A stretch of 58,787 nucleotides of DNA from positions 1 to 58,787 of the forward strand of contig JAFXTC010000006.1 of assembly GCA_017525235.1 (NCBI GenBank), written 5' to 3'. This stretch comes from Bacteroidaceae bacterium (GTDB lineage Bacteria > Bacteroidota > Bacteroidia > Bacteroidales > Bacteroidaceae). Below the pieces are notes generated by a model. The model searched no databases. It had not been told where the DNA came from and was given only the letters and a program-made list of their open reading frames with translations. The position numbers and the translations under genes were made by a program. Shown piece after piece: positions 1 through 58,787 of the stretch. Position 1 is the first letter of the stretch. The number at the start of each line of letters is the position of its first letter.

Positions 1-1
1 G

Positions 2-115
2 CTGGCGATGTACAACGGCCAGCGAGGACGGCTGAAGTGGCTCGGCAAGTTCTTCTACTATTACTATCCCGCCCACATGGCGGTAATAGGCCTGCTGGCC
101 CGTTGCTTCCAATAA
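2..115 (+). CDS. TraX-like membrane protein, C-terminal fragment (cut by window edge)
   Basis: The frame is open from the left edge and gives 37 residues ending FQ before TAA. The stretch YNGQRGR followed by an aromatic run (KFFYYYYPAHM) and a hydrophobic tail is the usual end of TraX-family proteins, which are polytopic membrane proteins named after the F-plasmid pilin acetylase and common as chromosomal genes in Bacteroidales. Only the last helix is visible, so the substrate cannot be inferred. It is the only gene near it on the plus strand; the next 220 bases hold no recognisable gene. Confidence 0.7.
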   Translation: MAMYNGQRGRLKWLGKFFYYYYPAHMAVIGLLARCFQ

Positions 116-335
116 CCGTGAGGTCGGCAACTTCCCTTGTTCAACTATGTCCACGATGTGGCAAAAATAAAGCCTCGTAAATTCCCTGCGGTAGAAATAC
201 GTCGCAAATTTATAGGAATTTTTCCGAAGCAACCAAAAACAGTCATCAAAGTGTTAAAAATAGAATATTGCTGATAATCAATAATTTAAAAATGGCTATT
301 CTTAGTTATTCATGGTTGTTCTTGACTGTCTAAAT
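116..335. other. Intergenic stretch without a recognised gene
   Basis: I see no supported coding region, hairpin terminator or TAnnTTTG box that can be tied to a gene here. The part from about 190 to 310 is AT-rich. The in-frame continuation of the neighbouring BspA-like gene meets TGA and then TAG directly, so the repeat protein does not continue into this stretch. Confidence 0.4.
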
Positions 336-644
336 TCAGTCACGGAAGGCAGAGCCGCTGATGCTGGTCACACTTCCTGGGATGGTGACAGATGTCAGGT
401 TACTGCAACCATAGAAGGCATAGCCGCCGATGCTTGTCACGCTATAAGTTTTGCCATTGAGAGTAACATATTCGGGAATATCGACAGAACCTGAGTATGA
501 ATTATAGTTTTGGTCTTTATAAGTCACTACGGCATTGCTACCAGATAAGTCGTAGTAGATACCGTCAATGTAAGTTAGGGAGGCAAAAGCGTTGAAAGAA
601 ATGAGTTGCACAAGTAGCGCAATAACAAAGATTTTAATTCTCAT
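336..644 (-). CDS. Short BspA-type leucine-rich-repeat surface protein, probably truncated
   Basis: The 102-residue product begins with a signal peptide (MRIKIFVIALL, then a small-residue end at FNAFAS). It continues with the entry domain of BspA/LRR_5 proteins, seen in the Y-DGIYYDL and GSVDIPEYV segments. One and a half repeats follow, of the form SIGGYAFYGCSNLTSVTIP. Family members usually carry many 23-residue repeats and act as adhesins or glycan-binding surface proteins. Here the frame stops within the second repeat at SAFRD, with a second stop two codons on. I therefore read it as a gene truncated at its 3' end. It may still be made and exported, but would lack most of the binding surface. 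Confidence 0.6.
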   Translation of the reverse strand: MRIKIFVIALLVQLISFNAFASLTYIDGIYYDLSGSNAVVTYKDQNYNSYSGSVDIPEYVTLNGKTYSVTSIGGYAFYGCSNLTSVTIPGSVTSISGSAFRD

Positions 645-647
645 GGT

Positions 648-830
648 TTACCCTCCGTAGTCTCTCAGTCCCAAAGAAGACCTAATTATATGTATGAAGC
701 GTGGAACTGTATCCACTTCTCCATCATGGGGTCCTGAGAAAACCTTGCACAGAAGATGTGGCTTAAGTCCACGCTTACGCATGGAAGCCATCATGTTCTC
801 TTGCTGTGCTTGAAATTTCTCAGGTTTCAT
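648..830 (-). CDS. Doubtful 60-residue ORF of unknown function
   Basis: This ORF lies 3 bases upstream of the BspA-like gene on the same strand. The product is basic and shows no signal peptide, membrane segment or family motif I recognise. The nucleotide stretch contains short self-complementary parts near 758-775. It could be a remnant of a longer gene or a chance frame. It is listed only because nothing else explains the interval. Confidence 0.2.
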   Translation of the reverse strand: MKPEKFQAQQENMMASMRKRGLKPHLLCKVFSGPHDGEVDTVPRFIHIIRSSLGLRDYGG

Positions 831-964
831 GATGCAAGACGAGCATAACGCTTCGTTTATTTTCCAATAAGATTTTTAACCTAACAGCCTAAAAAAGACC
901 ATATAGTCGTTGAAAAAATAGGAATAAGTAGAGAATCGGCAAAGAAAATGAAGAAAAAAGTTGT
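831..964. other. AT-rich intergenic stretch
   Basis: No gene is supported here. Short reading frames begin near 948 and 965 in different phases, and none resembles a known family. The region separates the doubtful minus-strand ORF from the small plus-strand coiled-coil ORF. Confidence 0.4.
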
Positions 965-1174
965 ATGGATTGGAAAAAAAGATGGAAGATGGCTGAAGGA
1001 TATGCCTATAACGAACTGAAACACGAAATAGAGAACCTCAAGGAAGAAATGAACGATATCCTTGCTGATCAGAACGATATTAACGAAACTACTCGTGCCC
1101 AGCTTGATGCCATTAGCACGGCTCTTATTGAACTAAGGCAAGGGTGGCAACAATCTGGTCGATTGCTTGGTTGA
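965..1174 (+). CDS. Small predicted coiled-coil ORF, low confidence
   Basis: The 69-residue product is almost entirely helical in character, with heptad-like spacing of L, I and M across roughly residues 18-58 (KHEIENLKEEM and onward), which suggests a short coiled coil. Its last 50 bases overlap the 3' end of the MalY-type aminotransferase on the opposite strand, so the two genes would converge tail to tail. No family is recognised. The strongly charged helical composition argues mildly for a real or recently lost gene, while the overlap argues against it. Confidence 0.3.
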   Translation: MDWKKRWKMAEGYAYNELKHEIENLKEEMNDILADQNDINETTRAQLDAISTALIELRQGWQQSGRLLG

Positions 1175-2303
1175 CGATAGAGCGGGGACAACCTACGTTC
1201 ATGCGCATGTAGCCCTTTCCGCCAGGGCCGAACATGGCACCTGAGTTGAGACCAATCTTGGCTTTGTTGGCAAAGAAATCATCCAACTCCTCTTGTGTCT
1301 GATAGCCTAAGCCTCTGCAATCCAGAAAGACGAGGAAGCTGGCTTGTGGACGGATGGGTACAATCTGCGGACATTCTTTTTCCAAACGTTCACAAAGCAA
1401 ATCGATATTGCCTTGCACGTACTCCAGCATCTGAGTCTTCCACTCCAATCCCTGCGGGCTGTAGCAAGCAGCAACGCAGTCGTAGGCAAAGACATTGCCA
1501 AGGTCGAAGTCGTTTCCCTCAATATAGGTAAAGAACTTTCTACGTTTCTTGGGCTCATAGACAATGGTCTGCGAGGCCACAATGCCAGGCATATTGAAAG
1601 TCTTACTGGGAGCCTGCAAGGTGATGCTGTTCTGTCGAGCCTCTTCGCTAACGCTGGCAAAGGGAATGTGGCGACGACCGCCTAAGAGCATATCGCAGTG
1701 AATCTCGTCGCTCACCACCAGAACGCCTTCTTCGGCACAGATATGAGCTACCTCTTGCAGTTGTTCACGCGTCCAACAGATGCCTGCAGGGTTGTGAGGG
1801 TTGCAGAGAATCATCATGCGACAGCCTTTGATATCGCGGCGCAGACTGTCCATATCCATCGTAAAGCTGTCCTTAGTGCGTACAAGCGAATTGAAGACAA
1901 TTTCTCTGCCGCTATGCTCCGGTACGATGCGGAAGGGATGATAGACAGGTTCCTGGATAAGAATCTTGTCGCCTGGCTGGGTAAAGCATTGAACGCAGAG
2001 ATAGATGCCGCAAACCACACCGGGGATGTAAGTGACTTCTTCGCGTTTTACGTCCATACCGAACTGCTCTTTGTTCCAACGGCAGATATTGTCCCAATAT
2101 GCATTGTGGCTGCAGGTATAGCCCAGAATACCTTGTTGCAGGCGTTGCTGCATGGCCTCCAGAACAAAGGGTGGGGTGCGGAAATCCATATCGGCCACCC
2201 ACATGGGAATGACATCCTTGCGACCACAGCACCAATCTACCTTGTCGTACTTCATACAGTCGGTACCAATGCGAGGAACTATCTCAGAGAAATCGTACTT
2301 CAT
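1125..2303 (-). CDS. patB: MalY/PatB-type PLP-dependent aminotransferase / cystathionine beta-lyase
   Basis: The 392-residue protein has the fold-type I aminotransferase landmarks. PMWVADMDF at residues 33-41 is the MalY/PatB signature, NPHNPAG lies at 168-174, SDEIHCD at 198-204, and the PLP lysine is K234 in SKTFN. Family members cleave the C-S bond of cystathionine or cysteine conjugates to give pyruvate, ammonia and a thiol, and some act as aminotransferases. The protein has no signal peptide, so it is cytoplasmic. It is the last gene of the eight-gene minus-strand run; the 34-base gap to the preceding FMN-binding gene is filled by a heptanucleotide array ending at the ATG. Sulfur chemistry matches the presence of sufE upstream, but the exact substrate is not shown. 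Confidence 0.9.
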   Translation of the reverse strand: MKYDFSEIVPRIGTDCMKYDKVDWCCGRKDVIPMWVADMDFRTPPFVLEAMQQRLQQGILGYTCSHNAYWDNICRWNKEQFGMDVKREEVTYIPGVVCGIYLCVQCFTQPGDKILIQEPVYHPFRIVPEHSGREIVFNSLVRTKDSFTMDMDSLRRDIKGCRMMILCNPHNPAGICWTREQLQEVAHICAEEGVLVVSDEIHCDMLLGGRRHIPFASVSEEARQNSITLQAPSKTFNMPGIVASQTIVYEPKKRRKFFTYIEGNDFDLGNVFAYDCVAACYSPQGLEWKTQMLEYVQGNIDLLCERLEKECPQIVPIRPQASFLVFLDCRGLGYQTQEELDDFFANKAKIGLNSGAMFGPGGKGYMRMNVGCPRSIVNQAIDQIVATLALVQ

Positions 2304-2305
2304 AG

Positions 2306-2333
2306 TTAGACTTTAGACCTTAGACTTTGGTCA
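2306..2333. repeat. Heptanucleotide array, TTAGACT type, four units
   Basis: The units are TTAGACT, TTAGACC, TTAGACT and TTGGTCA. They fill the gap between the FMN-binding gene stop (2338) and the aminotransferase start (2303). Confidence 0.85.
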
Positions 2334-2337
2334 AACA

Positions 2338-2724
2338 TTATTTGCTATTCTTGTTATAATAATCACAGCCTGCCTGGACGTTCTTCAAGAGCGCCTTGCT
2401 GGAGATGGTGGCACCTGTTACAGCATCCACTTTAGCTTTGGCGGCCTTCTTGACATCCATTCCCTCCCATTTGGGCAGCATCTCTTTCTTAATCATGGCC
2501 CAGTATTTGGGAGTTTCGGTGTTGCGCAAGGGTTTAACCTTATCTATTTTACCATCCTTGATGTAGATTTTCACGGGTACTACATCGGTATAGCCTTTGA
2601 CATTGGGGCAGAGGGTGGTGGTATTGACAACCACCATACCCTGCTCTTCTGAAATGGGGGTGTCCTGAACAAAACTCATGAGTGTGAGTGCCAGGACGGG
2701 TACAATTAGCAATCTTTTCTTCAT
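2338..2724 (-). CDS. Exported FMN-binding domain protein, likely covalently flavinylated
   Basis: The start is taken at ATG 2724, giving 128 residues, because a signal peptide (MKKRLLIVPVLALTLM) begins there and the upstream extension lies inside the aldo/keto reductase gene. The ATG shares its A with the TAA of that gene, suggesting translational coupling. The C-terminal half is an FMN_bind domain (PF04205), and DAVTGATISS near the end fits the threonine-containing motif that the flavin transferase ApbE modifies in NqrC/RnfG-like proteins. Such proteins carry electrons outside the cytoplasmic membrane. No apbE gene is in the window. The pairing with a Tat-exported Fe-S reductase suggests it is the redox partner of that enzyme; this is an inference. 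Confidence 0.85.
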   Translation of the reverse strand: MKKRLLIVPVLALTLMSFVQDTPISEEQGMVVVNTTTLCPNVKGYTDVVPVKIYIKDGKIDKVKPLRNTETPKYWAMIKKEMLPKWEGMDVKKAAKAKVDAVTGATISSKALLKNVQAGCDYYNKNSK

Positions 2725-4079
2725 TATCTTTTTCTTAATATTTCTGCAATGCGGCCCATCTGGTTGGGTATACGTATGTGCTGCGGACACTTGGGAAGGC
2801 ACGCTTCACAGTCGGTACACTTTGTGGCCCATTGCTTCTTGTTGAGTCCTTTCTGGAACATCTTATTAACAGCATCGAGACGCTTTTGGTAGTCTGGCGA
2901 TGTCTTATCGGGTAACGGTAGCACGTCATCATTAACGGCTTTGTTGTAAACCGAGAAGTTTCCTGGGATATCCAGACCGAAGGCACAAGGCATACAGTAC
3001 TTGCAATCGGTGCAGGGAATCACGGGCACGCCATTCATCTTGTCTGCAATCTTAGCCATGAGAGTATTCTCGCTATCGGTACAGGGGTCGAGTGGTGCAA
3101 AGGTGGCAACGTTCTCCTGCAGAACCTCCATAGTAGTCATGCCAGAAAGAACTGTCAGCACATTGGGATAGGAACCCACCCAACGGAAAGCCCAACGGGC
3201 AGGAGAGTCGGAGGGACGAACTTCCTTCATCATGCTTTGAACGTCTTCCGGTACTCTTGCCAAACGACCACCCAAAAGTGGCTCCATGATAACGCACTGA
3301 ATACCGGCTTTCTCCAACTTGTTATACAGATACTCGGCATCAGTGTTGCCCCTACGAGAGTCGGCATGACGCCAGTCTATGTAGTTCATCTGAATCTGTA
3401 CGAAATCCCACTCGAAATCATCGTTGTTGTCAATCAGATAGTCGAAGGTCTCGATACTCCCGTGGAAGGAGAAGCCCAGGTTGCGGATGCGTCCGGCCTT
3501 GCGTTCCTGCTGAAGGAACTCAACAATGCCGTTTTCCTCGAAGCGAGCCTTAAATTCATCGGGTCCCTTGCCGCCTACGCTGTGCAACAGGTAGTAGTCG
3601 ATATAATCCACTTTCAATTTCTCCATGGAGCTTTGGAGCATCTTTTTGGCACTCTCAAGATTCCATTGGTCGCGACCAAAGTTGGAAAGCTTGGTAGCTA
3701 CGAAGTACTTGTCGCGTGGATGGCGTGAAAGCGCAATGCCTACTGCCTCCTCTGAGCGTCCGCCATGATAGACGGGTGCGGTATCAAAGTAGTTAACACC
3801 ATGGGAAAGTGCATAGTCAACCTCTTGGTTCACCATATCCTGATTAATGGTACGGTTGTTGGACGGAAGTCGCATCATACCATATCCAAGTAGCGAAACT
3901 TTGTCGCCTGTTCTGCGATTTTCACGGATGGCCATCTTGGCGAGGTCTACAGTCTCATCTTCGGGCTTGCCAAAGGTGCTCAGCGGTGCCATAGCCATCA
4001 TTCCTACTGCTGATGCGCCACCCCATCCTAATCTCTTGAGGAATTCGCGGCGACTTCTGTTCTGTTTGTTCTCTGCCAT
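2724..4079 (-). CDS. Tat-exported aldo/keto reductase with two C-terminal Fe-S motifs
   Basis: This 451-residue protein starts with a twin-arginine signal (SRREFLKR at residues 9-16, followed by a hydrophobic alanine/glycine segment). An aldo/keto reductase barrel follows, with the catalytic surroundings DTAPVYHGG and KLSNFGRDQW. At the end are cysteine motifs CTDCKYCMPC from C356 and CTDCEACLPKCP from C421, which would hold Fe-S clusters. Family members of this fused type are widespread in Bacteroidales. Tat export means the protein folds and takes up its cofactors before crossing the membrane. It overlaps the FMN-binding gene by one base, which supports a shared extracytoplasmic redox function. 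The substrate is unknown. Confidence 0.88.
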   Translation of the reverse strand: MAENKQNRSRREFLKRLGWGGASAVGMMAMAPLSTFGKPEDETVDLAKMAIRENRRTGDKVSLLGYGMMRLPSNNRTINQDMVNQEVDYALSHGVNYFDTAPVYHGGRSEEAVGIALSRHPRDKYFVATKLSNFGRDQWNLESAKKMLQSSMEKLKVDYIDYYLLHSVGGKGPDEFKARFEENGIVEFLQQERKAGRIRNLGFSFHGSIETFDYLIDNNDDFEWDFVQIQMNYIDWRHADSRRGNTDAEYLYNKLEKAGIQCVIMEPLLGGRLARVPEDVQSMMKEVRPSDSPARWAFRWVGSYPNVLTVLSGMTTMEVLQENVATFAPLDPCTDSENTLMAKIADKMNGVPVIPCTDCKYCMPCAFGLDIPGNFSVYNKAVNDDVLPLPDKTSPDYQKRLDAVNKMFQKGLNKKQWATKCTDCEACLPKCPQHIRIPNQMGRIAEILRKR

Positions 4080-4105
4080 ACTAGTTCAATAAGTTAATGA
4101 ATGAT

Positions 4106-5101
4106 TTATGATGCTTTTAAAAGTTGTCTGATGTCTTCTATAATGGTGAATAGTTCATCAACCTTCTCTGCTCTGAGCATACGTATGCGTGTCTCGCGAA
4201 AGTTAGGAATACCCTTGAAGATGGGCGTTGCTGCCAAATGCCGACGGATATGCAAGATGCCTCTGTACTCGTCTATTCGCTCAACGGAAGTAAGAACTTG
4301 CTGTTTAAGGATGTCTATCTTTTGGTCAAGAGAGAGCGGTTTCTCTGGATGTGCAATCTCGTGGAAAATCCAAGGACGGCCAAAGGTGGCGCGGCCTATC
4401 ATGACGGCATCCACACCATAGCGGTTGAAGCACTCCTGGGCTCGTTCTGCTGTGGTGATATCTCCATTTCCAATGATGGGTATGTGCATACGTGGGTTCG
4501 CCTTTACGGCACCTATGAGGGTCCAGTCGGCCTCGCCCGTATACATCTGTGCTCGTGTACGGCCATGCAAGGTAAGCGCTTGAATGCCACAATCCTGCAG
4601 ACGTTCTGCCAAATCGACTATGAAAGGCGTACCAGAAGGAAGGTAGAGCGATTTCTCGTCCCAGCCCAAGCGTGTCTTTACTGTAACGGGTGTGTTAGGA
4701 ACCGCATCCACTACGGCGCGAGTAATATCCAAAAGCAAAGGAACATTCTGCAACATACCACTTCCGGCTCCTTTTCTTGCTACCTTCTTGACGGGACATC
4801 CGAAGTTAAGGTCGAGCACATCGGGATGTGCCTGGTCAACGACAATCTTGGCTGCTTCGCGTACAGAGTCAACATCACGACCATATATTTGAATAGCCAC
4901 AGGCCGCTCATCGGGGCAGACCTGCAGTTTCTGAAGACTCTTGTTGACAAGGCGAATGAGAGCGTCGCTTGAAACGAACTCGGAATATACCATAGCAGCT
5001 CCCATCTGCCGACAGAGCAGACGGAAGCCAATGTCTGTGACATCCTCCATGGGTGCCAACAGAACGGGACGTTCCCCAAGATTAACGTTTCCGATGTTCA
5101 A
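4106..5101 (-). CDS. dusB: tRNA-dihydrouridine synthase (DusB-like)
   Basis: The 331-residue FMN enzyme reduces specific uridines of tRNA to dihydrouridine. Seen in sequence: APMEDVTD at 16-23 (FMN-binding start of the barrel), the catalytic cysteine C102 in LNFGCPVKKV, the KTRLGWD segment and HGRTRAQMY, all typical of Dus proteins. The length is normal. It lies between sufE and the aldo/keto reductase, 26 bases from the latter. A heptanucleotide array of the GGTTAGC type sits just upstream of its start codon, where a ribosome-binding site would be expected. Confidence 0.95.
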   Translation of the reverse strand: MNIGNVNLGERPVLLAPMEDVTDIGFRLLCRQMGAAMVYSEFVSSDALIRLVNKSLQKLQVCPDERPVAIQIYGRDVDSVREAAKIVVDQAHPDVLDLNFGCPVKKVARKGAGSGMLQNVPLLLDITRAVVDAVPNTPVTVKTRLGWDEKSLYLPSGTPFIVDLAERLQDCGIQALTLHGRTRAQMYTGEADWTLIGAVKANPRMHIPIIGNGDITTAERAQECFNRYGVDAVMIGRATFGRPWIFHEIAHPEKPLSLDQKIDILKQQVLTSVERIDEYRGILHIRRHLAATPIFKGIPNFRETRIRMLRAEKVDELFTIIEDIRQLLKAS

Positions 5102-5104
5102 AGC

Positions 5105-5126
5105 GGTTAATGGTTAGCGGTTAGCG
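5105..5126. repeat. Heptanucleotide array, GGTTAGC type, three units
   Basis: The units are GGTTAAT, GGTTAGC and GGTTAGC, immediately upstream of the dusB start codon on the minus strand. A second short pair (GTTTAAT, GGTTAAT) lies at 5162-5175 across the stop codon of sufE, so that its last residues INH are encoded by repeat units. Confidence 0.75.
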
Positions 5127-5163
5127 AAACCTTATTAATATGACACCTTTTATCGGTAAAAGT

Positions 5164-5586
5164 TTAATGGTTAATGGATTTAAACGCAAGAGCATAAAGC
5201 TTCATTTGCTTAAGCATAGCCAAGAGGCCATTGCTACGCGTGGGCGAAAGATGCTCGCGCAGACCAATCTTCTCAATGAAGTAGAGGTCGGCATCCAGAA
5301 TCTCCTGTGGTGTGTGGTCACTCAACACCCGAATGAGCAAGGCCACTATACCTTTTACTATAAGGGCATCGCTCTCTGCCTGAAAGTGAAGAAGTCCGTC
5401 TTGCATGTCGGCTTGCAGCCAAACACGACTCTGGCATCCGTCTATCAGGTTTTGTTCCGTCTTGTATTTGTTGTCGAGAGGAGGCTGCTCACTGCCCAAG
5501 TCTATGAGCAACTGGTAGCGATCCATCCAATCGTCGAAGTCGGAAAATTCCTCGATTATCTCGTCTTGTATCTCGTTAATTGTCAT
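5164..5586 (-). CDS. sufE: SufE-family sulfur acceptor protein
   Basis: The 140-residue cytoplasmic protein matches SufE, which takes sulfane sulfur from the cysteine desulfurase SufS and hands it to the SufBCD scaffold for Fe-S cluster assembly. The acceptor cysteine is C51 in IDGCQSRVW, the family signature. The length is normal. Its ATG overlaps the TGA of the M28 peptidase gene as ATGA, so translation is probably coupled. The last codons and stop lie in a short heptanucleotide array. No sufS or sufBCD genes are in the window; the Fe-S aldo/keto reductase two genes downstream is one possible client. Confidence 0.92.
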   Translation of the reverse strand: MTINEIQDEIIEEFSDFDDWMDRYQLLIDLGSEQPPLDNKYKTEQNLIDGCQSRVWLQADMQDGLLHFQAESDALIVKGIVALLIRVLSDHTPQEILDADLYFIEKIGLREHLSPTRSNGLLAMLKQMKLYALAFKSINH

Positions 5587-6575
5587 AGTTCTTCGTTATA
5601 AATAATTTGCGTAAGCGTTTGTCCAACAGCCTCCAACACATTGGGGTCAATATTCTCTGGTGTATCATTAACTGTGTGCCAGGTAGGTCCAAAGCTGCTG
5701 GGGCCGTCTGTGAAGTTCGGCACAATGTCGATGCAAGGTACGCGGGCATAGCGGTTCACGTTTACGTGGTCATCCATCAGGAAACCGCCCTCTTTGTTCA
5801 ATGGGAAATAGTGTCCGTAACCAATCTGGTTTGCTAAACGCCAAACCAGGCTTACTATGGGTTGTGCATATTCCTGGCTGACCTTCTCGGCAGGGAAGAC
5901 GCTGCCTCTGCCACCAACCATATCAAGCAGGATTCCATAACGGGCACAATAATTGTTCTCACGTGATTTTTCTGCCCAGAATTTAGAACCTAAGCACCAT
6001 GTGTGGCTGGTAGATTCTTCTGTCTCAGCCCACTGGGGAGTTCCCATATCTTCGGCATCAAAGCAAACGAAGTCGACCCCAACCTTAACTGGCTTTTGTT
6101 GCAGGAGACGACACAATTCCATCATCATTGCTACACCGCTGGCACCATCATTAGCAGCCAAGATGGGTTTGCGATGGTTCTTTTCGTCTTCGTCGTTATC
6201 GGCCCAGGGACGACTGTCCCAATGGGCACAGAAGAGAATACGGTCGGCATTCTCGGGGTTTACCTTAGCTATAATATTGCAGGCCTGTAGTACCGTACCA
6301 TCCCAAATGGTAACATTGCAGGGTTGCTCTTCAACACTTGCTCCCAAACGCAGGAATTGTTCTACAAGGTACTGACGACATTGGTCTGACTCTTTGGACC
6401 CCGTAACACGGGGACCGAAGTTGCACTGCTCTTGAATGTATTTCATACAAGTGTCGGTGTTGAAAGTAGGACAGGATGCCAAAGCAATGGTATCGGGGCC
6501 TCCAACGTTTCTTTTGGTGTTTCCGCCGCATGCAGAAAGAATACAAGTCAAGACAGCCAATAGAATGTATCTCAT
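5583..6575 (-). CDS. M28-family lipoprotein, glutaminyl-cyclase-like
   Basis: The 330-residue product has a lipoprotein signal peptide ending in the lipobox LSAC (lipidated C16). It then has the M28 zinc fold: FCAHWDSRPWAD with the first metal histidine and aspartate, AANDGASGVA, and FDAEDMG. This order resembles animal and bacterial type glutaminyl-peptide cyclases as much as aminopeptidases. The first would form N-terminal pyroglutamate on exported proteins; in Bacteroidales such cyclization is known to protect periplasmic proteins whose signal peptides end before Gln. The likely location is the periplasmic face of a membrane. It sits between the dipeptidase fusion (15-base gap) and sufE (4-base overlap). 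Confidence 0.85.
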   Translation of the reverse strand: MRYILLAVLTCILSACGGNTKRNVGGPDTIALASCPTFNTDTCMKYIQEQCNFGPRVTGSKESDQCRQYLVEQFLRLGASVEEQPCNVTIWDGTVLQACNIIAKVNPENADRILFCAHWDSRPWADNDEDEKNHRKPILAANDGASGVAMMMELCRLLQQKPVKVGVDFVCFDAEDMGTPQWAETEESTSHTWCLGSKFWAEKSRENNYCARYGILLDMVGGRGSVFPAEKVSQEYAQPIVSLVWRLANQIGYGHYFPLNKEGGFLMDDHVNVNRYARVPCIDIVPNFTDGPSSFGPTWHTVNDTPENIDPNVLEAVGQTLTQIIYNEEL

Positions 6576-6590
6576 AAATTATGTATATGC

Positions 6591-8306
6591 TTAAATAGTT
6601 TTTATTTGATTCATTACGCGGAGGAAGTTACCTCCCCAAATCATCTGTATCTGTTCTTCGGAGTAGCGTTCCTGCAGGAGACGACGTGTGAAGTTGATAA
6701 CTTCGGAGGCATTGGCCATACCGGGAACGCCACCATCGCCATCGAAGTCTGTTCCGATGCCCACATGTTCAATACCCATGACATTGACCATGTGATTAAG
6801 ATGTTCTACGGCATCGAGAATAGTAGCTTGGCCATCGGTACGCAAAAATCCGTTGTACATGGTTACTTGCGCTACGCCTCCCTTTTGTGCCAAAGCTTTC
6901 ATCTGCTCGTCTGTAAGGTTGCGGGGATGGTCGCAAAGGGCTCGTGCGCTGCTATGGCTGCAAACGATGGGTTGACGGCTTACCTCGAGTGCATCGTAGA
7001 AACTGGATTCAGCAGCATGACTAAGGTCGACCATTATCCCCAACCGGTTCATCTCCTGAACAACCTTTTCGCCAAATGTACTCAGTCCGCCATGTTCGGC
7101 ATTTCCTTTGGCTGAGTCGCAAATATCGTTATCGCCGTTGTGGCAAAGTGTCATGTAAACGATGCCTCGTTTCGCAAAATGTTCCAGTAGGCTAAGGTCT
7201 TTTCCTATGGCATAGCCGTTCTCTATTCCCAACATAATGGCTTTTTTGCCAGCTCGTTTAAGGCGTGCAATATCGGCAGGTGTATAGGCAATATCCACGG
7301 CGGTACAGTTGGCGGCCACCATCTCTTCTATTTGCGTAAGGATACGATTGGCCTTTGCTGTTGCTGCCAAAAGTGATTCCTCGTCGCGCTCCCCTTGTTT
7401 TAGGTAAGCTACCATGATAGAAGCATCTAAGAAGCCTTCTCTCATCTTAGGCAGGTCAACGAGGACTTTGTCGGTTCGCTTGGCAAACATATCGGCAGTG
7501 AAGCCTTCAGAGAAGAACATGGGCGTATCACAATGACTGTCGAGTGTGATGATGCGGCTATGAATGCGTTTTGCTTCTGCAAAGGATGAGGCTTCTGAAA
7601 TGAGCCATTCAAAAAGTGGCATCATGTAACGGTCGCCTCTGGTAATGAAGCACTCGGGGTGCCACTGAACACCAATGATGCTCTTGAACTCGTTACTTTC
7701 TACCGCTTCAATTACGCCATCTGTAGCTTTGGCTGAAACCTTCAAAAAAGAACCTGGGCTGCGTACCGCTTGATGATGGAAGGAGTTGACGGGTAACCCC
7801 TTTTCTTTCGCTTCTGGAAAGAGGCGGGCAAGCGTGCTCTCTGCTTCCAGTTTAACAGAATGAGAGGCATAAGCACGGTCTAAATCTTGGTCGTGCTTTA
7901 CAAGTGGTGCCCCAGAATATTGTGTGTTAAGGTCTTGGTAAAGCGTTCCGCCAAGAGCGGCCACAAGAACCTGAATACCTCTACAGATGCCTAGCAGGGG
8001 TATTTGCCGGTTATAAGCTTCGCGTACCAAAAGTAATTCCATCTCGTCGCGCTGCGGACAGATGCTATGCAAACCGGGGATGGGTTCCTCGCCCAACAAG
8101 AGCGGGTTGATGTCACCTCCTCCAGAAAGAAGAATACCATCAACTCTGTCGAGTGTCTGACAAAGAGCATCGGCATCATTGTAGGGAGGAAGCACAAAGG
8201 GAATCCCTCCAGCTTGCAAAACGGACTCGTAGTAACCCTGTGCCAACTCGCATCCTTTGGTGCCAAAGTTGCCACTAATGCCTATTATAGGGCGTGCTGC
8301 TTGCAT
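6591..8306 (-). CDS. Fusion of class I glutamine amidotransferase (C26) and M19 renal-type dipeptidase
   Basis: Two enzymes are joined in 571 residues. Residues 1 to about 235 form a gamma-glutamyl hydrolase/PuuD-like amidotransferase with catalytic C108 (GICRGIQV) and the HPE of VQWHPEC. From about residue 245 there is an M19 membrane-dipeptidase barrel with the metal motif LDSHCDTP, then CHNGDND, VDLSHA, CSHSSARAL and GTDFDGDGG. The first half cuts gamma-glutamyl bonds, the second cuts dipeptides. Together they could dismantle gamma-glutamyl peptides such as glutathione-type or peptidoglycan-type fragments. This fusion recurs in Bacteroidetes. No signal peptide is seen. The gene starts 7 bases after the Lrp gene, which may control it. 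Confidence 0.9.
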   Translation of the reverse strand: MQAARPIIGISGNFGTKGCELAQGYYESVLQAGGIPFVLPPYNDADALCQTLDRVDGILLSGGGDINPLLLGEEPIPGLHSICPQRDEMELLLVREAYNRQIPLLGICRGIQVLVAALGGTLYQDLNTQYSGAPLVKHDQDLDRAYASHSVKLEAESTLARLFPEAKEKGLPVNSFHHQAVRSPGSFLKVSAKATDGVIEAVESNEFKSIIGVQWHPECFITRGDRYMMPLFEWLISEASSFAEAKRIHSRIITLDSHCDTPMFFSEGFTADMFAKRTDKVLVDLPKMREGFLDASIMVAYLKQGERDEESLLAATAKANRILTQIEEMVAANCTAVDIAYTPADIARLKRAGKKAIMLGIENGYAIGKDLSLLEHFAKRGIVYMTLCHNGDNDICDSAKGNAEHGGLSTFGEKVVQEMNRLGIMVDLSHAAESSFYDALEVSRQPIVCSHSSARALCDHPRNLTDEQMKALAQKGGVAQVTMYNGFLRTDGQATILDAVEHLNHMVNVMGIEHVGIGTDFDGDGGVPGMANASEVINFTRRLLQERYSEEQIQMIWGGNFLRVMNQIKTI

Positions 8307-8313
8307 ACTGGGT

Positions 8314-8811
8314 TTATTCTTCGTCCAATGATATAGGTCTGGTTTCCTCGTGTTGCAAACCTATGGGGACTTCCTTTTTGATGCTTTGTTTCAGTGAGAT
8401 AAGTGTCTCAGTAGAAACAACACCGGCAATTTCCTGAAGACGGTTGTTCAGCAATTCCATCAAGTGGGCATTGTCGCGTGCATACAACTTGACGAGCATG
8501 GTGTAAGGGCCAGTAGTAAAGTGACATTCCACAATCTCTGGAATCTTTAAGAACTCTTGAACAACGCCTTTGTACATTGAACCTTTTTCGAGTTTGATAC
8601 CCACATAGGTGCAGGTGGTGTATCCTAAACTGGCAGGATTCACGTGGTATCCAGATCCAACAATAACGCCCATGTCAATGAGTCGTTGTACACGTTGGTG
8701 GATAGCCGCACGACTTACGCCGCACTCTGCTGCAACATCCTTAAAAGGGATTCGTGCATTGTTAGAGATAATCTCAAGGATTTTCTTGTCAAGGTTGTCA
8801 ATCTTTTCCAT
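8314..8811 (-). CDS. Lrp/AsnC-family transcriptional regulator
   Basis: The 165-residue protein has an N-terminal winged helix-turn-helix (LDKKILEIISNNARIPFKDV, then CGVSRAAIHQRVQRL) and a C-terminal RAM/ligand-binding domain (FHFTTGPYTMLVKLYA-like segment, residues about 70-150). Lrp/AsnC proteins sense amino acids and regulate their metabolism. It is the first gene of a tightly spaced minus-strand run ending near 1125, so it may autoregulate the peptide and sulfur genes that follow. A -7 box TATTTTTG lies about 32 bases upstream of the ATG. Confidence 0.93.
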   Translation of the reverse strand: MEKIDNLDKKILEIISNNARIPFKDVAAECGVSRAAIHQRVQRLIDMGVIVGSGYHVNPASLGYTTCTYVGIKLEKGSMYKGVVQEFLKIPEIVECHFTTGPYTMLVKLYARDNAHLMELLNNRLQEIAGVVSTETLISLKQSIKKEVPIGLQHEETRPISLDEE

Positions 8812-8842
8812 AACTCATTATTGGTTTGTAATAATTTGATAG

Positions 8843-8850
8843 CAAAAATA
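8843..8850 (-). promoter_or_regulatory. Probable -7 promoter box for the Lrp-led operon
   Basis: The minus strand reads TATTTTTG here, fitting the Bacteroidetes -7 consensus TAnnTTTG. It lies 32 bases upstream of the Lrp ATG and just after a strong hairpin that would stop transcription from the FKBP genes. No convincing -33 TTTG at the usual spacing is seen. Confidence 0.55.
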
Positions 8851-8887
8851 CTACAAATATGTAATTTCTGAAAGAATATGGACAAAA

Positions 8888-8920
8888 AAAAGACACCAAA
8901 CGGGGATTTTGGTGTCTTTT
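8888..8920 (-). terminator. Rho-independent terminator of the FKBP cluster
   Basis: A perfect 13-bp stem (AAAAGACACCAAA pairing with TTTGGTGTCTTTT) encloses a 7-base loop. It is flanked by A-runs on the left and T-runs on the right, so it can work on either strand. It lies 17 bases past the stop codon of the last FKBP gene and separates that cluster from the Lrp operon. Confidence 0.9.
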
Positions 8921-8937
8921 TGCTTGTTTTATGACGT

Positions 8938-9828
8938 TTATTTCACAATCTCGAGTAGCTCGACGGTAAATATCAAGGTAGAGAAGGGGGGAATCTTTTG
9001 TTGTTCCCTGTCGCCATAGGCTAACTCCTGAGGAATGTAAAGCATCCACTTACTACCAACGGGCATCATGGTTAATGCCTCTGTCCATCCCTTGATAACC
9101 TGATTGGCAGGGAAGGTGGTGGGCTTATCGCGCTTATAGGAGCTATCGAATTCTGTACCGTCAATGAGGTGACCTTCATAGTGCACTTTTACCTTGTCGG
9201 TAGCCTGAGGAATCTCGCCAGTTCCTTTAGTGAGAATCTTATACTGAAGACCGCTGGCGGTAGTTTGAATGCTATCGGCCTTTGCGTTCTTCTTTAGGAA
9301 TTCCTCGCCTGCAATACGGTTTGCCCCGTACTTCTTTTCCATATTAACTTTATGATAGTAGTCCATCTGCTTTCTAACCACCGTCTGTACGCTATCCATG
9401 CTTATGGTCATGTTAGACTGTGTAATACCATCTTGGAAACCCTGAATGAAGAGAGCCTTGTTCAGAATGTCAACGCTATCGTTAATCTGCTTGTTGGCTT
9501 GAGCAATGACTTGATTTTCCACCTGTGAGCGGATTTCTATACCAGCCAAACGGGCTTTCTCTTTTTTATCGGCTTCTGTGAGTTCTGTCTGTTGGAAGCC
9601 TTTCACGAAATCTTCAAGATAGGAGGTGTCAACGCCCATGCGCTGAACCAGATAGTTTGTCAGGCCATTGGTGTTTGCCTTGCCAAATAAATAGCTAAAG
9701 GTATCAACAGACACAGTATCAACTACCTCAACGGGTGCCTTTACTTTCTTGCTTGCCTTTTTCTTGCTTGCAGCTGATGTGCCTAAAGCCAGAAGGGCAC
9801 AAAGAGAAAAAAGAACAATCTTTTTCAT
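8938..9828 (-). CDS. Periplasmic FKBP-type peptidyl-prolyl isomerase
   Basis: The start is set at ATG 9828 (296 residues), where a signal peptide begins (MKKIVLFSLCALLALGTSA); the longer frame opens with TTG inside the gap. A lysine-rich spacer follows, then an FKBP N-terminal dimerization region (SYLFGKANTNGL) and a C-terminal FKBP domain with FDSSYKRDKPTTF, VIKGWTEAL and LAYGDR. FKBPs of the FkpA/FklB type isomerize prolyl bonds and act as chaperones. It is the last of three tandem paralogues and precedes a strong terminator. The predicted place is the periplasm, because I see no lipobox. Confidence 0.93.
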   Translation of the reverse strand: MKKIVLFSLCALLALGTSAASKKKASKKVKAPVEVVDTVSVDTFSYLFGKANTNGLTNYLVQRMGVDTSYLEDFVKGFQQTELTEADKKEKARLAGIEIRSQVENQVIAQANKQINDSVDILNKALFIQGFQDGITQSNMTISMDSVQTVVRKQMDYYHKVNMEKKYGANRIAGEEFLKKNAKADSIQTTASGLQYKILTKGTGEIPQATDKVKVHYEGHLIDGTEFDSSYKRDKPTTFPANQVIKGWTEALTMMPVGSKWMLYIPQELAYGDREQQKIPPFSTLIFTVELLEIVK

Positions 9829-9840
9829 TTTGTTTTTTAT

Positions 9841-9868
9841 CAACTCGACAACTTGTCAACTATCAATT
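9841..9868. repeat. Degenerate heptanucleotide-like array between FKBP genes
   Basis: The units CAACTCGA, CAACTTGT, CAACTAT and CAATTAC have lengths 8, 8, 7 and 7, so this is a looser member of the family. It fills most of the gap between two FKBP genes and reaches into the stop codon at 9867. Confidence 0.55.
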
Positions 9869-10736
9869 ACTTCTCAATACCAATCAGTTCAATCTTGAAA
9901 ATCAGACAAGAGAATGGCTTAATCTTACCAGCTTCGCGCTCAGCATAAGCCTGCTCCTGAGGAATGTATACCATCCAGGTAGAACCTACAGGCATGTGAG
10001 TGAGTGCCTCAGTCCACCCGGGGATAACCTGATTGCAGCGGAAGGTTGTAGGTTCGCCACGCTGGTAGCTGCTGTCGAAGATTGTGTCGTTGATGAGCTT
10101 GCCTTCATAGTTAACCTTTACACGGCTGGTATCTGCGGGAATTTCGCCAGTACCTTCGGTAATAACCTCATAGTATACACCGTTGGCAAGTTTCTGTATG
10201 CCGTCTTTCTTTGCAATTTTAGCCATAAACTCTTGACAAGCCTTCTTGTTCTCGCCATACATTTTCTCCATCTGTTCAGCCTTTACGCTCTGCATCTTAG
10301 CTTGAGCAGTCTGACCAGCCTCTTCAACAGACATCAAACCACCCTTGCCTATTGTTCCGGCAACGAAGCCTGCCATGAAATTCTTCAGACTGATAGTTTG
10401 AGTGCTGTCTTCGCCAAAAATCTCATAGTTGATACCCTTAATCATCTGCTGGCTAATCTGCTGACCAATACGAATACCTGCATAGTAAGCAGTTTTCTTC
10501 TTGTCATCACCGGCATTAGCGCCTTCGTTCAAGCCCTTGATGAATTCGTTGATGTAAGCAGTATCCACACCTTCGCGCTGTACCAGATACTCCTTCAGAC
10601 CTTGTGTCTGAGCCATACCGATAGCGTAACTCAAAGTGTCAACATCATTCTTCAAATTAGCCTTGGGGGTACCATTACCACAAGAGGCCATAATGGCAGC
10701 CAAAACAACGGCTGCAATAATAGAAATCTTTTTCAT
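9867..10736 (-). CDS. FKBP-type peptidyl-prolyl isomerase, lipoprotein
   Basis: The 289-residue product begins MKKISIIAAVVLAAIMASCGNG, a lipoprotein signal peptide with lipobox MASC (C19). The middle is the helical FKBP N-terminal domain (YAIGMAQTQGLKEYL), and the last about 105 residues are the isomerase domain (FDSSYQRGEPTTF, VIPGWTEAL, QAYAEREAGK). It is closely similar to the downstream paralogue but anchored to a membrane by lipid. There are 66 bases between it and the upstream FKBP gene. Both are probably co-transcribed and act on exported proteins. Confidence 0.93.
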   Translation of the reverse strand: MKKISIIAAVVLAAIMASCGNGTPKANLKNDVDTLSYAIGMAQTQGLKEYLVQREGVDTAYINEFIKGLNEGANAGDDKKKTAYYAGIRIGQQISQQMIKGINYEIFGEDSTQTISLKNFMAGFVAGTIGKGGLMSVEEAGQTAQAKMQSVKAEQMEKMYGENKKACQEFMAKIAKKDGIQKLANGVYYEVITEGTGEIPADTSRVKVNYEGKLINDTIFDSSYQRGEPTTFRCNQVIPGWTEALTHMPVGSTWMVYIPQEQAYAEREAGKIKPFSCLIFKIELIGIEK

Positions 10737-10802
10737 GTTTTTGTTTTTTATTTCGTTTGTGTTTATTTTTCTGAGTAAACAGATTAATCAGAGTGTTCTG
10801 AA

Positions 10803-11387
10803 TTATAAAACCTTGATAAGTTCTACGTCAAATATTAGTGTGCTGTAAGGGGGAATCTGTGCTCCTGCTCCACGTTCGCCGTATGCCAGCAGATATGGGA
10901 TGTGGAAACGGAATTTTGCACCTTCTTTCATCAGTTGAACACCTTCTGTCCAACCGGGAATAACCTGATTCAGGCCGAAATCGGCAGGTTCGCCGCGCTT
11001 GTAGCTGCTGTCGAAAACGGTACCATCCAACAGACGGCCTTCGTAATGACAGCGTACGGTATCAGTAGCCTTGGGGCTCTTGCCTGTTCCTTCTGTAAGA
11101 ATCTCGTACTGCAAGCCGCTCTTGGTTTGTGTTACACCATCACGCTTGGCATTTTGCTCTAAATATACTTTGCCTTCTGCAATGGCGGTCTGTGCTTGTT
11201 CCTTCTCTTTCTTCTGAAAATACTCGTTCAACATTGCTTGAGCTTCACGACTGCTGATGGCAGTTTCCTTGCCCGACATTACATCACTGATGCTTTTTGT
11301 GAAATCTTCAATGCTGAAATCATCAATGTTCATACTCTTGAGCTGTTGACCGATGCCAAGGCCCAAAGCATAGCTAATTTTGTTCAT
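10803..11387 (-). CDS. Cytoplasmic FKBP-type peptidyl-prolyl isomerase (FklB-like)
   Basis: At 194 residues this is the shortest of the three FKBPs and has no signal peptide. It starts directly with the dimerization helix region (MNKISYALGLGIGQQL) and ends with a complete isomerase domain (FDSSYKRGEPADF, VIPGWTEGVQLM, LAYGERGAGAQIP). It is the first gene of the cluster and has a -7 box TAATTTTG about 30 bases upstream. The set looks like a duplication series in which signal sequences distribute one fold to cytoplasm, membrane surface and periplasm. Confidence 0.93.
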   Translation of the reverse strand: MNKISYALGLGIGQQLKSMNIDDFSIEDFTKSISDVMSGKETAISSREAQAMLNEYFQKKEKEQAQTAIAEGKVYLEQNAKRDGVTQTKSGLQYEILTEGTGKSPKATDTVRCHYEGRLLDGTVFDSSYKRGEPADFGLNQVIPGWTEGVQLMKEGAKFRFHIPYLLAYGERGAGAQIPPYSTLIFDVELIKVL

Positions 11388-11416
11388 TCTTTGAATACAT
11401 TTACTATTATGCGGCG

Positions 11417-11424
11417 CAAAATTA
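11417..11424 (-). promoter_or_regulatory. Probable -7 box for the FKBP cluster
   Basis: The minus strand reads TAATTTTG, 30 bases upstream of the first FKBP start codon. A TTG lies 23 bases further upstream as a possible -33 element. Confidence 0.6.
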
Positions 11425-11468
11425 ATACATTTTATTTATCTAAAAGTCAATCATTACATTTTTTTTGT

Positions 11469-11476
11469 TATTTTTG
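11469..11476 (+). promoter_or_regulatory. Probable -7 box for the sirtuin-kinase pair
   Basis: The plus strand reads TATTTTTG, 45 bases upstream of the sirtuin ATG. Together with the minus-strand box at 11417 it makes this a divergent promoter region. Confidence 0.55.
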
Positions 11477-11521
11477 CACATTATTATATATGAGTTTGTG
11501 GGTTTATAAGATTATGAGCTT

Positions 11522-12229
11522 ATGAAGGTTGTTGTATTAACAGGTGCCGGTATGAGTGCAGAGAGCGGCGTGAGCACGTTTCGCGATAGCGACGGGTTAT
11601 GGGAGCAATATAATGTAGAAGATGTGGCAACACCTGAAGGTTGGGCACGAAATCCAAGGATGGTTACAGATTTTTATAACAACTTGCGTACGCAGATTAT
11701 ACAAAAGGAACCATGCTTGGGGCATAAACTCGTGGCAGAACTGGAAAAACAGTATGATGTTACGGTGGTTACGCAGAACGTGGACAACCTTCATGAGCGT
11801 GCCGGCAGTACTAATGTTATTCATCTGCATGGTGAACTGATGAAGGTTACCAGTAGCAGAAATCCTAACGATTCACGTTATATACGTACATTAGACAATG
11901 AACATCTCGTTGTAAAAATGGGCGACTGCGCTGAGGATGGTAGCCAATTACGTCCCTTTATAGTCTGGTTTGGTGAGCCTGTTCCTGAGATAGAGCGAGC
12001 TGCGATGGAATGTATGCAGGCAGATATTTTTATCATCATAGGCACTAGCTTGAATGTCTATCCAGCTGCCGGACTTACGCAATATGTACCGCCAACAACA
12101 CCCATTTATTTGATAGATCCCAAGCCAGTTCAGTGGAATGCAGACCGCAACTTCCGTCATATTATGAAGGGTGCCAGCGAGGGTATGAAAGAACTTATGG
12201 AGGAAATCGGAAACGAAGTGAAAGAATAA
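11522..12229 (+). CDS. cobB: NAD-dependent protein deacylase, sirtuin family, zinc ligands absent
   Basis: The 235-residue protein shows the sirtuin core: GAGMSAESG at 7-15, FRDSDGLW, VTQNVDNLHERAG, the catalytic histidine in HLHGEL, and RPFIVWFGE. Sirtuins remove acyl groups from lysines using NAD. The segment that normally carries two Cys-x-x-Cys pairs for structural zinc, between HGEL and the RPFIVWFGE motif, has a single cysteine (GDCAEDG), so zinc binding in the usual way is unlikely. This appears to be a lineage variant rather than damage, because the rest is intact. The kinase gene downstream begins 14 bases after its stop. Confidence 0.9.
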   Translation: MKVVVLTGAGMSAESGVSTFRDSDGLWEQYNVEDVATPEGWARNPRMVTDFYNNLRTQIIQKEPCLGHKLVAELEKQYDVTVVTQNVDNLHERAGSTNVIHLHGELMKVTSSRNPNDSRYIRTLDNEHLVVKMGDCAEDGSQLRPFIVWFGEPVPEIERAAMECMQADIFIIIGTSLNVYPAAGLTQYVPPTTPIYLIDPKPVQWNADRNFRHIMKGASEGMKELMEEIGNEVKE

Positions 12230-12243
12230 TTGAAGATACACAC

Positions 12244-13944
12244 ATGGCAAGTAACGAATCTATATACAAAGAAGGGGAAGAGCAGAAAAGCAGGATGGTT
12301 CGCATCCGTTGCAAAAATATAGGCGAGACCATAACGGTTCCATTTGGAAGTACGCTCCTTGAAGTGTTTCAGGCTGCCGCCTTTGAAATGCCCTTTGGAC
12401 CCGTTTGTGCCCATGTCAACAATAAGGCGCAAGGCATGAACTACCGTTTTTATAACAATAAGGATGTAAATTTCTTGAGCCTGTACCACCCTAGTGGCAT
12501 GCGTACATATACCCGAACGCTGTTCTTTGTTTTGGCAAAGGCTGTCGAGGACCTTTTCCCGCAGGGACAACTGATAATTGGTGCACCGGCCAGTCGTGGC
12601 TATTACTGCGAATTGCGAATAGGGCGTAAAGTTCAGGAAACAGATGTGACGCGTATCAGCAACCGAATGCAGGAAATCATAGATGCCGATATGCCTATTC
12701 ACCGTATTCAATGCCCCATAGAAGATGCTATTGCTATGTTTCAGAAAAGGGGTATGACAAGTAAGGTGCAGCTGTTGGAAAGTCAGGATAACCTCTATAC
12801 CGATTACTATAAACTGGGAAACACCATAGATTATTTCTACGGTCCGCTATTGACCCGCACGGGTATGTTGCATCTGTTTGGTTTGATGCCTTTCTACGAT
12901 GGACTTCTCCTGCGTATTCCCAGCGAAAAGGATCCTTCAACATTAGAGCAATACGTTGAGCAGAAGAAGATGCTGGGTGTGATACGAGAACATCAACAGT
13001 GGCAGGAAATATTGCGTGTACGAACTGTCGGAGAGTTTAATAAGGCAATCCTGGCAGGTCGTGCTACTGATTTGATAAATGTCAGCGAGGCACTTCAGGA
13101 CAAAAAGCTTTCAGATATTGCCGATGATATTACGCGACGCAAATCACGTCTGGTACTTATTGCAGGTCCAAGCAGTAGCGGAAAGACCACAACAGCCAAG
13201 CGTCTGGCAATTTTGATGATGGCATGCGGACTTCGTCCCTATACCTTGAGTACGGATGATTACTTCGTGAATCGTGAAGATACACCCAAGGACGAGAATG
13301 GCGAATATGACTTTGAGTGCATAGGAGCATTGGATACTAAGCTCTTTAATGAGCAGATGAATGCTATTCTGCGTGGAGAAGAAGTGGAACTTCCAAGGTA
13401 CGACTTCCCGTCAGGAAGGCGTGTATATGAGGGACGTAGGCTGAAGATTGGACCAGATGATGTCATTATTTTGGAGGGAAACCATGCACTCAATCCTATT
13501 CTTACAAAGCAGATTCCGGAGGAACAGAAATATCGTTTGTATGTTTCGGCACTTACCACCATTCAGTTGGACGATCACAACCACATACCAACGGTAGATA
13601 TACGTTTGGTTCGTCGAATCCTGCGTGACTATCGCTATCGTGGCTACTCTGCAGTAGAAATAATCAAGCGCTGTCCCAGTGTGAAGGCGGGAGAGGAGAA
13701 ATGGATTTTTCCCTATCAGGAGTTGGCTGATGCAACCTTCAATAGCGCTCTGCTGTATGAGTTGGGTGTTATCCGTGACAGGGTTATGCCTATTTTGGAA
13801 CAGGTTCCTGAACGCGCTGTGGAGTATGCCGAAGCAACCCGCTTGCGTAAGTTCTTGATGTATTTCCGAGCCGTTCCGGGCGATGAGGTTCCGCCAACGT
13901 CTCTGTTACGTGAGTTTGCCGGTGGCAGCTCGTTTAAATATTAA
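12244..13944 (+). CDS. TGS-domain nucleoside (uridine-type) kinase
   Basis: The start ATG 12244 gives 566 residues; the longer frame would run back through the sirtuin gene. An N-terminal TGS-like ubiquitin fold (about 19-80) is followed by a threonyl-tRNA-synthetase-like second additional domain (about 90-230). After a linker comes a uridine kinase/phosphoribulokinase P-loop domain with GPSSSGKTTTAKRL and LSTDDYFVNRED. Members phosphorylate uridine or related nucleosides; the TGS and editing-like parts probably sense or bind RNA or nucleotides, but their role is not established. This three-part architecture is frequent in Bacteroidetes. No fault is seen in the catalytic segments. Confidence 0.88.
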   Translation: MASNESIYKEGEEQKSRMVRIRCKNIGETITVPFGSTLLEVFQAAAFEMPFGPVCAHVNNKAQGMNYRFYNNKDVNFLSLYHPSGMRTYTRTLFFVLAKAVEDLFPQGQLIIGAPASRGYYCELRIGRKVQETDVTRISNRMQEIIDADMPIHRIQCPIEDAIAMFQKRGMTSKVQLLESQDNLYTDYYKLGNTIDYFYGPLLTRTGMLHLFGLMPFYDGLLLRIPSEKDPSTLEQYVEQKKMLGVIREHQQWQEILRVRTVGEFNKAILAGRATDLINVSEALQDKKLSDIADDITRRKSRLVLIAGPSSSGKTTTAKRLAILMMACGLRPYTLSTDDYFVNREDTPKDENGEYDFECIGALDTKLFNEQMNAILRGEEVELPRYDFPSGRRVYEGRRLKIGPDDVIILEGNHALNPILTKQIPEEQKYRLYVSALTTIQLDDHNHIPTVDIRLVRRILRDYRYRGYSAVEIIKRCPSVKAGEEKWIFPYQELADATFNSALLYELGVIRDRVMPILEQVPERAVEYAEATRLRKFLMYFRAVPGDEVPPTSLLREFAGGSSFKY

Positions 13945-14005
13945 TTGTCCTTGGGGTAATTCAAAGATTTAATATTCAAGAACCAATAAAAAACCACTAT
14001 TCACT

Positions 14006-17000
14006 ATGACAAAGAGAACGACAATTTTGTCAGTTTTGCTCTTTCTGATTGCAGGCATGGCCTTGGCACAGACGGTAGAGCGCAGTTTTTATGTTGACTT
14101 CGGTCAGAACAATGTTACCAATCAGGGATTCCTTACCAACAAAGACTCCAATGGCAACCAGTGGAACAACTTACATGGTAAAGGAACCGGGGCGCCTGAC
14201 AAAGCTTATGCGCTTACAACAATCGAACTTGTCAGTGCCGACGGTGCGGCATCAGACATAAAACTGCAAACGGGAACCACCTTCTCTACCAACGGATACA
14301 GTAATGGGGGATTGCAGTCGCCAAAGAAAGCTTTATTAGGCGACCTCGCCATACAAACGGCTACGCAGGATTATATCTTTATGGAAGGCTCGCAGGACTA
14401 TGGCGTACTGCACTTCACTGGTTTGAATCCTGAGAAAGCGTACAGGTTTCACAGTTTTGGAAGTCGAACATCAGATGATGTGCGTGCTGCTTGGTTTACC
14501 TTCAGCGGAGAGAATGTTTGGACGGGCGAGATGCAAATGGGTGGCTCCAAGATAGGCAATGGAGGCTACAATGGTAATAATGACAAAATTCTCGTTTCAG
14601 AACCGGTCTTCCCGGACCGCAATGGTAACATAGATTTGAATGTCTGCAAGAAGACAAAGGGTGCGATGGTCTATCTAAACTGCATGAAGATTGAGGAACT
14701 TTCAGGCTTAGAGCGTCCTAACCAAGAACTGATTTTGGCTCAGAAGTTCTATATAGATTTTGGTGAGACAAGCAATACCTCACGCGGCCGTCAGACTACC
14801 ACAAAAGACAAGAACGGCAATTACTGGACCAACCTCTCTTCGGGTAGCAGTACCAGCAATTCTATTCCTGCCAAGACGATAACAATGAAGAATGCTGCTG
14901 GCAGCACCATATCCAGATATCGGTTGGTAACCACCTGTACCCAATATACCAATGGAATTGATGCCGGAGGAAACAATAGCCCGTCGGAAGAAATGTTGGG
15001 TGACCTTGCCGTTCAGACTGCGACAGAGGACTATATGTTCATAGACAATGGTGACCTACGTCCCTTTAAATTTACTAATTTGAATAAGGACAATTGCTAC
15101 AAGTTTTATATATATGGTACGCGAAACCACACTGACAACCGCATTACACAGTACAACATCGAGGGACAACGTACATGGAGCGGCGGTCAGGTAACCTCTG
15201 GCAATAGCGTTGGAGGCGAGGGCAACAATGGCAATGTTCGCAACATTCTTATTACAGATTATATCTATCCCAGTCGAACTGGCGAGATTGTTGTCAACTT
15301 CCAGCGTGTAACGGGAATGGCGCATATCAGCGCCATGAGGATAGAGGAATACACGGGTGGCGTTCGACCCGAGGAACCTTGGGAATTTTCAGAACTCATT
15401 CTTTCTGGGAATGCCGAGGAGGCCAGGTTTAAGTCGGTGGGCTCTAACCGCTATCAGGCATACGCCCAATTGACAAGGGGAACCTTCCTTCTAACAGGCA
15501 AGACTGCCGACGGCGAAATTACCCTTGATGGTACTGTAGATAAAGACTGTGTAGCTCGTATCACGGTCGATGCTGGTAACAAGACCATAGATGTATTACC
15601 TGTAACTATGAATGTCAGAGGAAACATGGGATCAGGAAATCCCCAGATAGCTTATAAGGCCGGAGGCGTTTGGGAATCAGAGGTAATGCTGAAGGAAACT
15701 TCTTCGCAGCAGTGGGTGGACAAGACCATGTACTTTGCCCTTAACAATTCCGACGAATTGGCTATCAAGCGTTTGAAGGATGCATCTTCCCGCTATGCCT
15801 TGGGTATGGCTGCCAACGGGCAGGATACAGAGAATATCTATCAGAATGCAGGAACCTATACTATCACGGTGGATATGACAAACGATGTTTACAACATCTC
15901 TGCACCCATTGATGAGAACCGTATTTCGGTCTTTGGTTCCAGTGTGGCTAATGGACAGGGAGCGACGGATTATAAGGGTTACCGTTATCTTTATGGTCAG
16001 CATTTGATTCAACGCTACGAGAAAGGATTGTCAGATACACGTTTCTATACCTCTAATGTTTCTATTGGTGGAAATACAACCAACAACTTATTGAATAGAT
16101 ATGATGATTTGATTCGCGACTTTGGTCGTTACGTTATTTTTGGTCTTTCCTTGGGTAACGAGGGTATTCACGGAGCCAGTGACCAGAATGCTATCTTCAC
16201 ACAGTGGCGTGATAATATGCTAAGGCTTATCAAGAAGGTTCGTGCCGATGGTAAGATTCCTGTGGTAATGAACAACTATACGCGTGGCGATTACAATGCC
16301 AGCGACTACAGCTACGTCAAGAAGCTTAACCTGCTTATTCACGAGTGGGATGTACCTTCTTTCAACTGTTTGGGCTCTATTGATAAGGGCGACGGAACGT
16401 GGGCCGATGGCTATGTGTCCGATATTTATCATCAGAATACCGAGGGGCATTACGAATTCTTCTGCTCTATGGTTCCTTCTCTCTTTGATGCGCTCAAGGC
16501 TGGCAAGCCAATGCCCAAGCGCAATACCACCAAGAGTATGAGACTTTATACTGCTAGAACAGTGCATTTTACCCCCGAGGGTACTACACATCCCTTTACT
16601 GTTACGGCTCGCGTGAAGGGTGGTGAGGGACAGGTCTTCCGTGTCCGCTGTGCAGATGGTTATGCTACGGTGAGTGTGACGGATGAGGGTAAGGTTATGC
16701 TTACCACACCAGCGGGTGCCACCCTTATTAGCACTAGAGCCATCACGGACACCAACTGGCACAATATCACTCTTACCAGCTACTATGCTCAAAAGCGCAC
16801 CCTTCTTTATCTTGACAAGGTCAATGCTGGAGTTCTCACTGAACGTTTGGGAGAAATTAAGGAGGTTGAATTGGGTGGTTCAAATAGAGACGCATCTGAG
16901 CTCGTCTTCTGGCGCTCTGCCATGACCCCCGACGAGATAACTGCCCATTGTAACGGCAAGATGTTGAAGTCCAGCCTTGAGATTTACGTACCTCTCAGTG

Positions 17001-17191
17001 ATGAAGATGAGTTGGAAAATCTGGCTCAAAGCACCAACACTGTTACTGTTACAGAAGATGTGACCGGAGTTAGACCTACCCTCAGCCCCTCTCGTAATGA
17101 AGGAGAGATTTACTCTCTTTCCGGTCAGATTCTTGCAAAAGCGCAAAAAGGAGTAAATATTATAGGGGGGAAAAAGGTGGCGATTAAGTAA
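14006..17191 (+). CDS. Large exported multidomain SGNH/GDSL-type hydrolase
   Basis: The 1061-residue product has a signal peptide (MTKRTTILSVLLFLIAGMALAQ) and two tandem beta-rich modules, each starting FY-DFG (residues about 28-230 and 248-450), likely carbohydrate-binding. A SusE-like beta segment follows. The SGNH hydrolase core has block I near FGSSVANG, block III near SLGNEG and the catalytic D-x-x-H in DIYHQNTEGH. A LamG-like module follows (about 850-1000). The end matches the window's recurring exported-protein motif (IYSLSGQ, then KG, then GGKKVAIK). SGNH enzymes of this kind deacetylate or de-esterify polysaccharides. It follows the kinase gene by 61 bases, but a functional link is unlikely. 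Confidence 0.8.
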   Translation: MTKRTTILSVLLFLIAGMALAQTVERSFYVDFGQNNVTNQGFLTNKDSNGNQWNNLHGKGTGAPDKAYALTTIELVSADGAASDIKLQTGTTFSTNGYSNGGLQSPKKALLGDLAIQTATQDYIFMEGSQDYGVLHFTGLNPEKAYRFHSFGSRTSDDVRAAWFTFSGENVWTGEMQMGGSKIGNGGYNGNNDKILVSEPVFPDRNGNIDLNVCKKTKGAMVYLNCMKIEELSGLERPNQELILAQKFYIDFGETSNTSRGRQTTTKDKNGNYWTNLSSGSSTSNSIPAKTITMKNAAGSTISRYRLVTTCTQYTNGIDAGGNNSPSEEMLGDLAVQTATEDYMFIDNGDLRPFKFTNLNKDNCYKFYIYGTRNHTDNRITQYNIEGQRTWSGGQVTSGNSVGGEGNNGNVRNILITDYIYPSRTGEIVVNFQRVTGMAHISAMRIEEYTGGVRPEEPWEFSELILSGNAEEARFKSVGSNRYQAYAQLTRGTFLLTGKTADGEITLDGTVDKDCVARITVDAGNKTIDVLPVTMNVRGNMGSGNPQIAYKAGGVWESEVMLKETSSQQWVDKTMYFALNNSDELAIKRLKDASSRYALGMAANGQDTENIYQNAGTYTITVDMTNDVYNISAPIDENRISVFGSSVANGQGATDYKGYRYLYGQHLIQRYEKGLSDTRFYTSNVSIGGNTTNNLLNRYDDLIRDFGRYVIFGLSLGNEGIHGASDQNAIFTQWRDNMLRLIKKVRADGKIPVVMNNYTRGDYNASDYSYVKKLNLLIHEWDVPSFNCLGSIDKGDGTWADGYVSDIYHQNTEGHYEFFCSMVPSLFDALKAGKPMPKRNTTKSMRLYTARTVHFTPEGTTHPFTVTARVKGGEGQVFRVRCADGYATVSVTDEGKVMLTTPAGATLISTRAITDTNWHNITLTSYYAQKRTLLYLDKVNAGVLTERLGEIKEVELGGSNRDASELVFWRSAMTPDEITAHCNGKMLKSSLEIYVPLSDEDELENLAQSTNTVTVTEDVTGVRPTLSPSRNEGEIYSLSGQILAKAQKGVNIIGGKKVAIK

Positions 17192-17226
17192 ATAATCTTA
17201 ATGAATATATTGGGGACGTTTTGGAT

Positions 17227-18114
17227 TTAGGGTTCCCAATTAAGAATGTTACGGATGAGGCCTTGATACTTAGCTCTTTTCACCGCCGATTTGCGGAAAA
17301 GGACTGTGTATTGTTCTGGGGTTAGGGAGCGCCAGTCAGACTCTTGCATGCCCAACAATTCGGAAGAGGGCTGAAAGGCTTCATCGCTTGTAGGGTGCGA
17401 CTCCCTGAACTGAGGACATGCACGTAGGCAGCGGTCGCAACCGTAAAAGGTGCGTTTTAAGTGTACATCCTGGGGCAGTTCGCCCCGATTCTCTATGGTT
17501 TGGTAACTTAGGCACAGGCGGGCATCAAGACCTTGAGGGGTAAGCGCGGGGCAAAGCGATTCCCAACCACCGCCGTTGTCAGATTCTGGAGAGATGGGGA
17601 CATCGTAGGTGTCGGCTTCCTGCTCGGCAAAAATTTCGCCTAGAAAGACGGTGGGACCGTATCCGGGTACGGAAATCAGACCATTTCGGCAGAACTCGCC
17701 AATGCCGCACCGCCAGGCCCAGTATCGTTCCAGAACAGGGGCGGTATCAACAAACGCGCGGCCTTGCAAGCCAGTCTTGGCCATAAGCTGGCGAAGACGC
17801 TCATGCATAACATCGTGATAATCCTTGCCCTGTGCATACAGGCTAATGCCGGGCTGCTGACGTTCTGGCATATAATTAAGGGCAAGACTGACGATACTCT
17901 TGACGCCAGGGTGCAGGAGGGAGGGTTGGAGGCGCATCTCCACATGGTTCTGCATATATTCCATATCAGCCTGAAAGCCTAACTGCAACCAATGACGGAA
18001 CTGCTGGGCATACCACTCCTGAACGGGTTCGGCGGGAGCCACGCCACAAGCCACAAAACCCAGACGCATGGCCTGGGCTTTCAGTTCGTTGCTATTCAAA
18101 AGTGCGGAATTCAT
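17227..18114 (-). CDS. queG: Epoxyqueuosine reductase-like protein with one Fe-S motif eroded
   Basis: The 295-residue protein resembles QueG, the cobalamin and Fe-S enzyme that reduces epoxyqueuosine to queuosine in tRNA. Recognisable parts are the DUF1730 region (SIVSLALNYMP), RAFVDTAPVLERYWAWRCGIG-type residues, GLDARLCLSYQTIENR and the second cluster motif YGCDRCLRACP. Where QueG proteins carry CxxCxxCxxxCP just before the LDAR segment, this one reads DNGGGWESLCP and keeps only the last cysteine. By the published ligand scheme one cluster would remain and the other would be lost. Upstream it overlaps the deacetylase gene by 23 bases. Confidence 0.85.
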   Translation of the reverse strand: MNSALLNSNELKAQAMRLGFVACGVAPAEPVQEWYAQQFRHWLQLGFQADMEYMQNHVEMRLQPSLLHPGVKSIVSLALNYMPERQQPGISLYAQGKDYHDVMHERLRQLMAKTGLQGRAFVDTAPVLERYWAWRCGIGEFCRNGLISVPGYGPTVFLGEIFAEQEADTYDVPISPESDNGGGWESLCPALTPQGLDARLCLSYQTIENRGELPQDVHLKRTFYGCDRCLRACPQFRESHPTSDEAFQPSSELLGMQESDWRSLTPEQYTVLFRKSAVKRAKYQGLIRNILNWEP

Positions 18115-18706
18115 ATCCTTGTTCTTGAAGCCACGACAGCGCCTCGGGCAATGCGTGTTTCAGTTTTTCTATACTTTTCAGGGAATCATGAAAGGTGATA
18201 ATGCTACCTGGGCGGGTGTAGCGTTTTACGTTACGCAACACATCATCAGCAGTCAGCAACCGACTGTAATCGCGTGTTACCACATCCCACATGACCACCT
18301 TTATGCCTACGTGTCGGAGGACACGGTATTGAACTGTCCTAATCCATCCATGGGGAGGGCGGAAGAGTTTGGTGTGCAAAACTTCATCAGCTTTCTTGAT
18401 GTTGGCAAGGTAAGTCCATGTGAAGTGCCGCATGCCGGACATGTGGTTGTAGGTATGGTTACCTACTTGGTGGCCGCGTCGACGAACTTCCTCCAGAAGA
18501 TGGGGGTATTTGACGGCATTCTCACCGACCATAAAAAAGGTGGCTTTAGCATGGAATAGGTCTAGTACGTCAAGGATAAATGGAGTTGCCTCGGGTATAG
18601 GGCCGTCATCAAAAGTCAGGTAAACCGACTTCTGATGACGGTCCATCCTCCACAAAGCATGCGGGAAGAGCCAACGCAAGAATATGGCGGGCTGTTCTAT
18701 TATCAT
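18092..18706 (-). CDS. Polysaccharide deacetylase (NodB domain, CE4-type)
   Basis: The 204-residue protein has the NodB motifs in order: TFDDGPIPE (catalytic base and metal aspartate), HQVGNHTYNH (metal histidines) and RPPHGW. Such enzymes remove N- or O-acetyl groups from chitin-type oligosaccharides, peptidoglycan or surface polysaccharides. There is no clear signal peptide, although the N-terminus has a hydrophobic IFLRWLFPHAL segment. It overlaps queG at its 3' end and follows the DUF2723 gene by a 49-base gap filled with heptanucleotide repeats, so the three genes are probably co-transcribed. Confidence 0.9.
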   Translation of the reverse strand: MIIEQPAIFLRWLFPHALWRMDRHQKSVYLTFDDGPIPEATPFILDVLDLFHAKATFFMVGENAVKYPHLLEEVRRRGHQVGNHTYNHMSGMRHFTWTYLANIKKADEVLHTKLFRPPHGWIRTVQYRVLRHVGIKVVMWDVVTRDYSRLLTADDVLRNVKRYTRPGSIITFHDSLKSIEKLKHALPEALSWLQEQGYEFRTFE

Positions 18707-18710
18707 TAAT

Positions 18711-18752
18711 CATTGAATGTTAGACATTGAACATTAGCTAAAGTCTAAAGTC
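18711..18752. repeat. Heptanucleotide array, six mixed units
   Basis: The units are CATTGAA, TGTTAGA, CATTGAA, CATTAGC, TAAAGTC and TAAAGTC. Two unit types meet in one array. It occupies the gap between the DUF2723 gene stop (18756) and the deacetylase start (18706). Confidence 0.85.
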
Positions 18753-18755
18753 AAA

Positions 18756-21700
18756 TCAACTATCAGCTTCTACTTCGTCCTCTTCTACAACATCAACAGG
18801 TTCAGATGTTCCAATGCCAGCGGCACTATACAATTTGCCTTGCATGGTTTTGTAGTAAGCATCTAAAATCAATGCCATATCTTTAGCCTTGTCACTGTCG
18901 GCACTTTGTAGCACATCAGTTGCAGAACGCATTTGGTAGATGTAGTACATACAATCGTCCTGACTTTGAAGCAGCATTTTATTGGGTAGACCCAGATACC
19001 ACCTTATGTACTCTGCTGCAAGTTTGGCAACAGGATAGGCAATATTCTCGGCCATTTTCTTGTCGCCTACACTTACCCAGGCACGTGCCAACTCCAATGA
19101 GCCTCCTGCATAGTTATGAGGCAGGGTGGTGGAAGGGAGTACCTTTTCGGCATAAGCTATAAGGCGTGCGGCCTTGTCCTTCTTTCCTTCTTGCAGCAAT
19201 CGGCTTGCCAACTGCGCAAAAGAGCGGCGGTGTGTGTAGCACATACGCATGACGGTTTCATCGAGGTAGATGTTGGGATTGTCAATCCCGCCAAAAGCGA
19301 AACGGGTCATAAAGTTCTCATACATCTTGTCCGTGTCAATGTTCTTGCCATTCTGCTTGGTGTTGAAAGGTGTGATGCGGTTAGCAAGACCCTCCTGAAC
19401 AAAATAGTCGCCCAGACATCCATAATTATCCTTGCCAACGGTGATAGCTACGTAGAGCGGCCGCTCCCAGTTGCACTGGGCCAGCATCTCGTACATCATC
19501 ATCTCACTCTTGTAGACGGCTCTCTTGCCCTTTAGGCTGATATGCATAAAGTCAGGTATACTGTCTCCTGCAATCATCATGCCGCTGCGGCGGACAGCCT
19601 CCTTGTCTATGGCAAAAACAATAGAATCTGTGGGGATAATCTGCAGTTCTGGATTTTCATTAAGAACCCATTTGTTGATGATGTTGCGTAACTCGTAAGG
19701 ATTGTCACCCAACACCTGATGCATCAAGACAGAATCGTTCTTGTATGCTTCAATAGCCTGTTCCAATACACCGGGACGAACGCTTACACCCTCGCGGGTT
19801 CCTGCCACATATTGCAGACGGCTCCAATGGATGGGAACTGCCGGCGAATCGTAGGCAGGTCGTTTCATCTGGTCGATGTACCAGTCGGTCTGCAGGTAAG
19901 AGAGATTGCAGACACGTGCATCGGTACGGAATTCCTCAGTCTCCTGTGCATACCATAGGGGGAAAGTGTCGTTGTCTCCGTTGGTGAAGATGATGGGATT
20001 GTTGTCTTGCGACAGTGTCTGCAGGTAGTTACGACCAAAATCGCGACAGGTATACCGACCGCTGCGGTCGTGGTCATCCCATGTTTGTCCAGCCATCTGC
20101 AATGGTACCAACACACATAAACAACTCAGCACAGCACATAGTTTCTCGTTTTTGAGTAATTTCTGCAGGTAATCTGCTATAGCGGCAACACCCAGTCCGA
20201 CCCAGATGGCAAAGGCATAGAATGAACCTGCGTAGGCATAATCACGTTCACGCGGTTGCATGGGGGTTTGGTTCAGGTAGATGACAATCGCCAGACCCGT
20301 CATGAAGAACAGGAAGAAAACAATACCGAATTGCTTTTCACCCTCGTTGTTGTTCTCCTTGGTGTTACGGAATAACTGCCAGAAAAGACCCAGCAGACCC
20401 AAGAGTAGGGGCAGGCAGTAAAAGACGTTATGCCCCTTGTTGTTGCGTAAGTCGCTGGGCAGTCTGTTCTGGTCTCCCAAACGCAGATTGTCGAGGAAAG
20501 AAATACCGGTAAGCCAGTTGCCGTGCTCCCATTCGCCATTGCCTTGAACATCATTCTGACGACCGGCAAAGTTCCACATGAAGTAGCGCCAGTACATGAA
20601 GTTAACTTGGTAGCTTAGGAAGAAGCGTAGGTTTTCCAGCATGGTGGGCGTCTTCACCTGAACCATTTCACCGCAGCGCTCGTAGCTTTTGGTAGTTCCC
20701 TTTACACCGCCCATCCAACTCTCGTAGGCTGAAGAATGTGAGCTGCTGTACATGCGGGGGAAGAACATATTCTGTTGATAAACGTACTCTTGATCGTAGC
20801 GCTGAATTTCGTAACGGTCGGGTTCCTCAGGGTTGGCTTTTTCCTTACGCTGATATACAGGAGCTTTTTGCTTGCTGACAGGAACACAGTACTGACCTTC
20901 AACCTTCAATTGTACCTGACTTGTATAAGCCTGACCATAAAGGAGCGGACGGTCGCCATATTGTTCGCGGCTCAAGTAAGTTCCCAAGGTGAAGATGTCC
21001 TCGGGAGAATTTTGATCCATAGGCGTATTGGCTGAACTGCGAATGACTATTACAGCATATGAGCTATATCCAATCATAATCATAAGCATGCACAAAAGAC
21101 TGGTGTTCATTAGGCGGGCAGTAATAAATAATTTGCTGTCTTTCTTGAAACGCAACAGTACAAACAGGGCCGCCAAAATGATAATGCCCAGGACAATGCT
21201 ACTGATACCGTATCCGTAAAAAGGAATGCCTAACATACCTACGCTAAGCAGATAGGATACGTTCATGCGCACACGGCTCTTCTGCTTGCGGGTTTCCCAG
21301 ATGCTCCACAGAACGATGCCCACCAATAGTATAATGTATATGATAAGACCTGTGTTAAAAGGACAATTAAGATTGTTTACAAATAGCAATTCAAACCATC
21401 CGCCAACTTTCACAATACCAGGAACAATACCATACAACACTGCGGCAACAAGTGCACCACTACCAGCAACGGAGAGCAATGCTCCTGTGAGATTTGGATT
21501 TGTGGTTTTCTTGTAGTAATAGACAAGAACCAATGTTGGCACGCAGAGTAAGTTCAGCAAGTGAACACCAATGCTGAGGCCTGTAAGGTAGGCAATCAGA
21601 ATGAGCCAACGGTCAGAACCAGCCTCATCGGCATGGTCTTCCCATTTCAGCATTAGCCAGAATACCACAGCGGTAAAAAGGCTACTGTAAGCATATACCT

Positions 21701-22133
21701 CACCCTCTACGGCACTGAACCAGAAGGTGTCGGAGAAAGTATAAACCAAGGCACCTGTCAGTGCACTGGCTTCTACAGTAATCAGTTGGGCCATGTTCTT
21801 TAACTGACCGTTTTCGCCTAGCAGTTTACGTCCCAGGTGGCTGATGCTCCAAAAAAGGAACATGATACAGGCGGCGCTGAAGAGTGCACTCATGGTGTTG
21901 ACCATGCGAGCCACTAGCGCGGGGTCACTTACAAACTGCGTAAAAAGGTTAGCGGTGAGCATAAAAAAAGGTGCCCCAGGGGGATGTCCCACCTCCAGCT
22001 TGTAAGCCGTAGTGATGAACTCCGGGCAGTCCCAAAAACTTGCCGTAGGCTCTATCGTGCTGCAATACACGAAAGCTGCAATGGCAAATGTAATCCAACC
22101 CATCAAGTTGTCTACTAATCTGAACTGTTTCAT
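18756..22133 (-). CDS. DUF2723 polytopic membrane protein, putative glycosyltransferase of exported proteins
   Basis: The 1125-residue protein has the DUF2723 start (FVYCSTIEPTASFWDCPEFI, with HPPGAPFF shortly after), which resembles protein O-mannosyltransferases and other GT-C enzymes with an acidic motif in the first outer loop (DCPE). About 12 or more hydrophobic segments occupy residues 10-700, and a long soluble C-terminal part follows, including a TPR-like stretch around 980-1080. In Bacteroidetes such proteins are candidates for general protein O-glycosylation, but the sugar donor is unknown. The C-terminus is acidic (VVEEDEVEADS). A -7 box TAATTTTG lies about 41 bases upstream of the start. 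Confidence 0.88.
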   Translation of the reverse strand: MKQFRLVDNLMGWITFAIAAFVYCSTIEPTASFWDCPEFITTAYKLEVGHPPGAPFFMLTANLFTQFVSDPALVARMVNTMSALFSAACIMFLFWSISHLGRKLLGENGQLKNMAQLITVEASALTGALVYTFSDTFWFSAVEGEVYAYSSLFTAVVFWLMLKWEDHADEAGSDRWLILIAYLTGLSIGVHLLNLLCVPTLVLVYYYKKTTNPNLTGALLSVAGSGALVAAVLYGIVPGIVKVGGWFELLFVNNLNCPFNTGLIIYIILLVGIVLWSIWETRKQKSRVRMNVSYLLSVGMLGIPFYGYGISSIVLGIIILAALFVLLRFKKDSKLFITARLMNTSLLCMLMIMIGYSSYAVIVIRSSANTPMDQNSPEDIFTLGTYLSREQYGDRPLLYGQAYTSQVQLKVEGQYCVPVSKQKAPVYQRKEKANPEEPDRYEIQRYDQEYVYQQNMFFPRMYSSSHSSAYESWMGGVKGTTKSYERCGEMVQVKTPTMLENLRFFLSYQVNFMYWRYFMWNFAGRQNDVQGNGEWEHGNWLTGISFLDNLRLGDQNRLPSDLRNNKGHNVFYCLPLLLGLLGLFWQLFRNTKENNNEGEKQFGIVFFLFFMTGLAIVIYLNQTPMQPRERDYAYAGSFYAFAIWVGLGVAAIADYLQKLLKNEKLCAVLSCLCVLVPLQMAGQTWDDHDRSGRYTCRDFGRNYLQTLSQDNNPIIFTNGDNDTFPLWYAQETEEFRTDARVCNLSYLQTDWYIDQMKRPAYDSPAVPIHWSRLQYVAGTREGVSVRPGVLEQAIEAYKNDSVLMHQVLGDNPYELRNIINKWVLNENPELQIIPTDSIVFAIDKEAVRRSGMMIAGDSIPDFMHISLKGKRAVYKSEMMMYEMLAQCNWERPLYVAITVGKDNYGCLGDYFVQEGLANRITPFNTKQNGKNIDTDKMYENFMTRFAFGGIDNPNIYLDETVMRMCYTHRRSFAQLASRLLQEGKKDKAARLIAYAEKVLPSTTLPHNYAGGSLELARAWVSVGDKKMAENIAYPVAKLAAEYIRWYLGLPNKMLLQSQDDCMYYIYQMRSATDVLQSADSDKAKDMALILDAYYKTMQGKLYSAAGIGTSEPVDVVEEDEVEADS

Positions 22134-22173
22134 TTAGAATGTGTATTTTGTTGTTTATATTGATTGCATTCTG

Positions 22174-22181
22174 CAAAATTA
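22174..22181 (-). promoter_or_regulatory. Probable -7 box for the DUF2723 gene
   Basis: The minus strand reads TAATTTTG, 41 bases upstream of the ATG. It lies between this gene and the preceding yqaA-like gene, so the DUF2723 group likely has its own promoter. Confidence 0.5.
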
Positions 22182-22222
22182 CTATTTTTCTTTCAGTTCT
22201 TTGTCTTCAATCGGTAAAATTA

Positions 22223-22678
22223 TTATCCTTTAACCATGTTAAGAACCATAATTAATATTCCATAACGTATAGCCTTTCCTAATGCAATGCTCAAGAAAGA
22301 GAGGCTCAGGTTAGCTCTCATATACCCCAGTGTTACTGCTAGAGCGCTTCCTATAACAGGTAAAAAGCAGAAGAACCCCATCCAGGCACCTTGTCCCTGC
22401 AACCACCGTTGCGTCTTCTCGACTTTCTCTCGTTTAACATGAAGGTATTTCTCAATCCACTCTATCTTTCCCAGACTACCTACCCAATAGTTAAACATGC
22501 TACCCAACACATTCCCTATGGTGGCGCTGACAAACAGAGGCCAAGGTTGTAAACCAGCTATGAGAAGTCCCGCTAACAGCGTCTCGCTGCTGAAAGGAAA
22601 AACGCTGCCGGCAATAAAGGCAGCAATCCCCATTCCCCCATATCCCAAGGGCATCATATATTGTATTATATCATCCAT
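22223..22678 (-). CDS. YqaA/DedA-family membrane protein (VTT domain)
   Basis: The 151-residue protein has the small VTT/SNARE-associated fold of YqaA: FPFSSETLLAGLLIAG, ATIGNVLGSMFNYWVG, then a charged helix with KVEKTQRWLQGQG and FFCFLPVIGSAL. The conserved basic residue usually found near the GRF-type turn is not obvious. DedA-superfamily proteins help flip lipid carriers such as undecaprenyl phosphate or phospholipids; YqaA itself is poorly characterised. Its start lies within the last 13 bases of the upstream membrane-protein gene, so it is the end of the cysE-led operon. Confidence 0.85.
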   Translation of the reverse strand: MDDIIQYMMPLGYGGMGIAAFIAGSVFPFSSETLLAGLLIAGLQPWPLFVSATIGNVLGSMFNYWVGSLGKIEWIEKYLHVKREKVEKTQRWLQGQGAWMGFFCFLPVIGSALAVTLGYMRANLSLSFLSIALGKAIRYGILIMVLNMVKG

Positions 22679-23604
22679 AAATTAAAATAAGCCATTGTGC
22701 CGCATAGCAGCAGTGATAGAATAAAGAACGCGTTGCTCAACCAACTTTTTGTCAGAGAGAAGTAGTGGGCTATAAGCGGACAGGCGCTAACCACCAGCAA
22801 CGCCATTGTATTCTGGAACTTTTGGGGCTGCAGGAAGAGATATAAGATGAGTAGAAGGGCCTGTACTGTATAGATATAAAGAATCATTCTGACCCGAATC
22901 TTATCGTTATACTTGGTTTGCAGATAGTGAATCAAAGCCACCATACTCAGCAAGATAATCACTCCGGCAGAAACCTTCCAGGCAATAGAAAAATTCAGTA
23001 GAAGATGCCATGAAATAGGACTCCACACAAAATGCGAGTTGATAAAGTCCAACAAGTTCTCTGTATCATCTGTCATAAAGCACCATACAGCCCAGCACCA
23101 GTAAGGAATGATAATTCCCAATATACCTGCCCAGAAACCTCGCCAAGTAAGAGATCGAAGGAATCCTATAAGGTAGACATAAAAAAGTAGCCCCATGAAT
23201 AAGAAAACATTATCAAACAAACTGCCAATTCCTAGGAAAAGGAAACAGTGGAAAATCCAAATGGCAGGATTGTACAACTGATAGCAGCGAAACAGCAGGT
23301 AGTAGCTCATGGTCAGACAGGCAGCACTGACGGAGGGTGCTCCCAATGGGTGTAGGAATGCCAAGCTGGAGGCGAGTACAAGCCAGACACATGCCATCAT
23401 TCTAGAGCGGATACGAATGATGTGCTGTATACTGTTTGTTTCCATACAGATATAGGTGGTAAATGCGCAAACAGCCCATCCTGCGATGTTGTTAAAGTCG
23501 AATGCCTGCTGGGGCCACCACCACAAAATGGTTGCCAGTATCGCACAGACGGGCAGTGTGCCTACACTCTCTGCTACTTTATTCTGAAACCGTTTTTGTC
23601 TCAA
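22666..23604 (-). CDS. Polytopic membrane protein of unknown function, TTG start
   Basis: The 312-residue protein has roughly nine to ten hydrophobic segments (for example VCAILATILWWWP, LVLASSLAFLHP, LLFYVYLIGFL, FFILSLLLCGTMAYF) and no soluble domain that I recognise. The only start is TTG at 23604, because TGA lies in frame two codons upstream. That TTG is part of the first unit of a CAATGTT heptanucleotide array that fills the whole gap to purD. It is probably translated with purD and yqaA. A function cannot be assigned from sequence; tight packing with purD is its only context. Confidence 0.75.
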   Translation of the reverse strand: MRQKRFQNKVAESVGTLPVCAILATILWWWPQQAFDFNNIAGWAVCAFTTYICMETNSIQHIIRIRSRMMACVWLVLASSLAFLHPLGAPSVSAACLTMSYYLLFRCYQLYNPAIWIFHCFLFLGIGSLFDNVFLFMGLLFYVYLIGFLRSLTWRGFWAGILGIIIPYWCWAVWCFMTDDTENLLDFINSHFVWSPISWHLLLNFSIAWKVSAGVIILLSMVALIHYLQTKYNDKIRVRMILYIYTVQALLLILYLFLQPQKFQNTMALLVVSACPLIAHYFSLTKSWLSNAFFILSLLLCGTMAYFNLWMI

Positions 23605-23629
23605 TGTTCAATGCTCAATGTTCAGTGAA
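23602..23629. repeat. Heptanucleotide array, CAATGTT type, four units, contains a start codon
   Basis: The units are CAATGTT, CAATGCT, CAATGTT and CAGTGAA. The array spans from the purD stop (23631) to the TTG start codon of the next gene (23604), so the start codon is itself repeat sequence. Confidence 0.85.
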
Positions 23630-23630
23630 C

Positions 23631-24917
23631 TTAAAGGTCTGCTCCGATATCTCTGCGGAAATATTTATCCTTAAACTGAATCTTCTGAGCTTCAGTGAAG
23701 CTCTTCTGCAAGGCTTCTGCCTTATTGGTCCCGTAGCTGCTGACGGCAATTACACGTCCGCCATTGGTAACAACCTCGCCGTCCTTCAACGCAGTTCCCG
23801 CATGGAAGACGACACTACCTTCTACCTGTTCGATTCCGCTTATGGGATAGCCCTTCTGATAGCTTCTGGGGTAACCTCCGCTTACCAACATTACACAAAC
23901 GGCACTACGGTCGTCAAAAACGACCTTACGCTCTGCAAGTGTTCCTGTTGCCACACCTTCAAACAGGTCAACTATGTCGCTCTTTAGACGCAGCATTACG
24001 GTTTCAGTCTCTGGATCGCCCATACGGACGTTGTATTCAATAACATAAGGCTCAGGTTCACCGGTGGGCGTATTTGTGCGGTTAATTAAACCAAAGAAGA
24101 TAAAGCCTTTGTAATCGATACCTTCTGCAGCCAGACCTTCTACCGTTGGACGGATGATGCGATCTTCCACTTTCTTCATCCATTCTGTTGTGGCAAAAGG
24201 AACAGGGCTTACACTACCCATACCACCGGTATTGAGGCCAGTATCGCCTTCGCCAATGCGCTTGTAGTCTTTGGCTTCGGGCAGAATCTTATAATCCTTG
24301 CCATCGGTCAGCACGAAAACAGAACATTCTATACCGCTCATAAATTCCTCAATCACCACTCTGCTGCTGGCATTGCCGAACATGCCGCCCAGCATCTCTT
24401 CCAGTTCTTTCTCGGCTTCTTCCAATGTGGGTAGAATCAATACACCTTTACCAGCGCAGAGACCATCAGCTTTCAATACGTATGGAGGCTGCAGTGTCTT
24501 CAGGAAAGCTTTTCCTTTTGCTAGCGATTCACCGGTAAAGGTTCGGTAGGCTGCCGTGGGAATATTATGGCGCTGCATGAACCCTTTTGCAAAATCCTTG
24601 CTGCCTTCCAGTACAGCTCCTGCTTTGCTGGGACCGATAACAGGAATACTCTTTAGTTCTGGGTCGTTCTTGAAGTAGTCATAAATACCTTTCACCAATG
24701 GATCCTCAGGACCTACTACAACCATCTGAACTCGGTTTCTCAACACGAAAATCTTGATGGCCTCAAAGTCGTCGGCCTTTATGTTTACGTTCTCACCAAC
24801 AGTTGCCGTACCGGCATTACCTGGGGCAATAAACAATTTTTCACATTTCCCACTCTGAGCAATCTTCCAAGCTAAGGCGTGCTCACGACCGCCACTTCCT
24901 AAAAGTAAGATCTTCAT
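23631..24917 (-). CDS. purD: Phosphoribosylamine-glycine ligase
   Basis: The start is ATG 24917 (428 residues), because [18 protein letters not shown] is the canonical PurD N-terminus; the longer frame begins with TTG in a repeat. PurD makes GAR from phosphoribosylamine, glycine and ATP in purine synthesis. It has the ATP-grasp features [15 protein letters not shown], the GFIFFGLI segment and [11 protein letters not shown]. The length is normal. It sits 12 bases downstream of the DPP-IV gene and 26 bases upstream of a membrane protein gene. No purine riboswitch is seen in these short gaps. Confidence 0.97.
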
Positions 24918-24929
24918 CTTAATTGTCAA

Positions 24930-26924
24930 TTATTTCAAGTAATCTTCAAAATACTGTGTTATTCTTTCATGCAGATGCACACTCTTGTGTCCTGCCATAT
25001 TGTGTCCCTCGCCAGGATAGACAAAGAAATCGGGCTGTGTGCCCGCCTCGGTGCAGGCATTCAGAAACTGAAGTGCATGCTGAGGCACCACCGTGGGGTC
25101 GTTCATGCCGATGATAATCTGCAACTTGCCTTTCAGGTTCTTAGCTTTGTTGATGAGGCTCGTCTGCTCGTAACCTTCGGGGTTTTGTTCAGGTGTATCC
25201 ATATAACGTTCTCCGTACATCACCTCGTACCATTTCCAGTCGATAACGGGACCGCCTGCAACGCCAACCTTAAAGACATCGGGATAGGTGGTCATCAGTG
25301 ATGTGGTCATAAAGCCTCCAAAACTCCATCCGTGAACGCCTATTTTGTCGGCATCCACGTAGGGTAGTGTCTTCAGATAGTTCACTCCGCTCATTTGGTC
25401 ACGCATCTCCACCTGCCCCAATTGACGGAAAGTTGCCTGCTCAAAATCACGACCGCGATCCTCGCTGCCTCTGTTGTCTAAAATGAACAAGATGTAGCCC
25501 TTCTGCGCCATGTAGGTTTCCCAGCTACGACTAGCCCAATGCCACGAAGCCTCTATGCTGTGGGCGTGTGGACCGCCATACACATAAACCACTGTAGGGT
25601 ATTTTTTGGCGGGGTCGAAGTCAGCAGGTTTTACCATACGCCAGTACAAATCCGTTACTCCGTCTTCTGCTTTCACACTTCCGCTCTCGAATATAGGCTG
25701 ATACCAACCTTCCCAAGGATTGGGAGCTGTCTGTAAAAGGGTACTCTTACCCGTCTTGGTATTGATAACAGCACAAGCACGAGGCACATCAGGCTCTTGC
25801 CAGGTGTCCAGCACCCAGAGGCCATCCTCCGAAAGGCGTGCCTGATGAACGCCCTTCCCATTATCCAGCAAGGTGCGTTTTTTGGTTTTCAATGAGAGTG
25901 AGTAAATGTTGCGCTGCAAATCGTTTGCTTCCTTTGTTATGATGATAGCGTTCTTGGTAGCCTGACAGAAGCCCACAATACTCTTTACCACCCATTTCCC
26001 GGATGTCAACTGTTCCTGCTCCAAAGTATTCACATCCATCAGATACAGGTGAGTAAAGCCGTCCCTCCAACTCCAAAAGATAAATTTGTTACTGTCCCAA
26101 GGCAGGAACGTAATTGGGTGCAGGGGTTCTACATACTTATCACTGGTCTCTGTATAAAGTGTCTTAATCTTATTTCCGGTAGCTGTGTCGTAGGCGTCCA
26201 ATGTACAATGGTTCTGGTCGCGGTTTAGCTCGTACAGATACAGGGTCTTGCCGTCAGGCGCCCAAGCGATATTTGTGAAATAGCGGTCGGTAGGGTCACC
26301 TGTGTTCAGATAAATGGTTTTCTCTGTATCTAAATCAAAGATGCCAATGGTTACTTGATGCGATGTCATACCCGCCATAGGGTACTTGTCGGGCTCCAGT
26401 TCTGCCTCGCGCTTAAAGGTGTTCACTTGCGGATAATCGGCTACCATACTCTGGTCCATGCGGTAAAAAGCCAGCTTTTTGCCGTCGTTGCTCCAGAAGG
26501 TGCCTTTGGTGATGCCAAACTCATCACGGTGAACGCTCTGTCCGTAGACAATCTCGCGAGAGCCGTCCTTCGATAGCTGCACATCGTGTCCGTCTGCATA
26601 TCTTACCCACAGGTTATTGTCGCGCAGAAAGGCGGCAGCGTTCGATGCCTTGCACCATTCCAGCAAACCTCTTGGGTTGGGTTTGTTTTGCTTTTCTGGC
26701 TCCTGATAGTCAGAAGTCTTGCCTGTTGCTGGGTTTACCTGTACAGTCTTATCTCCATCCTTGAAGATAAGTTTCCCGTCTTGCCAACTGTAATTCCAAC
26801 GTTGCGGAACAGATACGCTGTAGTTCTTACCGCCAAAATTCAGTTCTTCCAGTGTGAACGGTTTCTGTGCCATTGCTTGCGTTGCCAACATGAGCAAAAA
26901 GGCTAATAACAGTTTAATCTTCAT
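24930..26924 (-). CDS. Prolyl dipeptidyl-peptidase IV family serine peptidase (S9B)
   Basis: The start is ATG 26924, giving 664 residues with a signal peptide (MKIKLLLAFLLMLATQAMAQ); the 58-residue upstream extension lies in the methyltransferase gene. An N-terminal beta-propeller (about 40-430) is followed by an alpha/beta hydrolase with the nucleophile in HGWSFGGFMT, the acid in GMNDPTVVP and the histidine in GEGHNM. DPP-IV enzymes remove Xaa-Pro dipeptides from peptide ends in the periplasm. The gene overlaps the methyltransferase gene by 11 bases. Peptide use would match the dipeptidase and M28 genes elsewhere in the window. Confidence 0.93.
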   Translation of the reverse strand: MKIKLLLAFLLMLATQAMAQKPFTLEELNFGGKNYSVSVPQRWNYSWQDGKLIFKDGDKTVQVNPATGKTSDYQEPEKQNKPNPRGLLEWCKASNAAAFLRDNNLWVRYADGHDVQLSKDGSREIVYGQSVHRDEFGITKGTFWSNDGKKLAFYRMDQSMVADYPQVNTFKREAELEPDKYPMAGMTSHQVTIGIFDLDTEKTIYLNTGDPTDRYFTNIAWAPDGKTLYLYELNRDQNHCTLDAYDTATGNKIKTLYTETSDKYVEPLHPITFLPWDSNKFIFWSWRDGFTHLYLMDVNTLEQEQLTSGKWVVKSIVGFCQATKNAIIITKEANDLQRNIYSLSLKTKKRTLLDNGKGVHQARLSEDGLWVLDTWQEPDVPRACAVINTKTGKSTLLQTAPNPWEGWYQPIFESGSVKAEDGVTDLYWRMVKPADFDPAKKYPTVVYVYGGPHAHSIEASWHWASRSWETYMAQKGYILFILDNRGSEDRGRDFEQATFRQLGQVEMRDQMSGVNYLKTLPYVDADKIGVHGWSFGGFMTTSLMTTYPDVFKVGVAGGPVIDWKWYEVMYGERYMDTPEQNPEGYEQTSLINKAKNLKGKLQIIIGMNDPTVVPQHALQFLNACTEAGTQPDFFVYPGEGHNMAGHKSVHLHERITQYFEDYLK

Positions 26925-28389
26925 CGTTATTGTCGAAATATCTTTTCCCGAATTTATTGTTGCCACCTTTGCGGTCGAAGGGTTTTCTGAATCCACGGTC
27001 GAAGCTCTTGCCACCTTCTTTGCGAAAATCCCTGCGGTCTTCTTTTTCACCGCCTTTACGGAAATCCCTGTGTTCGCCCTTCCCTTTTTTGAAGTCACGT
27101 CTGTCTTCCCATTCGTCTCTTTTGGGTTTGCGCATTCTCTCTTTGGGGTTTTCTTCCAGCTTGTCCTTGAATTCGCGGTGTTGCTTGAATCGTTTACGGT
27201 CAGCCATCATGCGGCGTTCCTGGGCGGTCTTTATGTCACCGCCTTCTGCACGCATATCGTTGAACTTGCCACTGAAGATTTGATACTTGCGCAACTCGCA
27301 CTCCAGACTTCCATTATACAGAGGTGTACGCAGTGAAGGCTTCAGGCCGATCTGGTCGAAACACTCTTCACGATAGCTCAATATCCACGCCTCGTTGTCT
27401 ATGAACTGATGCTTCAGTCGTTCGCCAATCATCTTGTAGAGTCCCAAGAGATCGGGGGCCGAAATACGTTCTCCGTAGGGTGGGTTGGTAATGATGATGC
27501 TTTTCTCAGCAGGCTGTGTGAAGTTGGCAAAATCCTGTTGTTGAACGGTAATCTCCTTGCTCAGTCCGGCAGCCTTAACATTGGTGGTAGCAATAGCGAC
27601 CGCGGGTCTGCTGATGTCGTAGCCGTAGATGTGATGCTCAAAGGGCCGCTCGTTGCTGTCGTCCTCGTAAACTATGTCAAAGAGTTCCTGGTCAAAGTCG
27701 GCCCACTTCTCAAAGGCATATTCTTTTCTGTAAACACCCGGTGCAATGCCACGTGCGATCAGCGCGGCCTCAATGGCAATGGTACCGCTTCCGCACATAG
27801 GATCGATAAGATCGCACTGGCCGTGCCAACCCGTCAGCATGATAATGCCTGCTGCCAGTACCTCGTTCAAGGGAGCTTCTACACTCTCCTGACGGTAGCC
27901 TCTGCGATGCAGGCTTTCACCCGAGCTGTCCAAAGAAAGAGTACAGTCATATTCTGCAACATGGATGTGCAGTTGCAAATCGGGATTGTTGATGCGGATA
28001 TTAGGACGATTGCCTGTCTTTTCGCGGAACTGGTCCACAATGGCGTCTTTCACCTTATAAGCCACAAACTTGCTGTGGCGGAATTCGTTGCTGAACACCA
28101 CGCTGTCAACGGCAAAGGTGGTCTCGTTGGTCAGGTATTCTGTCCAGTCAATCTCTTTGATGGCATCATACACCTCATCGGCGCTGGTGGCGCGGAAGTG
28201 TTTTATAGGCTTCAATATCTTTATAGCAGTACGCAACTGAAAATTGGCGCGATACATCATTTCCTTGTTGCCGGTAAAGCTAACCATGCGTCTGCCTATC
28301 TGTATGTTGTCGGCACCAAGGTCAGTAAGTTCCTTTGCCAATACTTCTTCAAGACCCTGAAAGGTCTTTGCAATCATTTCAAATTCCAT
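26914..28389 (-). CDS. THUMP-domain RNA methyltransferase with basic low-complexity tail
   Basis: The 491-residue protein has an N-terminal THUMP domain (about 50-165). A class I methyltransferase of the RlmL/YcbY N-terminal type follows, with LIDPMCGSGTIAIEAA and the catalytic ITNPPYGERI. Family members form N2-methylguanosine in 23S rRNA or tRNA. The last about 105 residues are strongly charged, with repeated RRDFRK/HRDFRKGG units, an arginine/glycine/aspartate-rich tail that is probably disordered and RNA-binding. The gene stands second in the cysE-led operon. Five exact heptamers fill the gap to cysE. Confidence 0.92.
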   Translation of the reverse strand: MEFEMIAKTFQGLEEVLAKELTDLGADNIQIGRRMVSFTGNKEMMYRANFQLRTAIKILKPIKHFRATSADEVYDAIKEIDWTEYLTNETTFAVDSVVFSNEFRHSKFVAYKVKDAIVDQFREKTGNRPNIRINNPDLQLHIHVAEYDCTLSLDSSGESLHRRGYRQESVEAPLNEVLAAGIIMLTGWHGQCDLIDPMCGSGTIAIEAALIARGIAPGVYRKEYAFEKWADFDQELFDIVYEDDSNERPFEHHIYGYDISRPAVAIATTNVKAAGLSKEITVQQQDFANFTQPAEKSIIITNPPYGERISAPDLLGLYKMIGERLKHQFIDNEAWILSYREECFDQIGLKPSLRTPLYNGSLECELRKYQIFSGKFNDMRAEGGDIKTAQERRMMADRKRFKQHREFKDKLEENPKERMRKPKRDEWEDRRDFKKGKGEHRDFRKGGEKEDRRDFRKEGGKSFDRGFRKPFDRKGGNNKFGKRYFDNNDED

Positions 28390-28390
28390 A

Positions 28391-28425
28391 AACTTTCAAC
28401 TTTCAACTATCAACTTTCAACTCTA
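28391..28425. repeat. Heptanucleotide array, AACTTTC type, five units
   Basis: The units are AACTTTC, AACTTTC, AACTATC, AACTTTC and AACTCTA. They fill 28391-28425 exactly, that is every base but one between the start codon of the methyltransferase (28389) and the stop codon of cysE (28426). Confidence 0.92.
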
Positions 28426-29367
28426 TCAAAGTCCTCCCCAGTCTTCCGGCCTTACAATGTGGCTCTTGCGTTTTTTTGCCTGAACCAGCTGTTCGCCGGG
28501 TTGCGTGCTCTCTGTTACCCACAGGTTACCGCCAATAACGGTCCCCCTGGCTATGGTGATACGTCCTAACACGGTGGCATTACTGTATATGATGACATCG
28601 TCCTCCAGGATAGGATGACGGGGAATACCTTTCATGGGATTGCCATTCTCATCCAAGGGGAAGCTTTTGGCACCCAATGTCACACCCTGATACAGTTTCA
28701 CGTTATTGCCTATGATACAGGTAGCGCCTATTACCACACCCGTTCCATGGTCTATGGTAAAGTGGTCGCCGATGGTAGCACCCGGATGAATGTCTATTCC
28801 CGTCTCGCTATGTGCCATCTCTGTTATAATGCGGGGGATAAGGGGCACGCCTAGCAAAAGCAGTTCGTGGGCGATGCGATAGTTGGTAACAGCCTTAATG
28901 ACGGGATAGCAACTGATTATCTCGCCGTACGATTCGGCTGCAGGGTCACCGTTGTAAGCAGCTTCAACGTCCGTTGCCAGTATGCTTCTTAACTGTGGCA
29001 GACGGCTAATGAACTCGGCAGCAAGCTCCTGGGCTTTGGCAACCATACAGTTGCGTTCTCCGTTACATTCGTCGTCCTCGTCCTTGCAGAAACAAAGTCC
29101 AGCCTGAATCTGCTGCGATAGCAGAGTGTACAGTCGTTCTACGTTCATACCCATGTGATAACGTAGTGTTTGACTGCTCAGGGTGGAGTTACCGTAAAAA
29201 CCAGGGAAGATGATTGCGCGGCACAGATCAACAATTTCTGATAAAACTGCTCCAGAAGGCAGGGGCTCACCATCGTTGTGCTTATGGAACAATCCACGTA
29301 ACGAGCTGCTTTCGGACAACTCGGCCACAGTCTGTTCCATCAGGTGATTCAGTGTTGTAGCACTCAT
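28426..29367 (-). CDS. cysE: Serine O-acetyltransferase
   Basis: The 313-residue protein makes O-acetylserine from serine and acetyl-CoA, the entry to cysteine synthesis. The left-handed beta-helix hexapeptide repeats run from about 190 to 290 (IDIHPGATIGDHF, HGTGVVIGATCIIGNNV, LGAKSFPL, HPILEDDVIIYSNATVLG). The N-terminal helical domain is longer than in E. coli CysE and has several cysteines around CFCKDEDDECNGERNC, a feature of the EpsC-like branch common in Bacteroidetes. It is the first gene of the six-gene operon; a TATCTTTG promoter box lies 30 bases upstream. Confidence 0.94.
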   Translation of the reverse strand: MSATTLNHLMEQTVAELSESSSLRGLFHKHNDGEPLPSGAVLSEIVDLCRAIIFPGFYGNSTLSSQTLRYHMGMNVERLYTLLSQQIQAGLCFCKDEDDECNGERNCMVAKAQELAAEFISRLPQLRSILATDVEAAYNGDPAAESYGEIISCYPVIKAVTNYRIAHELLLLGVPLIPRIITEMAHSETGIDIHPGATIGDHFTIDHGTGVVIGATCIIGNNVKLYQGVTLGAKSFPLDENGNPMKGIPRHPILEDDVIIYSNATVLGRITIARGTVIGGNLWVTESTQPGEQLVQAKKRKSHIVRPEDWGGL

Positions 29368-29396
29368 AAAATATATAATGTGTCAATAAGTGGGGA

Positions 29397-29404
29397 CAAA
29401 GATA
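29397..29404 (-). promoter_or_regulatory. Probable -7 box for the cysE operon
   Basis: The minus strand reads TATCTTTG, matching TAnnTTTG, 30 bases upstream of the cysE ATG. No clear TTTG is found at the expected -33 spacing. Confidence 0.6.
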
Positions 29405-29430
29405 GTGCAAAATTTCGATTAAGCGAAGAG

Positions 29431-29448
29431 TATACAAAAATTTGTATA
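29431..29448. promoter_or_regulatory. 18-bp inverted repeat, possible operator upstream of cysE
   Basis: TATACAAA and TTTGTATA face each other across AA. The site is about 64-81 bases upstream of the cysE start and just upstream of its -7 box, a usual place for a dimeric regulator. AT-richness makes a chance origin possible. Confidence 0.4.
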
Positions 29449-29452
29449 TTTG

Positions 29453-29595
29453 AGCGTGAGAAATTAATATAAACTGAGCGAAAAACCAAATTTATTTGTT
29501 TTTTTCCGAAGTGCAGACTATCTTCGAGACTGCGCAACAGGCTCAAAGGTCGGAATTCTCTCGTGTGTCTGCAAGAAATAAATGGGAAATGTTCC
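29453..29595. other. Rest of the intergenic region upstream of the cysE operon
   Basis: No gene is supported here. Immediately past the DUF5009 stop codon there is a short GGGAA-ATG-TTCCC inverted repeat (29584-29596), too short to call a terminator. Confidence 0.4.
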
Positions 29596-30756
29596 CTAAA
29601 CCCTTAGGAATATCTTGTTCCTATACAAAATGTATAGAATCAGAAAGAGAATGGTTACGTTGCTAAGTTGGATGATAAAGTCGTAGTAATCACCCGCATA
29701 CTGCTCCAGTCCGAAGAACAACGACTTGCTGATGCTGCGGAAGCTAATGACATGACTGACCACGTAGGCCGTGATGCTATTCATGCCGTAAACCTTCAGT
29801 AGTGTCAGATGCTTGTTGTGTCCGCGACAGTCAATCCACCAATAGAACAGCCCCATGAGCAGGAAGCAATAGCCGCTGCTTACCAAGACCATAGAGCCCG
29901 TCCAGATATGCTTGATTACGGGGTGTACCAATCCCCACGTCCAGCCAAGCGCCACCATGGCGAGGCCAATAAGAAGAAGCAGAGACCCTCTCCAAACCTC
30001 CCCCTCTATGGGGAGGCTATTTTTTGTTCTCCACTTAGAGGGGAAGTTAGAGGGGGTCTTTCCTTTCAATATTTCCCCTGCCAAGACACCCGTCAGTACC
30101 GTCACCACAAAGTTAAGACTGCTGAGAATCCATGTATAAGTGTAGGAGGCTTTTACCACCACTTCTCCGTCAATCACCTGAGCAGTATCGCGGAATCGCC
30201 CCAACACCATCATATCTATTCCCTCAGCCAAATTGCCGTGAGGCGTATAGTCGCCTCCTCCGTAATCACCTATGGTAATAAACTCCATTGCGCCCCAAAA
30301 GGCTAAGAGTAAGGCAACGGCAATACCGATCTGCGTTTTCCAACTTGTGTGCAGGTAGATGAGTGCACTGAAGAAATAACCCACGGCAATAGCTTGCAGC
30401 GTATTGGTAAACAGATAGATGCGGTCAGGGTCGAGTGCCAGCAGGTTGCCTTGAACCATCATGCCGAATATCCACAAGAGCAGCACACGTCGACAAAGTC
30501 GCCAGTAAATAGAGGGGGTGGTGTGATGCTTTAGGCTATATGGTATGGCTACACCTGCCATGAACATGAACAGCGGCATCACCAAGTCCCAGGGCGAGAA
30601 TCCTTCCCACTTCTTGTGCGTGAAACACTCCATAATGGATGCCATCCAAGGTGTATCCACAACCTCTGCTAACTCCTCAACAAGGTCGGAGATAGCAACT
30701 AAGCATAATAAATCAAAGCCTCTTAGGGCATCCAGTGATTCAAGACGACGATTCAT
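29596..30756 (-). CDS. DUF5009/NagX-like membrane acyltransferase
   Basis: The 386-residue protein has the N-terminal RLESLDALRGFDLL motif of the acyltransferase-3/heparan-glucosaminide N-acetyltransferase group and about ten membrane helices. It contains FSPWDLVMPLFMFMAGVAIP and a C-terminal NSITAYVVSHV segment. Such proteins move acyl groups from cytoplasmic CoA to sugars outside the membrane; NagX/HGSNAT acts on terminal glucosamine. A loop near residues 230-260 (KTPSNFPSKWRTKNSLPIEG) is encoded by an imperfect palindromic element of about 77 bp. It follows the U32 gene after a heptamer array and probably shares its promoter. Confidence 0.85.
   Translation of the reverse strand: MNRRLESLDALRGFDLLCLVAISDLVEELAEVVDTPWMASIMECFTHKKWEGFSPWDLVMPLFMFMAGVAIPYSLKHHTTPSIYWRLCRRVLLLWIFGMMVQGNLLALDPDRIYLFTNTLQAIAVGYFFSALIYLHTSWKTQIGIAVALLLAFWGAMEFITIGDYGGGDYTPHGNLAEGIDMMVLGRFRDTAQVIDGEVVVKASYTYTWILSSLNFVVTVLTGVLAGEILKGKTPSNFPSKWRTKNSLPIEGEVWRGSLLLLIGLAMVALGWTWGLVHPVIKHIWTGSMVLVSSGYCFLLMGLFYWWIDCRGHNKHLTLLKVYGMNSITAYVVSHVISFRSISKSLFFGLEQYAGDYYDFIIQLSNVTILFLILYILYRNKIFLRV
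29983..30059. repeat. Imperfect palindromic element translated inside the DUF5009 gene
   Basis: The left part AGACCCTCTCCAAACCTCCC and the right part, read on the other strand (AGACCCCCTCTAACTTCCCC), are near copies, with an internal short palindrome CCCCCTCTATGGGGAGG. The element is G/C-rich against AT-richer neighbours, keeps the frame open and lies in a loop between membrane helices. Confidence 0.75.
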
Positions 30757-30791
30757 TGAAAATGAAGAGTGAAGAATGAAGAGTGAAAAAT
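30757..30791. repeat. Heptanucleotide array, GAAGAGT type
   Basis: The units are TGAAAAT, GAAGAGT, GAAGAAT, GAAGAGT and GAAAAAT, starting at the base next to the DUF5009 start codon and covering most of the gap to the U32 stop at 30807. Confidence 0.88.
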
Positions 30792-30806
30792 TTGCTACCG
30801 CGGTGT

Positions 30807-32072
30807 TTAATTGTGAATTATTCGGAAGAGCTTATCGTTGCGACGGACTTTCGTTCCTTCCGTAGAGATGCTGATGCACCAGCCTTTCTTGGCAATGTCT
30901 ACGGGGCCGTCATCGTTGCGGATCTCGTTGGCTGTGAGGCGCAGGCAACCTGTTGTGGGCCCCGTTACCATAATCTCGTCGCCCTTGTTCAGCTCACAGG
31001 CTTCAACCTTAAACTCTGCCACACCCAGTTTGCTAAAGTAGCGTACTACCTTGCCGCAATACACCTTCTTCTCCGTAGCCAGACTGCCATAGTTTGCCGT
31101 ATACTCCATAATGGTGCTGCCTTGGTAGTATCCGTCCCAGAAACCGCGATTGAACACCTTGCTCAGTCGTTCATCCCACTGGGCTTTCTGTTCGTCTGTG
31201 AACAGAGGTGCCTCTTCGGGGTGGTTCTTGTCGTGCAACACCGCCTCTATGGCCTCATTGTAGCACCTTACCACCGTATCAACGTATTCGGGACCACGCG
31301 CTCGCCCTTCTATCTTCATTACCCTTACACCCGAATCCATCAGTCGATCCAGGAACGAGATGGTTTTTAGGTCTCTTGGGCTCATGATATATTTGTTCTC
31401 AATGTCTAGCTCCGTGTTCGTTTCCACGTCTTTTACTGTGTAGCGTCTGCGACAGAGTTGCATACATTCGCCCCTGTTGGCACTACGGCCCCAGTTGCTC
31501 TCGCTCAGGTAGCATTTGCCACTGATAGCCATACAGAGGGCACCGTGACAGAACATTTCTATGCGGATAAGCTCGCCCTTCGGGCCGCAGATGTGCTCTT
31601 CCTGAATCCCTCGGTAGATTTCTGCCACCTGGTCCATGTTCAACTCGCGAGCCAGCACCACCACATCGGCAAACTGGGCATAGAAACGCAGCGCCTCAAT
31701 GTTCGAGATGTTTAGTTGTGTGCTCAGATGCACCTCCTGCCCAATGCGATTGCAATAGTTCATCACGGCAATATCACTGGCTATTACAGCACTGATGTTA
31801 GCCTCCTTGGCAGCATCCAGAATTTGACGCATCAAGGGCAGGTCCTCGCCATAGATGATGGTGTTCACCGTCAGATAGCTCTTCACACCGCAAAGCCTGC
31901 ATTCCTCGGCAATGCGCTTCAGGTCGTCGATGCTGAACGTGCTGGCCGAATGAGCCCTCATGTTCAGGTTCTCAATACCGAAGTATATGCTGTCTGCTCC
32001 AGCCCTCAGTGCAGCCGCCAGGCATTCGGGCGAGCCCACAGGAGCCATTATCTCAAAGTCTTTTCTTTCCAT
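30807..32072 (-). CDS. U32-family protein (TrhP/RlhA/YegQ type, RNA hydroxylation)
   Basis: The 421-residue protein starts with the U32 signature (APVGSPECLAAALRAGADSIYFG). The core has the cysteine cluster CHGALCMAISGKCYLS and a further ECMQLC motif, which are expected to hold an Fe-S cluster. Members once called peptidases include TrhP and RlhA, which hydroxylate tRNA or 23S rRNA, and that role is more likely than proteolysis. The RLS/small beta domain lies at the C-terminus (about 335-421). A complete TTTG-N19-TACCTTTG promoter ends only about 8 bases before the ATG, so the mRNA leader must be very short. Confidence 0.9.
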   Translation of the reverse strand: MERKDFEIMAPVGSPECLAAALRAGADSIYFGIENLNMRAHSASTFSIDDLKRIAEECRLCGVKSYLTVNTIIYGEDLPLMRQILDAAKEANISAVIASDIAVMNYCNRIGQEVHLSTQLNISNIEALRFYAQFADVVVLARELNMDQVAEIYRGIQEEHICGPKGELIRIEMFCHGALCMAISGKCYLSESNWGRSANRGECMQLCRRRYTVKDVETNTELDIENKYIMSPRDLKTISFLDRLMDSGVRVMKIEGRARGPEYVDTVVRCYNEAIEAVLHDKNHPEEAPLFTDEQKAQWDERLSKVFNRGFWDGYYQGSTIMEYTANYGSLATEKKVYCGKVVRYFSKLGVAEFKVEACELNKGDEIMVTGPTTGCLRLTANEIRNDDGPVDIAKKGWCISISTEGTKVRRNDKLFRIIHN

Positions 32073-32080
32073 ACTGCCGA

Positions 32081-32111
32081 CAAAGGTAATGCTTTTTCAT
32101 GATGTGACAAA
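32081..32111 (-). promoter_or_regulatory. Complete Bacteroidetes promoter for the U32 gene
   Basis: On the minus strand TTTG (32108-32111) is followed by 19 bases and TACCTTTG (32081-32088), close to the Bacteroidetes consensus. The U32 start codon at 32072 begins 9 bases beyond the end of the -7 box, predicting a leader of only a few bases. Confidence 0.7.
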
Positions 32112-32144
32112 AAGATTTATTTTATTTACAAGAGAAAAAATATT

Positions 32145-34814
32145 TTACTTTTTCACAATTTTCCTTGTTGTACCATTGCTCATGCGGATGATGTGGACCC
32201 CCTTTCTTTTAAGTGAAGAATGAGGAATGGAGGGTGAAGAACTAATTTTTCTTCCACTAAGGTCATAAACAGCATACTCATTCAAAGACGAATGTTCAAC
32301 GGCCATCAGCCTGTCTGTATCATCATTGTAGAATGTCCCGTCGTCGGCAAGCATGACGATACCATGAGTGGGATTCAGCACAGGGTGGTCGTCCTCTCCC
32401 AATGTCTGGAACCATATAGGAGTATCGAGGTTCTGATTAAGCATATAACACAACTCTCCACTTGCCACCTGCTCTGGTGTAATCTGTATAGCATTATTAT
32501 CGGGTGTGGTGGAGTAGCAATCAGAAGATCTGGGTTTGCCACGCAGCATCGCATCACTCATGTCCTTATAATAATAGCCTTCGATAGTACCACTGCCATA
32601 GCAGTTATAAGCCTGGCCGTTGCCTGCATAACCTGTTATCTGACCGCTCTCACGACCTCCCACCACGGGGCCTGTAGCATAGCAGCTGATGAAGATTGGC
32701 GTTGCGGCTGCGCTCATGTTACAGCCGAAGATACCACCGGCATTCTGATTCTTTGCCGTTACGGAGCCCTCGTTGCCAAGACACTCCATAGTAACCGTTC
32801 CTCCTCCGTTGGAACCGCCGATGAGACCGACGAAGGCATTTCCGCTAATAGAACAAGTCTCGTCGAGCACGAGGTTCTTGATGGTAACGCCGCCTCCGAC
32901 AACACCAAAGAGTCCCGCATAGTTGCTGCCTGATTCTATCGTCAGGTTGCTGAATACGTGTCCTCCTCCGTCGAAGCATCCCATATAAGGATTGAGTTGG
33001 GTACCTATGGGAGAAATGGTATAATCCAGGAAGTCCAAATCGGTGGTGACTACTGCATTGAGGGTGGAGTGGCCGTCATTCACCCGTTCGGCAAATTCCA
33101 TCAGATCCTCAGGAGTGGATATTACGAAGTCCATATCCTGCAGCGTATCCGGAATCTCTCCATATCCCAGTTTCTTGTCTATCCAACGGATGCGCTCTTT
33201 CAGATAGTTCTTGACGATATCAAGCTCTCCCTGATAAGTGCCGGGAGCAAACTGTTGCAGTGTAAGCAACTGCCCGAGATTGTCCCATCGGGTGAAGTTC
33301 AGCTTTTGGGATTCGTCCATCACCTGACCAAGGCTGTCTACAAAGGCCCAAAGGCTATCGCGGGAAAATGCCCCGCTCTCGCGTGCCTCAGCCCAAATGG
33401 AGCTGAGCATCTCATTGGCTGCGGGATCGGAAAGGATACGACTCACAAAGGCCCGTATGCCCGAGACAGCCGAACCGTAATTGTAGAGCCAGTCGGGTTT
33501 CCCGTTCGCGGGATAGGTACGCTGGTCGTTATCCATAGAAAGGTCGAAATCCCACACAGGACCGAAATGGAAGAGATCATCGTTGCGCTCCTTATAGAGA
33601 TACAAACTCCACATGGCATCATTGTTACCCGCAAATTCGCCGACAAGGAAATAGCGCAGGAAGCTTTCCAAGTCCAGCTTGCTTCGATAGCCTTCTTCCA
33701 AGTTTGTATAGTTGGAAGCCCACAGACGGGACTCCATATCGTTGAAGGCATCGCGGATATACGAGAACTGTTCTTGGGTGATATCCTTTTCATCGGGAGA
33801 TTTGACATCAACGGGAATACCACCTTGGGCACTGTTGAAGTGATACTGCTCGCCTCCAGGACTGGTTATCTCCAACAGATATCCACCGCTGATGTTGGGC
33901 TCTTCGACATCTTCGGAAAGCATTTCTGTAATGTCTACACGATTGGGGTCCACCGTCACCTGATCGCTAAGCTGGTAGTTACCCTTGTACTCTCCGTTCA
34001 CGATGACATCCACATTCTGAATCCAAGGCGTATAGCTCATACCCAACCGACGACTCATCTCGAAGGCAATGTTATTGCGTATCAGCGTCTTCTCACGCCA
34101 GTTGGGCAACAATGTCCACTTCTTGCTCTTACTGGGACTCTGCAGCGGAGAATCCTTGAGCATATGATGACTCTTTCCGTCGTTGAACTTAATACGATAA
34201 GGGCGCTTCAGGAAAGCCTCGTAGCGGGAGCCGTTGCCACGCTCCCTGACCAAAGTAGGATATTCCTGTATACGGGTTCCATCATCATAGATAAGGCACA
34301 TCTCGGATTCCAATTCATGAACCTTGTCGTAGGGCTCTATTCCCTCATAAGTGTGATAGGAAAGAGTAGGCAGATTGGTCAGCTGATAGAAGCGGGAATC
34401 ATCGCCCTTACCCTCGTGACCATAGAACTCCACATCTGCAATGTCACAAGTGCAGTCTGCGGGAGCACACCAACGGATATAGCGGAAGCCGCGTGAGACA
34501 TGCACATCAGCATAATTCATCATGCCGGCATTGCCGTTTTCCGTAATCATATACAAAGGTATGGCATCCACAAAATCTTCTCGGTTGGAACCCTCAAAAA
34601 GGCCCAGCATCACATTCTTAGGTCCTGAACTGGTATCATGCGGATTCCATCCCACGCGTGTAATAATGTGTGGCGTTCCCAAATCCATTCCAGTCCAAGT
34701 ATCTGTTCCAATCACCGTGCCTATCAACTTGTCTAACGATTCATCATGTCTCTCTGCATGCATGCATAGCACAGAAAGGACAAGACACAAAAAAGTGATG
34801 ATGGTGTGTTTCAT
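32145..34814 (-). CDS. Exported CotH-kinase-family protein with C-terminal sorting-like domain
   Basis: The 889-residue protein has a signal peptide (MKHTIITFLCLVLSVLCMHA), a discoidin-like N-terminal part (about 30-150) and a CotH kinase domain (about 170-560). Seen there are RERGNGSR, KRPYRIKF, NWREKTLIRNNIAFEMSR, DFDLSMDNDQRT and GEFAGNNDAMW. A GLUG-like repeat part follows (about 600-790: FDGGGHVFSNL, YAGLFG, GGIFGC). CotH proteins phosphorylate spore-coat or surface proteins in other taxa; the target here is unknown. The last residues fit the YDLSGRK...KGVHII motif shared by five proteins here, but a GAAGAAT heptamer array is translated inside it. It begins one base after the rhamnosidase stop. 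Confidence 0.85.
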   Translation of the reverse strand: MKHTIITFLCLVLSVLCMHAERHDESLDKLIGTVIGTDTWTGMDLGTPHIITRVGWNPHDTSSGPKNVMLGLFEGSNREDFVDAIPLYMITENGNAGMMNYADVHVSRGFRYIRWCAPADCTCDIADVEFYGHEGKGDDSRFYQLTNLPTLSYHTYEGIEPYDKVHELESEMCLIYDDGTRIQEYPTLVRERGNGSRYEAFLKRPYRIKFNDGKSHHMLKDSPLQSPSKSKKWTLLPNWREKTLIRNNIAFEMSRRLGMSYTPWIQNVDVIVNGEYKGNYQLSDQVTVDPNRVDITEMLSEDVEEPNISGGYLLEITSPGGEQYHFNSAQGGIPVDVKSPDEKDITQEQFSYIRDAFNDMESRLWASNYTNLEEGYRSKLDLESFLRYFLVGEFAGNNDAMWSLYLYKERNDDLFHFGPVWDFDLSMDNDQRTYPANGKPDWLYNYGSAVSGIRAFVSRILSDPAANEMLSSIWAEARESGAFSRDSLWAFVDSLGQVMDESQKLNFTRWDNLGQLLTLQQFAPGTYQGELDIVKNYLKERIRWIDKKLGYGEIPDTLQDMDFVISTPEDLMEFAERVNDGHSTLNAVVTTDLDFLDYTISPIGTQLNPYMGCFDGGGHVFSNLTIESGSNYAGLFGVVGGGVTIKNLVLDETCSISGNAFVGLIGGSNGGGTVTMECLGNEGSVTAKNQNAGGIFGCNMSAAATPIFISCYATGPVVGGRESGQITGYAGNGQAYNCYGSGTIEGYYYKDMSDAMLRGKPRSSDCYSTTPDNNAIQITPEQVASGELCYMLNQNLDTPIWFQTLGEDDHPVLNPTHGIVMLADDGTFYNDDTDRLMAVEHSSLNEYAVYDLSGRKISSSPSIPHSSLKRKGVHIIRMSNGTTRKIVKK
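32211..32242. repeat. Heptanucleotide array, GAAGAAT type, translated in the CotH gene
   Basis: The units are GAAGAAT, GAGGAAT, GGAGGGT and GAAGAAC. On the coding strand they read as serine/proline/histidine codons (SSPSIPHSS) that separate two halves of the C-terminal motif. Confidence 0.8.
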
Positions 34815-34815
34815 A

Positions 34816-37542
<2,727 letters not shown>

Positions 37543-37571
37543 TCTTGTTCGTTTTTGACCAATAATCGGTA

Positions 37572-37579
37572 CAAAAATA
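37572..37579 (-). promoter_or_regulatory. Probable -7 box for the rhamnosidase-CotH pair
   Basis: The minus strand reads TATTTTTG, 30 bases upstream of the start codon chosen for the rhamnosidase, and supports that start over the longer frame. A TTTG lies only 12 bases upstream of it, closer than usual. Confidence 0.5.
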
Positions 37580-37622
37580 CCATTATTTCTGCAAAAACGG
37601 AATTTTATTTGCACAATCTTTC

Positions 37623-37630
37623 TATCTTTG
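37623..37630 (+). promoter_or_regulatory. Probable -7 box for the GH95 gene
   Basis: The plus strand reads TATCTTTG, 26 bases upstream of the ATG, with TTTG 11 bases before it. Together with 37572 it forms a compact divergent promoter. Confidence 0.55.
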
Positions 37631-37656
37631 CACAGAAAATGACAAATCAATAAGGT

Positions 37657-40122
37657 ATGAAAAAGATTCTATCACGAGTGATTGCACTAACGGCACTATG
37701 CATGGTGGTGATATTGAAGACGAGCGCTCAGACCCTGCATTACAACAAACCGGCAGATTTCTTCGAGGAGACACTGGTAATAGGTAACGGCACCATGGGT
37801 GGTATCATCTATGGCGGTACGGAACAGGACAAGATATCCTTGAATGATATTACGCTTTGGACGGGTGAGCCTTGCAACATGAAAGTTTACTCGCCGGATG
37901 CGCACAAGAGTATTCCTGCCATCCGTGAAGCCTTACGGCAGGGTGATTATCCTAAGGCCGACCAGTTGCAGCACGATGTTCAGGGACATTTCTGTCAGAA
38001 CTACCAGCCTTTGGGACAACTCACCATAGATTATCTGGATACTGAAACCCCGGCCACAGGCTACCGCCGTTGGTTGGATATTGGCAATGCTACGGCTCAT
38101 ACAGCCTATCAAAGAGGTGCTTACAGATATACTACAGAGTATTTTGCCACGCATCCAGATTCTGGCATTGTCATCCGCATTACAACAGATAATCCTAAGG
38201 GGGTCTGTGCCCGAATTGGGCTTACCTGTCAGTTGAAAAATCATGTGCGCACGGAAGAAGGAAAGGTGATTGTCAACGAAGGTTATGTTGCCTATAACTC
38301 TTTGCCTAACTATTGGGGAGGAAAGGACAGTTTCACTTATGACCCTAATCGAGGTATGCGTTTTTGTACCAAGGTTCAGGTGGAGGGTTCTAATGTTAGT
38401 GCTGATGGGGATGCCATTCTGGTGAACGGTTCCAGCGAGGTAACCATCTTCTTGGTGAATGCAACTTCGTTCAACGGATACGACAAAGACCCCGTGAAAG
38501 AGGGAAGGCCTTACCAACAGCTGGCAGATGCCAGACTAAAACACTTGATGGCTTATTCGTATGATGCGTTGAGAGACCGTCATGTTGCCGATTATAAGAA
38601 CATTTTTGACCGCGTGAAACTCTCGTTGGGAGAAGCCAAGACTGATTCTCGTACGACGGAAGAAGTGCTGAGGGAGTATGTTGACGAGAGAGTTTTCAAT
38701 TCCGATTTGGAAGCTCTTTACTTCCAGTATGGCCGTTACTTGCTCATTTCCTGTTCCCGTACCCCCAATGTGCCTGCCAACCTGCAGGGACTGTGGAACG
38801 AGAGCATCCTGCCACCTTGGTCGTGCAACTACACCGCCAATATCAACGTAGAGGAGAATTATTGGCCTGCAGAGACAGCAGCTATGCCTGAGATGCACCT
38901 TTCGTTGCTTACCTTCATGAAGGAACTGCAAGGCTCAGGAGAACTTACTGCCAAGGCCTACTACGGCGTGAATAAAGGTTGGTGCCTGGCGCATAATACC
39001 GATATCTGGGCGATGACCTGTCCTGTCGGACTGCATGGCGGCGACCCTCAGTGGGCAAACTGGAACATGGGCGGAGCTTGGGTGAGTACACATATTTGGG
39101 AGCATTACACGTTCTCATTGGATAAGGAATTCTTGCAGGAATACTATCCTGTGCTGAAGGGCGCCGCTGAATTCTGCTTGGGTTGGCTGGTTCCCGCTTC
39201 CACTTTCGGCGTTCAGCCAGAGGGTACCGATTACCTGCTCACAGGTCCTTGTACATCGCCTGAGAACGACTATGTTACTCCTCAGGGGTATCACGGACGT
39301 AGTTTCTATGGTGGTTCTGCCGACCTTTCTATGATTCGTGAATGCCTCACAGATGCCCGCAATGCTGCTTGTGTGCTGGGTATGGACAAAGACTTTGTTG
39401 CTCAGGCTGATGAGGCTCTTTCCCGTTTGCAACCTTATAAGATAGGTAAGAAAGGCAATCTACAAGAGTGGTTTTACGACTGGGATGACGAAGACCCGCA
39501 TCACCGTCATCAGAGTCACCTCTTTGGCGTCTATCCCGGTCACAGCCTTACTGATGGTGTGAACAGTGTGGAGGATATCCACAAGGCTGCTCACAAATCG
39601 TTGGAGATCAGGGGTGACCGTACCACAGGTTGGAGTACAGGCTGGCGTGTAAACCTTTATGCTCGTCTTCATGATGCCAAGAACGCCTATCACATCTTCC
39701 GCAAGTTACTCTCTTATGTGAGCCCTGATGGTTATCGCGGACCTGATGCCCGCAGGGGTGGAGGTACCTATCCTAATTTGCTAGATGCCCATTCACCTTT
39801 CCAGATCGATGGTAACTTTGGCGGTTGTGCCGGCGTGATTGAAATGCTCATGCAAAGTAATCTCACCTTCGATTTTCAGGCCTCAAAAGATAACTCTCAA
39901 CTTTCTATCGAGTTACTTCCTGCTTTGCCTGAGAACTGGAAGGACGGCTCTGTTAGTGGCATTCGTGCCCGTGGCGGTATTGCTGTGAACATGACGTGGC
40001 AGAACAGCCGTATTACCAGCCTTATCCTAACAGCCAAGCAGCCCTGCAAGATTACTCTTCATGTAAACGGTCAGCAAAAAGTCATTAAGCTAAAGAAGGG
40101 AGATAACAAGATTAAGTGTTAA
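37657..40122 (+). CDS. Alpha-L-fucosidase, GH95
   Basis: The 821-residue protein has a signal peptide (MKKILSRVIALTALCMVVILKTSA) and the GH95 N-terminal motif GNGTMGGIIYGGTEQDKISL. The barrel carries GLWNESILPPWSCNYTANIN and NYWPAE, and FQIDGNFGG lies near the C-terminus. GH95 enzymes release alpha-1,2-linked L-fucose, and some members act on L-galactose. The location is probably periplasmic. It faces the rhamnosidase-CotH pair across 114 bases. A near-heptameric stretch (AACTCTCAACTTTC) at about 39892-39905 encodes NSQLS in front of the conserved LLPALPENW. A strong terminator follows the stop. Confidence 0.94.
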   Translation: MKKILSRVIALTALCMVVILKTSAQTLHYNKPADFFEETLVIGNGTMGGIIYGGTEQDKISLNDITLWTGEPCNMKVYSPDAHKSIPAIREALRQGDYPKADQLQHDVQGHFCQNYQPLGQLTIDYLDTETPATGYRRWLDIGNATAHTAYQRGAYRYTTEYFATHPDSGIVIRITTDNPKGVCARIGLTCQLKNHVRTEEGKVIVNEGYVAYNSLPNYWGGKDSFTYDPNRGMRFCTKVQVEGSNVSADGDAILVNGSSEVTIFLVNATSFNGYDKDPVKEGRPYQQLADARLKHLMAYSYDALRDRHVADYKNIFDRVKLSLGEAKTDSRTTEEVLREYVDERVFNSDLEALYFQYGRYLLISCSRTPNVPANLQGLWNESILPPWSCNYTANINVEENYWPAETAAMPEMHLSLLTFMKELQGSGELTAKAYYGVNKGWCLAHNTDIWAMTCPVGLHGGDPQWANWNMGGAWVSTHIWEHYTFSLDKEFLQEYYPVLKGAAEFCLGWLVPASTFGVQPEGTDYLLTGPCTSPENDYVTPQGYHGRSFYGGSADLSMIRECLTDARNAACVLGMDKDFVAQADEALSRLQPYKIGKKGNLQEWFYDWDDEDPHHRHQSHLFGVYPGHSLTDGVNSVEDIHKAAHKSLEIRGDRTTGWSTGWRVNLYARLHDAKNAYHIFRKLLSYVSPDGYRGPDARRGGGTYPNLLDAHSPFQIDGNFGGCAGVIEMLMQSNLTFDFQASKDNSQLSIELLPALPENWKDGSVSGIRARGGIAVNMTWQNSRITSLILTAKQPCKITLHVNGQQKVIKLKKGDNKIKC

Positions 40123-40131
40123 AAGACAAAA

Positions 40132-40174
40132 GAAAAGAGGCAAATCCATGAAAGGCTTGCCTCTTTTCTTTTTT
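40132..40174 (+). terminator. Rho-independent terminator after GH95
   Basis: GAAAAGAGGCAA pairs perfectly with TTGCCTCTTTTC over 12 bp with a 13-base loop, followed by six T. It ends 12 bases before the stop codon of the convergent FGGY kinase gene. The A-rich left side may let it act on both strands. Confidence 0.9.
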
Positions 40175-40186
40175 GAAATACCAACT

Positions 40187-41773
40187 TTAACTTTTCGCTT
40201 TTACAGCGCATTGCTCTATAGGAAGGCATGCCTTGTAGTTCTCGATGTATTTCTCAAAGCCTGCCACATCTTCTGGGGTGGGGCTGACGGAAACGCCTGT
40301 GTTGCCGGCAAAGACAACGTCCTCCAAGTAGTCGGAAAGAGACAGCTGAGAGTTGACCATGTATCCGGCTAACAAGGCAATACCCCAAGCACCACCTTCG
40401 CCTGCGGTATCCATAACAGAGATGGGCGAGTTAAGCGCGGCAGCCAACATACGCTGGCCCACACCGGGTGTCTTAAAATAACCGCCATGACCGGTGATAC
40501 GGTCCACGCGAATCATCTCGTCCTTGAAAAGGATGTCATTTCCAATCTTCAATACACCAATGGCTCCGTAGAGGTGGGCACGCATAAAATTGGCTAGGTT
40601 GAACTTGTCGGTAGCAGAGCGAACAAAGAAGGGACGGCCCTCAGCCAACCCTGTTACAGGTTCGCCGCTGACATAGTTATAAGCCATCAAACCGCCGCAG
40701 TCGGGATCGCCTTCCAAAGCCTTATTAAACAATTTGCTGTAAAGTTCACCCATATCTACGGGTACACCCAATAGCTGCTGATATTCTTTGAAGAGACCCA
40801 CCCAAGCGTTGATGTCGCTGGTACAGTTGTTGCAGTGTACCATAGCCACCAGTGAACCGTCGGGTGTAGTAACAAGGTCGATGGCCTCGTAAGGTTTGCT
40901 CAAGGGCTTCTCCAAAACAATCATAGAGAAGCTGGAAGTACCTGCACTTACATTACCTGTGCGCTGCTTAACAGCATTGGTGGCAACCATGCCGGTTCCT
41001 GCATCGCCCTCGGGAGGACAGACGGGACAACCAGGTTTCAGGTGTCCGGAAACATCGAGTTTCTTGGCACCCTCAGGTGTTAGGATACCTGCATTCTCGC
41101 CTGCTACAAGTGATTTGGGAAGGATATCCAACAACTTCCAGGAATAGCCCTTAGGAGCAATCAGTTCATTGAACTTCTTCACCATAGTAGCATCGTAGGT
41201 CTTGGTGGCGGGATCGACGGGAATCATACCTGAAGCATCGCCTACGCCCAGCACAAACTGCCCCGTTACCTGCCAGTGAACATAACCGGCAAGGGTAGTG
41301 AGGTACTTGATATCCTTCACGTGCTTGTCACCCTCCAGAATGCACTCGTACAGGTGACTGATGCTCCAACGGAGGGGTATATTATAGTTGAAGAGCTTGG
41401 AGAGCTCGGCTGCTGCCTTGCCCGTATTGGTGTTACGCCAAGTGCGGAAAGGCACTAGAATTTCCTGTTTCTTGTTGAAGGCCATATAGCCGTGCATCAT
41501 AGCAGAGAAGCCGATGGCGGCCAACGACTCAATCTCGCAATCGTACTGCTTCAGGACGTCCTTGCGTAGGTCGGCATAGCAGTCTTGAAGACCATACCAG
41601 ATGGCTTCTATGGAGTAGGTCCAAAGACCGTCTTCCAACTGATTTTCCCACTCGTGTGAGCCCTGTGCGATGGGTTTGTTGTCCTCATCAATAAGGACAG
41701 CCTTGATGCGGGTAGAGCCAAACTCTATACCGAGAATGGCTTTACCTGCTTCAATTGTCTGTTTTGCGGTCAT
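40187..41773 (-). CDS. FGGY carbohydrate kinase, probable L-ribulokinase (xylulokinase-type)
   Basis: The start is ATG 41773 (528 residues); the longer frame begins with TTG in a repeat. FGGY features: [16 protein letters not shown] at the N-terminus (phosphate-binding), [22 protein letters not shown] and [12 protein letters not shown], with [20 protein letters not shown] near the end. Sequence type is closest to xylulokinases. Its position downstream of araA and araD suggests that it phosphorylates L-ribulose to L-ribulose-5-phosphate, as the related kinase of the Bacteroides arabinose cluster does. Five AATTATC-type heptamers fill the gap to araA. Confidence 0.88.
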
Positions 41774-41808
41774 AATTGTCAATTATCAATTATCAATTTT
41801 CAATTATT
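41774..41808. repeat. Heptanucleotide array, AATTATC type, five units
   Basis: The units are AATTGTC, AATTATC, AATTATC, AATTTTC and AATTATT. The array starts at the base next to the kinase ATG (41773) and includes the araA stop codon (41804-41806) in its last unit. Confidence 0.92.
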
Positions 41809-43336
41809 TCAGCGCCTTGTTCAGCATGAAATATACCTCGTTGTTGCGGAGGGTCTGTTTGAAGTCGGCAATGTTGGTTTGCTTGTTAATCTTCACATAC
41901 TCAATGCCTGTCATTTCTGCAAAGTCCTCCCAATACTCCTCGTTAATGTCGTAAGAGAAAGCACTATGGTGTGTACCACCCGCCAAAATCCATGCTGCTG
42001 CACCAATCTCGAACGTAGGCTGAGGAATCCACAGAGCGCTGGCTACGGGTAGCTTGGGCATGGGTTTTGGTTCGATGCACTCAACTTCCTGACTAATCAG
42101 ACGGAAGCGGTTGCCCAGGTCGACAACGGTTGCCTTGATGCCACGACCGGTCTTGGAGGTGAAAACCAGACGGGCTGTCTGCTGCTTGCGGATACCAATA
42201 CCAAGGAAGTGAACCTCCAGCTTTGGCTTATCAGAAGCAATAAGTGGACAAATCTCCAACATGTGGCTCTGCAAGCAAGAACTACGGTCGCCAGCGAAGT
42301 TCAACGTGTAGTCTTCCAGGAACGAGCAGCCTGTTGGCATTCCCTGCTGGATAACCCAGAGGGTACGATAGAGACAAGCAGTCTTCCAGTCACCCTCGGC
42401 GCCAAAACCATATCCTTCCTGCATCAGACGTTGAGAGGCTAAGCCAGGAATCTGGTCGAAGCCACAGAAATCAGGAGCATCTATGTTAGCATCACCCAGG
42501 TCGTCGAAGTTGGTGGTGAAGGCAGTAGCACCCTCATCCTTCAGCACACGGCGCAAGGCAATCTCAGCCTTGGCAGAGTTCTTAACCTTCTCCCAATAAA
42601 CCTGCTCGCCACTTTCATCAATCTTAATGGTATAGAGTTTCTTGTACTCCTCGACAAGGGCATCTGCCTCAGCATCTGTTACCTTTTTGTAGTACTCCAT
42701 CAAAGAAGATACAGGATAGTAGTCTACATGATAGCCCAAACGCTGCTCAAACTCCACACGGTCGCCATCGGTAACAGCTACATTGTTCATGTTCATACCA
42801 AACATCAGGCAACGAACATTCTTGGCATCAGCCACGCCGGCAGCAACACGAGCCCAAACGGCAATCTGCTTCTGAGCCTTCTCGTCCTTCCAATAGCCGC
42901 AAACCACCTTACGGGCTACACGCATACGAGTGCAGATATGTCCGAATTCTATATCACCATGAGCACTTTGGTTCAGGTTCATAAAATCCATATCGATGTC
43001 TGCCCAGGGAATCTCGGCGTTGTACTGGGTATGGAAATGAAGCAGAGGCTTCTGCAACTGCTGCAATCCCTTAATCCACATCTTAGCTGGTGAGAAAGTA
43101 TGCATCCATGTGATGATACCTGCGCACTTCTCATCGTTGTTGGCAGCTAACATTACAGCCTCTACCTCCTTAGAACTATTTGCCGTGCCCTTATAAACAA
43201 TCTTTACAGGGATGTTGCCAGAGGCGTTCAGCCCTTCAACCATCTCCTTGCTGTGTCCGTCTACAGCCACAACGGCATCGCCTCCATAAAGGAGCTGTGC
43301 TCCGGTCACCCACCAAATCTCTAAATTTTCAAACAT
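41804..43336 (-). CDS. araA: L-arabinose isomerase
   Basis: The 510-residue enzyme converts L-arabinose to L-ribulose in the cytoplasm. It begins with the typical LEIWWVTGAQLLYGGDAV and has GIITWMHTFSPAKMWI, the metal-ligand region with FGAEGDWKTA, and a C-terminal ILAGGTHHSAFS with the conserved histidines. The length is normal. In the cluster it lies between the small four-helix-bundle gene (113-base gap) and the kinase (gap filled by heptamers). I see no separate promoter that I trust in the 113-base gap, so it is probably read from the araD promoter. Confidence 0.97.
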   Translation of the reverse strand: MFENLEIWWVTGAQLLYGGDAVVAVDGHSKEMVEGLNASGNIPVKIVYKGTANSSKEVEAVMLAANNDEKCAGIITWMHTFSPAKMWIKGLQQLQKPLLHFHTQYNAEIPWADIDMDFMNLNQSAHGDIEFGHICTRMRVARKVVCGYWKDEKAQKQIAVWARVAAGVADAKNVRCLMFGMNMNNVAVTDGDRVEFEQRLGYHVDYYPVSSLMEYYKKVTDAEADALVEEYKKLYTIKIDESGEQVYWEKVKNSAKAEIALRRVLKDEGATAFTTNFDDLGDANIDAPDFCGFDQIPGLASQRLMQEGYGFGAEGDWKTACLYRTLWVIQQGMPTGCSFLEDYTLNFAGDRSSCLQSHMLEICPLIASDKPKLEVHFLGIGIRKQQTARLVFTSKTGRGIKATVVDLGNRFRLISQEVECIEPKPMPKLPVASALWIPQPTFEIGAAAWILAGGTHHSAFSYDINEEYWEDFAEMTGIEYVKINKQTNIADFKQTLRNNEVYFMLNKALK

Positions 43337-43350
43337 AGTTTTAAAATTTT

Positions 43351-43382
43351 AATTGATAATTGATAATTGACAATTGATAATT
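43351..43382. repeat. Heptanucleotide array, AATTGAT type, four units
   Basis: The units are AATTGAT, AATTGAT, AATTGAC and AATTGAT plus AATT. The plus-strand sequence here is the reverse complement type of the arrays at 41774 and 43813, so this array is inverted relative to its neighbours. It ends about 14 bases upstream of the araA start. Confidence 0.9.
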
Positions 43383-43449
43383 AAGCCAACACATTGCTTG
43401 GCCGATTCCAATTGCCAGCTATCTCATATCGTGGTTAATGATAAGTATT

Positions 43450-43812
43450 TTAGTTAATATTATTTTCTTTTGTTGATTTGACAATTGAAACTAATAGTTT
43501 TGTAAGATCTCGACAATCTTTTATAATGCTTTTATATTCCTCGTCATTGAGATAACCTGTTCGATGAAGTAATCTTATCCAATAATCACTTTCTGATGAT
43601 TCTTTTAGCGAGATATTCATCTTTGAAAGAAAGTCCGATGTACTTTGGGCTTGTTCTGCCTCACAGATGTTTGCTCCAATGCTTGTGCCAGAGCGAAGTA
43701 ACTGCTTGGACATTATATGCTCTTGTTTGGATGTTGTTAAATGTTTGTAGAGATTTACAATTCTCACAGAGAACTCGAAACTCTTTTCCTTAACCACATT
43801 ATCATCCTTCAT
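43450..43812 (-). CDS. Four-helix-bundle protein (S23/intervening-sequence-protein family)
   Basis: The start is ATG 43812 (120 residues). The sequence shows the family pattern: KSFEFSVRIVNLYKHL, then LRSGTSIGANICEAEQAQS, SESDYWIRLLHRTGYL and a final helix. The family was named after proteins encoded in 23S rRNA intervening sequences, but in Bacteroidetes copies occur as single genes in many places. The function is unknown. It is odd inside an arabinose operon. It is bracketed by AATTATC arrays on both sides, as if the gene had been inserted together with or between them. Confidence 0.85.
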   Translation of the reverse strand: MKDDNVVKEKSFEFSVRIVNLYKHLTTSKQEHIMSKQLLRSGTSIGANICEAEQAQSTSDFLSKMNISLKESSESDYWIRLLHRTGYLNDEEYKSIIKDCRDLTKLLVSIVKSTKENNIN

Positions 43813-43840
43813 AATTATCAATTATCAATTGTCAATTATC
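43813..43840. repeat. Heptanucleotide array, AATTATC type, four units
   Basis: The units are AATTATC, AATTATC, AATTGTC and AATTATC, starting at the base next to the four-helix-bundle gene ATG. It is followed within 3 bases by the 43-nt palindrome. Confidence 0.92.
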
Positions 43841-43843
43841 CAT

Positions 43844-43886
43844 TAATGCATACTATGGTCAACGTCGTTGACCATAGTATGCATTA
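43844..43886. repeat. 43-nt perfect palindrome spanning the araD stop codon
   Basis: Two 21-base arms, starting TAATGCATACTATGGTCAAC and ending in its exact complement, are separated by one base. The right arm encodes the last araD residues (NAYYGQRR) and the left arm lies past the stop. No T-run follows on the minus strand, so a standard terminator is not obvious; it could be an mRNA-stabilising hairpin or attenuator within the operon. Confidence 0.9.
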
Positions 43887-44557
43887 GGACCGTGTTTGCG
43901 GGAGAAGTGTTTCTCAACTAGCAAGGGATTCATAGTCAAATTGGGATTCACGGAGAAAGCCACGAAGGCCATTTTGGCAACCTGCTCCATAACAACCGCG
44001 TTATAAACGGCATTGTCTGCATCCTTTCCCCATGAAAAAGGACCATGATTCTTAACCAAAACTCCAGGGGTATGAACCACATTTATTCTGTCTTTCTTGA
44101 AACGCTCCACAATCACGTTTCCTGTTTCTAACTCGTATTGTCCCTTCACTTCGGTCTCTGTCATATCACGGGTACATGGTATGGCATCGTGGAAATAATC
44201 AGCATGTGTAGTACCGATATTGGGAATGTCCTTTCCTGCCTGTGCCCAGGCTGTGGCATAGGTGCTATGGGTATGAACAACGCCTCCTATCTCAGGGAAA
44301 GCCCTATATAATGTAAGGTGTGTGGGCGTATCTGATGATGGGTTCAGGTCGCCTTCTACAACCTTACCTGAAGCAAGGTCCACCACAACCATATCCTCGG
44401 CTTTCATGTCATCATAACTAACGCCCGATGGTTTAATTACCACTAATCCTTTCTCACGGTCTATTCCTGACACGTTTCCCCAAGTGAAAATCACAAGGTT
44501 ATGTTTCACCAAATCTAAGTTGGCACGGAATACTTTTTCTTTAAGTGTCTCTAACAT
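43859..44557 (-). CDS. araD: L-ribulose-5-phosphate 4-epimerase
   Basis: The 232-residue enzyme converts L-ribulose-5-phosphate to D-xylulose-5-phosphate. It belongs to the class II aldolase/AraD family: [20 protein letters not shown], then [25 protein letters not shown] with the metal histidines, and [13 protein letters not shown]. The C-terminus HGPNAYYGQ is typical. It is the first gene of the arabinose cluster; a TATCTTTG box lies 24 bases upstream. The last nine codons form one arm of a perfect palindrome. Confidence 0.97.
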
Positions 44558-44580
44558 GTCTTCAAAGTATCATTAGATTG

Positions 44581-44588
44581 CAAAGATA
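44581..44588 (-). promoter_or_regulatory. Probable -7 box for the arabinose cluster
   Basis: The minus strand reads TATCTTTG, 24 bases upstream of the araD ATG, with TTG 22 bases further upstream as a possible -33 element. No operator for an AraR-type regulator is recognised. Confidence 0.6.
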
Positions 44589-44665
44589 TTGAATTATTTG
44601 ATTATATTATCAATGTTTGCAAAAATCTTTTCTTTATTTATACTTTTTTGACTTCTAGAAAGACA

Positions 44666-44693
44666 AAAGAGGGAAGCGCGAACTTCCCTCTTT
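44666..44693 (-). terminator. Terminator after the esterase fusion gene
   Basis: AAAGAGGGAAG pairs with CTTCCCTCTTT (11 bp, loop CGCGAA). On the minus strand it is followed by TTGTCTTTCT, a moderately T-rich tail. It lies 22 bases past the stop codon. Confidence 0.8.
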
Positions 44694-44714
44694 CTGCTAA
44701 AGATAGAATATTTC

Positions 44715-47387
44715 TTACTTTACATATTCTTTTCTTCCCCCTTTTATTTGTATGCCTTTAGTGCTTTCGTCAATACGCTGACCAGAGAGGTTGTAAATGG
44801 CAGATTGTGGGTAATGGGAATTATTTGTAAGGGGAGAGCTAATGCCATCGTATGTGTCATCTAGTCCGTTAAGCCACTTGGTCAGGTCTTGTGTCATCTG
44901 ATTGTGGTATGTAAAACTGGTGCTGAAGCCAAAACCATGTCCGCCTTTAGTGAATGTTTTGGTTGTAACAGGCACGCCAGCTTTTTTCAATGCCGCTCTG
45001 TATCTCTGGCTGTTGGTGGGTTTTACGGTACTGTCATCGCTGGCCCAACAGATGTATGCAGGAGGTGTTTCTGTAGTCACTTGCTTTTCGTTGCTGTACA
45101 GATTGACAAGTTCTGTGCTGGGGTTATCACCCAGCAGGTTCTGTCGTGAGCCTGCATGTGTGTAGCCTTTCTCCATCGTAATAACGGGATAAAACAACAC
45201 TTGGAAGGCAGGCAGCTCATCACCATGAAGATGCGTGGCGATGGTACTGGCTAGATGCCCTCCTGCACTGAAGCCCATCACACCCACTTGTTGTGGGTCT
45301 ATTTGCAGTTCTTCAGCATTCTCGCGCAGATACTGTAGGGCAGCCTTCCCGTCATTCAGGGGAATTTCGGGGTTGCCGCCTGGAAGGTTATACCTGAGCA
45401 CAGCGGCAGTAAAGCCCAGGTCACGGTAAAAAGGGGCCCAATCGGAACCCTCGTAGCTTCCAGCAACGTATGAATAGCCGCCACCAGGAATAATGATGAC
45501 CGACTTACCGTTGTTATTCTCCTCCTCAGCACGAAAAACGGTCAGGTCTGCTCCTGTGGGAAGTTGTACCTGAAAGACGACGGGTTGTTTGGCTACATAA
45601 TTGCTGATGATTTCCAGCGCTTCTGTTGGGTCGAAATCTCCCTCTTCTGTGATTGCTGTTTGGTTACCAGCATCATGCGGAGTATAGGTGTTGGCGCAGA
45701 TACCGGTCTCTGTACTGTTGGCGCTATTGAACACGTAGCCTTCCATTGTCAGATAATAGGGATAAGCCTCAGGAGTTCCAGTGTAGTTTACCTTTATAGG
45801 CTGCAGGTATTCATTCGAGCAGATGATGTTGCTCCAGTCATTACTATACGAGATAGGGTCGCGATACATGAACGATTTATCCGCTATGCTATATAGATAG
45901 GTCTTTCCCTCGTGTGTAATAAAAGCGAATTCGCCTTTTGTGGCACCGATGCCTGTCTTAACGGTGCTGGTGAGCTTGCCGTCTTTCACACCCATATCAC
46001 CGCGAGTGGTCTTCATGCTGTACTTCTTGTTGTTCTGGGGCTTAAAGATGTTCCATTCGGGCAGCGGGTTCTTTATCTCTATGCCGTCGGCCTTGATAAG
46101 CTCCAGTAAACTGTTGGCCCAAATCTCAGCCAGACGCTTGGCACCATTCACATTGGGGTGCAGGTAGAAGTAGCCTGCGTTGCCGCTCTCACGGGTAAAG
46201 AGTGCAAAATTGTTTTCGAAGTACTCCCATACGTCGCGTTTGCCGGCAAACACCTGATCGTACTCGGCCACAATGGCATCCAGCACGGGATAGTAGCTGC
46301 ACAGACGGTCCAGACCTTCTTGCAGATACTTGGCACCATTGTAAGTGCTGGGACTGTACCAGATGGGATAGTTCAAGAGAATCTTACAGTCGGGTACGGC
46401 TTCCAAAAGAGCATTGATAATCGTACGGATGTTGTTGGCATACGTATCGGGCGAGACAGGGGCACCTTCTGTGGTGGTGCAGGCGCTGTCGTTGGTGCCC
46501 AGCATGATGGAGAAGTAGACAAGTCCCCCATTCTGTTTCTTGAATGCCTTGGCACTGTTGGAAATGCGGGTAAAGTCGTCCCTGCCAGGCAGATAACCCC
46601 AGGTGGTAATACCTGAGTGTCCGCCGTTATAGACATTTGTGGTAACGCCTGTTGCCTCTTCTATTAAGGCACGGCAGACGATAGGCGGTGCCTGCGTAGA
46701 GGCATTGCTAAGCGTGGCTCCTGCCGTGATGCTGTTGCCGATAAAGAGCAAGTTGATGTTATCCGTGGGCTCAACAGGGTCTTCCTCACCCTCTACGGCA
46801 CGATAGACCTGGAACCTTCCCAGCGATACGTAGGGATTGCCATTAACATCGTAACGATTGCTATTACCTGCGTTTGTTGTTTTCTTTACGACGAACCTAA
46901 TGTCTGTGTATGTGTTAATCAGGTCGATGTGAGGCGAGGTATAACGGTCTGGTCTGAATGAGGTAAAATCCTCGTCCATATTCTTCAGGTGGGTTATTTC
47001 TGTCCATCCTCCATCGGGCAGGTTGGCTGCCTGGATAATCATTTCTGTCGGAGTGTCGTATGTAGAGCTCCACATAGAGCCAATCATAGAGAAGATGATG
47101 TGCTGCTCAGCCTCTTTCAAATGCACTTGAAGATACGTATCTGTGCCGGCTGGTGGAGGAGTAGGGTCACTCCAGGCACTATGCCATATTTTTTCGTTTG
47201 TTCCGTAGCCTTCGCTTTCAGGGCGCAGCAGGTTACTTGGCGGAAACCCGTTCTGTGAATTGTTAGAAGTAATCTGTGAACTCTTTGTAAGCAGAGCCTC
47301 ACCCTTCTTCCACACCATATTCTGACCCTGCATAGGGGCACACATCAACAATGCCGCCCCCAACAAGAGCAATATACCTTTTTTCAT
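44715..47387 (-). CDS. Exported double esterase: SGNH hydrolase fused to alpha/beta hydrolase
   Basis: The start is ATG 47387 (890 residues, signal peptide MKKGILLLLGAALLMCAPMQG). A discoidin-like domain (about 25-205) is followed by an SGNH hydrolase, with block I FIGNSITAG, block III MLGTNDS and catalytic D/H near YLHPNVNGAK. After a linker comes an alpha/beta hydrolase of the acetyl-xylan/BD-FAE esterase type, with IIPGGGYSY, the nucleophile in GFSAGGH, WASDDSTV and the histidine in KGGHGFG. The end is the shared motif IYNLSGQR...KGIQI. Two different esterases on one chain could remove acetyl groups at different positions of xylan or pectin. It follows the GH20 gene across a heptamer-filled gap. 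Confidence 0.87.
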   Translation of the reverse strand: MKKGILLLLGAALLMCAPMQGQNMVWKKGEALLTKSSQITSNNSQNGFPPSNLLRPESEGYGTNEKIWHSAWSDPTPPPAGTDTYLQVHLKEAEQHIIFSMIGSMWSSTYDTPTEMIIQAANLPDGGWTEITHLKNMDEDFTSFRPDRYTSPHIDLINTYTDIRFVVKKTTNAGNSNRYDVNGNPYVSLGRFQVYRAVEGEEDPVEPTDNINLLFIGNSITAGATLSNASTQAPPIVCRALIEEATGVTTNVYNGGHSGITTWGYLPGRDDFTRISNSAKAFKKQNGGLVYFSIMLGTNDSACTTTEGAPVSPDTYANNIRTIINALLEAVPDCKILLNYPIWYSPSTYNGAKYLQEGLDRLCSYYPVLDAIVAEYDQVFAGKRDVWEYFENNFALFTRESGNAGYFYLHPNVNGAKRLAEIWANSLLELIKADGIEIKNPLPEWNIFKPQNNKKYSMKTTRGDMGVKDGKLTSTVKTGIGATKGEFAFITHEGKTYLYSIADKSFMYRDPISYSNDWSNIICSNEYLQPIKVNYTGTPEAYPYYLTMEGYVFNSANSTETGICANTYTPHDAGNQTAITEEGDFDPTEALEIISNYVAKQPVVFQVQLPTGADLTVFRAEEENNNGKSVIIIPGGGYSYVAGSYEGSDWAPFYRDLGFTAAVLRYNLPGGNPEIPLNDGKAALQYLRENAEELQIDPQQVGVMGFSAGGHLASTIATHLHGDELPAFQVLFYPVITMEKGYTHAGSRQNLLGDNPSTELVNLYSNEKQVTTETPPAYICWASDDSTVKPTNSQRYRAALKKAGVPVTTKTFTKGGHGFGFSTSFTYHNQMTQDLTKWLNGLDDTYDGISSPLTNNSHYPQSAIYNLSGQRIDESTKGIQIKGGRKEYVK

Positions 47388-47394
47388 AGTCCTC

Positions 47395-47436
47395 AATTTT
47401 CAACTCTCAATTTTCAACTTTCAACTTTCAACTTAC
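47395..47436. repeat. Heptanucleotide array, AACTTTC/AATTTTC type, six units
   Basis: The units are AATTTTC, AACTCTC, AATTTTC, AACTTTC, AACTTTC and AACTTAC. The last unit contains the GH20 stop codon (47433-47435). The array covers nearly the whole gap to the next start codon. Confidence 0.92.
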
Positions 47437-49130
47437 TCTACTTCATTACAATAAACCAGCCCCATTTTGTCGTAGAGCTTCTTTAGCTGCGGCAGTCGAG
47501 CCTTAAAGTTCTCAAAGTCCTTCTGTTCGGGGTTACACCACTGCACCTCGCTCATAGCACCCAAGCGGGGTAGCAACTGATAGAGGGCGTGTTCAGGATA
47601 AGCCACCTGCTCGGTCCATAGGTTGCCCTGATAACCCAGAATGCAGTCGCTTTGTTCCTTAGTCAGTTCATCAGGAACAAGGGGCTCAAAGGAGTATATC
47701 TTGCTGCAGGAAACTATGTAGCTGTCCGTAGTACGAGGCTGTTTGCCATAATCCTTCAGCTGGGGATGGTCTAAGTAGGCAAATACGTTGGGGCTCATAA
47801 TAACCCTGTGGTTTAGCTTGGCAGCTGCAACGCCGCCCTTGGTTCCGCGCCAAGACATCACGATGGCGTCTTCTGTTAGACCGCCAGCCAGAATCTCGTC
47901 CCAACCAATCAGGCTACGCCCCTTTGAAGCCAGGAACTGCTCAATCTCGTGGTTGATATACGACTGAAGCTTATTTTCGGCACTCCTGCCATCTTGACTT
48001 CCTCTGCCATCGCTGCCCTCAACCTGAACATTCTCGGCAGTCAAGCCCAGTTCCTTAATCTTAGCCTGACACTTGGCGCACTTCTGCCAACGCTCCTTGG
48101 GGCACTCGTCACCACCTATATGGATGTACGGAGAGGGGAATACGTCGCACAACTCGCCAAAGACGGTCTTCAGGAAGTCCAAGGTCTGAGGGTTGCCGCC
48201 ACAAAGCACTTCACGCATCACACCCCAATGAGGAGCAACAGGGTAGGGGCCGCCCGTACAACCTAGGTTGGGGAATACGTGCAGAGCACTCTGCATGTGG
48301 CCGGGCATATCAATCTCAGGAACCACGTTGATATAACGTTCAGCAGCGTACTTTACAATATCGCGACATTCTTCTTGCGTATAGTAGCCACCATAAGGGA
48401 TGTTGTCGTAGATGCGCATCCTGCTGGGACCGATAACGGTCTTCTCGCGCACACTACCCTTTTTAGCCAAGTCGGGTAGCGCCTTTACCTCGAAGCGCCA
48501 ACCTTGATCCTCTGTCAGATGCCAATGGAATTGGTTGCATCCGTGCAAAGCCATAGCATCAAGGAACTGCTTGATAAACTCGACGCTGAAGAAATGACGA
48601 CCGCAATCCAACAGCACACCACGATATGTGAAGCGTGGTTGGTCGGTAATCTGCACGTAGGGTAGTTCTACACTTTTGCCTTTGGCTATTGGCAGGCTTT
48701 TACGCAACGTTTGGGCAGCGCGGAACAGTCCTGCGGGTTCGTATGCACTAATCAGAACACCCTCCTTGTTCACCGTAAGTGTGTAGCTTTCCTTCTGCTG
48801 TTCTGTCAACTCTACGGGTTGCTTGCTCTTCTTGCCTTTCTTGGCCAGGACAATCAAAGACAGACAGATGGGAGCCTTTTTGTCAGCAGCTGTCAGTTGC
48901 AATTCAACGCCAGTAGCCTGCTTCACCCATTCCTGTAAGAACTGGGCAACACGAATGTTTTCGGCGTCGCTTTCATCGTAGGCAATGCCCATGCCGTTCG
49001 CAAGGGTAAAGAACTGGGTCGTGTCCACCTTTACCTCTTTTGGAAGAGGGATAATGTTGTAATTGGCACGTTGGGCTGAGGCGGAAAAGGCCAAAATGCA
49101 TGCTAGAAGGAGTAATCCAAGTTGTTTCAT
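47433..49130 (-). CDS. Beta-N-acetylhexosaminidase, GH20
   Basis: The 565-residue protein has a signal peptide (MKQLGLLLLACILAFSASAQ), an N-terminal GH20b alpha/beta domain (about 25-160) and the catalytic barrel with RGVLLDCGRHFF, WHLTEDQGWR and the catalytic pair in HIGGDECPKERW. GH20 enzymes remove terminal GlcNAc or GalNAc from host glycans or chitin fragments. A short insertion (about residue 375: GSDGRGSQDGRSAE) after LTAENVQ is low-complexity. A full promoter TTTG-N20-TACTTTTG lies upstream, so GH20 probably heads the two-gene operon. Confidence 0.95.
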   Translation of the reverse strand: MKQLGLLLLACILAFSASAQRANYNIIPLPKEVKVDTTQFFTLANGMGIAYDESDAENIRVAQFLQEWVKQATGVELQLTAADKKAPICLSLIVLAKKGKKSKQPVELTEQQKESYTLTVNKEGVLISAYEPAGLFRAAQTLRKSLPIAKGKSVELPYVQITDQPRFTYRGVLLDCGRHFFSVEFIKQFLDAMALHGCNQFHWHLTEDQGWRFEVKALPDLAKKGSVREKTVIGPSRMRIYDNIPYGGYYTQEECRDIVKYAAERYINVVPEIDMPGHMQSALHVFPNLGCTGGPYPVAPHWGVMREVLCGGNPQTLDFLKTVFGELCDVFPSPYIHIGGDECPKERWQKCAKCQAKIKELGLTAENVQVEGSDGRGSQDGRSAENKLQSYINHEIEQFLASKGRSLIGWDEILAGGLTEDAIVMSWRGTKGGVAAAKLNHRVIMSPNVFAYLDHPQLKDYGKQPRTTDSYIVSCSKIYSFEPLVPDELTKEQSDCILGYQGNLWTEQVAYPEHALYQLLPRLGAMSEVQWCNPEQKDFENFKARLPQLKKLYDKMGLVYCNEVE

Positions 49131-49168
49131 AAGGCTATAAAGGTTTTAAATTTGTTTATTTTGAGCTA

Positions 49169-49200
49169 CAAAAGTAATAAGAAATGAGTGATTATCCAAA
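49169..49200 (-). promoter_or_regulatory. Complete Bacteroidetes promoter for the GH20-esterase operon
   Basis: On the minus strand TTTG (49197-49200) is followed by 20 bases and TACTTTTG (49169-49176). The GH20 ATG begins 39 bases downstream of the -7 box. Confidence 0.7.
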
Positions 49201-49302
49201 ATTAATATGAGAAAAAAACGAAAGAAAGTCATTTCGAAGAAAAATCAAGAAGAGAAGAAGAAAGTTATTTCGATGACAGAAATTTAAGTTAGGAATTTTT
49301 AC

Positions 49303-49310
49303 TACCTTTG
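49303..49310 (+). promoter_or_regulatory. Probable -7 box for the CAT-like gene
   Basis: The plus strand reads TACCTTTG, 23 bases upstream of the ATG. A clear -33 element is not seen. The preceding bases are purine-rich (GAAGAAA-type) without a hairpin. Confidence 0.6.
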
Positions 49311-49332
49311 CAAATAAAACTGAGAATAAAAG

Positions 49333-49953
49333 ATGAAACACGAAATCGATCCCAAAGAAACAAGTCGGGCATACGCTTTCGAGATGTGGATGAGAGCACC
49401 AATGCCGATGGTGACATTCTTCAAAACGCTAGACGTAGCAAGACTCGTAAGGGTCAGTAAGCAAACAAGAATGAAGTTTAATATGCTGATGTGCTACTGT
49501 ATCGGCAAAGCAGCAAACGGTATCAAGGAGTTTTATCTGTTGCCCGAAGGTGACAAGTTGATGCAATTCGATAGCATTGCCGTGAACACCATCGTTGCAA
49601 ACAAAGAGGGCGAAGTCAGTTCGTGCGATATTCCTTTCTGCGAAGATGTGTTTGCCTTCAACCAAGATTACCTTCAACTCACAAAGCAAGTAGCTGAGAC
49701 TTGCACCAATCATGACTTGCCTGACAGTATGGTCATCGGCACATCAGCTTTGGTGCAGTACAACATTGATGGTGCAGTAGGCATGTATAGCGGCATCTTT
49801 AACAATCCTTTCCTCATTTGGGGCAAGTACAAACGATGCTTCTTCAAGACAACACTCACCGTTTCCTTTCAGTTCCATCACACGCAAATGGATGGAGCAC
49901 ACGCCGCTCGTTTCCTTGATGAGTTGCAAAAGACAATCAACACATTAAAATGA
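49333..49953 (+). CDS. Chloramphenicol acetyltransferase-like protein (CatA family)
   Basis: The 206-residue protein matches the trimeric CAT fold. It has the catalytic HHTQMDG near residue 179, VSFQFHH before it, and the N-terminal FEMWMRAPMPMVTFFKTLDVA instead of the classical start. True CatA enzymes acetylate chloramphenicol with acetyl-CoA, and Bacteroidetes carry many such homologues whose substrate is not known. Length (about 210-220 in CatA) is normal. It stands alone behind its own promoter. Resistance should not be assumed from this sequence alone. Confidence 0.85.
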   Translation: MKHEIDPKETSRAYAFEMWMRAPMPMVTFFKTLDVARLVRVSKQTRMKFNMLMCYCIGKAANGIKEFYLLPEGDKLMQFDSIAVNTIVANKEGEVSSCDIPFCEDVFAFNQDYLQLTKQVAETCTNHDLPDSMVIGTSALVQYNIDGAVGMYSGIFNNPFLIWGKYKRCFFKTTLTVSFQFHHTQMDGAHAARFLDELQKTINTLK

Positions 49954-50013
49954 GAATCCTTACGAATTCTGTCTTCGCGAAGGTTTCAAAGATAGTATGT
50001 AAATCAATTAGAT

Positions 50014-51441
50014 ATGAAACGTTTATTCATTATTTGCGCTTTGATGGCCTTTCCCGCTATGCGGATGATGGCCGCGGTAGACCCCAATTTCTACATTTAC
50101 ATCTGTTTTGGACAGTCGAACATGGAGGGCAATGCACAACCCGAGGCTATAGACAAGACTGGCATTGACAAGCGTTTCCGCCTGTTGGCTACCTGTAAGT
50201 TTGATAGTCCATCGCGCAACATGGGAGCTTGGTACAAGGCTACGCCACCATTGGTAAGTCCGAATGGCGGACTTGGTCCCACTGACTATTTCGGTCGCAT
50301 GATGTGCGAGAGCTTGCCCGACAGCATCCGCATCGGCGTCATCCCTGTGGCTATGGGTGGCAGTCCTATAGAGATGTTCGACAAGGACACGTATGAGCAG
50401 AAAATGAGTCAGAATCCGGACGAATGGTGGGCCATCTTGGCACGGAACCACTATGGTGGCAATCCCTATGGCCGCATTATTGAGATGGCGAAAAAGGCCC
50501 AAAAGGTAGGTGTCATCAAGGGCATCCTGCTGCATCAGGGTTGCTCAAACAATGGCGACCCGAACTGGCCCACTATGGTGAAGAAAATCTATAACGACAT
50601 GCTGACAGACTTGGGCCTAGGTACGGACACGGTGCCCCTGTTTGTCGGCGAGACGCTGCGTCAGGATCAGGGCGGTGCCTGCTATGGTCATAACACACAG
50701 GTGGCACGTATGCCCAGTGTCGTCAAGAACAGCTATGTCGTCAGTAGCGAAGGCTGCCCGGGCAATGGCACAGACCCCTGGCATTTCAACGCATTCGGCT
50801 ATCGCAAACTGGGTGCCCGCTATGCCGGCGAGGCATTGTACACCCTGAAGCAGCACCTGCCATATTTCTCGTTCCACGACTACATGTTTTCGCTGAATGC
50901 CAATGCCACCTATGATGAGGCCACTCGCACGTTGACGGCGAAGTATACGGGAGTGGGGCAGGGCATCTGGACTTATCCGCACTTGGCCGATTGGTCAGAC
51001 TACAAGTATCTTGTCATCAAGCTGAAGGAACCGGCAGACCCTGCAGCCGATGTAAATATCTACAAGAAGAGCGGCATTGGCTGTCGTGAGACTTTTAACG
51101 ACCGCACGACGATAGTCATTGATGTTCACAACGCAAAATACAACTCTTCAACCCTGAATCCCGCTCAGGTATCAAAGGTGGTATTCCGTTGTCCGAAGGG
51201 TACCAAGATTGTTTTTGACGACGTCTTCCTTTCCAACGACGAGCAATACAACCCAGACCCCACTTCCATTCGCAGCGCTGAATCAATTCAAAATTCAGAA
51301 TTAAATACTCAAAATGGTGCTGACGCTGTCTATGACCTCAATGGCCGCTGCATAGCTAATTCTCAATTTTCAACTTTCAATTCTCAATTTAAGAAGCGGG
51401 GTCTCTATATCATTAATGGCAAAAAGATGATCGTGAAGTAA
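50014..51441 (+). CDS. Exported SASA-type carbohydrate esterase with C-terminal sorting-like motif
   Basis: The 475-residue protein has a signal peptide (MKRLFIICALMAFPAM) and a SASA/DUF303 esterase domain: nucleophile in CFGQSNMEGN, VAMGGSPIEMF, LLHQGCSNNGD and the catalytic D-x-x-H in TDPWHFN. Members remove acetyl groups from sialic acids or from xylan (CE6). A beta-rich domain follows (about 285-410) and the end carries YDLNGR...KRGLYIINGKKMIVK. Two heptanucleotide arrays are translated near the end: one encodes SIQNSELNTQN, the other NSQFSTFNSQF in the middle of the C-terminal motif. It lies 60 bases after the CAT-like gene. Confidence 0.87.
   Translation: MKRLFIICALMAFPAMRMMAAVDPNFYIYICFGQSNMEGNAQPEAIDKTGIDKRFRLLATCKFDSPSRNMGAWYKATPPLVSPNGGLGPTDYFGRMMCESLPDSIRIGVIPVAMGGSPIEMFDKDTYEQKMSQNPDEWWAILARNHYGGNPYGRIIEMAKKAQKVGVIKGILLHQGCSNNGDPNWPTMVKKIYNDMLTDLGLGTDTVPLFVGETLRQDQGGACYGHNTQVARMPSVVKNSYVVSSEGCPGNGTDPWHFNAFGYRKLGARYAGEALYTLKQHLPYFSFHDYMFSLNANATYDEATRTLTAKYTGVGQGIWTYPHLADWSDYKYLVIKLKEPADPAADVNIYKKSGIGCRETFNDRTTIVIDVHNAKYNSSTLNPAQVSKVVFRCPKGTKIVFDDVFLSNDEQYNPDPTSIRSAESIQNSELNTQNGADAVYDLNGRCIANSQFSTFNSQFKKRGLYIINGKKMIVK
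51283..51315. repeat. Heptanucleotide array, ATTCAGA type, translated
   Basis: Units near ATTCAAA, ATTCAGA, ATTAAAT and ACTCAAA encode a spacer (SIQNSELNTQN) just before the C-terminal YDLNGR motif. It is the most degenerate of the coding arrays. Confidence 0.65.
51358..51391. repeat. Heptanucleotide array, AATTCTC/AACTTTC type, translated
   Basis: The units are AATTCTC, AATTTTC, AACTTTC, AATTCTC and AATTTAA. They encode NSQFSTFNSQF between the two conserved halves of the C-terminal motif of the SASA esterase. Confidence 0.9.
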
Positions 51442-51506
51442 AATAACATCTCTTCGTCTTCGGCAGCAACCTGAAGGGTATGCGCGGCGGTTGGGGCATA
51501 CACAAA

Positions 51507-52661
51507 TTAAAAAGAGCCCACCTTCACTTCTTTAATTTTTGTCGCATCTTTCATGCGGAAATTCAGGATGGTGTCAGCGGACTGGATGTTACGACGGATA
51601 GGGACATAGCCTAAATGTCGAACATTCAATTGGGTGACGGTACGGGGTGCCCACATCACGAAATGTCCCGTGCTGTCTGTTGCTGTTCCCATTTCCCATG
51701 TATCGCAACTAACCCAGGCATTGGCCAGCGGCAGGCTGTCTTCACTCTGCACAAAACCTTCAATGCGGCGACGGTTGAGCATCTTCTCCGGGTGTTGCCG
51801 CATGTATGCTTCACCCAGCGTGTCGGAAACATACTGGATGGTACCGTTAATGATTACAACGATTGAATCGCTGCGACGTATACTATCCGAACCTGCAAGT
51901 CGCATGGAACGGTCTGAGCCTAAGTCTGCGGAGGTTGGGACGATATCAAGCCCTGCAATGGGCCTCTGCAATGCTTCTTGACCATTGAAGATGACGGGCA
52001 CCGCCCATCTTTGCTCTACGAGTTTACCGAACTGCTTCGCAGGTGTCCATCTCGGCATCTGACTGAGCACGCGTATGGCCTCCTCTTTCAGCTGCTCTGA
52101 GAGTTGCTCGCGCAGTTGCTCCTTCGGCTCATCGGGCATGGAAGTTAGAAGGGGAGAATCGCAAACGAAACGGTTTCGCGCTACTCTGAAATCACTGGTC
52201 TGTCCCAACGTATCAACCATAAATGTCACGATGACACGTCCGCGTGCGCCACAGTCGATGGCCAGTTTGGGACAAACAAAGAGACTGTCAATGAATGCTT
52301 TCAGCGCCTTATCGCCTCCAGGGAAGCGAGCCGAGATTTCGTCACAATCGTACACGATGGGCTCTGCGATGCTTGGCGTTGTTGGAACGGACTTTTGAGA
52401 GGTGAGAGGTGTGGGGTGAGAGGTAAGAGGTTGCTCTTCCACAAGTTGCGCCACCAAAGGCTGGTCTTCCGAGTTCTCTTTACCCATGTTGAACACAAAA
52501 AGCAATGCGATAGTAGCAGCAATGCCAATACCACCTGTCCATGCTGCTACACGCAGCACCCTTGGCTTAGTGTCCTTGGCGATGACCTCACGTTCAAACC
52601 GTGCCCACTCAGCATCCACGTCGGGCATACCTATTCTCTTGTCGATATCTTCTCTTTTCAT
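51507..52661 (-). CDS. Single-pass protein with TonB-type and CarboxypepD-reg-like domains, putative sigma-factor partner
   Basis: The start is ATG 52661 (384 residues), one base after the sigma gene stop. The N-terminal about 40 residues are cytoplasmic and charged, and one membrane helix follows (AAWTGGIGIAATIALLFVF, about 43-61). Then come a repeat-encoded linker (EEQPLTSHPTPLTSQK), a TonB C-terminal-like domain (RFPGGDKALKAFI, GRVIVTFMVDTLGQ, MPRWTPAKQFGK) and a C-terminal carboxypeptidase-regulatory-like beta domain (FVQSEDSLPLANAWV, LGYVPIRRN). The position of an anti-sigma factor is taken by a TonB-domain protein without a recognisable anti-sigma fold, so it may link an envelope signal to sigma activity. 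Confidence 0.8.
   Translation of the reverse strand: MKREDIDKRIGMPDVDAEWARFEREVIAKDTKPRVLRVAAWTGGIGIAATIALLFVFNMGKENSEDQPLVAQLVEEQPLTSHPTPLTSQKSVPTTPSIAEPIVYDCDEISARFPGGDKALKAFIDSLFVCPKLAIDCGARGRVIVTFMVDTLGQTSDFRVARNRFVCDSPLLTSMPDEPKEQLREQLSEQLKEEAIRVLSQMPRWTPAKQFGKLVEQRWAVPVIFNGQEALQRPIAGLDIVPTSADLGSDRSMRLAGSDSIRRSDSIVVIINGTIQYVSDTLGEAYMRQHPEKMLNRRRIEGFVQSEDSLPLANAWVSCDTWEMGTATDSTGHFVMWAPRTVTQLNVRHLGYVPIRRNIQSADTILNFRMKDATKIKEVKVGSF
52397..52431. repeat. Heptanucleotide array, GAGAGGT type, five units, translated
   Basis: The units are GAGAGGT, GAGAGGT, GTGGGGT, GAGAGGT and AAGAGGT. On the coding strand they give PLTSHPTPLTSQ, a proline/threonine linker between the membrane helix and the TonB-type domain. 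Confidence 0.9.
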
Positions 52662-52662
52662 G

Positions 52663-53154
52663 TTACTTTGCAATTTTAAGGGTTTGTCTGATTTTTGCCA
52701 ACGAGCGGGTGATGTGCTTGTTCACCGCTGAAGCGCTGATGCCCAGCACCGTGGCCGTCTCTTCATAGGTCATCTCGTCATCATAATGCAGACTCAGCAC
52801 ACGGCGGTCTTGCTCCGTCAGGTTGTCGTCGATGACTTGCTGAAGCTGCTGTAGCAGCTCTTCTCGTTCCTCGTTCTCGCTTGCAGCCGTGTCTCGTTGC
52901 AACTCTTCCTCCATCTGTCGCTGCAACTGTCGAGAGCGTAGTATATGCAGACATTGATTTCGAGTGGCAGCCAACAGATAGCTGCGAATGCTGTCATTGG
53001 CTATCTGGGGTTTGTTCTTCCAGACTTGAGCGAACACCTGATGCACAGCATCTTTGGCATCGTCAGCATTCTCCACCATCAAGAAGGCCATGCGATACAT
53101 GTTCGGATAGTTGTCCTTGAACAGGCGTTCAAACTCTTGTTTACTGTAGTCCAT
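52663..53154 (-). CDS. ECF-type RNA polymerase sigma factor
   Basis: The 163-residue protein has sigma region 2 (FKDNYPNMYRMAFLMVENADDAKDAVHQVF, residues about 12-45) and region 4 with a helix-turn-helix (YDDEMTYEETATVLGISASAVNKHI). There is a linker rich in glutamate/glutamine between them. ECF factors of Bacteroidetes often control envelope or glycan functions. It is followed after one base by the TonB-domain protein, so the two are co-expressed. An ECF-like promoter sits about 27-63 bases upstream, suggesting autoregulation. Confidence 0.93.
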   Translation of the reverse strand: MDYSKQEFERLFKDNYPNMYRMAFLMVENADDAKDAVHQVFAQVWKNKPQIANDSIRSYLLAATRNQCLHILRSRQLQRQMEEELQRDTAASENEEREELLQQLQQVIDDNLTEQDRRVLSLHYDDEMTYEETATVLGISASAVNKHITRSLAKIRQTLKIAK

Positions 53155-53180
53155 AAATGTCGTTTTGGTCTTTATTCATA

Positions 53181-53217
53181 CATAAGACCCTCGAACAGAG
53201 AAATCAAATACCCCTAA
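53181..53217 (-). promoter_or_regulatory. Possible ECF-type autoregulatory promoter
   Basis: On the minus strand TTAGGGGTATT (53207-53217) is followed by about 19 bases and GTCTTATG (53181-53188). An AGGGG block followed by a GTCTTA-like block is, from memory, a pattern seen in front of Bacteroidetes ECF genes. The match is by eye only. Confidence 0.35.
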
Positions 53218-53424
53218 TTGCAAAAAAAATGATTATGCTCAATTATTTCTGTAAATTTACTCAAATTGCGTTACAAAATTACTCGATTTGTTTTAATTGT
53301 GAGCAAAAAGTGAGATGAAATGTAACTCACCTTTCTGCCTTTTGTGTTTTTTCAGGCTTTGTACCTATCAACGGACCAATTACCATTATAAGAGTATTAG
53401 AGATTAAAATTCCAAAAAAACATT
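53218..53424. other. Intergenic region upstream of the ECF gene, no gene seen
   Basis: The stretch is AT-rich (long A and T runs near 53221-53300). It holds no supported reading frame or hairpin other than the terminator-like structure starting at 53425. Confidence 0.4.
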
Positions 53425-53462
53425 AAATCCCAAGGCGAAAACAAATTGCTTTGGGATTTTTT
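53425..53462 (+). terminator. Terminator-like hairpin, copy 1
   Basis: AAATCCCAAGGC pairs with GCTTTGGGATTT over 12 positions (one G-T pair) around an 11-base loop, followed by a T-rich tail TTTTATAATTTT. No intact gene ends here on the plus strand, so it may be the trailer of a lost gene. A related hairpin occurs at 54881. Confidence 0.65.
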
Positions 53463-53485
53463 ATAATTTTACACCCATAATATTC

Positions 53486-53608
53486 CGTCAGGAGTCTTGG
53501 CAGCAGGTATTGATACTTGCCCGTAAAGATGAAGAAGACAGCATTTATTATGACGGTAGCAGCATCAAGATCGGACGGAGACAAAGTCAAAGCCTGAAGG
53601 ATTTGTAA
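53486..53608 (+). pseudogene. Possible 3' remnant of an unidentified gene
   Basis: A frame without a plausible ATG runs from just after a TAA at 53480-53482 to TAA at 53606-53608 and reads like protein (QQVLILARKDEEDSIYYDGS and further IKIGRRQSQSLKDL). I do not recognise the family. It may be a gene end left behind by deletion, in line with the damaged genes nearby. Confidence 0.3.
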
Positions 53609-53634
53609 ATTAGACGCAACAAAAGGAATAGCTT

Positions 53635-53907
53635 ATGAAACGATTATCCTTTGTCATACTTTATACCATGCTGAGCATCTGCATTCATGCTCAGGATGCT
53701 GTACGCTGGGGCGAATGGCAGTCGTGGGGCGAGCAGACGGACGGCACGTATCGGAATCCCGGCAACCACTACACTCCGCTTGGCCAGTACCAGCTCTCAT
53801 GGGGCTTCTATCGTGGCGACCGCATTGGTATCTACTGCTTCAGTGAGCGAGGCGCGAAAGGATATATAGACGTTGACTACTTCCATTACGATACAAGTAG
53901 GCAATGA
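53635..53907 (+). pseudogene. GH43-type glycosidase remnant with in-frame internal deletion
   Basis: The 90-residue frame has an intact signal peptide (MKRLSFVILYTMLSICIHAQ). Then comes WGEWQSWGEQTDGTYRNP, which looks like the N-terminus of exported GH43 xylosidases/arabinofuranosidases. After about 10 unrelated-looking residues it continues as YRGDRIGIYCF and KGYIDVDYFHYD, which resembles the very C-terminus of the same proteins. GH43 enzymes of this type have about 500-560 residues, so roughly 1.3-1.4 kb of the catalytic part would be missing. The fusion has stayed in frame. It cannot be an active glycosidase; a small exported protein may still be made. Confidence 0.65.
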
Positions 53908-53969
53908 CCGCCCTGTGAAGGTAATGAATTTAAGAAAATGTTAGGATAAGGAATTTAATTAAGGGAAAA

Positions 53970-54503
53970 ATGAATATACTGATTCTCTCAGGAAGCCCTC
54001 GGAAGGGCGGCAATACGGATCTGCTAGTAGAAGCATTTGTCAAAGGAACTTCGCTGAATCACCATGTAGAAGTCGTGACAGTACACGATTATAAGGTCAA
54101 TCCTTGTATGGGTTGTAACGCTTGCTTTAAGAGCAAAGACAATACTTGTGTGCAGAAGGACGATATGCCGATCATCTACGACAAGATGGCTCATGCTGAC
54201 ATGCTCGTGATAGCCTCGCCCGTGTATTTCTACGGACTGAGTGCACAACTGAAGGCCGTCATCGACCGCTGCCATAATCCCATCCGAGACACTTTCCCCA
54301 TCAAGAAGATGGCGCTCCTGCTTGTAGGCGCTGCCACACTTTCCGAACTCTTTGACAGCATCCTCGCTCAATACCAGCTCTGCCTGAACTTCTTCCAGTT
54401 GGAGGATGCAGGTCGTGTATTGGTTCGTGGGGTCAAGGATAAAGGTGACATTAAAAATACCAATGCTTTGAACGAGGCGTTCGAGTTAGGACTAAAAATA
54501 TGA
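53970..54503 (+). CDS. Flavodoxin-fold NAD(P)H-dependent oxidoreductase (iron-sulfur-flavoprotein-like)
   Basis: The 177-residue protein begins with the FMN-phosphate loop ILSGSPRKGGNTDLL. It then has a four-cysteine stretch NPCMGCNACFKSKDNTC (residues about 45-61) as in iron-sulfur flavoproteins and MdaB/WrbA relatives, followed by IASPVYFYGLSAQLK. Members reduce quinones, nitro compounds or other small electrophiles using FMN. Its TGA overlaps the ATG of a truncated acetyltransferase gene (ATGA), so the original operon had at least one more gene. It is the only undamaged plus-strand gene between 53.2 and 57.1 kb. Confidence 0.88.
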   Translation: MNILILSGSPRKGGNTDLLVEAFVKGTSLNHHVEVVTVHDYKVNPCMGCNACFKSKDNTCVQKDDMPIIYDKMAHADMLVIASPVYFYGLSAQLKAVIDRCHNPIRDTFPIKKMALLLVGAATLSELFDSILAQYQLCLNFFQLEDAGRVLVRGVKDKGDIKNTNALNEAFELGLKI

Positions 54504-54607
54504 AAATGAAAATCGAAATAGCAACAATACAGGATGTTCCTGAACTTCAAGAACTGCAACACAAGGCTTTTGGTCCGGGATTGACGTGGGTTTATATGGA
54601 GAAATAA
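54500..54607 (+). pseudogene. N-terminal fragment of a GNAT-type acetyltransferase
   Basis: ATG 54500 overlaps the stop of the reductase. The first residues (IEIATIQDVPELQELQHKAF) are the usual first strand and helix of GNAT N-acetyltransferases, but the frame ends after 35 residues at TAA. The remaining domain, including the acetyl-CoA loop, is absent from all frames downstream. I read it as a gene truncated by deletion. Confidence 0.6.
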
Positions 54608-54969
54608 TTATAACAGCTGGACATGAAGATTACCGAATGTGCCTGGAAAGCTCACGACGGTCAAAAGCCCGACAAAGAATAGCACTTGGTTACTACAGCA
54701 GCCACCTTCGTGGTTCGCGCATCATGCTAATAGAACCCCCAATCTGTCAATGATATGAAAAGATTTATGATAGACCGTTGTCAGGGCCGAGAGTCGACGG
54801 TAGCAACCTGACAAAACCTGACGGAAACTGAGCCACAATTCAACTCTCCAATCGGCATTCCAATTCACAAAATTTTCATTAAATCCCAATGCGAACCGTT
54901 ATCGCTTTGGGATTTAAACTTTATCGTCTTTGCCGCGTCATAATAGCAAACAAGCAATACTAAACGAAT
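54608..54969. other. Gene-poor stretch with decayed fragments and a hairpin
   Basis: Only short frames are present, for example one at 54623 reading MKITECAWKAHDGQKPDKE and one at 54754 reading MKRFMIDRC. Neither is recognised. The region ends with a hairpin at 54881 and the leader of the UGSC-family gene. I interpret it as debris of one or more lost genes. Confidence 0.4.
54881..54915 (+). terminator. Terminator-like hairpin, copy 2
   Basis: AAATCCCAATGCGA pairs with TCGCTTTGGGATTT at 13 of 14 positions around a 7-base loop. The stem shares the AAATCCCAA/TTGGGATTT core with the hairpin at 53425, and both follow CATT. The T-run after the stem is weak (TAAACTTTA). Confidence 0.55.
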
Positions 54970-57044
54970 ATGAGGAGACTTTTTTTATTAGCAATATCTT
55001 TGATGCTGTGTTGGCTGGGTGTTCAGGCTCAGGACGATCGTTTTGTGTGTGACGAATCGTGCGACCCGGGTAGCGCAGGGGTGGCGAAGTTCAACGTAGT
55101 GAGTCCTGTGGGCTTCTCTACAATAGAACCGATAGAGATGGCACCGCGACTGACAACGCTCGACGGCAAGACCATCGCCATCGTAGGTGAGGATTTTATG
55201 TATAACATCACGCATCCTGAATTGGGAAGGCTCATCAAAGAGCATTACCCCAAAGCCAAGGTGATTATGTACGACGAACTCCCCTTGCCGGGCCGTATCC
55301 TGCGCCAGGCATCACTCGGCAATCGACTGAACTGTTCCGCCAACGGCTTATCGACCTGAAGGTGGATGCCGTGATTGCAGGCAATGGCGGCTGCGGCATC
55401 TGTACGCCGAAGGAAACAGGGTCGTGCATCGTGGCAGAGAAGTTCGGAATCCCGTCGGTCATCGTCACAGCCCCCGGATTCGACGAAGAAGCCCGCTACA
55501 CGGCCCGTAACAACGGAGTGCCAGTTATGCGCGTGGCTGTTTATCCAGGTGCATTCGCCACACACACCGAGGAGCAGCTCATTCAGAATACCCGTGAGGT
55601 GACATGGCCACAGATTGTGACGGCACTCACTACGCCAATCACGCAGGACGAATACGTGACAGCTGAGGCTACACAAGGCATCACCGACGATGTGTTCCAC
55701 GGCACACTCGATGAGATTCATGCCCACTTCAAAGCGATGGGTTGGAGCGACGGCATGCCGTTCTTCCCACCTATTTACGAGAAAGTTCAGGCCTACCTCG
55801 ACTATACCGACCATGCATGGAACGAGACTATCGCCGTGTTGCCTGGAGCCAACCGAGCCACCACCACTTGGCATGTGGCTGTCAATGCCTGCATGGCAGG
55901 TTGCAAACCCGAATACATGCCGATACTGATTGCTATGACGAAGGCGATGGGTGGCGGCATCTTCCGTCGCACGTTGCAGAGCACTCATGCGTGGGTTCCA
56001 TATTCGTGGATTAACGGCCCCGTGGCGCGTCAGTTGGGCATCAGCAGTGGGCAGGGTGAAATCAACGCCGAGGCCAACACGTCGCTGAGCCGCTTTCTTG
56101 CACTGGCCCTGATGAACCTTGCAGGCTATTACATCGGACAGAATCGTATGGGAACTTTCGGTTACTTGCAGCCGTGGTGTCTGGTGGAGGATGAGGAAGC
56201 CTGCCGCCGTGTGGGATGGCAGACGTGGAACGAGCAGCAGGGGCTGGACATCAACAACAACACCGTGACGCTTTTGTCGGCTCTGATGTGGGGCAACAAC
56301 ATGGCACCTTCGACCATCGACCCTGAGCGTGTGATGCAGCTCATGGCATGGGACATCTCCGAGCGGTGTCAGTTCGCTCTGGGTAGCGGCAAGCAGTTCA
56401 CCAATCGCGTCATCCTGATGACCGAACCCGTGGCAAATATCCTCAAGGACGGCTATCCCTCCATCAGCCAGTTGGAGGATGTGCTCATCGATGCCTCCCG
56501 TCGCTCAGCCTACGAGCGTGCCTTCGCCAACTACTATGCCAACGCAGGCGGCAGAAAGGACGGTGGAGAGCACACCTTCAACCAGTACCTCAGCCACATT
56601 ATCAGCACAGAAGGCGGCGAGGACACCACGACTCCCGTCTGGTACGACACTCAGGCTGAGACCATTACCACCGTTCCCACTATGGAGCGTGGTGCCACAG
56701 CCTTCCTCATCACTGGCGATGCCTCGCGCAACAAGGTGCAAACCATGCCTGGTGGTGGTTTCTCCACCGTCAGCATCGACCTACCCGCCGCCTGGGATTC
56801 CCTCATGACCGCCAAGGGATATCCCGCACTAAGCGACATGTACCTCATGTCCACACCTGATGATGACGGAGGCGGGAACACTACCATTAATTCTGCAAGA
56901 AACCAAACGAATGCTGGTCGGCCCGTCCGCTCCGAATATTACAATATGCAGGGTCAGCGGAATCCCTATCGCCGTGGAGCCTATATCCGACGTGACACAT
57001 ATAGCAATGGCTCCTCTCAATCGCAGAAGCAAATTGGTCGGTAA
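54970..57044 (+). pseudogene. UGSC-family (seleno)protein homologue, cysteine form, broken by one frameshift
   Basis: Two frames (54970-55359 and an overlapping frame ending at 57044) make one protein of about 690 residues. The first has a signal peptide (MRRLFLLAISLMLCWLGVQA) and the start of the domain (LTTLDGKTIAIVGEDFMYNI). The second, read upstream of its GTG, continues APGITRQSTELFRQRLIDLK and then AVIAGNGGCGICTPKETGSC. The frames join if one C is added in GGGCCG near 55290-55294, restoring GPYPAPG. CGIC lies where UGSC proteins have selenocysteine/cysteine. The large C-terminal part (NANAD-like repeats absent) and the shared tail YYNMQGQR are intact. The function is unknown; a sequencing error would make it a normal gene. 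Confidence 0.65.
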
Positions 57045-57313
57045 GTGCACGACAATATAATATGAAACAGCGAATAATTTTTTTTATTTTATATTCCGTC
57101 CGTTCTCAGTGTTTACGAATCACTGAATGCATGCAGGAAAAATCTTGCAGGCCTTTTTTATGACAATTTCCGGTTCGATAATAGGAGGCATCGCTGCCGA
57201 AGATTGAACACCATAACAAGAAGAAATGGGCTCCCACGTTGTGCTCCCGTTTCCAGCACCTCTGTGAGGCAATGGATGAAAGGTTCATGACGCGATAATC
57301 GAAGTCACGTTAC
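57045..57313. other. Intergenic region between the UGSC and AraC genes
   Basis: No gene is supported. A weak 6-bp hairpin (TCAGTG, 9-base loop, CACTGA) at 57106-57126 follows a T-rich run and could take part in termination of either convergent gene. Confidence 0.35.
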
Positions 57314-58195
57314 TTATTTCCCCTTCCTGAACTCCCTAGGGTTCATGCCCTTCATCCGGTTGAAGAAGCGGGCGAAGGTGGTGACTTCAGCGAAATGAAG
57401 TTGGTCGGAGATCTGGGTAATGCTCAGCGAGGTCTGGCGCAAAAGGAAGGTGGCCTCCATCAGCAGCATCTGATTGATGTAGTCAACAACGGTACGGCCT
57501 CCTGATACTTGGCGTACGATGCGCGAGAGGTAGGTGGTGGTGATGCAGAGGCGGTCGGCATAGAAACTGATGTCGTGGTGCTCAGCGAAGTGCTGGGGCA
57601 GCAGGCCGAGGAAACCGAGGAAGATTTCTTCAACGCGCTTGGGGAAGCGGTGCTCGCGGATGCTGTGCTGCTGGACGGTGGAGAGGTCGGTTAGGAAGAG
57701 GTTGTAGAGCATGCGCAGGCTGTCGTTGGCAAGCGGGAGCCCCATCTGCTGATAATGAATCATCATCTGCATCAGTTCGCGCAGGCGGCGAAAATCGTCG
57801 GTTTTCAGTGGCATTACGGGTGAGGTGAGTTCCACAACGGTGAAGTAGGCCGTACGGATGGCATCGCGCACAGTTGGAAGGCTGAGCGTGAAGTGCTCGT
57901 CGGCCAGCAGGCAAATGCCGCTGTAGTCACTGGAACTTGCGAGGACGGTAACCTCGAAGCCGGGCGAATAGGTATAGAGGTCGCCCACGTGCAGCGTCAG
58001 TTCGCGATTATTATATAATATGGTAACCCAGCCGCGCATGACAATCGTAAAGGTGTAGCATGACAGGAAGCCGTGTGTCTCGTTGGTGCCGAAGGTCCAC
58101 TCTACATTGGTCTCTATGCAGATAACGTTTCCATCCCACTCTCCCTCGGGCACAGGCAAGCCTCTCAGTTGCCAAAATTCCTTCAGACTGTACAT
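57314..58195 (-). CDS. AraC-family transcriptional regulator
   Basis: The start is set at ATG 58195 (293 residues, MYSLKEFWQLRG), because a TATCTTTG promoter box lies 21 bases upstream of it; the longer frame to 58258 would begin upstream of that promoter. The N-terminal about 170 residues form a cupin-like sensing domain (FTIVMRGWVTILYNN, GDLYTYSPG). The C-terminal about 100 residues hold two helix-turn-helix units (ISFYADRLCITTTYLSRIV; SITQISDQLHFAEVTTFARFF, ending in GMNPREFR). It is divergent to the ferritin-like gene, which it may control. The ligand is not known. Confidence 0.9.
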   Translation of the reverse strand: MYSLKEFWQLRGLPVPEGEWDGNVICIETNVEWTFGTNETHGFLSCYTFTIVMRGWVTILYNNRELTLHVGDLYTYSPGFEVTVLASSSDYSGICLLADEHFTLSLPTVRDAIRTAYFTVVELTSPVMPLKTDDFRRLRELMQMMIHYQQMGLPLANDSLRMLYNLFLTDLSTVQQHSIREHRFPKRVEEIFLGFLGLLPQHFAEHHDISFYADRLCITTTYLSRIVRQVSGGRTVVDYINQMLLMEATFLLRQTSLSITQISDQLHFAEVTTFARFFNRMKGMNPREFRKGK

Positions 58196-58215
58196 ACAAA
58201 TACTATTTCCCTGGG

Positions 58216-58223
58216 CAAAGATA
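58216..58223 (-). promoter_or_regulatory. Probable -7 box that decides the AraC start
   Basis: The minus strand reads TATCTTTG. Transcription would begin near 58209, downstream of the more distal possible start codons (58252, 58258), leaving ATG 58195 as the first usable start. Confidence 0.6.
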
Positions 58224-58349
58224 TGAATAATTTTTAAACTTGTTGATTTCATCGACAATTTTCACGCTTGACAAAGCAAAAAAGGCTTTTTGTTTTGTTC
58301 TCGCTTAATCAAATTGTTCCGTTTCGGTCGGTTTTTGTTTCGTTTGGGC

Positions 58350-58382
58350 TTGTAATTCTATGGAAAAAAGGTCGTAATTTTG
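58350..58382 (+). promoter_or_regulatory. Probable promoter for the ferritin-like gene
   Basis: TTG at 58350-58352 is followed by 22 bases and TAATTTTG at 58375-58382. The ATG begins 49 bases after the box. The region up to it is free of other features apart from T- and G-rich runs. Confidence 0.6.
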
Positions 58383-58431
58383 CATCCAGATAGCAAAATA
58401 CTTTAATATTAACCCAAAAACTAATCAGATT

Positions 58432-58787
58432 ATGGACAAGCAAAAATCAATCGAAGCATTGCAGTTCTTCGTAACAGGCCTCTCTGAGGGCGCATTCGTA
58501 CACAAAGTACAGGGACAGATTTTCAAGGCTCAGGGCTTCACGAAGCTGGGCGAGAAGTACATCGGCCACTACACGGAGGAGATGGAATGGGTAGAGAAGT
58601 TCATCGACCGTATACTCGATCTCGGCGGTGAGGTAAAGGTGGAGAAGCACGAGGCACGTGCACTCTGCTACGACCCCGTAGAGTATATCAAGGAGGATTT
58701 AAAGATTCAGGAGCCGGGCGTAGAGCTGTTGCGCAAGTGCATGGGTTCGGTATGCGAGGGTCTTGATCAAATAGTCGGTTTGACAAC
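58432..58787 (+). CDS. Ferritin-like protein (bacterioferritin/Dps-related), cut by window edge
   Basis: The first 118 codons are present. The helical pattern with AQGFTKLGEKYIGHYTEEMEWVEKFIDRILDLGGEV matches the second helix of bacterioferritin-type ferritins, where EEMxHxxxxIxRI is usual. In this protein the histidine position of ExxH reads tryptophan (EEMEW), so the di-iron site may differ. Proteins of this type store iron or protect DNA from oxidation. The first helix and its expected glutamate (LSEG) are plausible, but the rest of the ligands lie outside the window. AraC lies divergently next to it. Confidence 0.75.
   Translation, partial: MDKQKSIEALQFFVTGLSEGAFVHKVQGQIFKAQGFTKLGEKYIGHYTEEMEWVEKFIDRILDLGGEVKVEKHEARALCYDPVEYIKEDLKIQEPGVELLRKCMGSVCEGLDQIVGLT

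Follow-up and report, generated by a model that had tools for sequence, protein, structure and literature searches.

Why the gaps between the genes of a Bacteroidaceae genome should be packed with tandem units of seven bases is the question raised by the window considered here, a stretch of 58,787 nucleotides analysed at its full length. For decades heptad repeats have been reported from the gaps of bacterial genomes, and we know of no accepted origin for them. We propose that the heptad arrays belong to a family of small elements, located between cistrons and organised around an S23/IVP gene, a reading to which we assign a probability somewhat above one half (roughly 0.56). Some of the heptads in the window are the paired ends of such an element, and the remaining ones may be left-over ends. 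The heptad arrays described in an earlier sequence-only reading of this DNA are borne out in the main by Markov resampling of the window, which holds 16 period-7 segments against a mean of 1.25 and a maximum of 5 in 20 second-order resamples and, at a stricter cut, 6 segments against 0.0 in 10 resamples. The other periods from 4 to 13 gave 1-6 segments each, with smaller excesses at period 12 (6 vs 0.65, maximum 3) and period 6 (4 vs 1.3, maximum 3). Across 451 kb of the source genome, comprising the window and 20 stretches of which many were picked around earlier array hits, 48 arrays had period 7 and each other period from 4 to 13 accounted for 0-10; a blind 43-kb sample of the same genome contained 6 period-7 arrays. 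The unit families of this genome include AATTGAY, AGTTGAA, GGTTAGC and others, and no Rfam match was found in the window. The trait of the cyanobacterial STRRs, heptanucleotide repeats reportedly described by Mazel et al. in 1990, holds in the source genome and the genus: tandem 7-bp units are scattered through the intergenic DNA.

Ten of the eleven intergenic arrays listed in the sequence-only reading were recovered by a plain period-7 detector (Table 1), the 18711 array in its 18738-18752 part alone, while the eleventh, at 9841, is not a heptad repeat (TRF assigns it period 8). The array at 28391-28425 had been described as five exact units; three are AACTTTC and two are variants. Six further segments lie within ORFs (20895, 35123, 36586, 51285, 51358 and 52396); one of them, at 36586-36619 inside a rhamnosidase gene, comes closest to perfection of all arrays in the window. 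The claim that all arrays precede minus-strand starts reflects the gene orientation of the window and fails genus-wide. The two arrays at 43351 and 43813 form a single inverted pair around a small gene of the S23/IVP type, a pairing that had been overlooked. This element extends from the stop of 43859-44557 to the start of 41804-43336. Its gene matches PF05635 (E 1.3e-27, 96.6 bits) and TIGR02436 (108.4 bits) over window positions 43450-43821, and the protein matches PDB 2rld, which has five chains, with an E value of 5.7e-43. The inverted flank score of the pair is 26.5, rank 1 of 71, and the arms are paired in the predicted RNA fold. The palindrome adjoining the left arm differs in the relative G223 by three changes, each mirrored on the opposite arm, and was present at the window's own locus alone among 123 fetched loci. 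The S23 gene is flanked by just 2 of the 16 period-7 segments of the window.

Table 1. Positions of the heptad arrays and of the S23/IVP element in the window.
Feature	Position	Strand	Basis
Solo array, AATTGAY on the mRNA strand, fills the araA/carbohydrate kinase gap	41774..41805	-	gap comparison
Solo array, GAAAGTT, in the gap preceding a THUMP methyltransferase gene	28391..28422	-	period-7 detector
Solo array, AAGTTGA, six units	47393..47434	-	repeat detection
Solo array, TGAAGAG on the + strand	30763..30787	-	repeat detection
Solo array, TCAATGT	23601..23624	-	repeat detection
Compound array, CATTGAA-type followed by CTAAAGT x2	18711..18752	-	repeat detection
Short solo array, GGTTAGC; unit recurs elsewhere in the genome	5105..5126	-	repeat detection
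Short solo array, TTAGACT	2306..2325	-	repeat detection
Perfect array, AGTTGAG x4.9, within the rhamnosidase gene, whose frame stays open, close to where two domains meet	36586..36619	-	
Array, AATTTTC type, near the 3' end of a SASA esterase ORF	51358..51389	+	
Array, TGAGAGG, within ORF 51507-52673	52396..52431	-	
Whole S23/IVP intercistronic element, 522 nt, aldolase/araA junction	43337..43858	-	gap comparison
S23/IVP (four helix bundle) gene, ATG 43812-43810	43450..43812	-	PF05635, TIGR02436, PDB 2rld
Left arm, GATAATT/GACAATT heptads, adjoins the S23 start codon (upstream of the ATG on the mRNA)	43813..43845	-	
Right arm, complementary heptads after the S23 stop and ahead of the araA start	43350..43382	-	
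Palindrome, 21-bp arms (aldolase gene end and inverted copy), adjoins the left arm	43844..43886	.	
Previously listed arrays recovered	2306, 5105, 18711, 23602, 28391, 30757, 41774, 43351, 43813, 47395	-	period-7 detector

The arrangement is not peculiar to this locus. In the genus, flank complementarity exceeds the 95th percentile of mismatched pairs for 62 of 71 S23 genes and the 99th percentile for 38 (2/332 among control genes), with a median of 23.5 for the 71 true pairs vs 8.0 for mismatched ones. Phylum-wide in the Bacteroidota, 17 of 30 S23 copies lie above the 95th percentile and 14 above the 99th, as do 13 of 16 S23 loci on plasmids of several phyla for the 95th; 9/71 genus copies and 13/30 phylum copies do not exceed that level. 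A direct flank match beats the inverted one at four genus loci (L158, L160, L213, L232) and at four plasmid loci (L422, L427, L428, L434). Predicted folds, computed for 24 of the 71 loci, gave a median of 42.5 arm pairs vs 14.2 with shuffled flanks, arm pairing being no greater than shuffled in three of them. The units vary from copy to copy, and both arms of one copy match, even at one junction across species: arms of the same site score 24.0 within their own pair (n=29) vs 14.0 across species (n=78). Own arms are the top match within the site in just 16/29, because close relatives have units in common. On the S23 protein tree the repeat period changes 4 times vs a shuffled mean of 14.4, and none of 500 shuffles gave so low a number. 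Our own gene caller placed a protein gene no more than 700 nt away on each side of S23 at 67 of 71 loci, and no Rfam match was found in the 20 of 74 S23 loci searched. In the genus, S23 is co-directional with both neighbours at 66 of the 67 loci where both are called; strict co-direction was rejected as a rule, since S23 runs against both neighbours at 4/16 plasmid loci and against one at 3/16. The likeness to cyanobacterial STRRs suggested in the sequence-only reading is borne out by cyanobacterial plasmids, on which heptad arrays flank the S23 family too: at 9/12 loci, including some on Nostoc, Aulosira and Dolichospermum plasmids, STRR-like period-7 arrays are listed on both sides of the S23 gene.

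Comparison of the same junctions in different genomes indicates that the operon junctions holding an element are nearly gap-free in most relatives, with ORF-less arms at some. The aldolase/araA junction holds the element in 5/30 genomes, arms without the ORF being found in G010 and G019, and measures 20-57 nt in 8/30 (G222, G008, G224, G227, G017, G013, G031 and G034). At the etf/acyl-CoA dehydrogenase junction, the element is present in 7/30 genomes (485-536 nt in all seven), a gap of 0-11 nt in 18/30 and other inserts in 5/30. The gap corresponding to 28391 is 0-3 nt long in relatives or is filled by different heptads or, in L044, by inverted arms lying too close together to hold an ORF, and that of 30763 has other content in L037, L038 and L043, so that both the presence and the unit of an array vary between species at the same gap. 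The araA/kinase gap, of 30 nt in the window and 1 nt in G222, G223, G008 and G224, carries a solo array in G000 and G226 and a full S23 element (L204) in G015, with related units. Such sharing of junctions and units is also what would be expected if the arrays came first, as host features in which S23 elements land. This order of events appears decidedly improbable: insertion between direct units would yield direct, not inverted, flanks, and the commonest alternative to the element at the etf junction is the nearly closed gap.

The placement of the arrays bears on a role in translation. In 11 S23-positive genomes, with S23 arms included and densities expressed per kb of gap outside arrays, array density is 1.39 in co-directional, 0.85 in divergent and 1.25 in convergent gaps, and 24 of 133 arrays lie mostly within called genes. 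Among 76 co-directional arrays, 11 are within 5 nt of the start and 22 within 5 nt of the stop; in wide co-directional gaps, 22 are closer to the start and 29 to the stop. The sequence-only reading had envisaged an unstructured leader replacing a ribosome-binding site, which does not accord with arrays in all gap types and with this near-even division between starts and stops. A broader form of the idea, in which the repeats act as regulatory or translational leaders binding S1, cold-shock or Csr-type proteins, or stand in for the ribosome-binding site, could draw on window arrays adjoining start codons (41774, 43813) and on the TAACTGA repeats, most of which in one genome are reported just upstream of starts (MacGregor 2015, PMC4679880). 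We nevertheless regard it as very improbable, as arrays are about as dense in convergent as in operon gaps and related species lack arrays at the same genes. A translation-stop spacer, for which a period that is not a multiple of three and TGA or TAA within the unit would be suited, was likewise considered and rejected: 42/76 arrays have mRNA-strand stops in all three frames, while 13/76 have none on that strand and all three frames stopped on the complement, so it is no general rule.

Array lengths have their mode at 28-34 nt, about five units, in four samples. A length rule shared by arrays of differing units, as had been put forward, is consistent with this peak; the accompanying notion of independent amplifications is rendered doubtful by it, because a steady fall in length would then be expected. 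The same objection applies to polymerase slippage, by which replication would favour period 7 and solo arrays would arise independently in tolerated gaps, leaving the S23 pairs as the only S23 elements. Slippage has been proposed for heptads (PMC4692102) and agrees with the variation of units between arrays and their presence in all gap types. It would also fit the unit inventory: 149/176 solo arrays have no exact unit in common with the sampled S23 arms of their own genome. Unit sharing, found in 27/176 vs 11.6 expected, favours the S23 reading but is too rare for solo arrays to be simply exact copies of S23 arms now present; most therefore need another or older source. A further point in favour of slippage is the uneven array density among S23-positive genomes. 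Six of 12 positives have no solo period-7 array; G002 passes from 15 arrays per 100 kb in chosen stretches to 0 in the blind sample, and G064 has arrays and no strong S23 hit. We nonetheless judge slippage unlikely, since the period tracks the S23 clade, solo arrays and S23 elements occupy the same junctions, and nine genomes without a strong S23 hit hold just 5 period-7 arrays in 539 kb. Seven S23-positive genomes sampled blind (first 20 kb of contigs 1, 5 and 10) gave 24 arrays in 319 kb, 23 of them solo. Solo density per genome, from which arrays near S23 were omitted, differs between these seven and the nine negatives with p=0.042; with five earlier-sampled positives added, the difference is not significant (p=0.19), and an earlier density test with p=0.016 relied on stretches partly picked on contigs with S23 or array hits. 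The five S23-negative genomes on the RlmL tree are scattered.

Solo arrays are probably ORF-less derivatives of S23 intercistronic elements; they would be arms that stayed behind when the ORF was lost, or insertions of that system lacking an ORF. The best reading of the S23 intercistronic element itself is as the operon counterpart of the intervening sequences (IVSs) of 23S rRNA, such as that of Coxiella burnetii. According to PMC4990558, these share an S23/IVP ORF enclosed by complementary ends that can form a stem, insertion in a transcribed unit, and a similar size, with an IVS of 428 nt vs 485-536 nt for the seven elements at the etf/acyl-CoA dehydrogenase junction. The elements described here differ in lying between protein genes, not in a 23S rRNA helix, in having arms of about five short tandem units whose sequence varies by copy, and in being present in several copies per genome. 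The same article reports that RNase III excises 23S rRNA IVSs, and that S23/IVP proteins have solved structures, homopentameric in the solved relatives, and no known function. The layout would be a left arm of about five short tandem units, the S23 ORF, a right arm of reverse-complement units, a short leader and the next start. Once transcribed, the arms may pair into a stem in the operon mRNA, setting the S23 ORF apart and giving RNase III a cleavage site as in the rRNA. The chain count of 2rld and the published structure suggest that a pentamer could read five repeats; were the S23 ring to touch one repeat per subunit, this would explain why the spacing is fixed, why there are five copies and why the sequence is free to vary. 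RNA processing, binding and mobility are accordingly to be understood as putative properties of S23 elements. As for the enzyme of mobility, one could envisage REPIN/MITE-like repeats that a RAYT (Y1) transposase or a DGR-type reverse transcriptase mobilises, given the published resemblance of S23 to the DGR protein Avd and one Y1_Tnp hit in G000. This possibility is a slight one: Y1_Tnp is above the cut-off in 11/41 genomes, with no match in G001, array-bearing in both samples, and RVT_1 in 13/41, with no match in G000 or G001 (the MAGs being incomplete) nor in 28/41 overall, including the source genome (72.7% complete). Neither enzyme follows the array distribution, and both were rejected.

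Other heptad systems invite comparison. Cyanobacterial STRRs (PMC2670836) are likewise 7-bp tandem units, intergenic, at many loci and hairpin-capable; they are not tied to S23 genes in the passages concerned, whereas ours occur in Bacteroidota with many unit types. The GGGAATC/GGGGAYT heptads of Xanthomonas and Nostoc (Rehm et al. 2015, PMC4692102) are also mostly intergenic, most often of four units, with inverted pairs frequent in Xanthomonas; they differ in that each lineage has a single type of G-rich unit, interpreted as G-quadruplexes. The word S23 is absent from the main text of that article, and Xanthomonas has a solved S23 protein, XCC0516 (2gsc; PMC4990558). The TAACTGA repeats of Beggiatoaceae, cyanobacteria and five Bacteroidetes (MacGregor 2015, PMC4679880) resemble ours as sporadic intergenic heptads in some of the same phyla, and show 7-nt indels between strains; unlike ours, they have a single unit, interpreted as translation-regulator sites, and TAACTGA is not among the many other unit families listed here. 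IVP is named among CRISPR-linked proteins in a figure legend (PMC10910872). Searches of an open-access library listed no paper that links S23/IVP to heptad arrays or describes S23 elements in protein operons, which is not proof of absence.

A more speculative extension, which we advance tentatively and consider rather doubtful, is that these are selfish operon elements that occur in Bacteroidota, Cyanobacteria, Spirochaetes, Clostridia and further groups; what defines them would be how many repeats their ends have and at which period, not the sequence of the ends. A pentameric S23 would read five even repeats, hairpin-templated copying would keep the arms complementary, and the STRR, TAACTGA and GGGAATC heptads would be their arms and scars. 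A shared element would join two puzzles, that of the heptad repeats and that of S23/IVP function. If the proposal is true, S23 gains a candidate ligand, with five repeats seated on its five-fold ring, and a reason is offered for the dominance of period 7. Both heptads and S23 become testable by mapping RNA ends and with short oligonucleotides. Many operons would then be carrying an insert that they tolerate and that may divide their mRNA.

The link between S23 elements and complementary tandem arms is well supported at these loci. In the window, two arrays that are reverse complements enclose a small gene matching PF05635 (23S rRNA intervening sequence protein, S23/IVP) and TIGR02436 (Table). 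The genome, of which the window is an entire contig (C42), comprises 2.6 Mb at 72.7% completeness, its closest named relatives being rumen Bacteroidaceae/Prevotellaceae MAGs; it contains seven PF05635 matches, four above the cut-off, one of these four with internal stops. The S23 copy on contig C52, located between putative GDP-mannose dehydratase and GDP-fucose synthase genes (identities by reading), has the same inverted arrangement with a different repeat unit. Other ORFs of ~200-270 aa with a short partial PF05635 match, often at positions 30-74, occur in the same genome (loci L121, L122), with similar ones among many low-scoring matches of the genus search; these apparently represent a different protein family.

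Coordinates of arrays and related features
Sequence	Position	Feature
Window	36586-36619	Most perfect array of the window; inside ORF, close to domain border of rhamnosidase
Window	43350-43382	Right array of the S23 pair
Window	43813-43845	Left array of the S23 pair
Window (also L332)	43844-43886	Palindrome, 21-bp arms: aldolase gene end plus inverted copy
Window	51358-51389	Heptad array within open coding frame
Window	52396-52431	Heptad array within open coding frame
L117	2561-2576	Heptad array inside ORF downstream of the locus's S23 gene
L166	1861-2021	Right arm itself tandemly repeated, larger units ~40-47 nt
L170	1891-1964	As L166

Across the genus, the 200 nt upstream of each S23 ORF were aligned in inverted orientation with the 200 nt downstream. 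From 74 ORFs, mostly among the best-scoring matches, three with a cut ORF or flank were dropped, and the remaining 71 true pairs scored a median of 23.5, against 8.0 for mismatched pairs. The 95th percentile of mismatched pairs was exceeded by 62/71 copies and the 99th by 38/71, compared with 2/332 ordinary genes of the window's own genome; the four copies above the 99th percentile in direct orientation (4/71) score higher direct than inverted. Predicted folds of 24 of the 71 loci pair the arms (median 42.5 pairs versus 14.2 with shuffled flanks), three of the 24 not rising above their own shuffles, and both neighbours are co-directional with S23 in 66 of the 67 loci where both were called. 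At the phylum level, PF05635 exceeds the cut-off in 113/148 genomes, with a maximum of 16 matches per genome, and among 30 loci from 30 genomes 17 lie above the 95th percentile and 14 above the 99th. Beyond Bacteroidota, the window's S23 protein retrieved 25 plasmid records: 20 come from cyanobacteria, and the others include Bernardetia, Treponema, Monoglobus and Chlorohelix. Inverted flanks exceed the 95th percentile in 13 of the 16 plasmid loci fetched, flanks match better direct than inverted in 4/16, and period-7 arrays occur on both sides in 9/12 cyanobacterial plasmid loci, among the arrays listed. Plasmid S23 genes oppose both neighbours in 4/16 loci and one neighbour in 3/16, and sense orientation is therefore not required everywhere. 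HsdS|HsdR and cas2|cas1 are among their host junctions: in L425, L427, L434 and L420, from cyanobacteria and Monoglobus, S23/IVP lies between cas2 and cas1, beside cas1, or between HsdS and HsdR.

Period 7 is strongly over-represented in the window (16 segments versus 1.25 expected), the excess at periods 6 and 12 being far smaller. In 451 kb of the same genome, sampled as 20 stretches of which many were picked around array hits, 48 arrays have period 7, against 0-10 for any other period between 4 and 13; a blind 43-kb sample yielded six period-7 arrays. The sequence-only reading had listed eleven intergenic heptad arrays and considered a role as leaders of start codons possible. Ten were recovered, the one at 9841 proving to be no heptad array, and six additional period-7 segments fall within ORFs. 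The leader interpretation is rejected on a survey of 133 arrays of period 7-9, S23 arms included, from 11 genomes of the genus that carry S23, placed with a simple gene caller of our own: 24 lie mostly within called genes, 105 occupy gaps bounded by a called gene on either side and four are unplaced. Arrays per kb of non-array sequence amount to 1.39 in co-directional, 0.85 in divergent and 1.25 in convergent gaps. For the 76 arrays lying in co-directional gaps, the distance to the downstream start is at most 5 nt in 11 cases and that to the upstream stop in 22; where the gap is wide, the start is the closer codon for 22 arrays and the stop for 29. The mRNA-facing strand is purine-rich 42 times and pyrimidine-rich 34 times.

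Array lengths peak at 28-34 nt. In stretches of S23-positive genomes, 39, 66 and 17 arrays measure 21-27, 28-34 and 35-41 nt, respectively (16, 24 and 3 in blind and other unselected stretches), and the 28-34 nt bin exceeds the 21-27 nt bin in 80 named loci (74 versus 47), S23 arms (47 versus 15) and cyanobacterial plasmid loci (16 versus 6). A typical array measures 32-34 nt, with five cores separated by four spacers; examples are AATT(GAYAATT)x4 of the window's own genome and TAATT(CGTAATT)x4 of Nostoc. We hypothesise that an S23 ring may bind one repeat per subunit, because the solved relatives 2rld and 2gsc have five chains each, a homopentamer is cited in PMC4990558, and the array mode is five units. 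The repeat period tracks the S23 protein lineage: one clade has a best period of 7 or 14 in 36/40 copies, and all ten members of another have periods of 8 to 13 or a weak one. For the 67 copies whose period is clear, period 7 versus other requires four changes on the tree (shuffled mean 14.4; 0/500 shuffles as low).

Nine operon junctions, together holding 28/71 S23 copies, are common to at least two species. Copies from one site group together in the S23 phylogeny (9 label changes versus a shuffled mean of 20.1), but the etf-junction clade also includes copies that lack an assignment to this junction; together these observations suggest that copies were both inherited and moved. Within a site, left and right arms of one species match with a median of 24.0 (n=29), against 14.0 for cross-species arms (n=78), and own arms are the best match in 16/29. 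At the etf|acyl-CoA dehydrogenase junction (assigned by reading), 50 genomes have a match and loci from 30 of them were compared: the gap is 0-11 nt in 18/30, holds an S23 element of 485-536 nt in 7/30 and other inserts in 5/30, one being a pair of arms lacking an S23 match. Of 43 genomes matching at aldolase|araA, 30 were compared: five carry the element, with arms AATTGAY, AATGGAC or AATTCAC, and, lacking an S23 match, G010 retains two arms and G019 one right arm. In genome G231, whose locus contains no aldolase, a right-arm-like array lies at araA. At araA|kinase, ten genomes have 1-3 nt between the genes, the window's genome and G226 carry a solo array of 30 nt, and G015 contains a complete S23 element. 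From these junctions it follows that some insertion sites are common to solo arrays and S23 elements. In other species these operon junctions also harbour a second intergenic insert type, whose inverted ends are C-rich/G-rich (CCCCTCTCCC...GGGAGAGGGG type): L398, L401 and L402 at etf, L043 in the gap corresponding to site 30757, and at araA several of L333-L355.

Solo arrays probably belong to the S23 system, on suggestive evidence. Blind samples of seven S23-positive genomes gave 24 period-7 arrays in 319 kb, 23 of them away from S23 genes, and nine genomes lacking a strong S23 hit gave five in 539 kb (p=0.042 for per-genome solo density). Adding five positive genomes sampled earlier gives p=0.19, with 6/12 positives lacking a solo array; an earlier comparison on partly chosen stretches gave p=0.016. 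Five S23-negative genomes are scattered, since they require five changes on the RlmL tree. In 27/176 cases a solo array has an exact unit in common with S23 arms from its own genome (11.6 expected from other genomes), and despite this enrichment most solo arrays have no current parent arm among the S23 arms sampled. Three of the five arrays in negatives come from G064, whose loci L272-L274 are rich in arrays of periods 7 and 9; this may reflect gaps in the assembly, loss of the S23 gene or an exception to the link.

The arrays have the repeat features of STRRs and resemble Xanthomonas heptads, which usually comprise four units and frequently form inverted pairs (PMC4692102); the literature searched yielded no paper joining S23 with heptad repeats. 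The operon elements share the anatomy of 23S rRNA IVSs, in which an S23 ORF lies between complementary ends and the stem is cut by RNase III (PMC4990558). They are not 23S rRNA IVSs by membership, because they lie outside the rRNA gene. The palindrome at the aldolase gene end hints at how arms stay complementary, since all three changes in aldolase codons compared with the related genome G223, synonymous by reading of the frame, are mirrored in its non-coding copy, which would fit hairpin-templated copying or selection on structure. By analogy, we propose that the operon element may work like a 23S rRNA IVS through RNA processing: the arm stem would insulate or release the S23 RNA, an A-rich stretch before the next start (e.g. 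G005, G027, G013) may restore translation, and the operon would thereby tolerate the insert.
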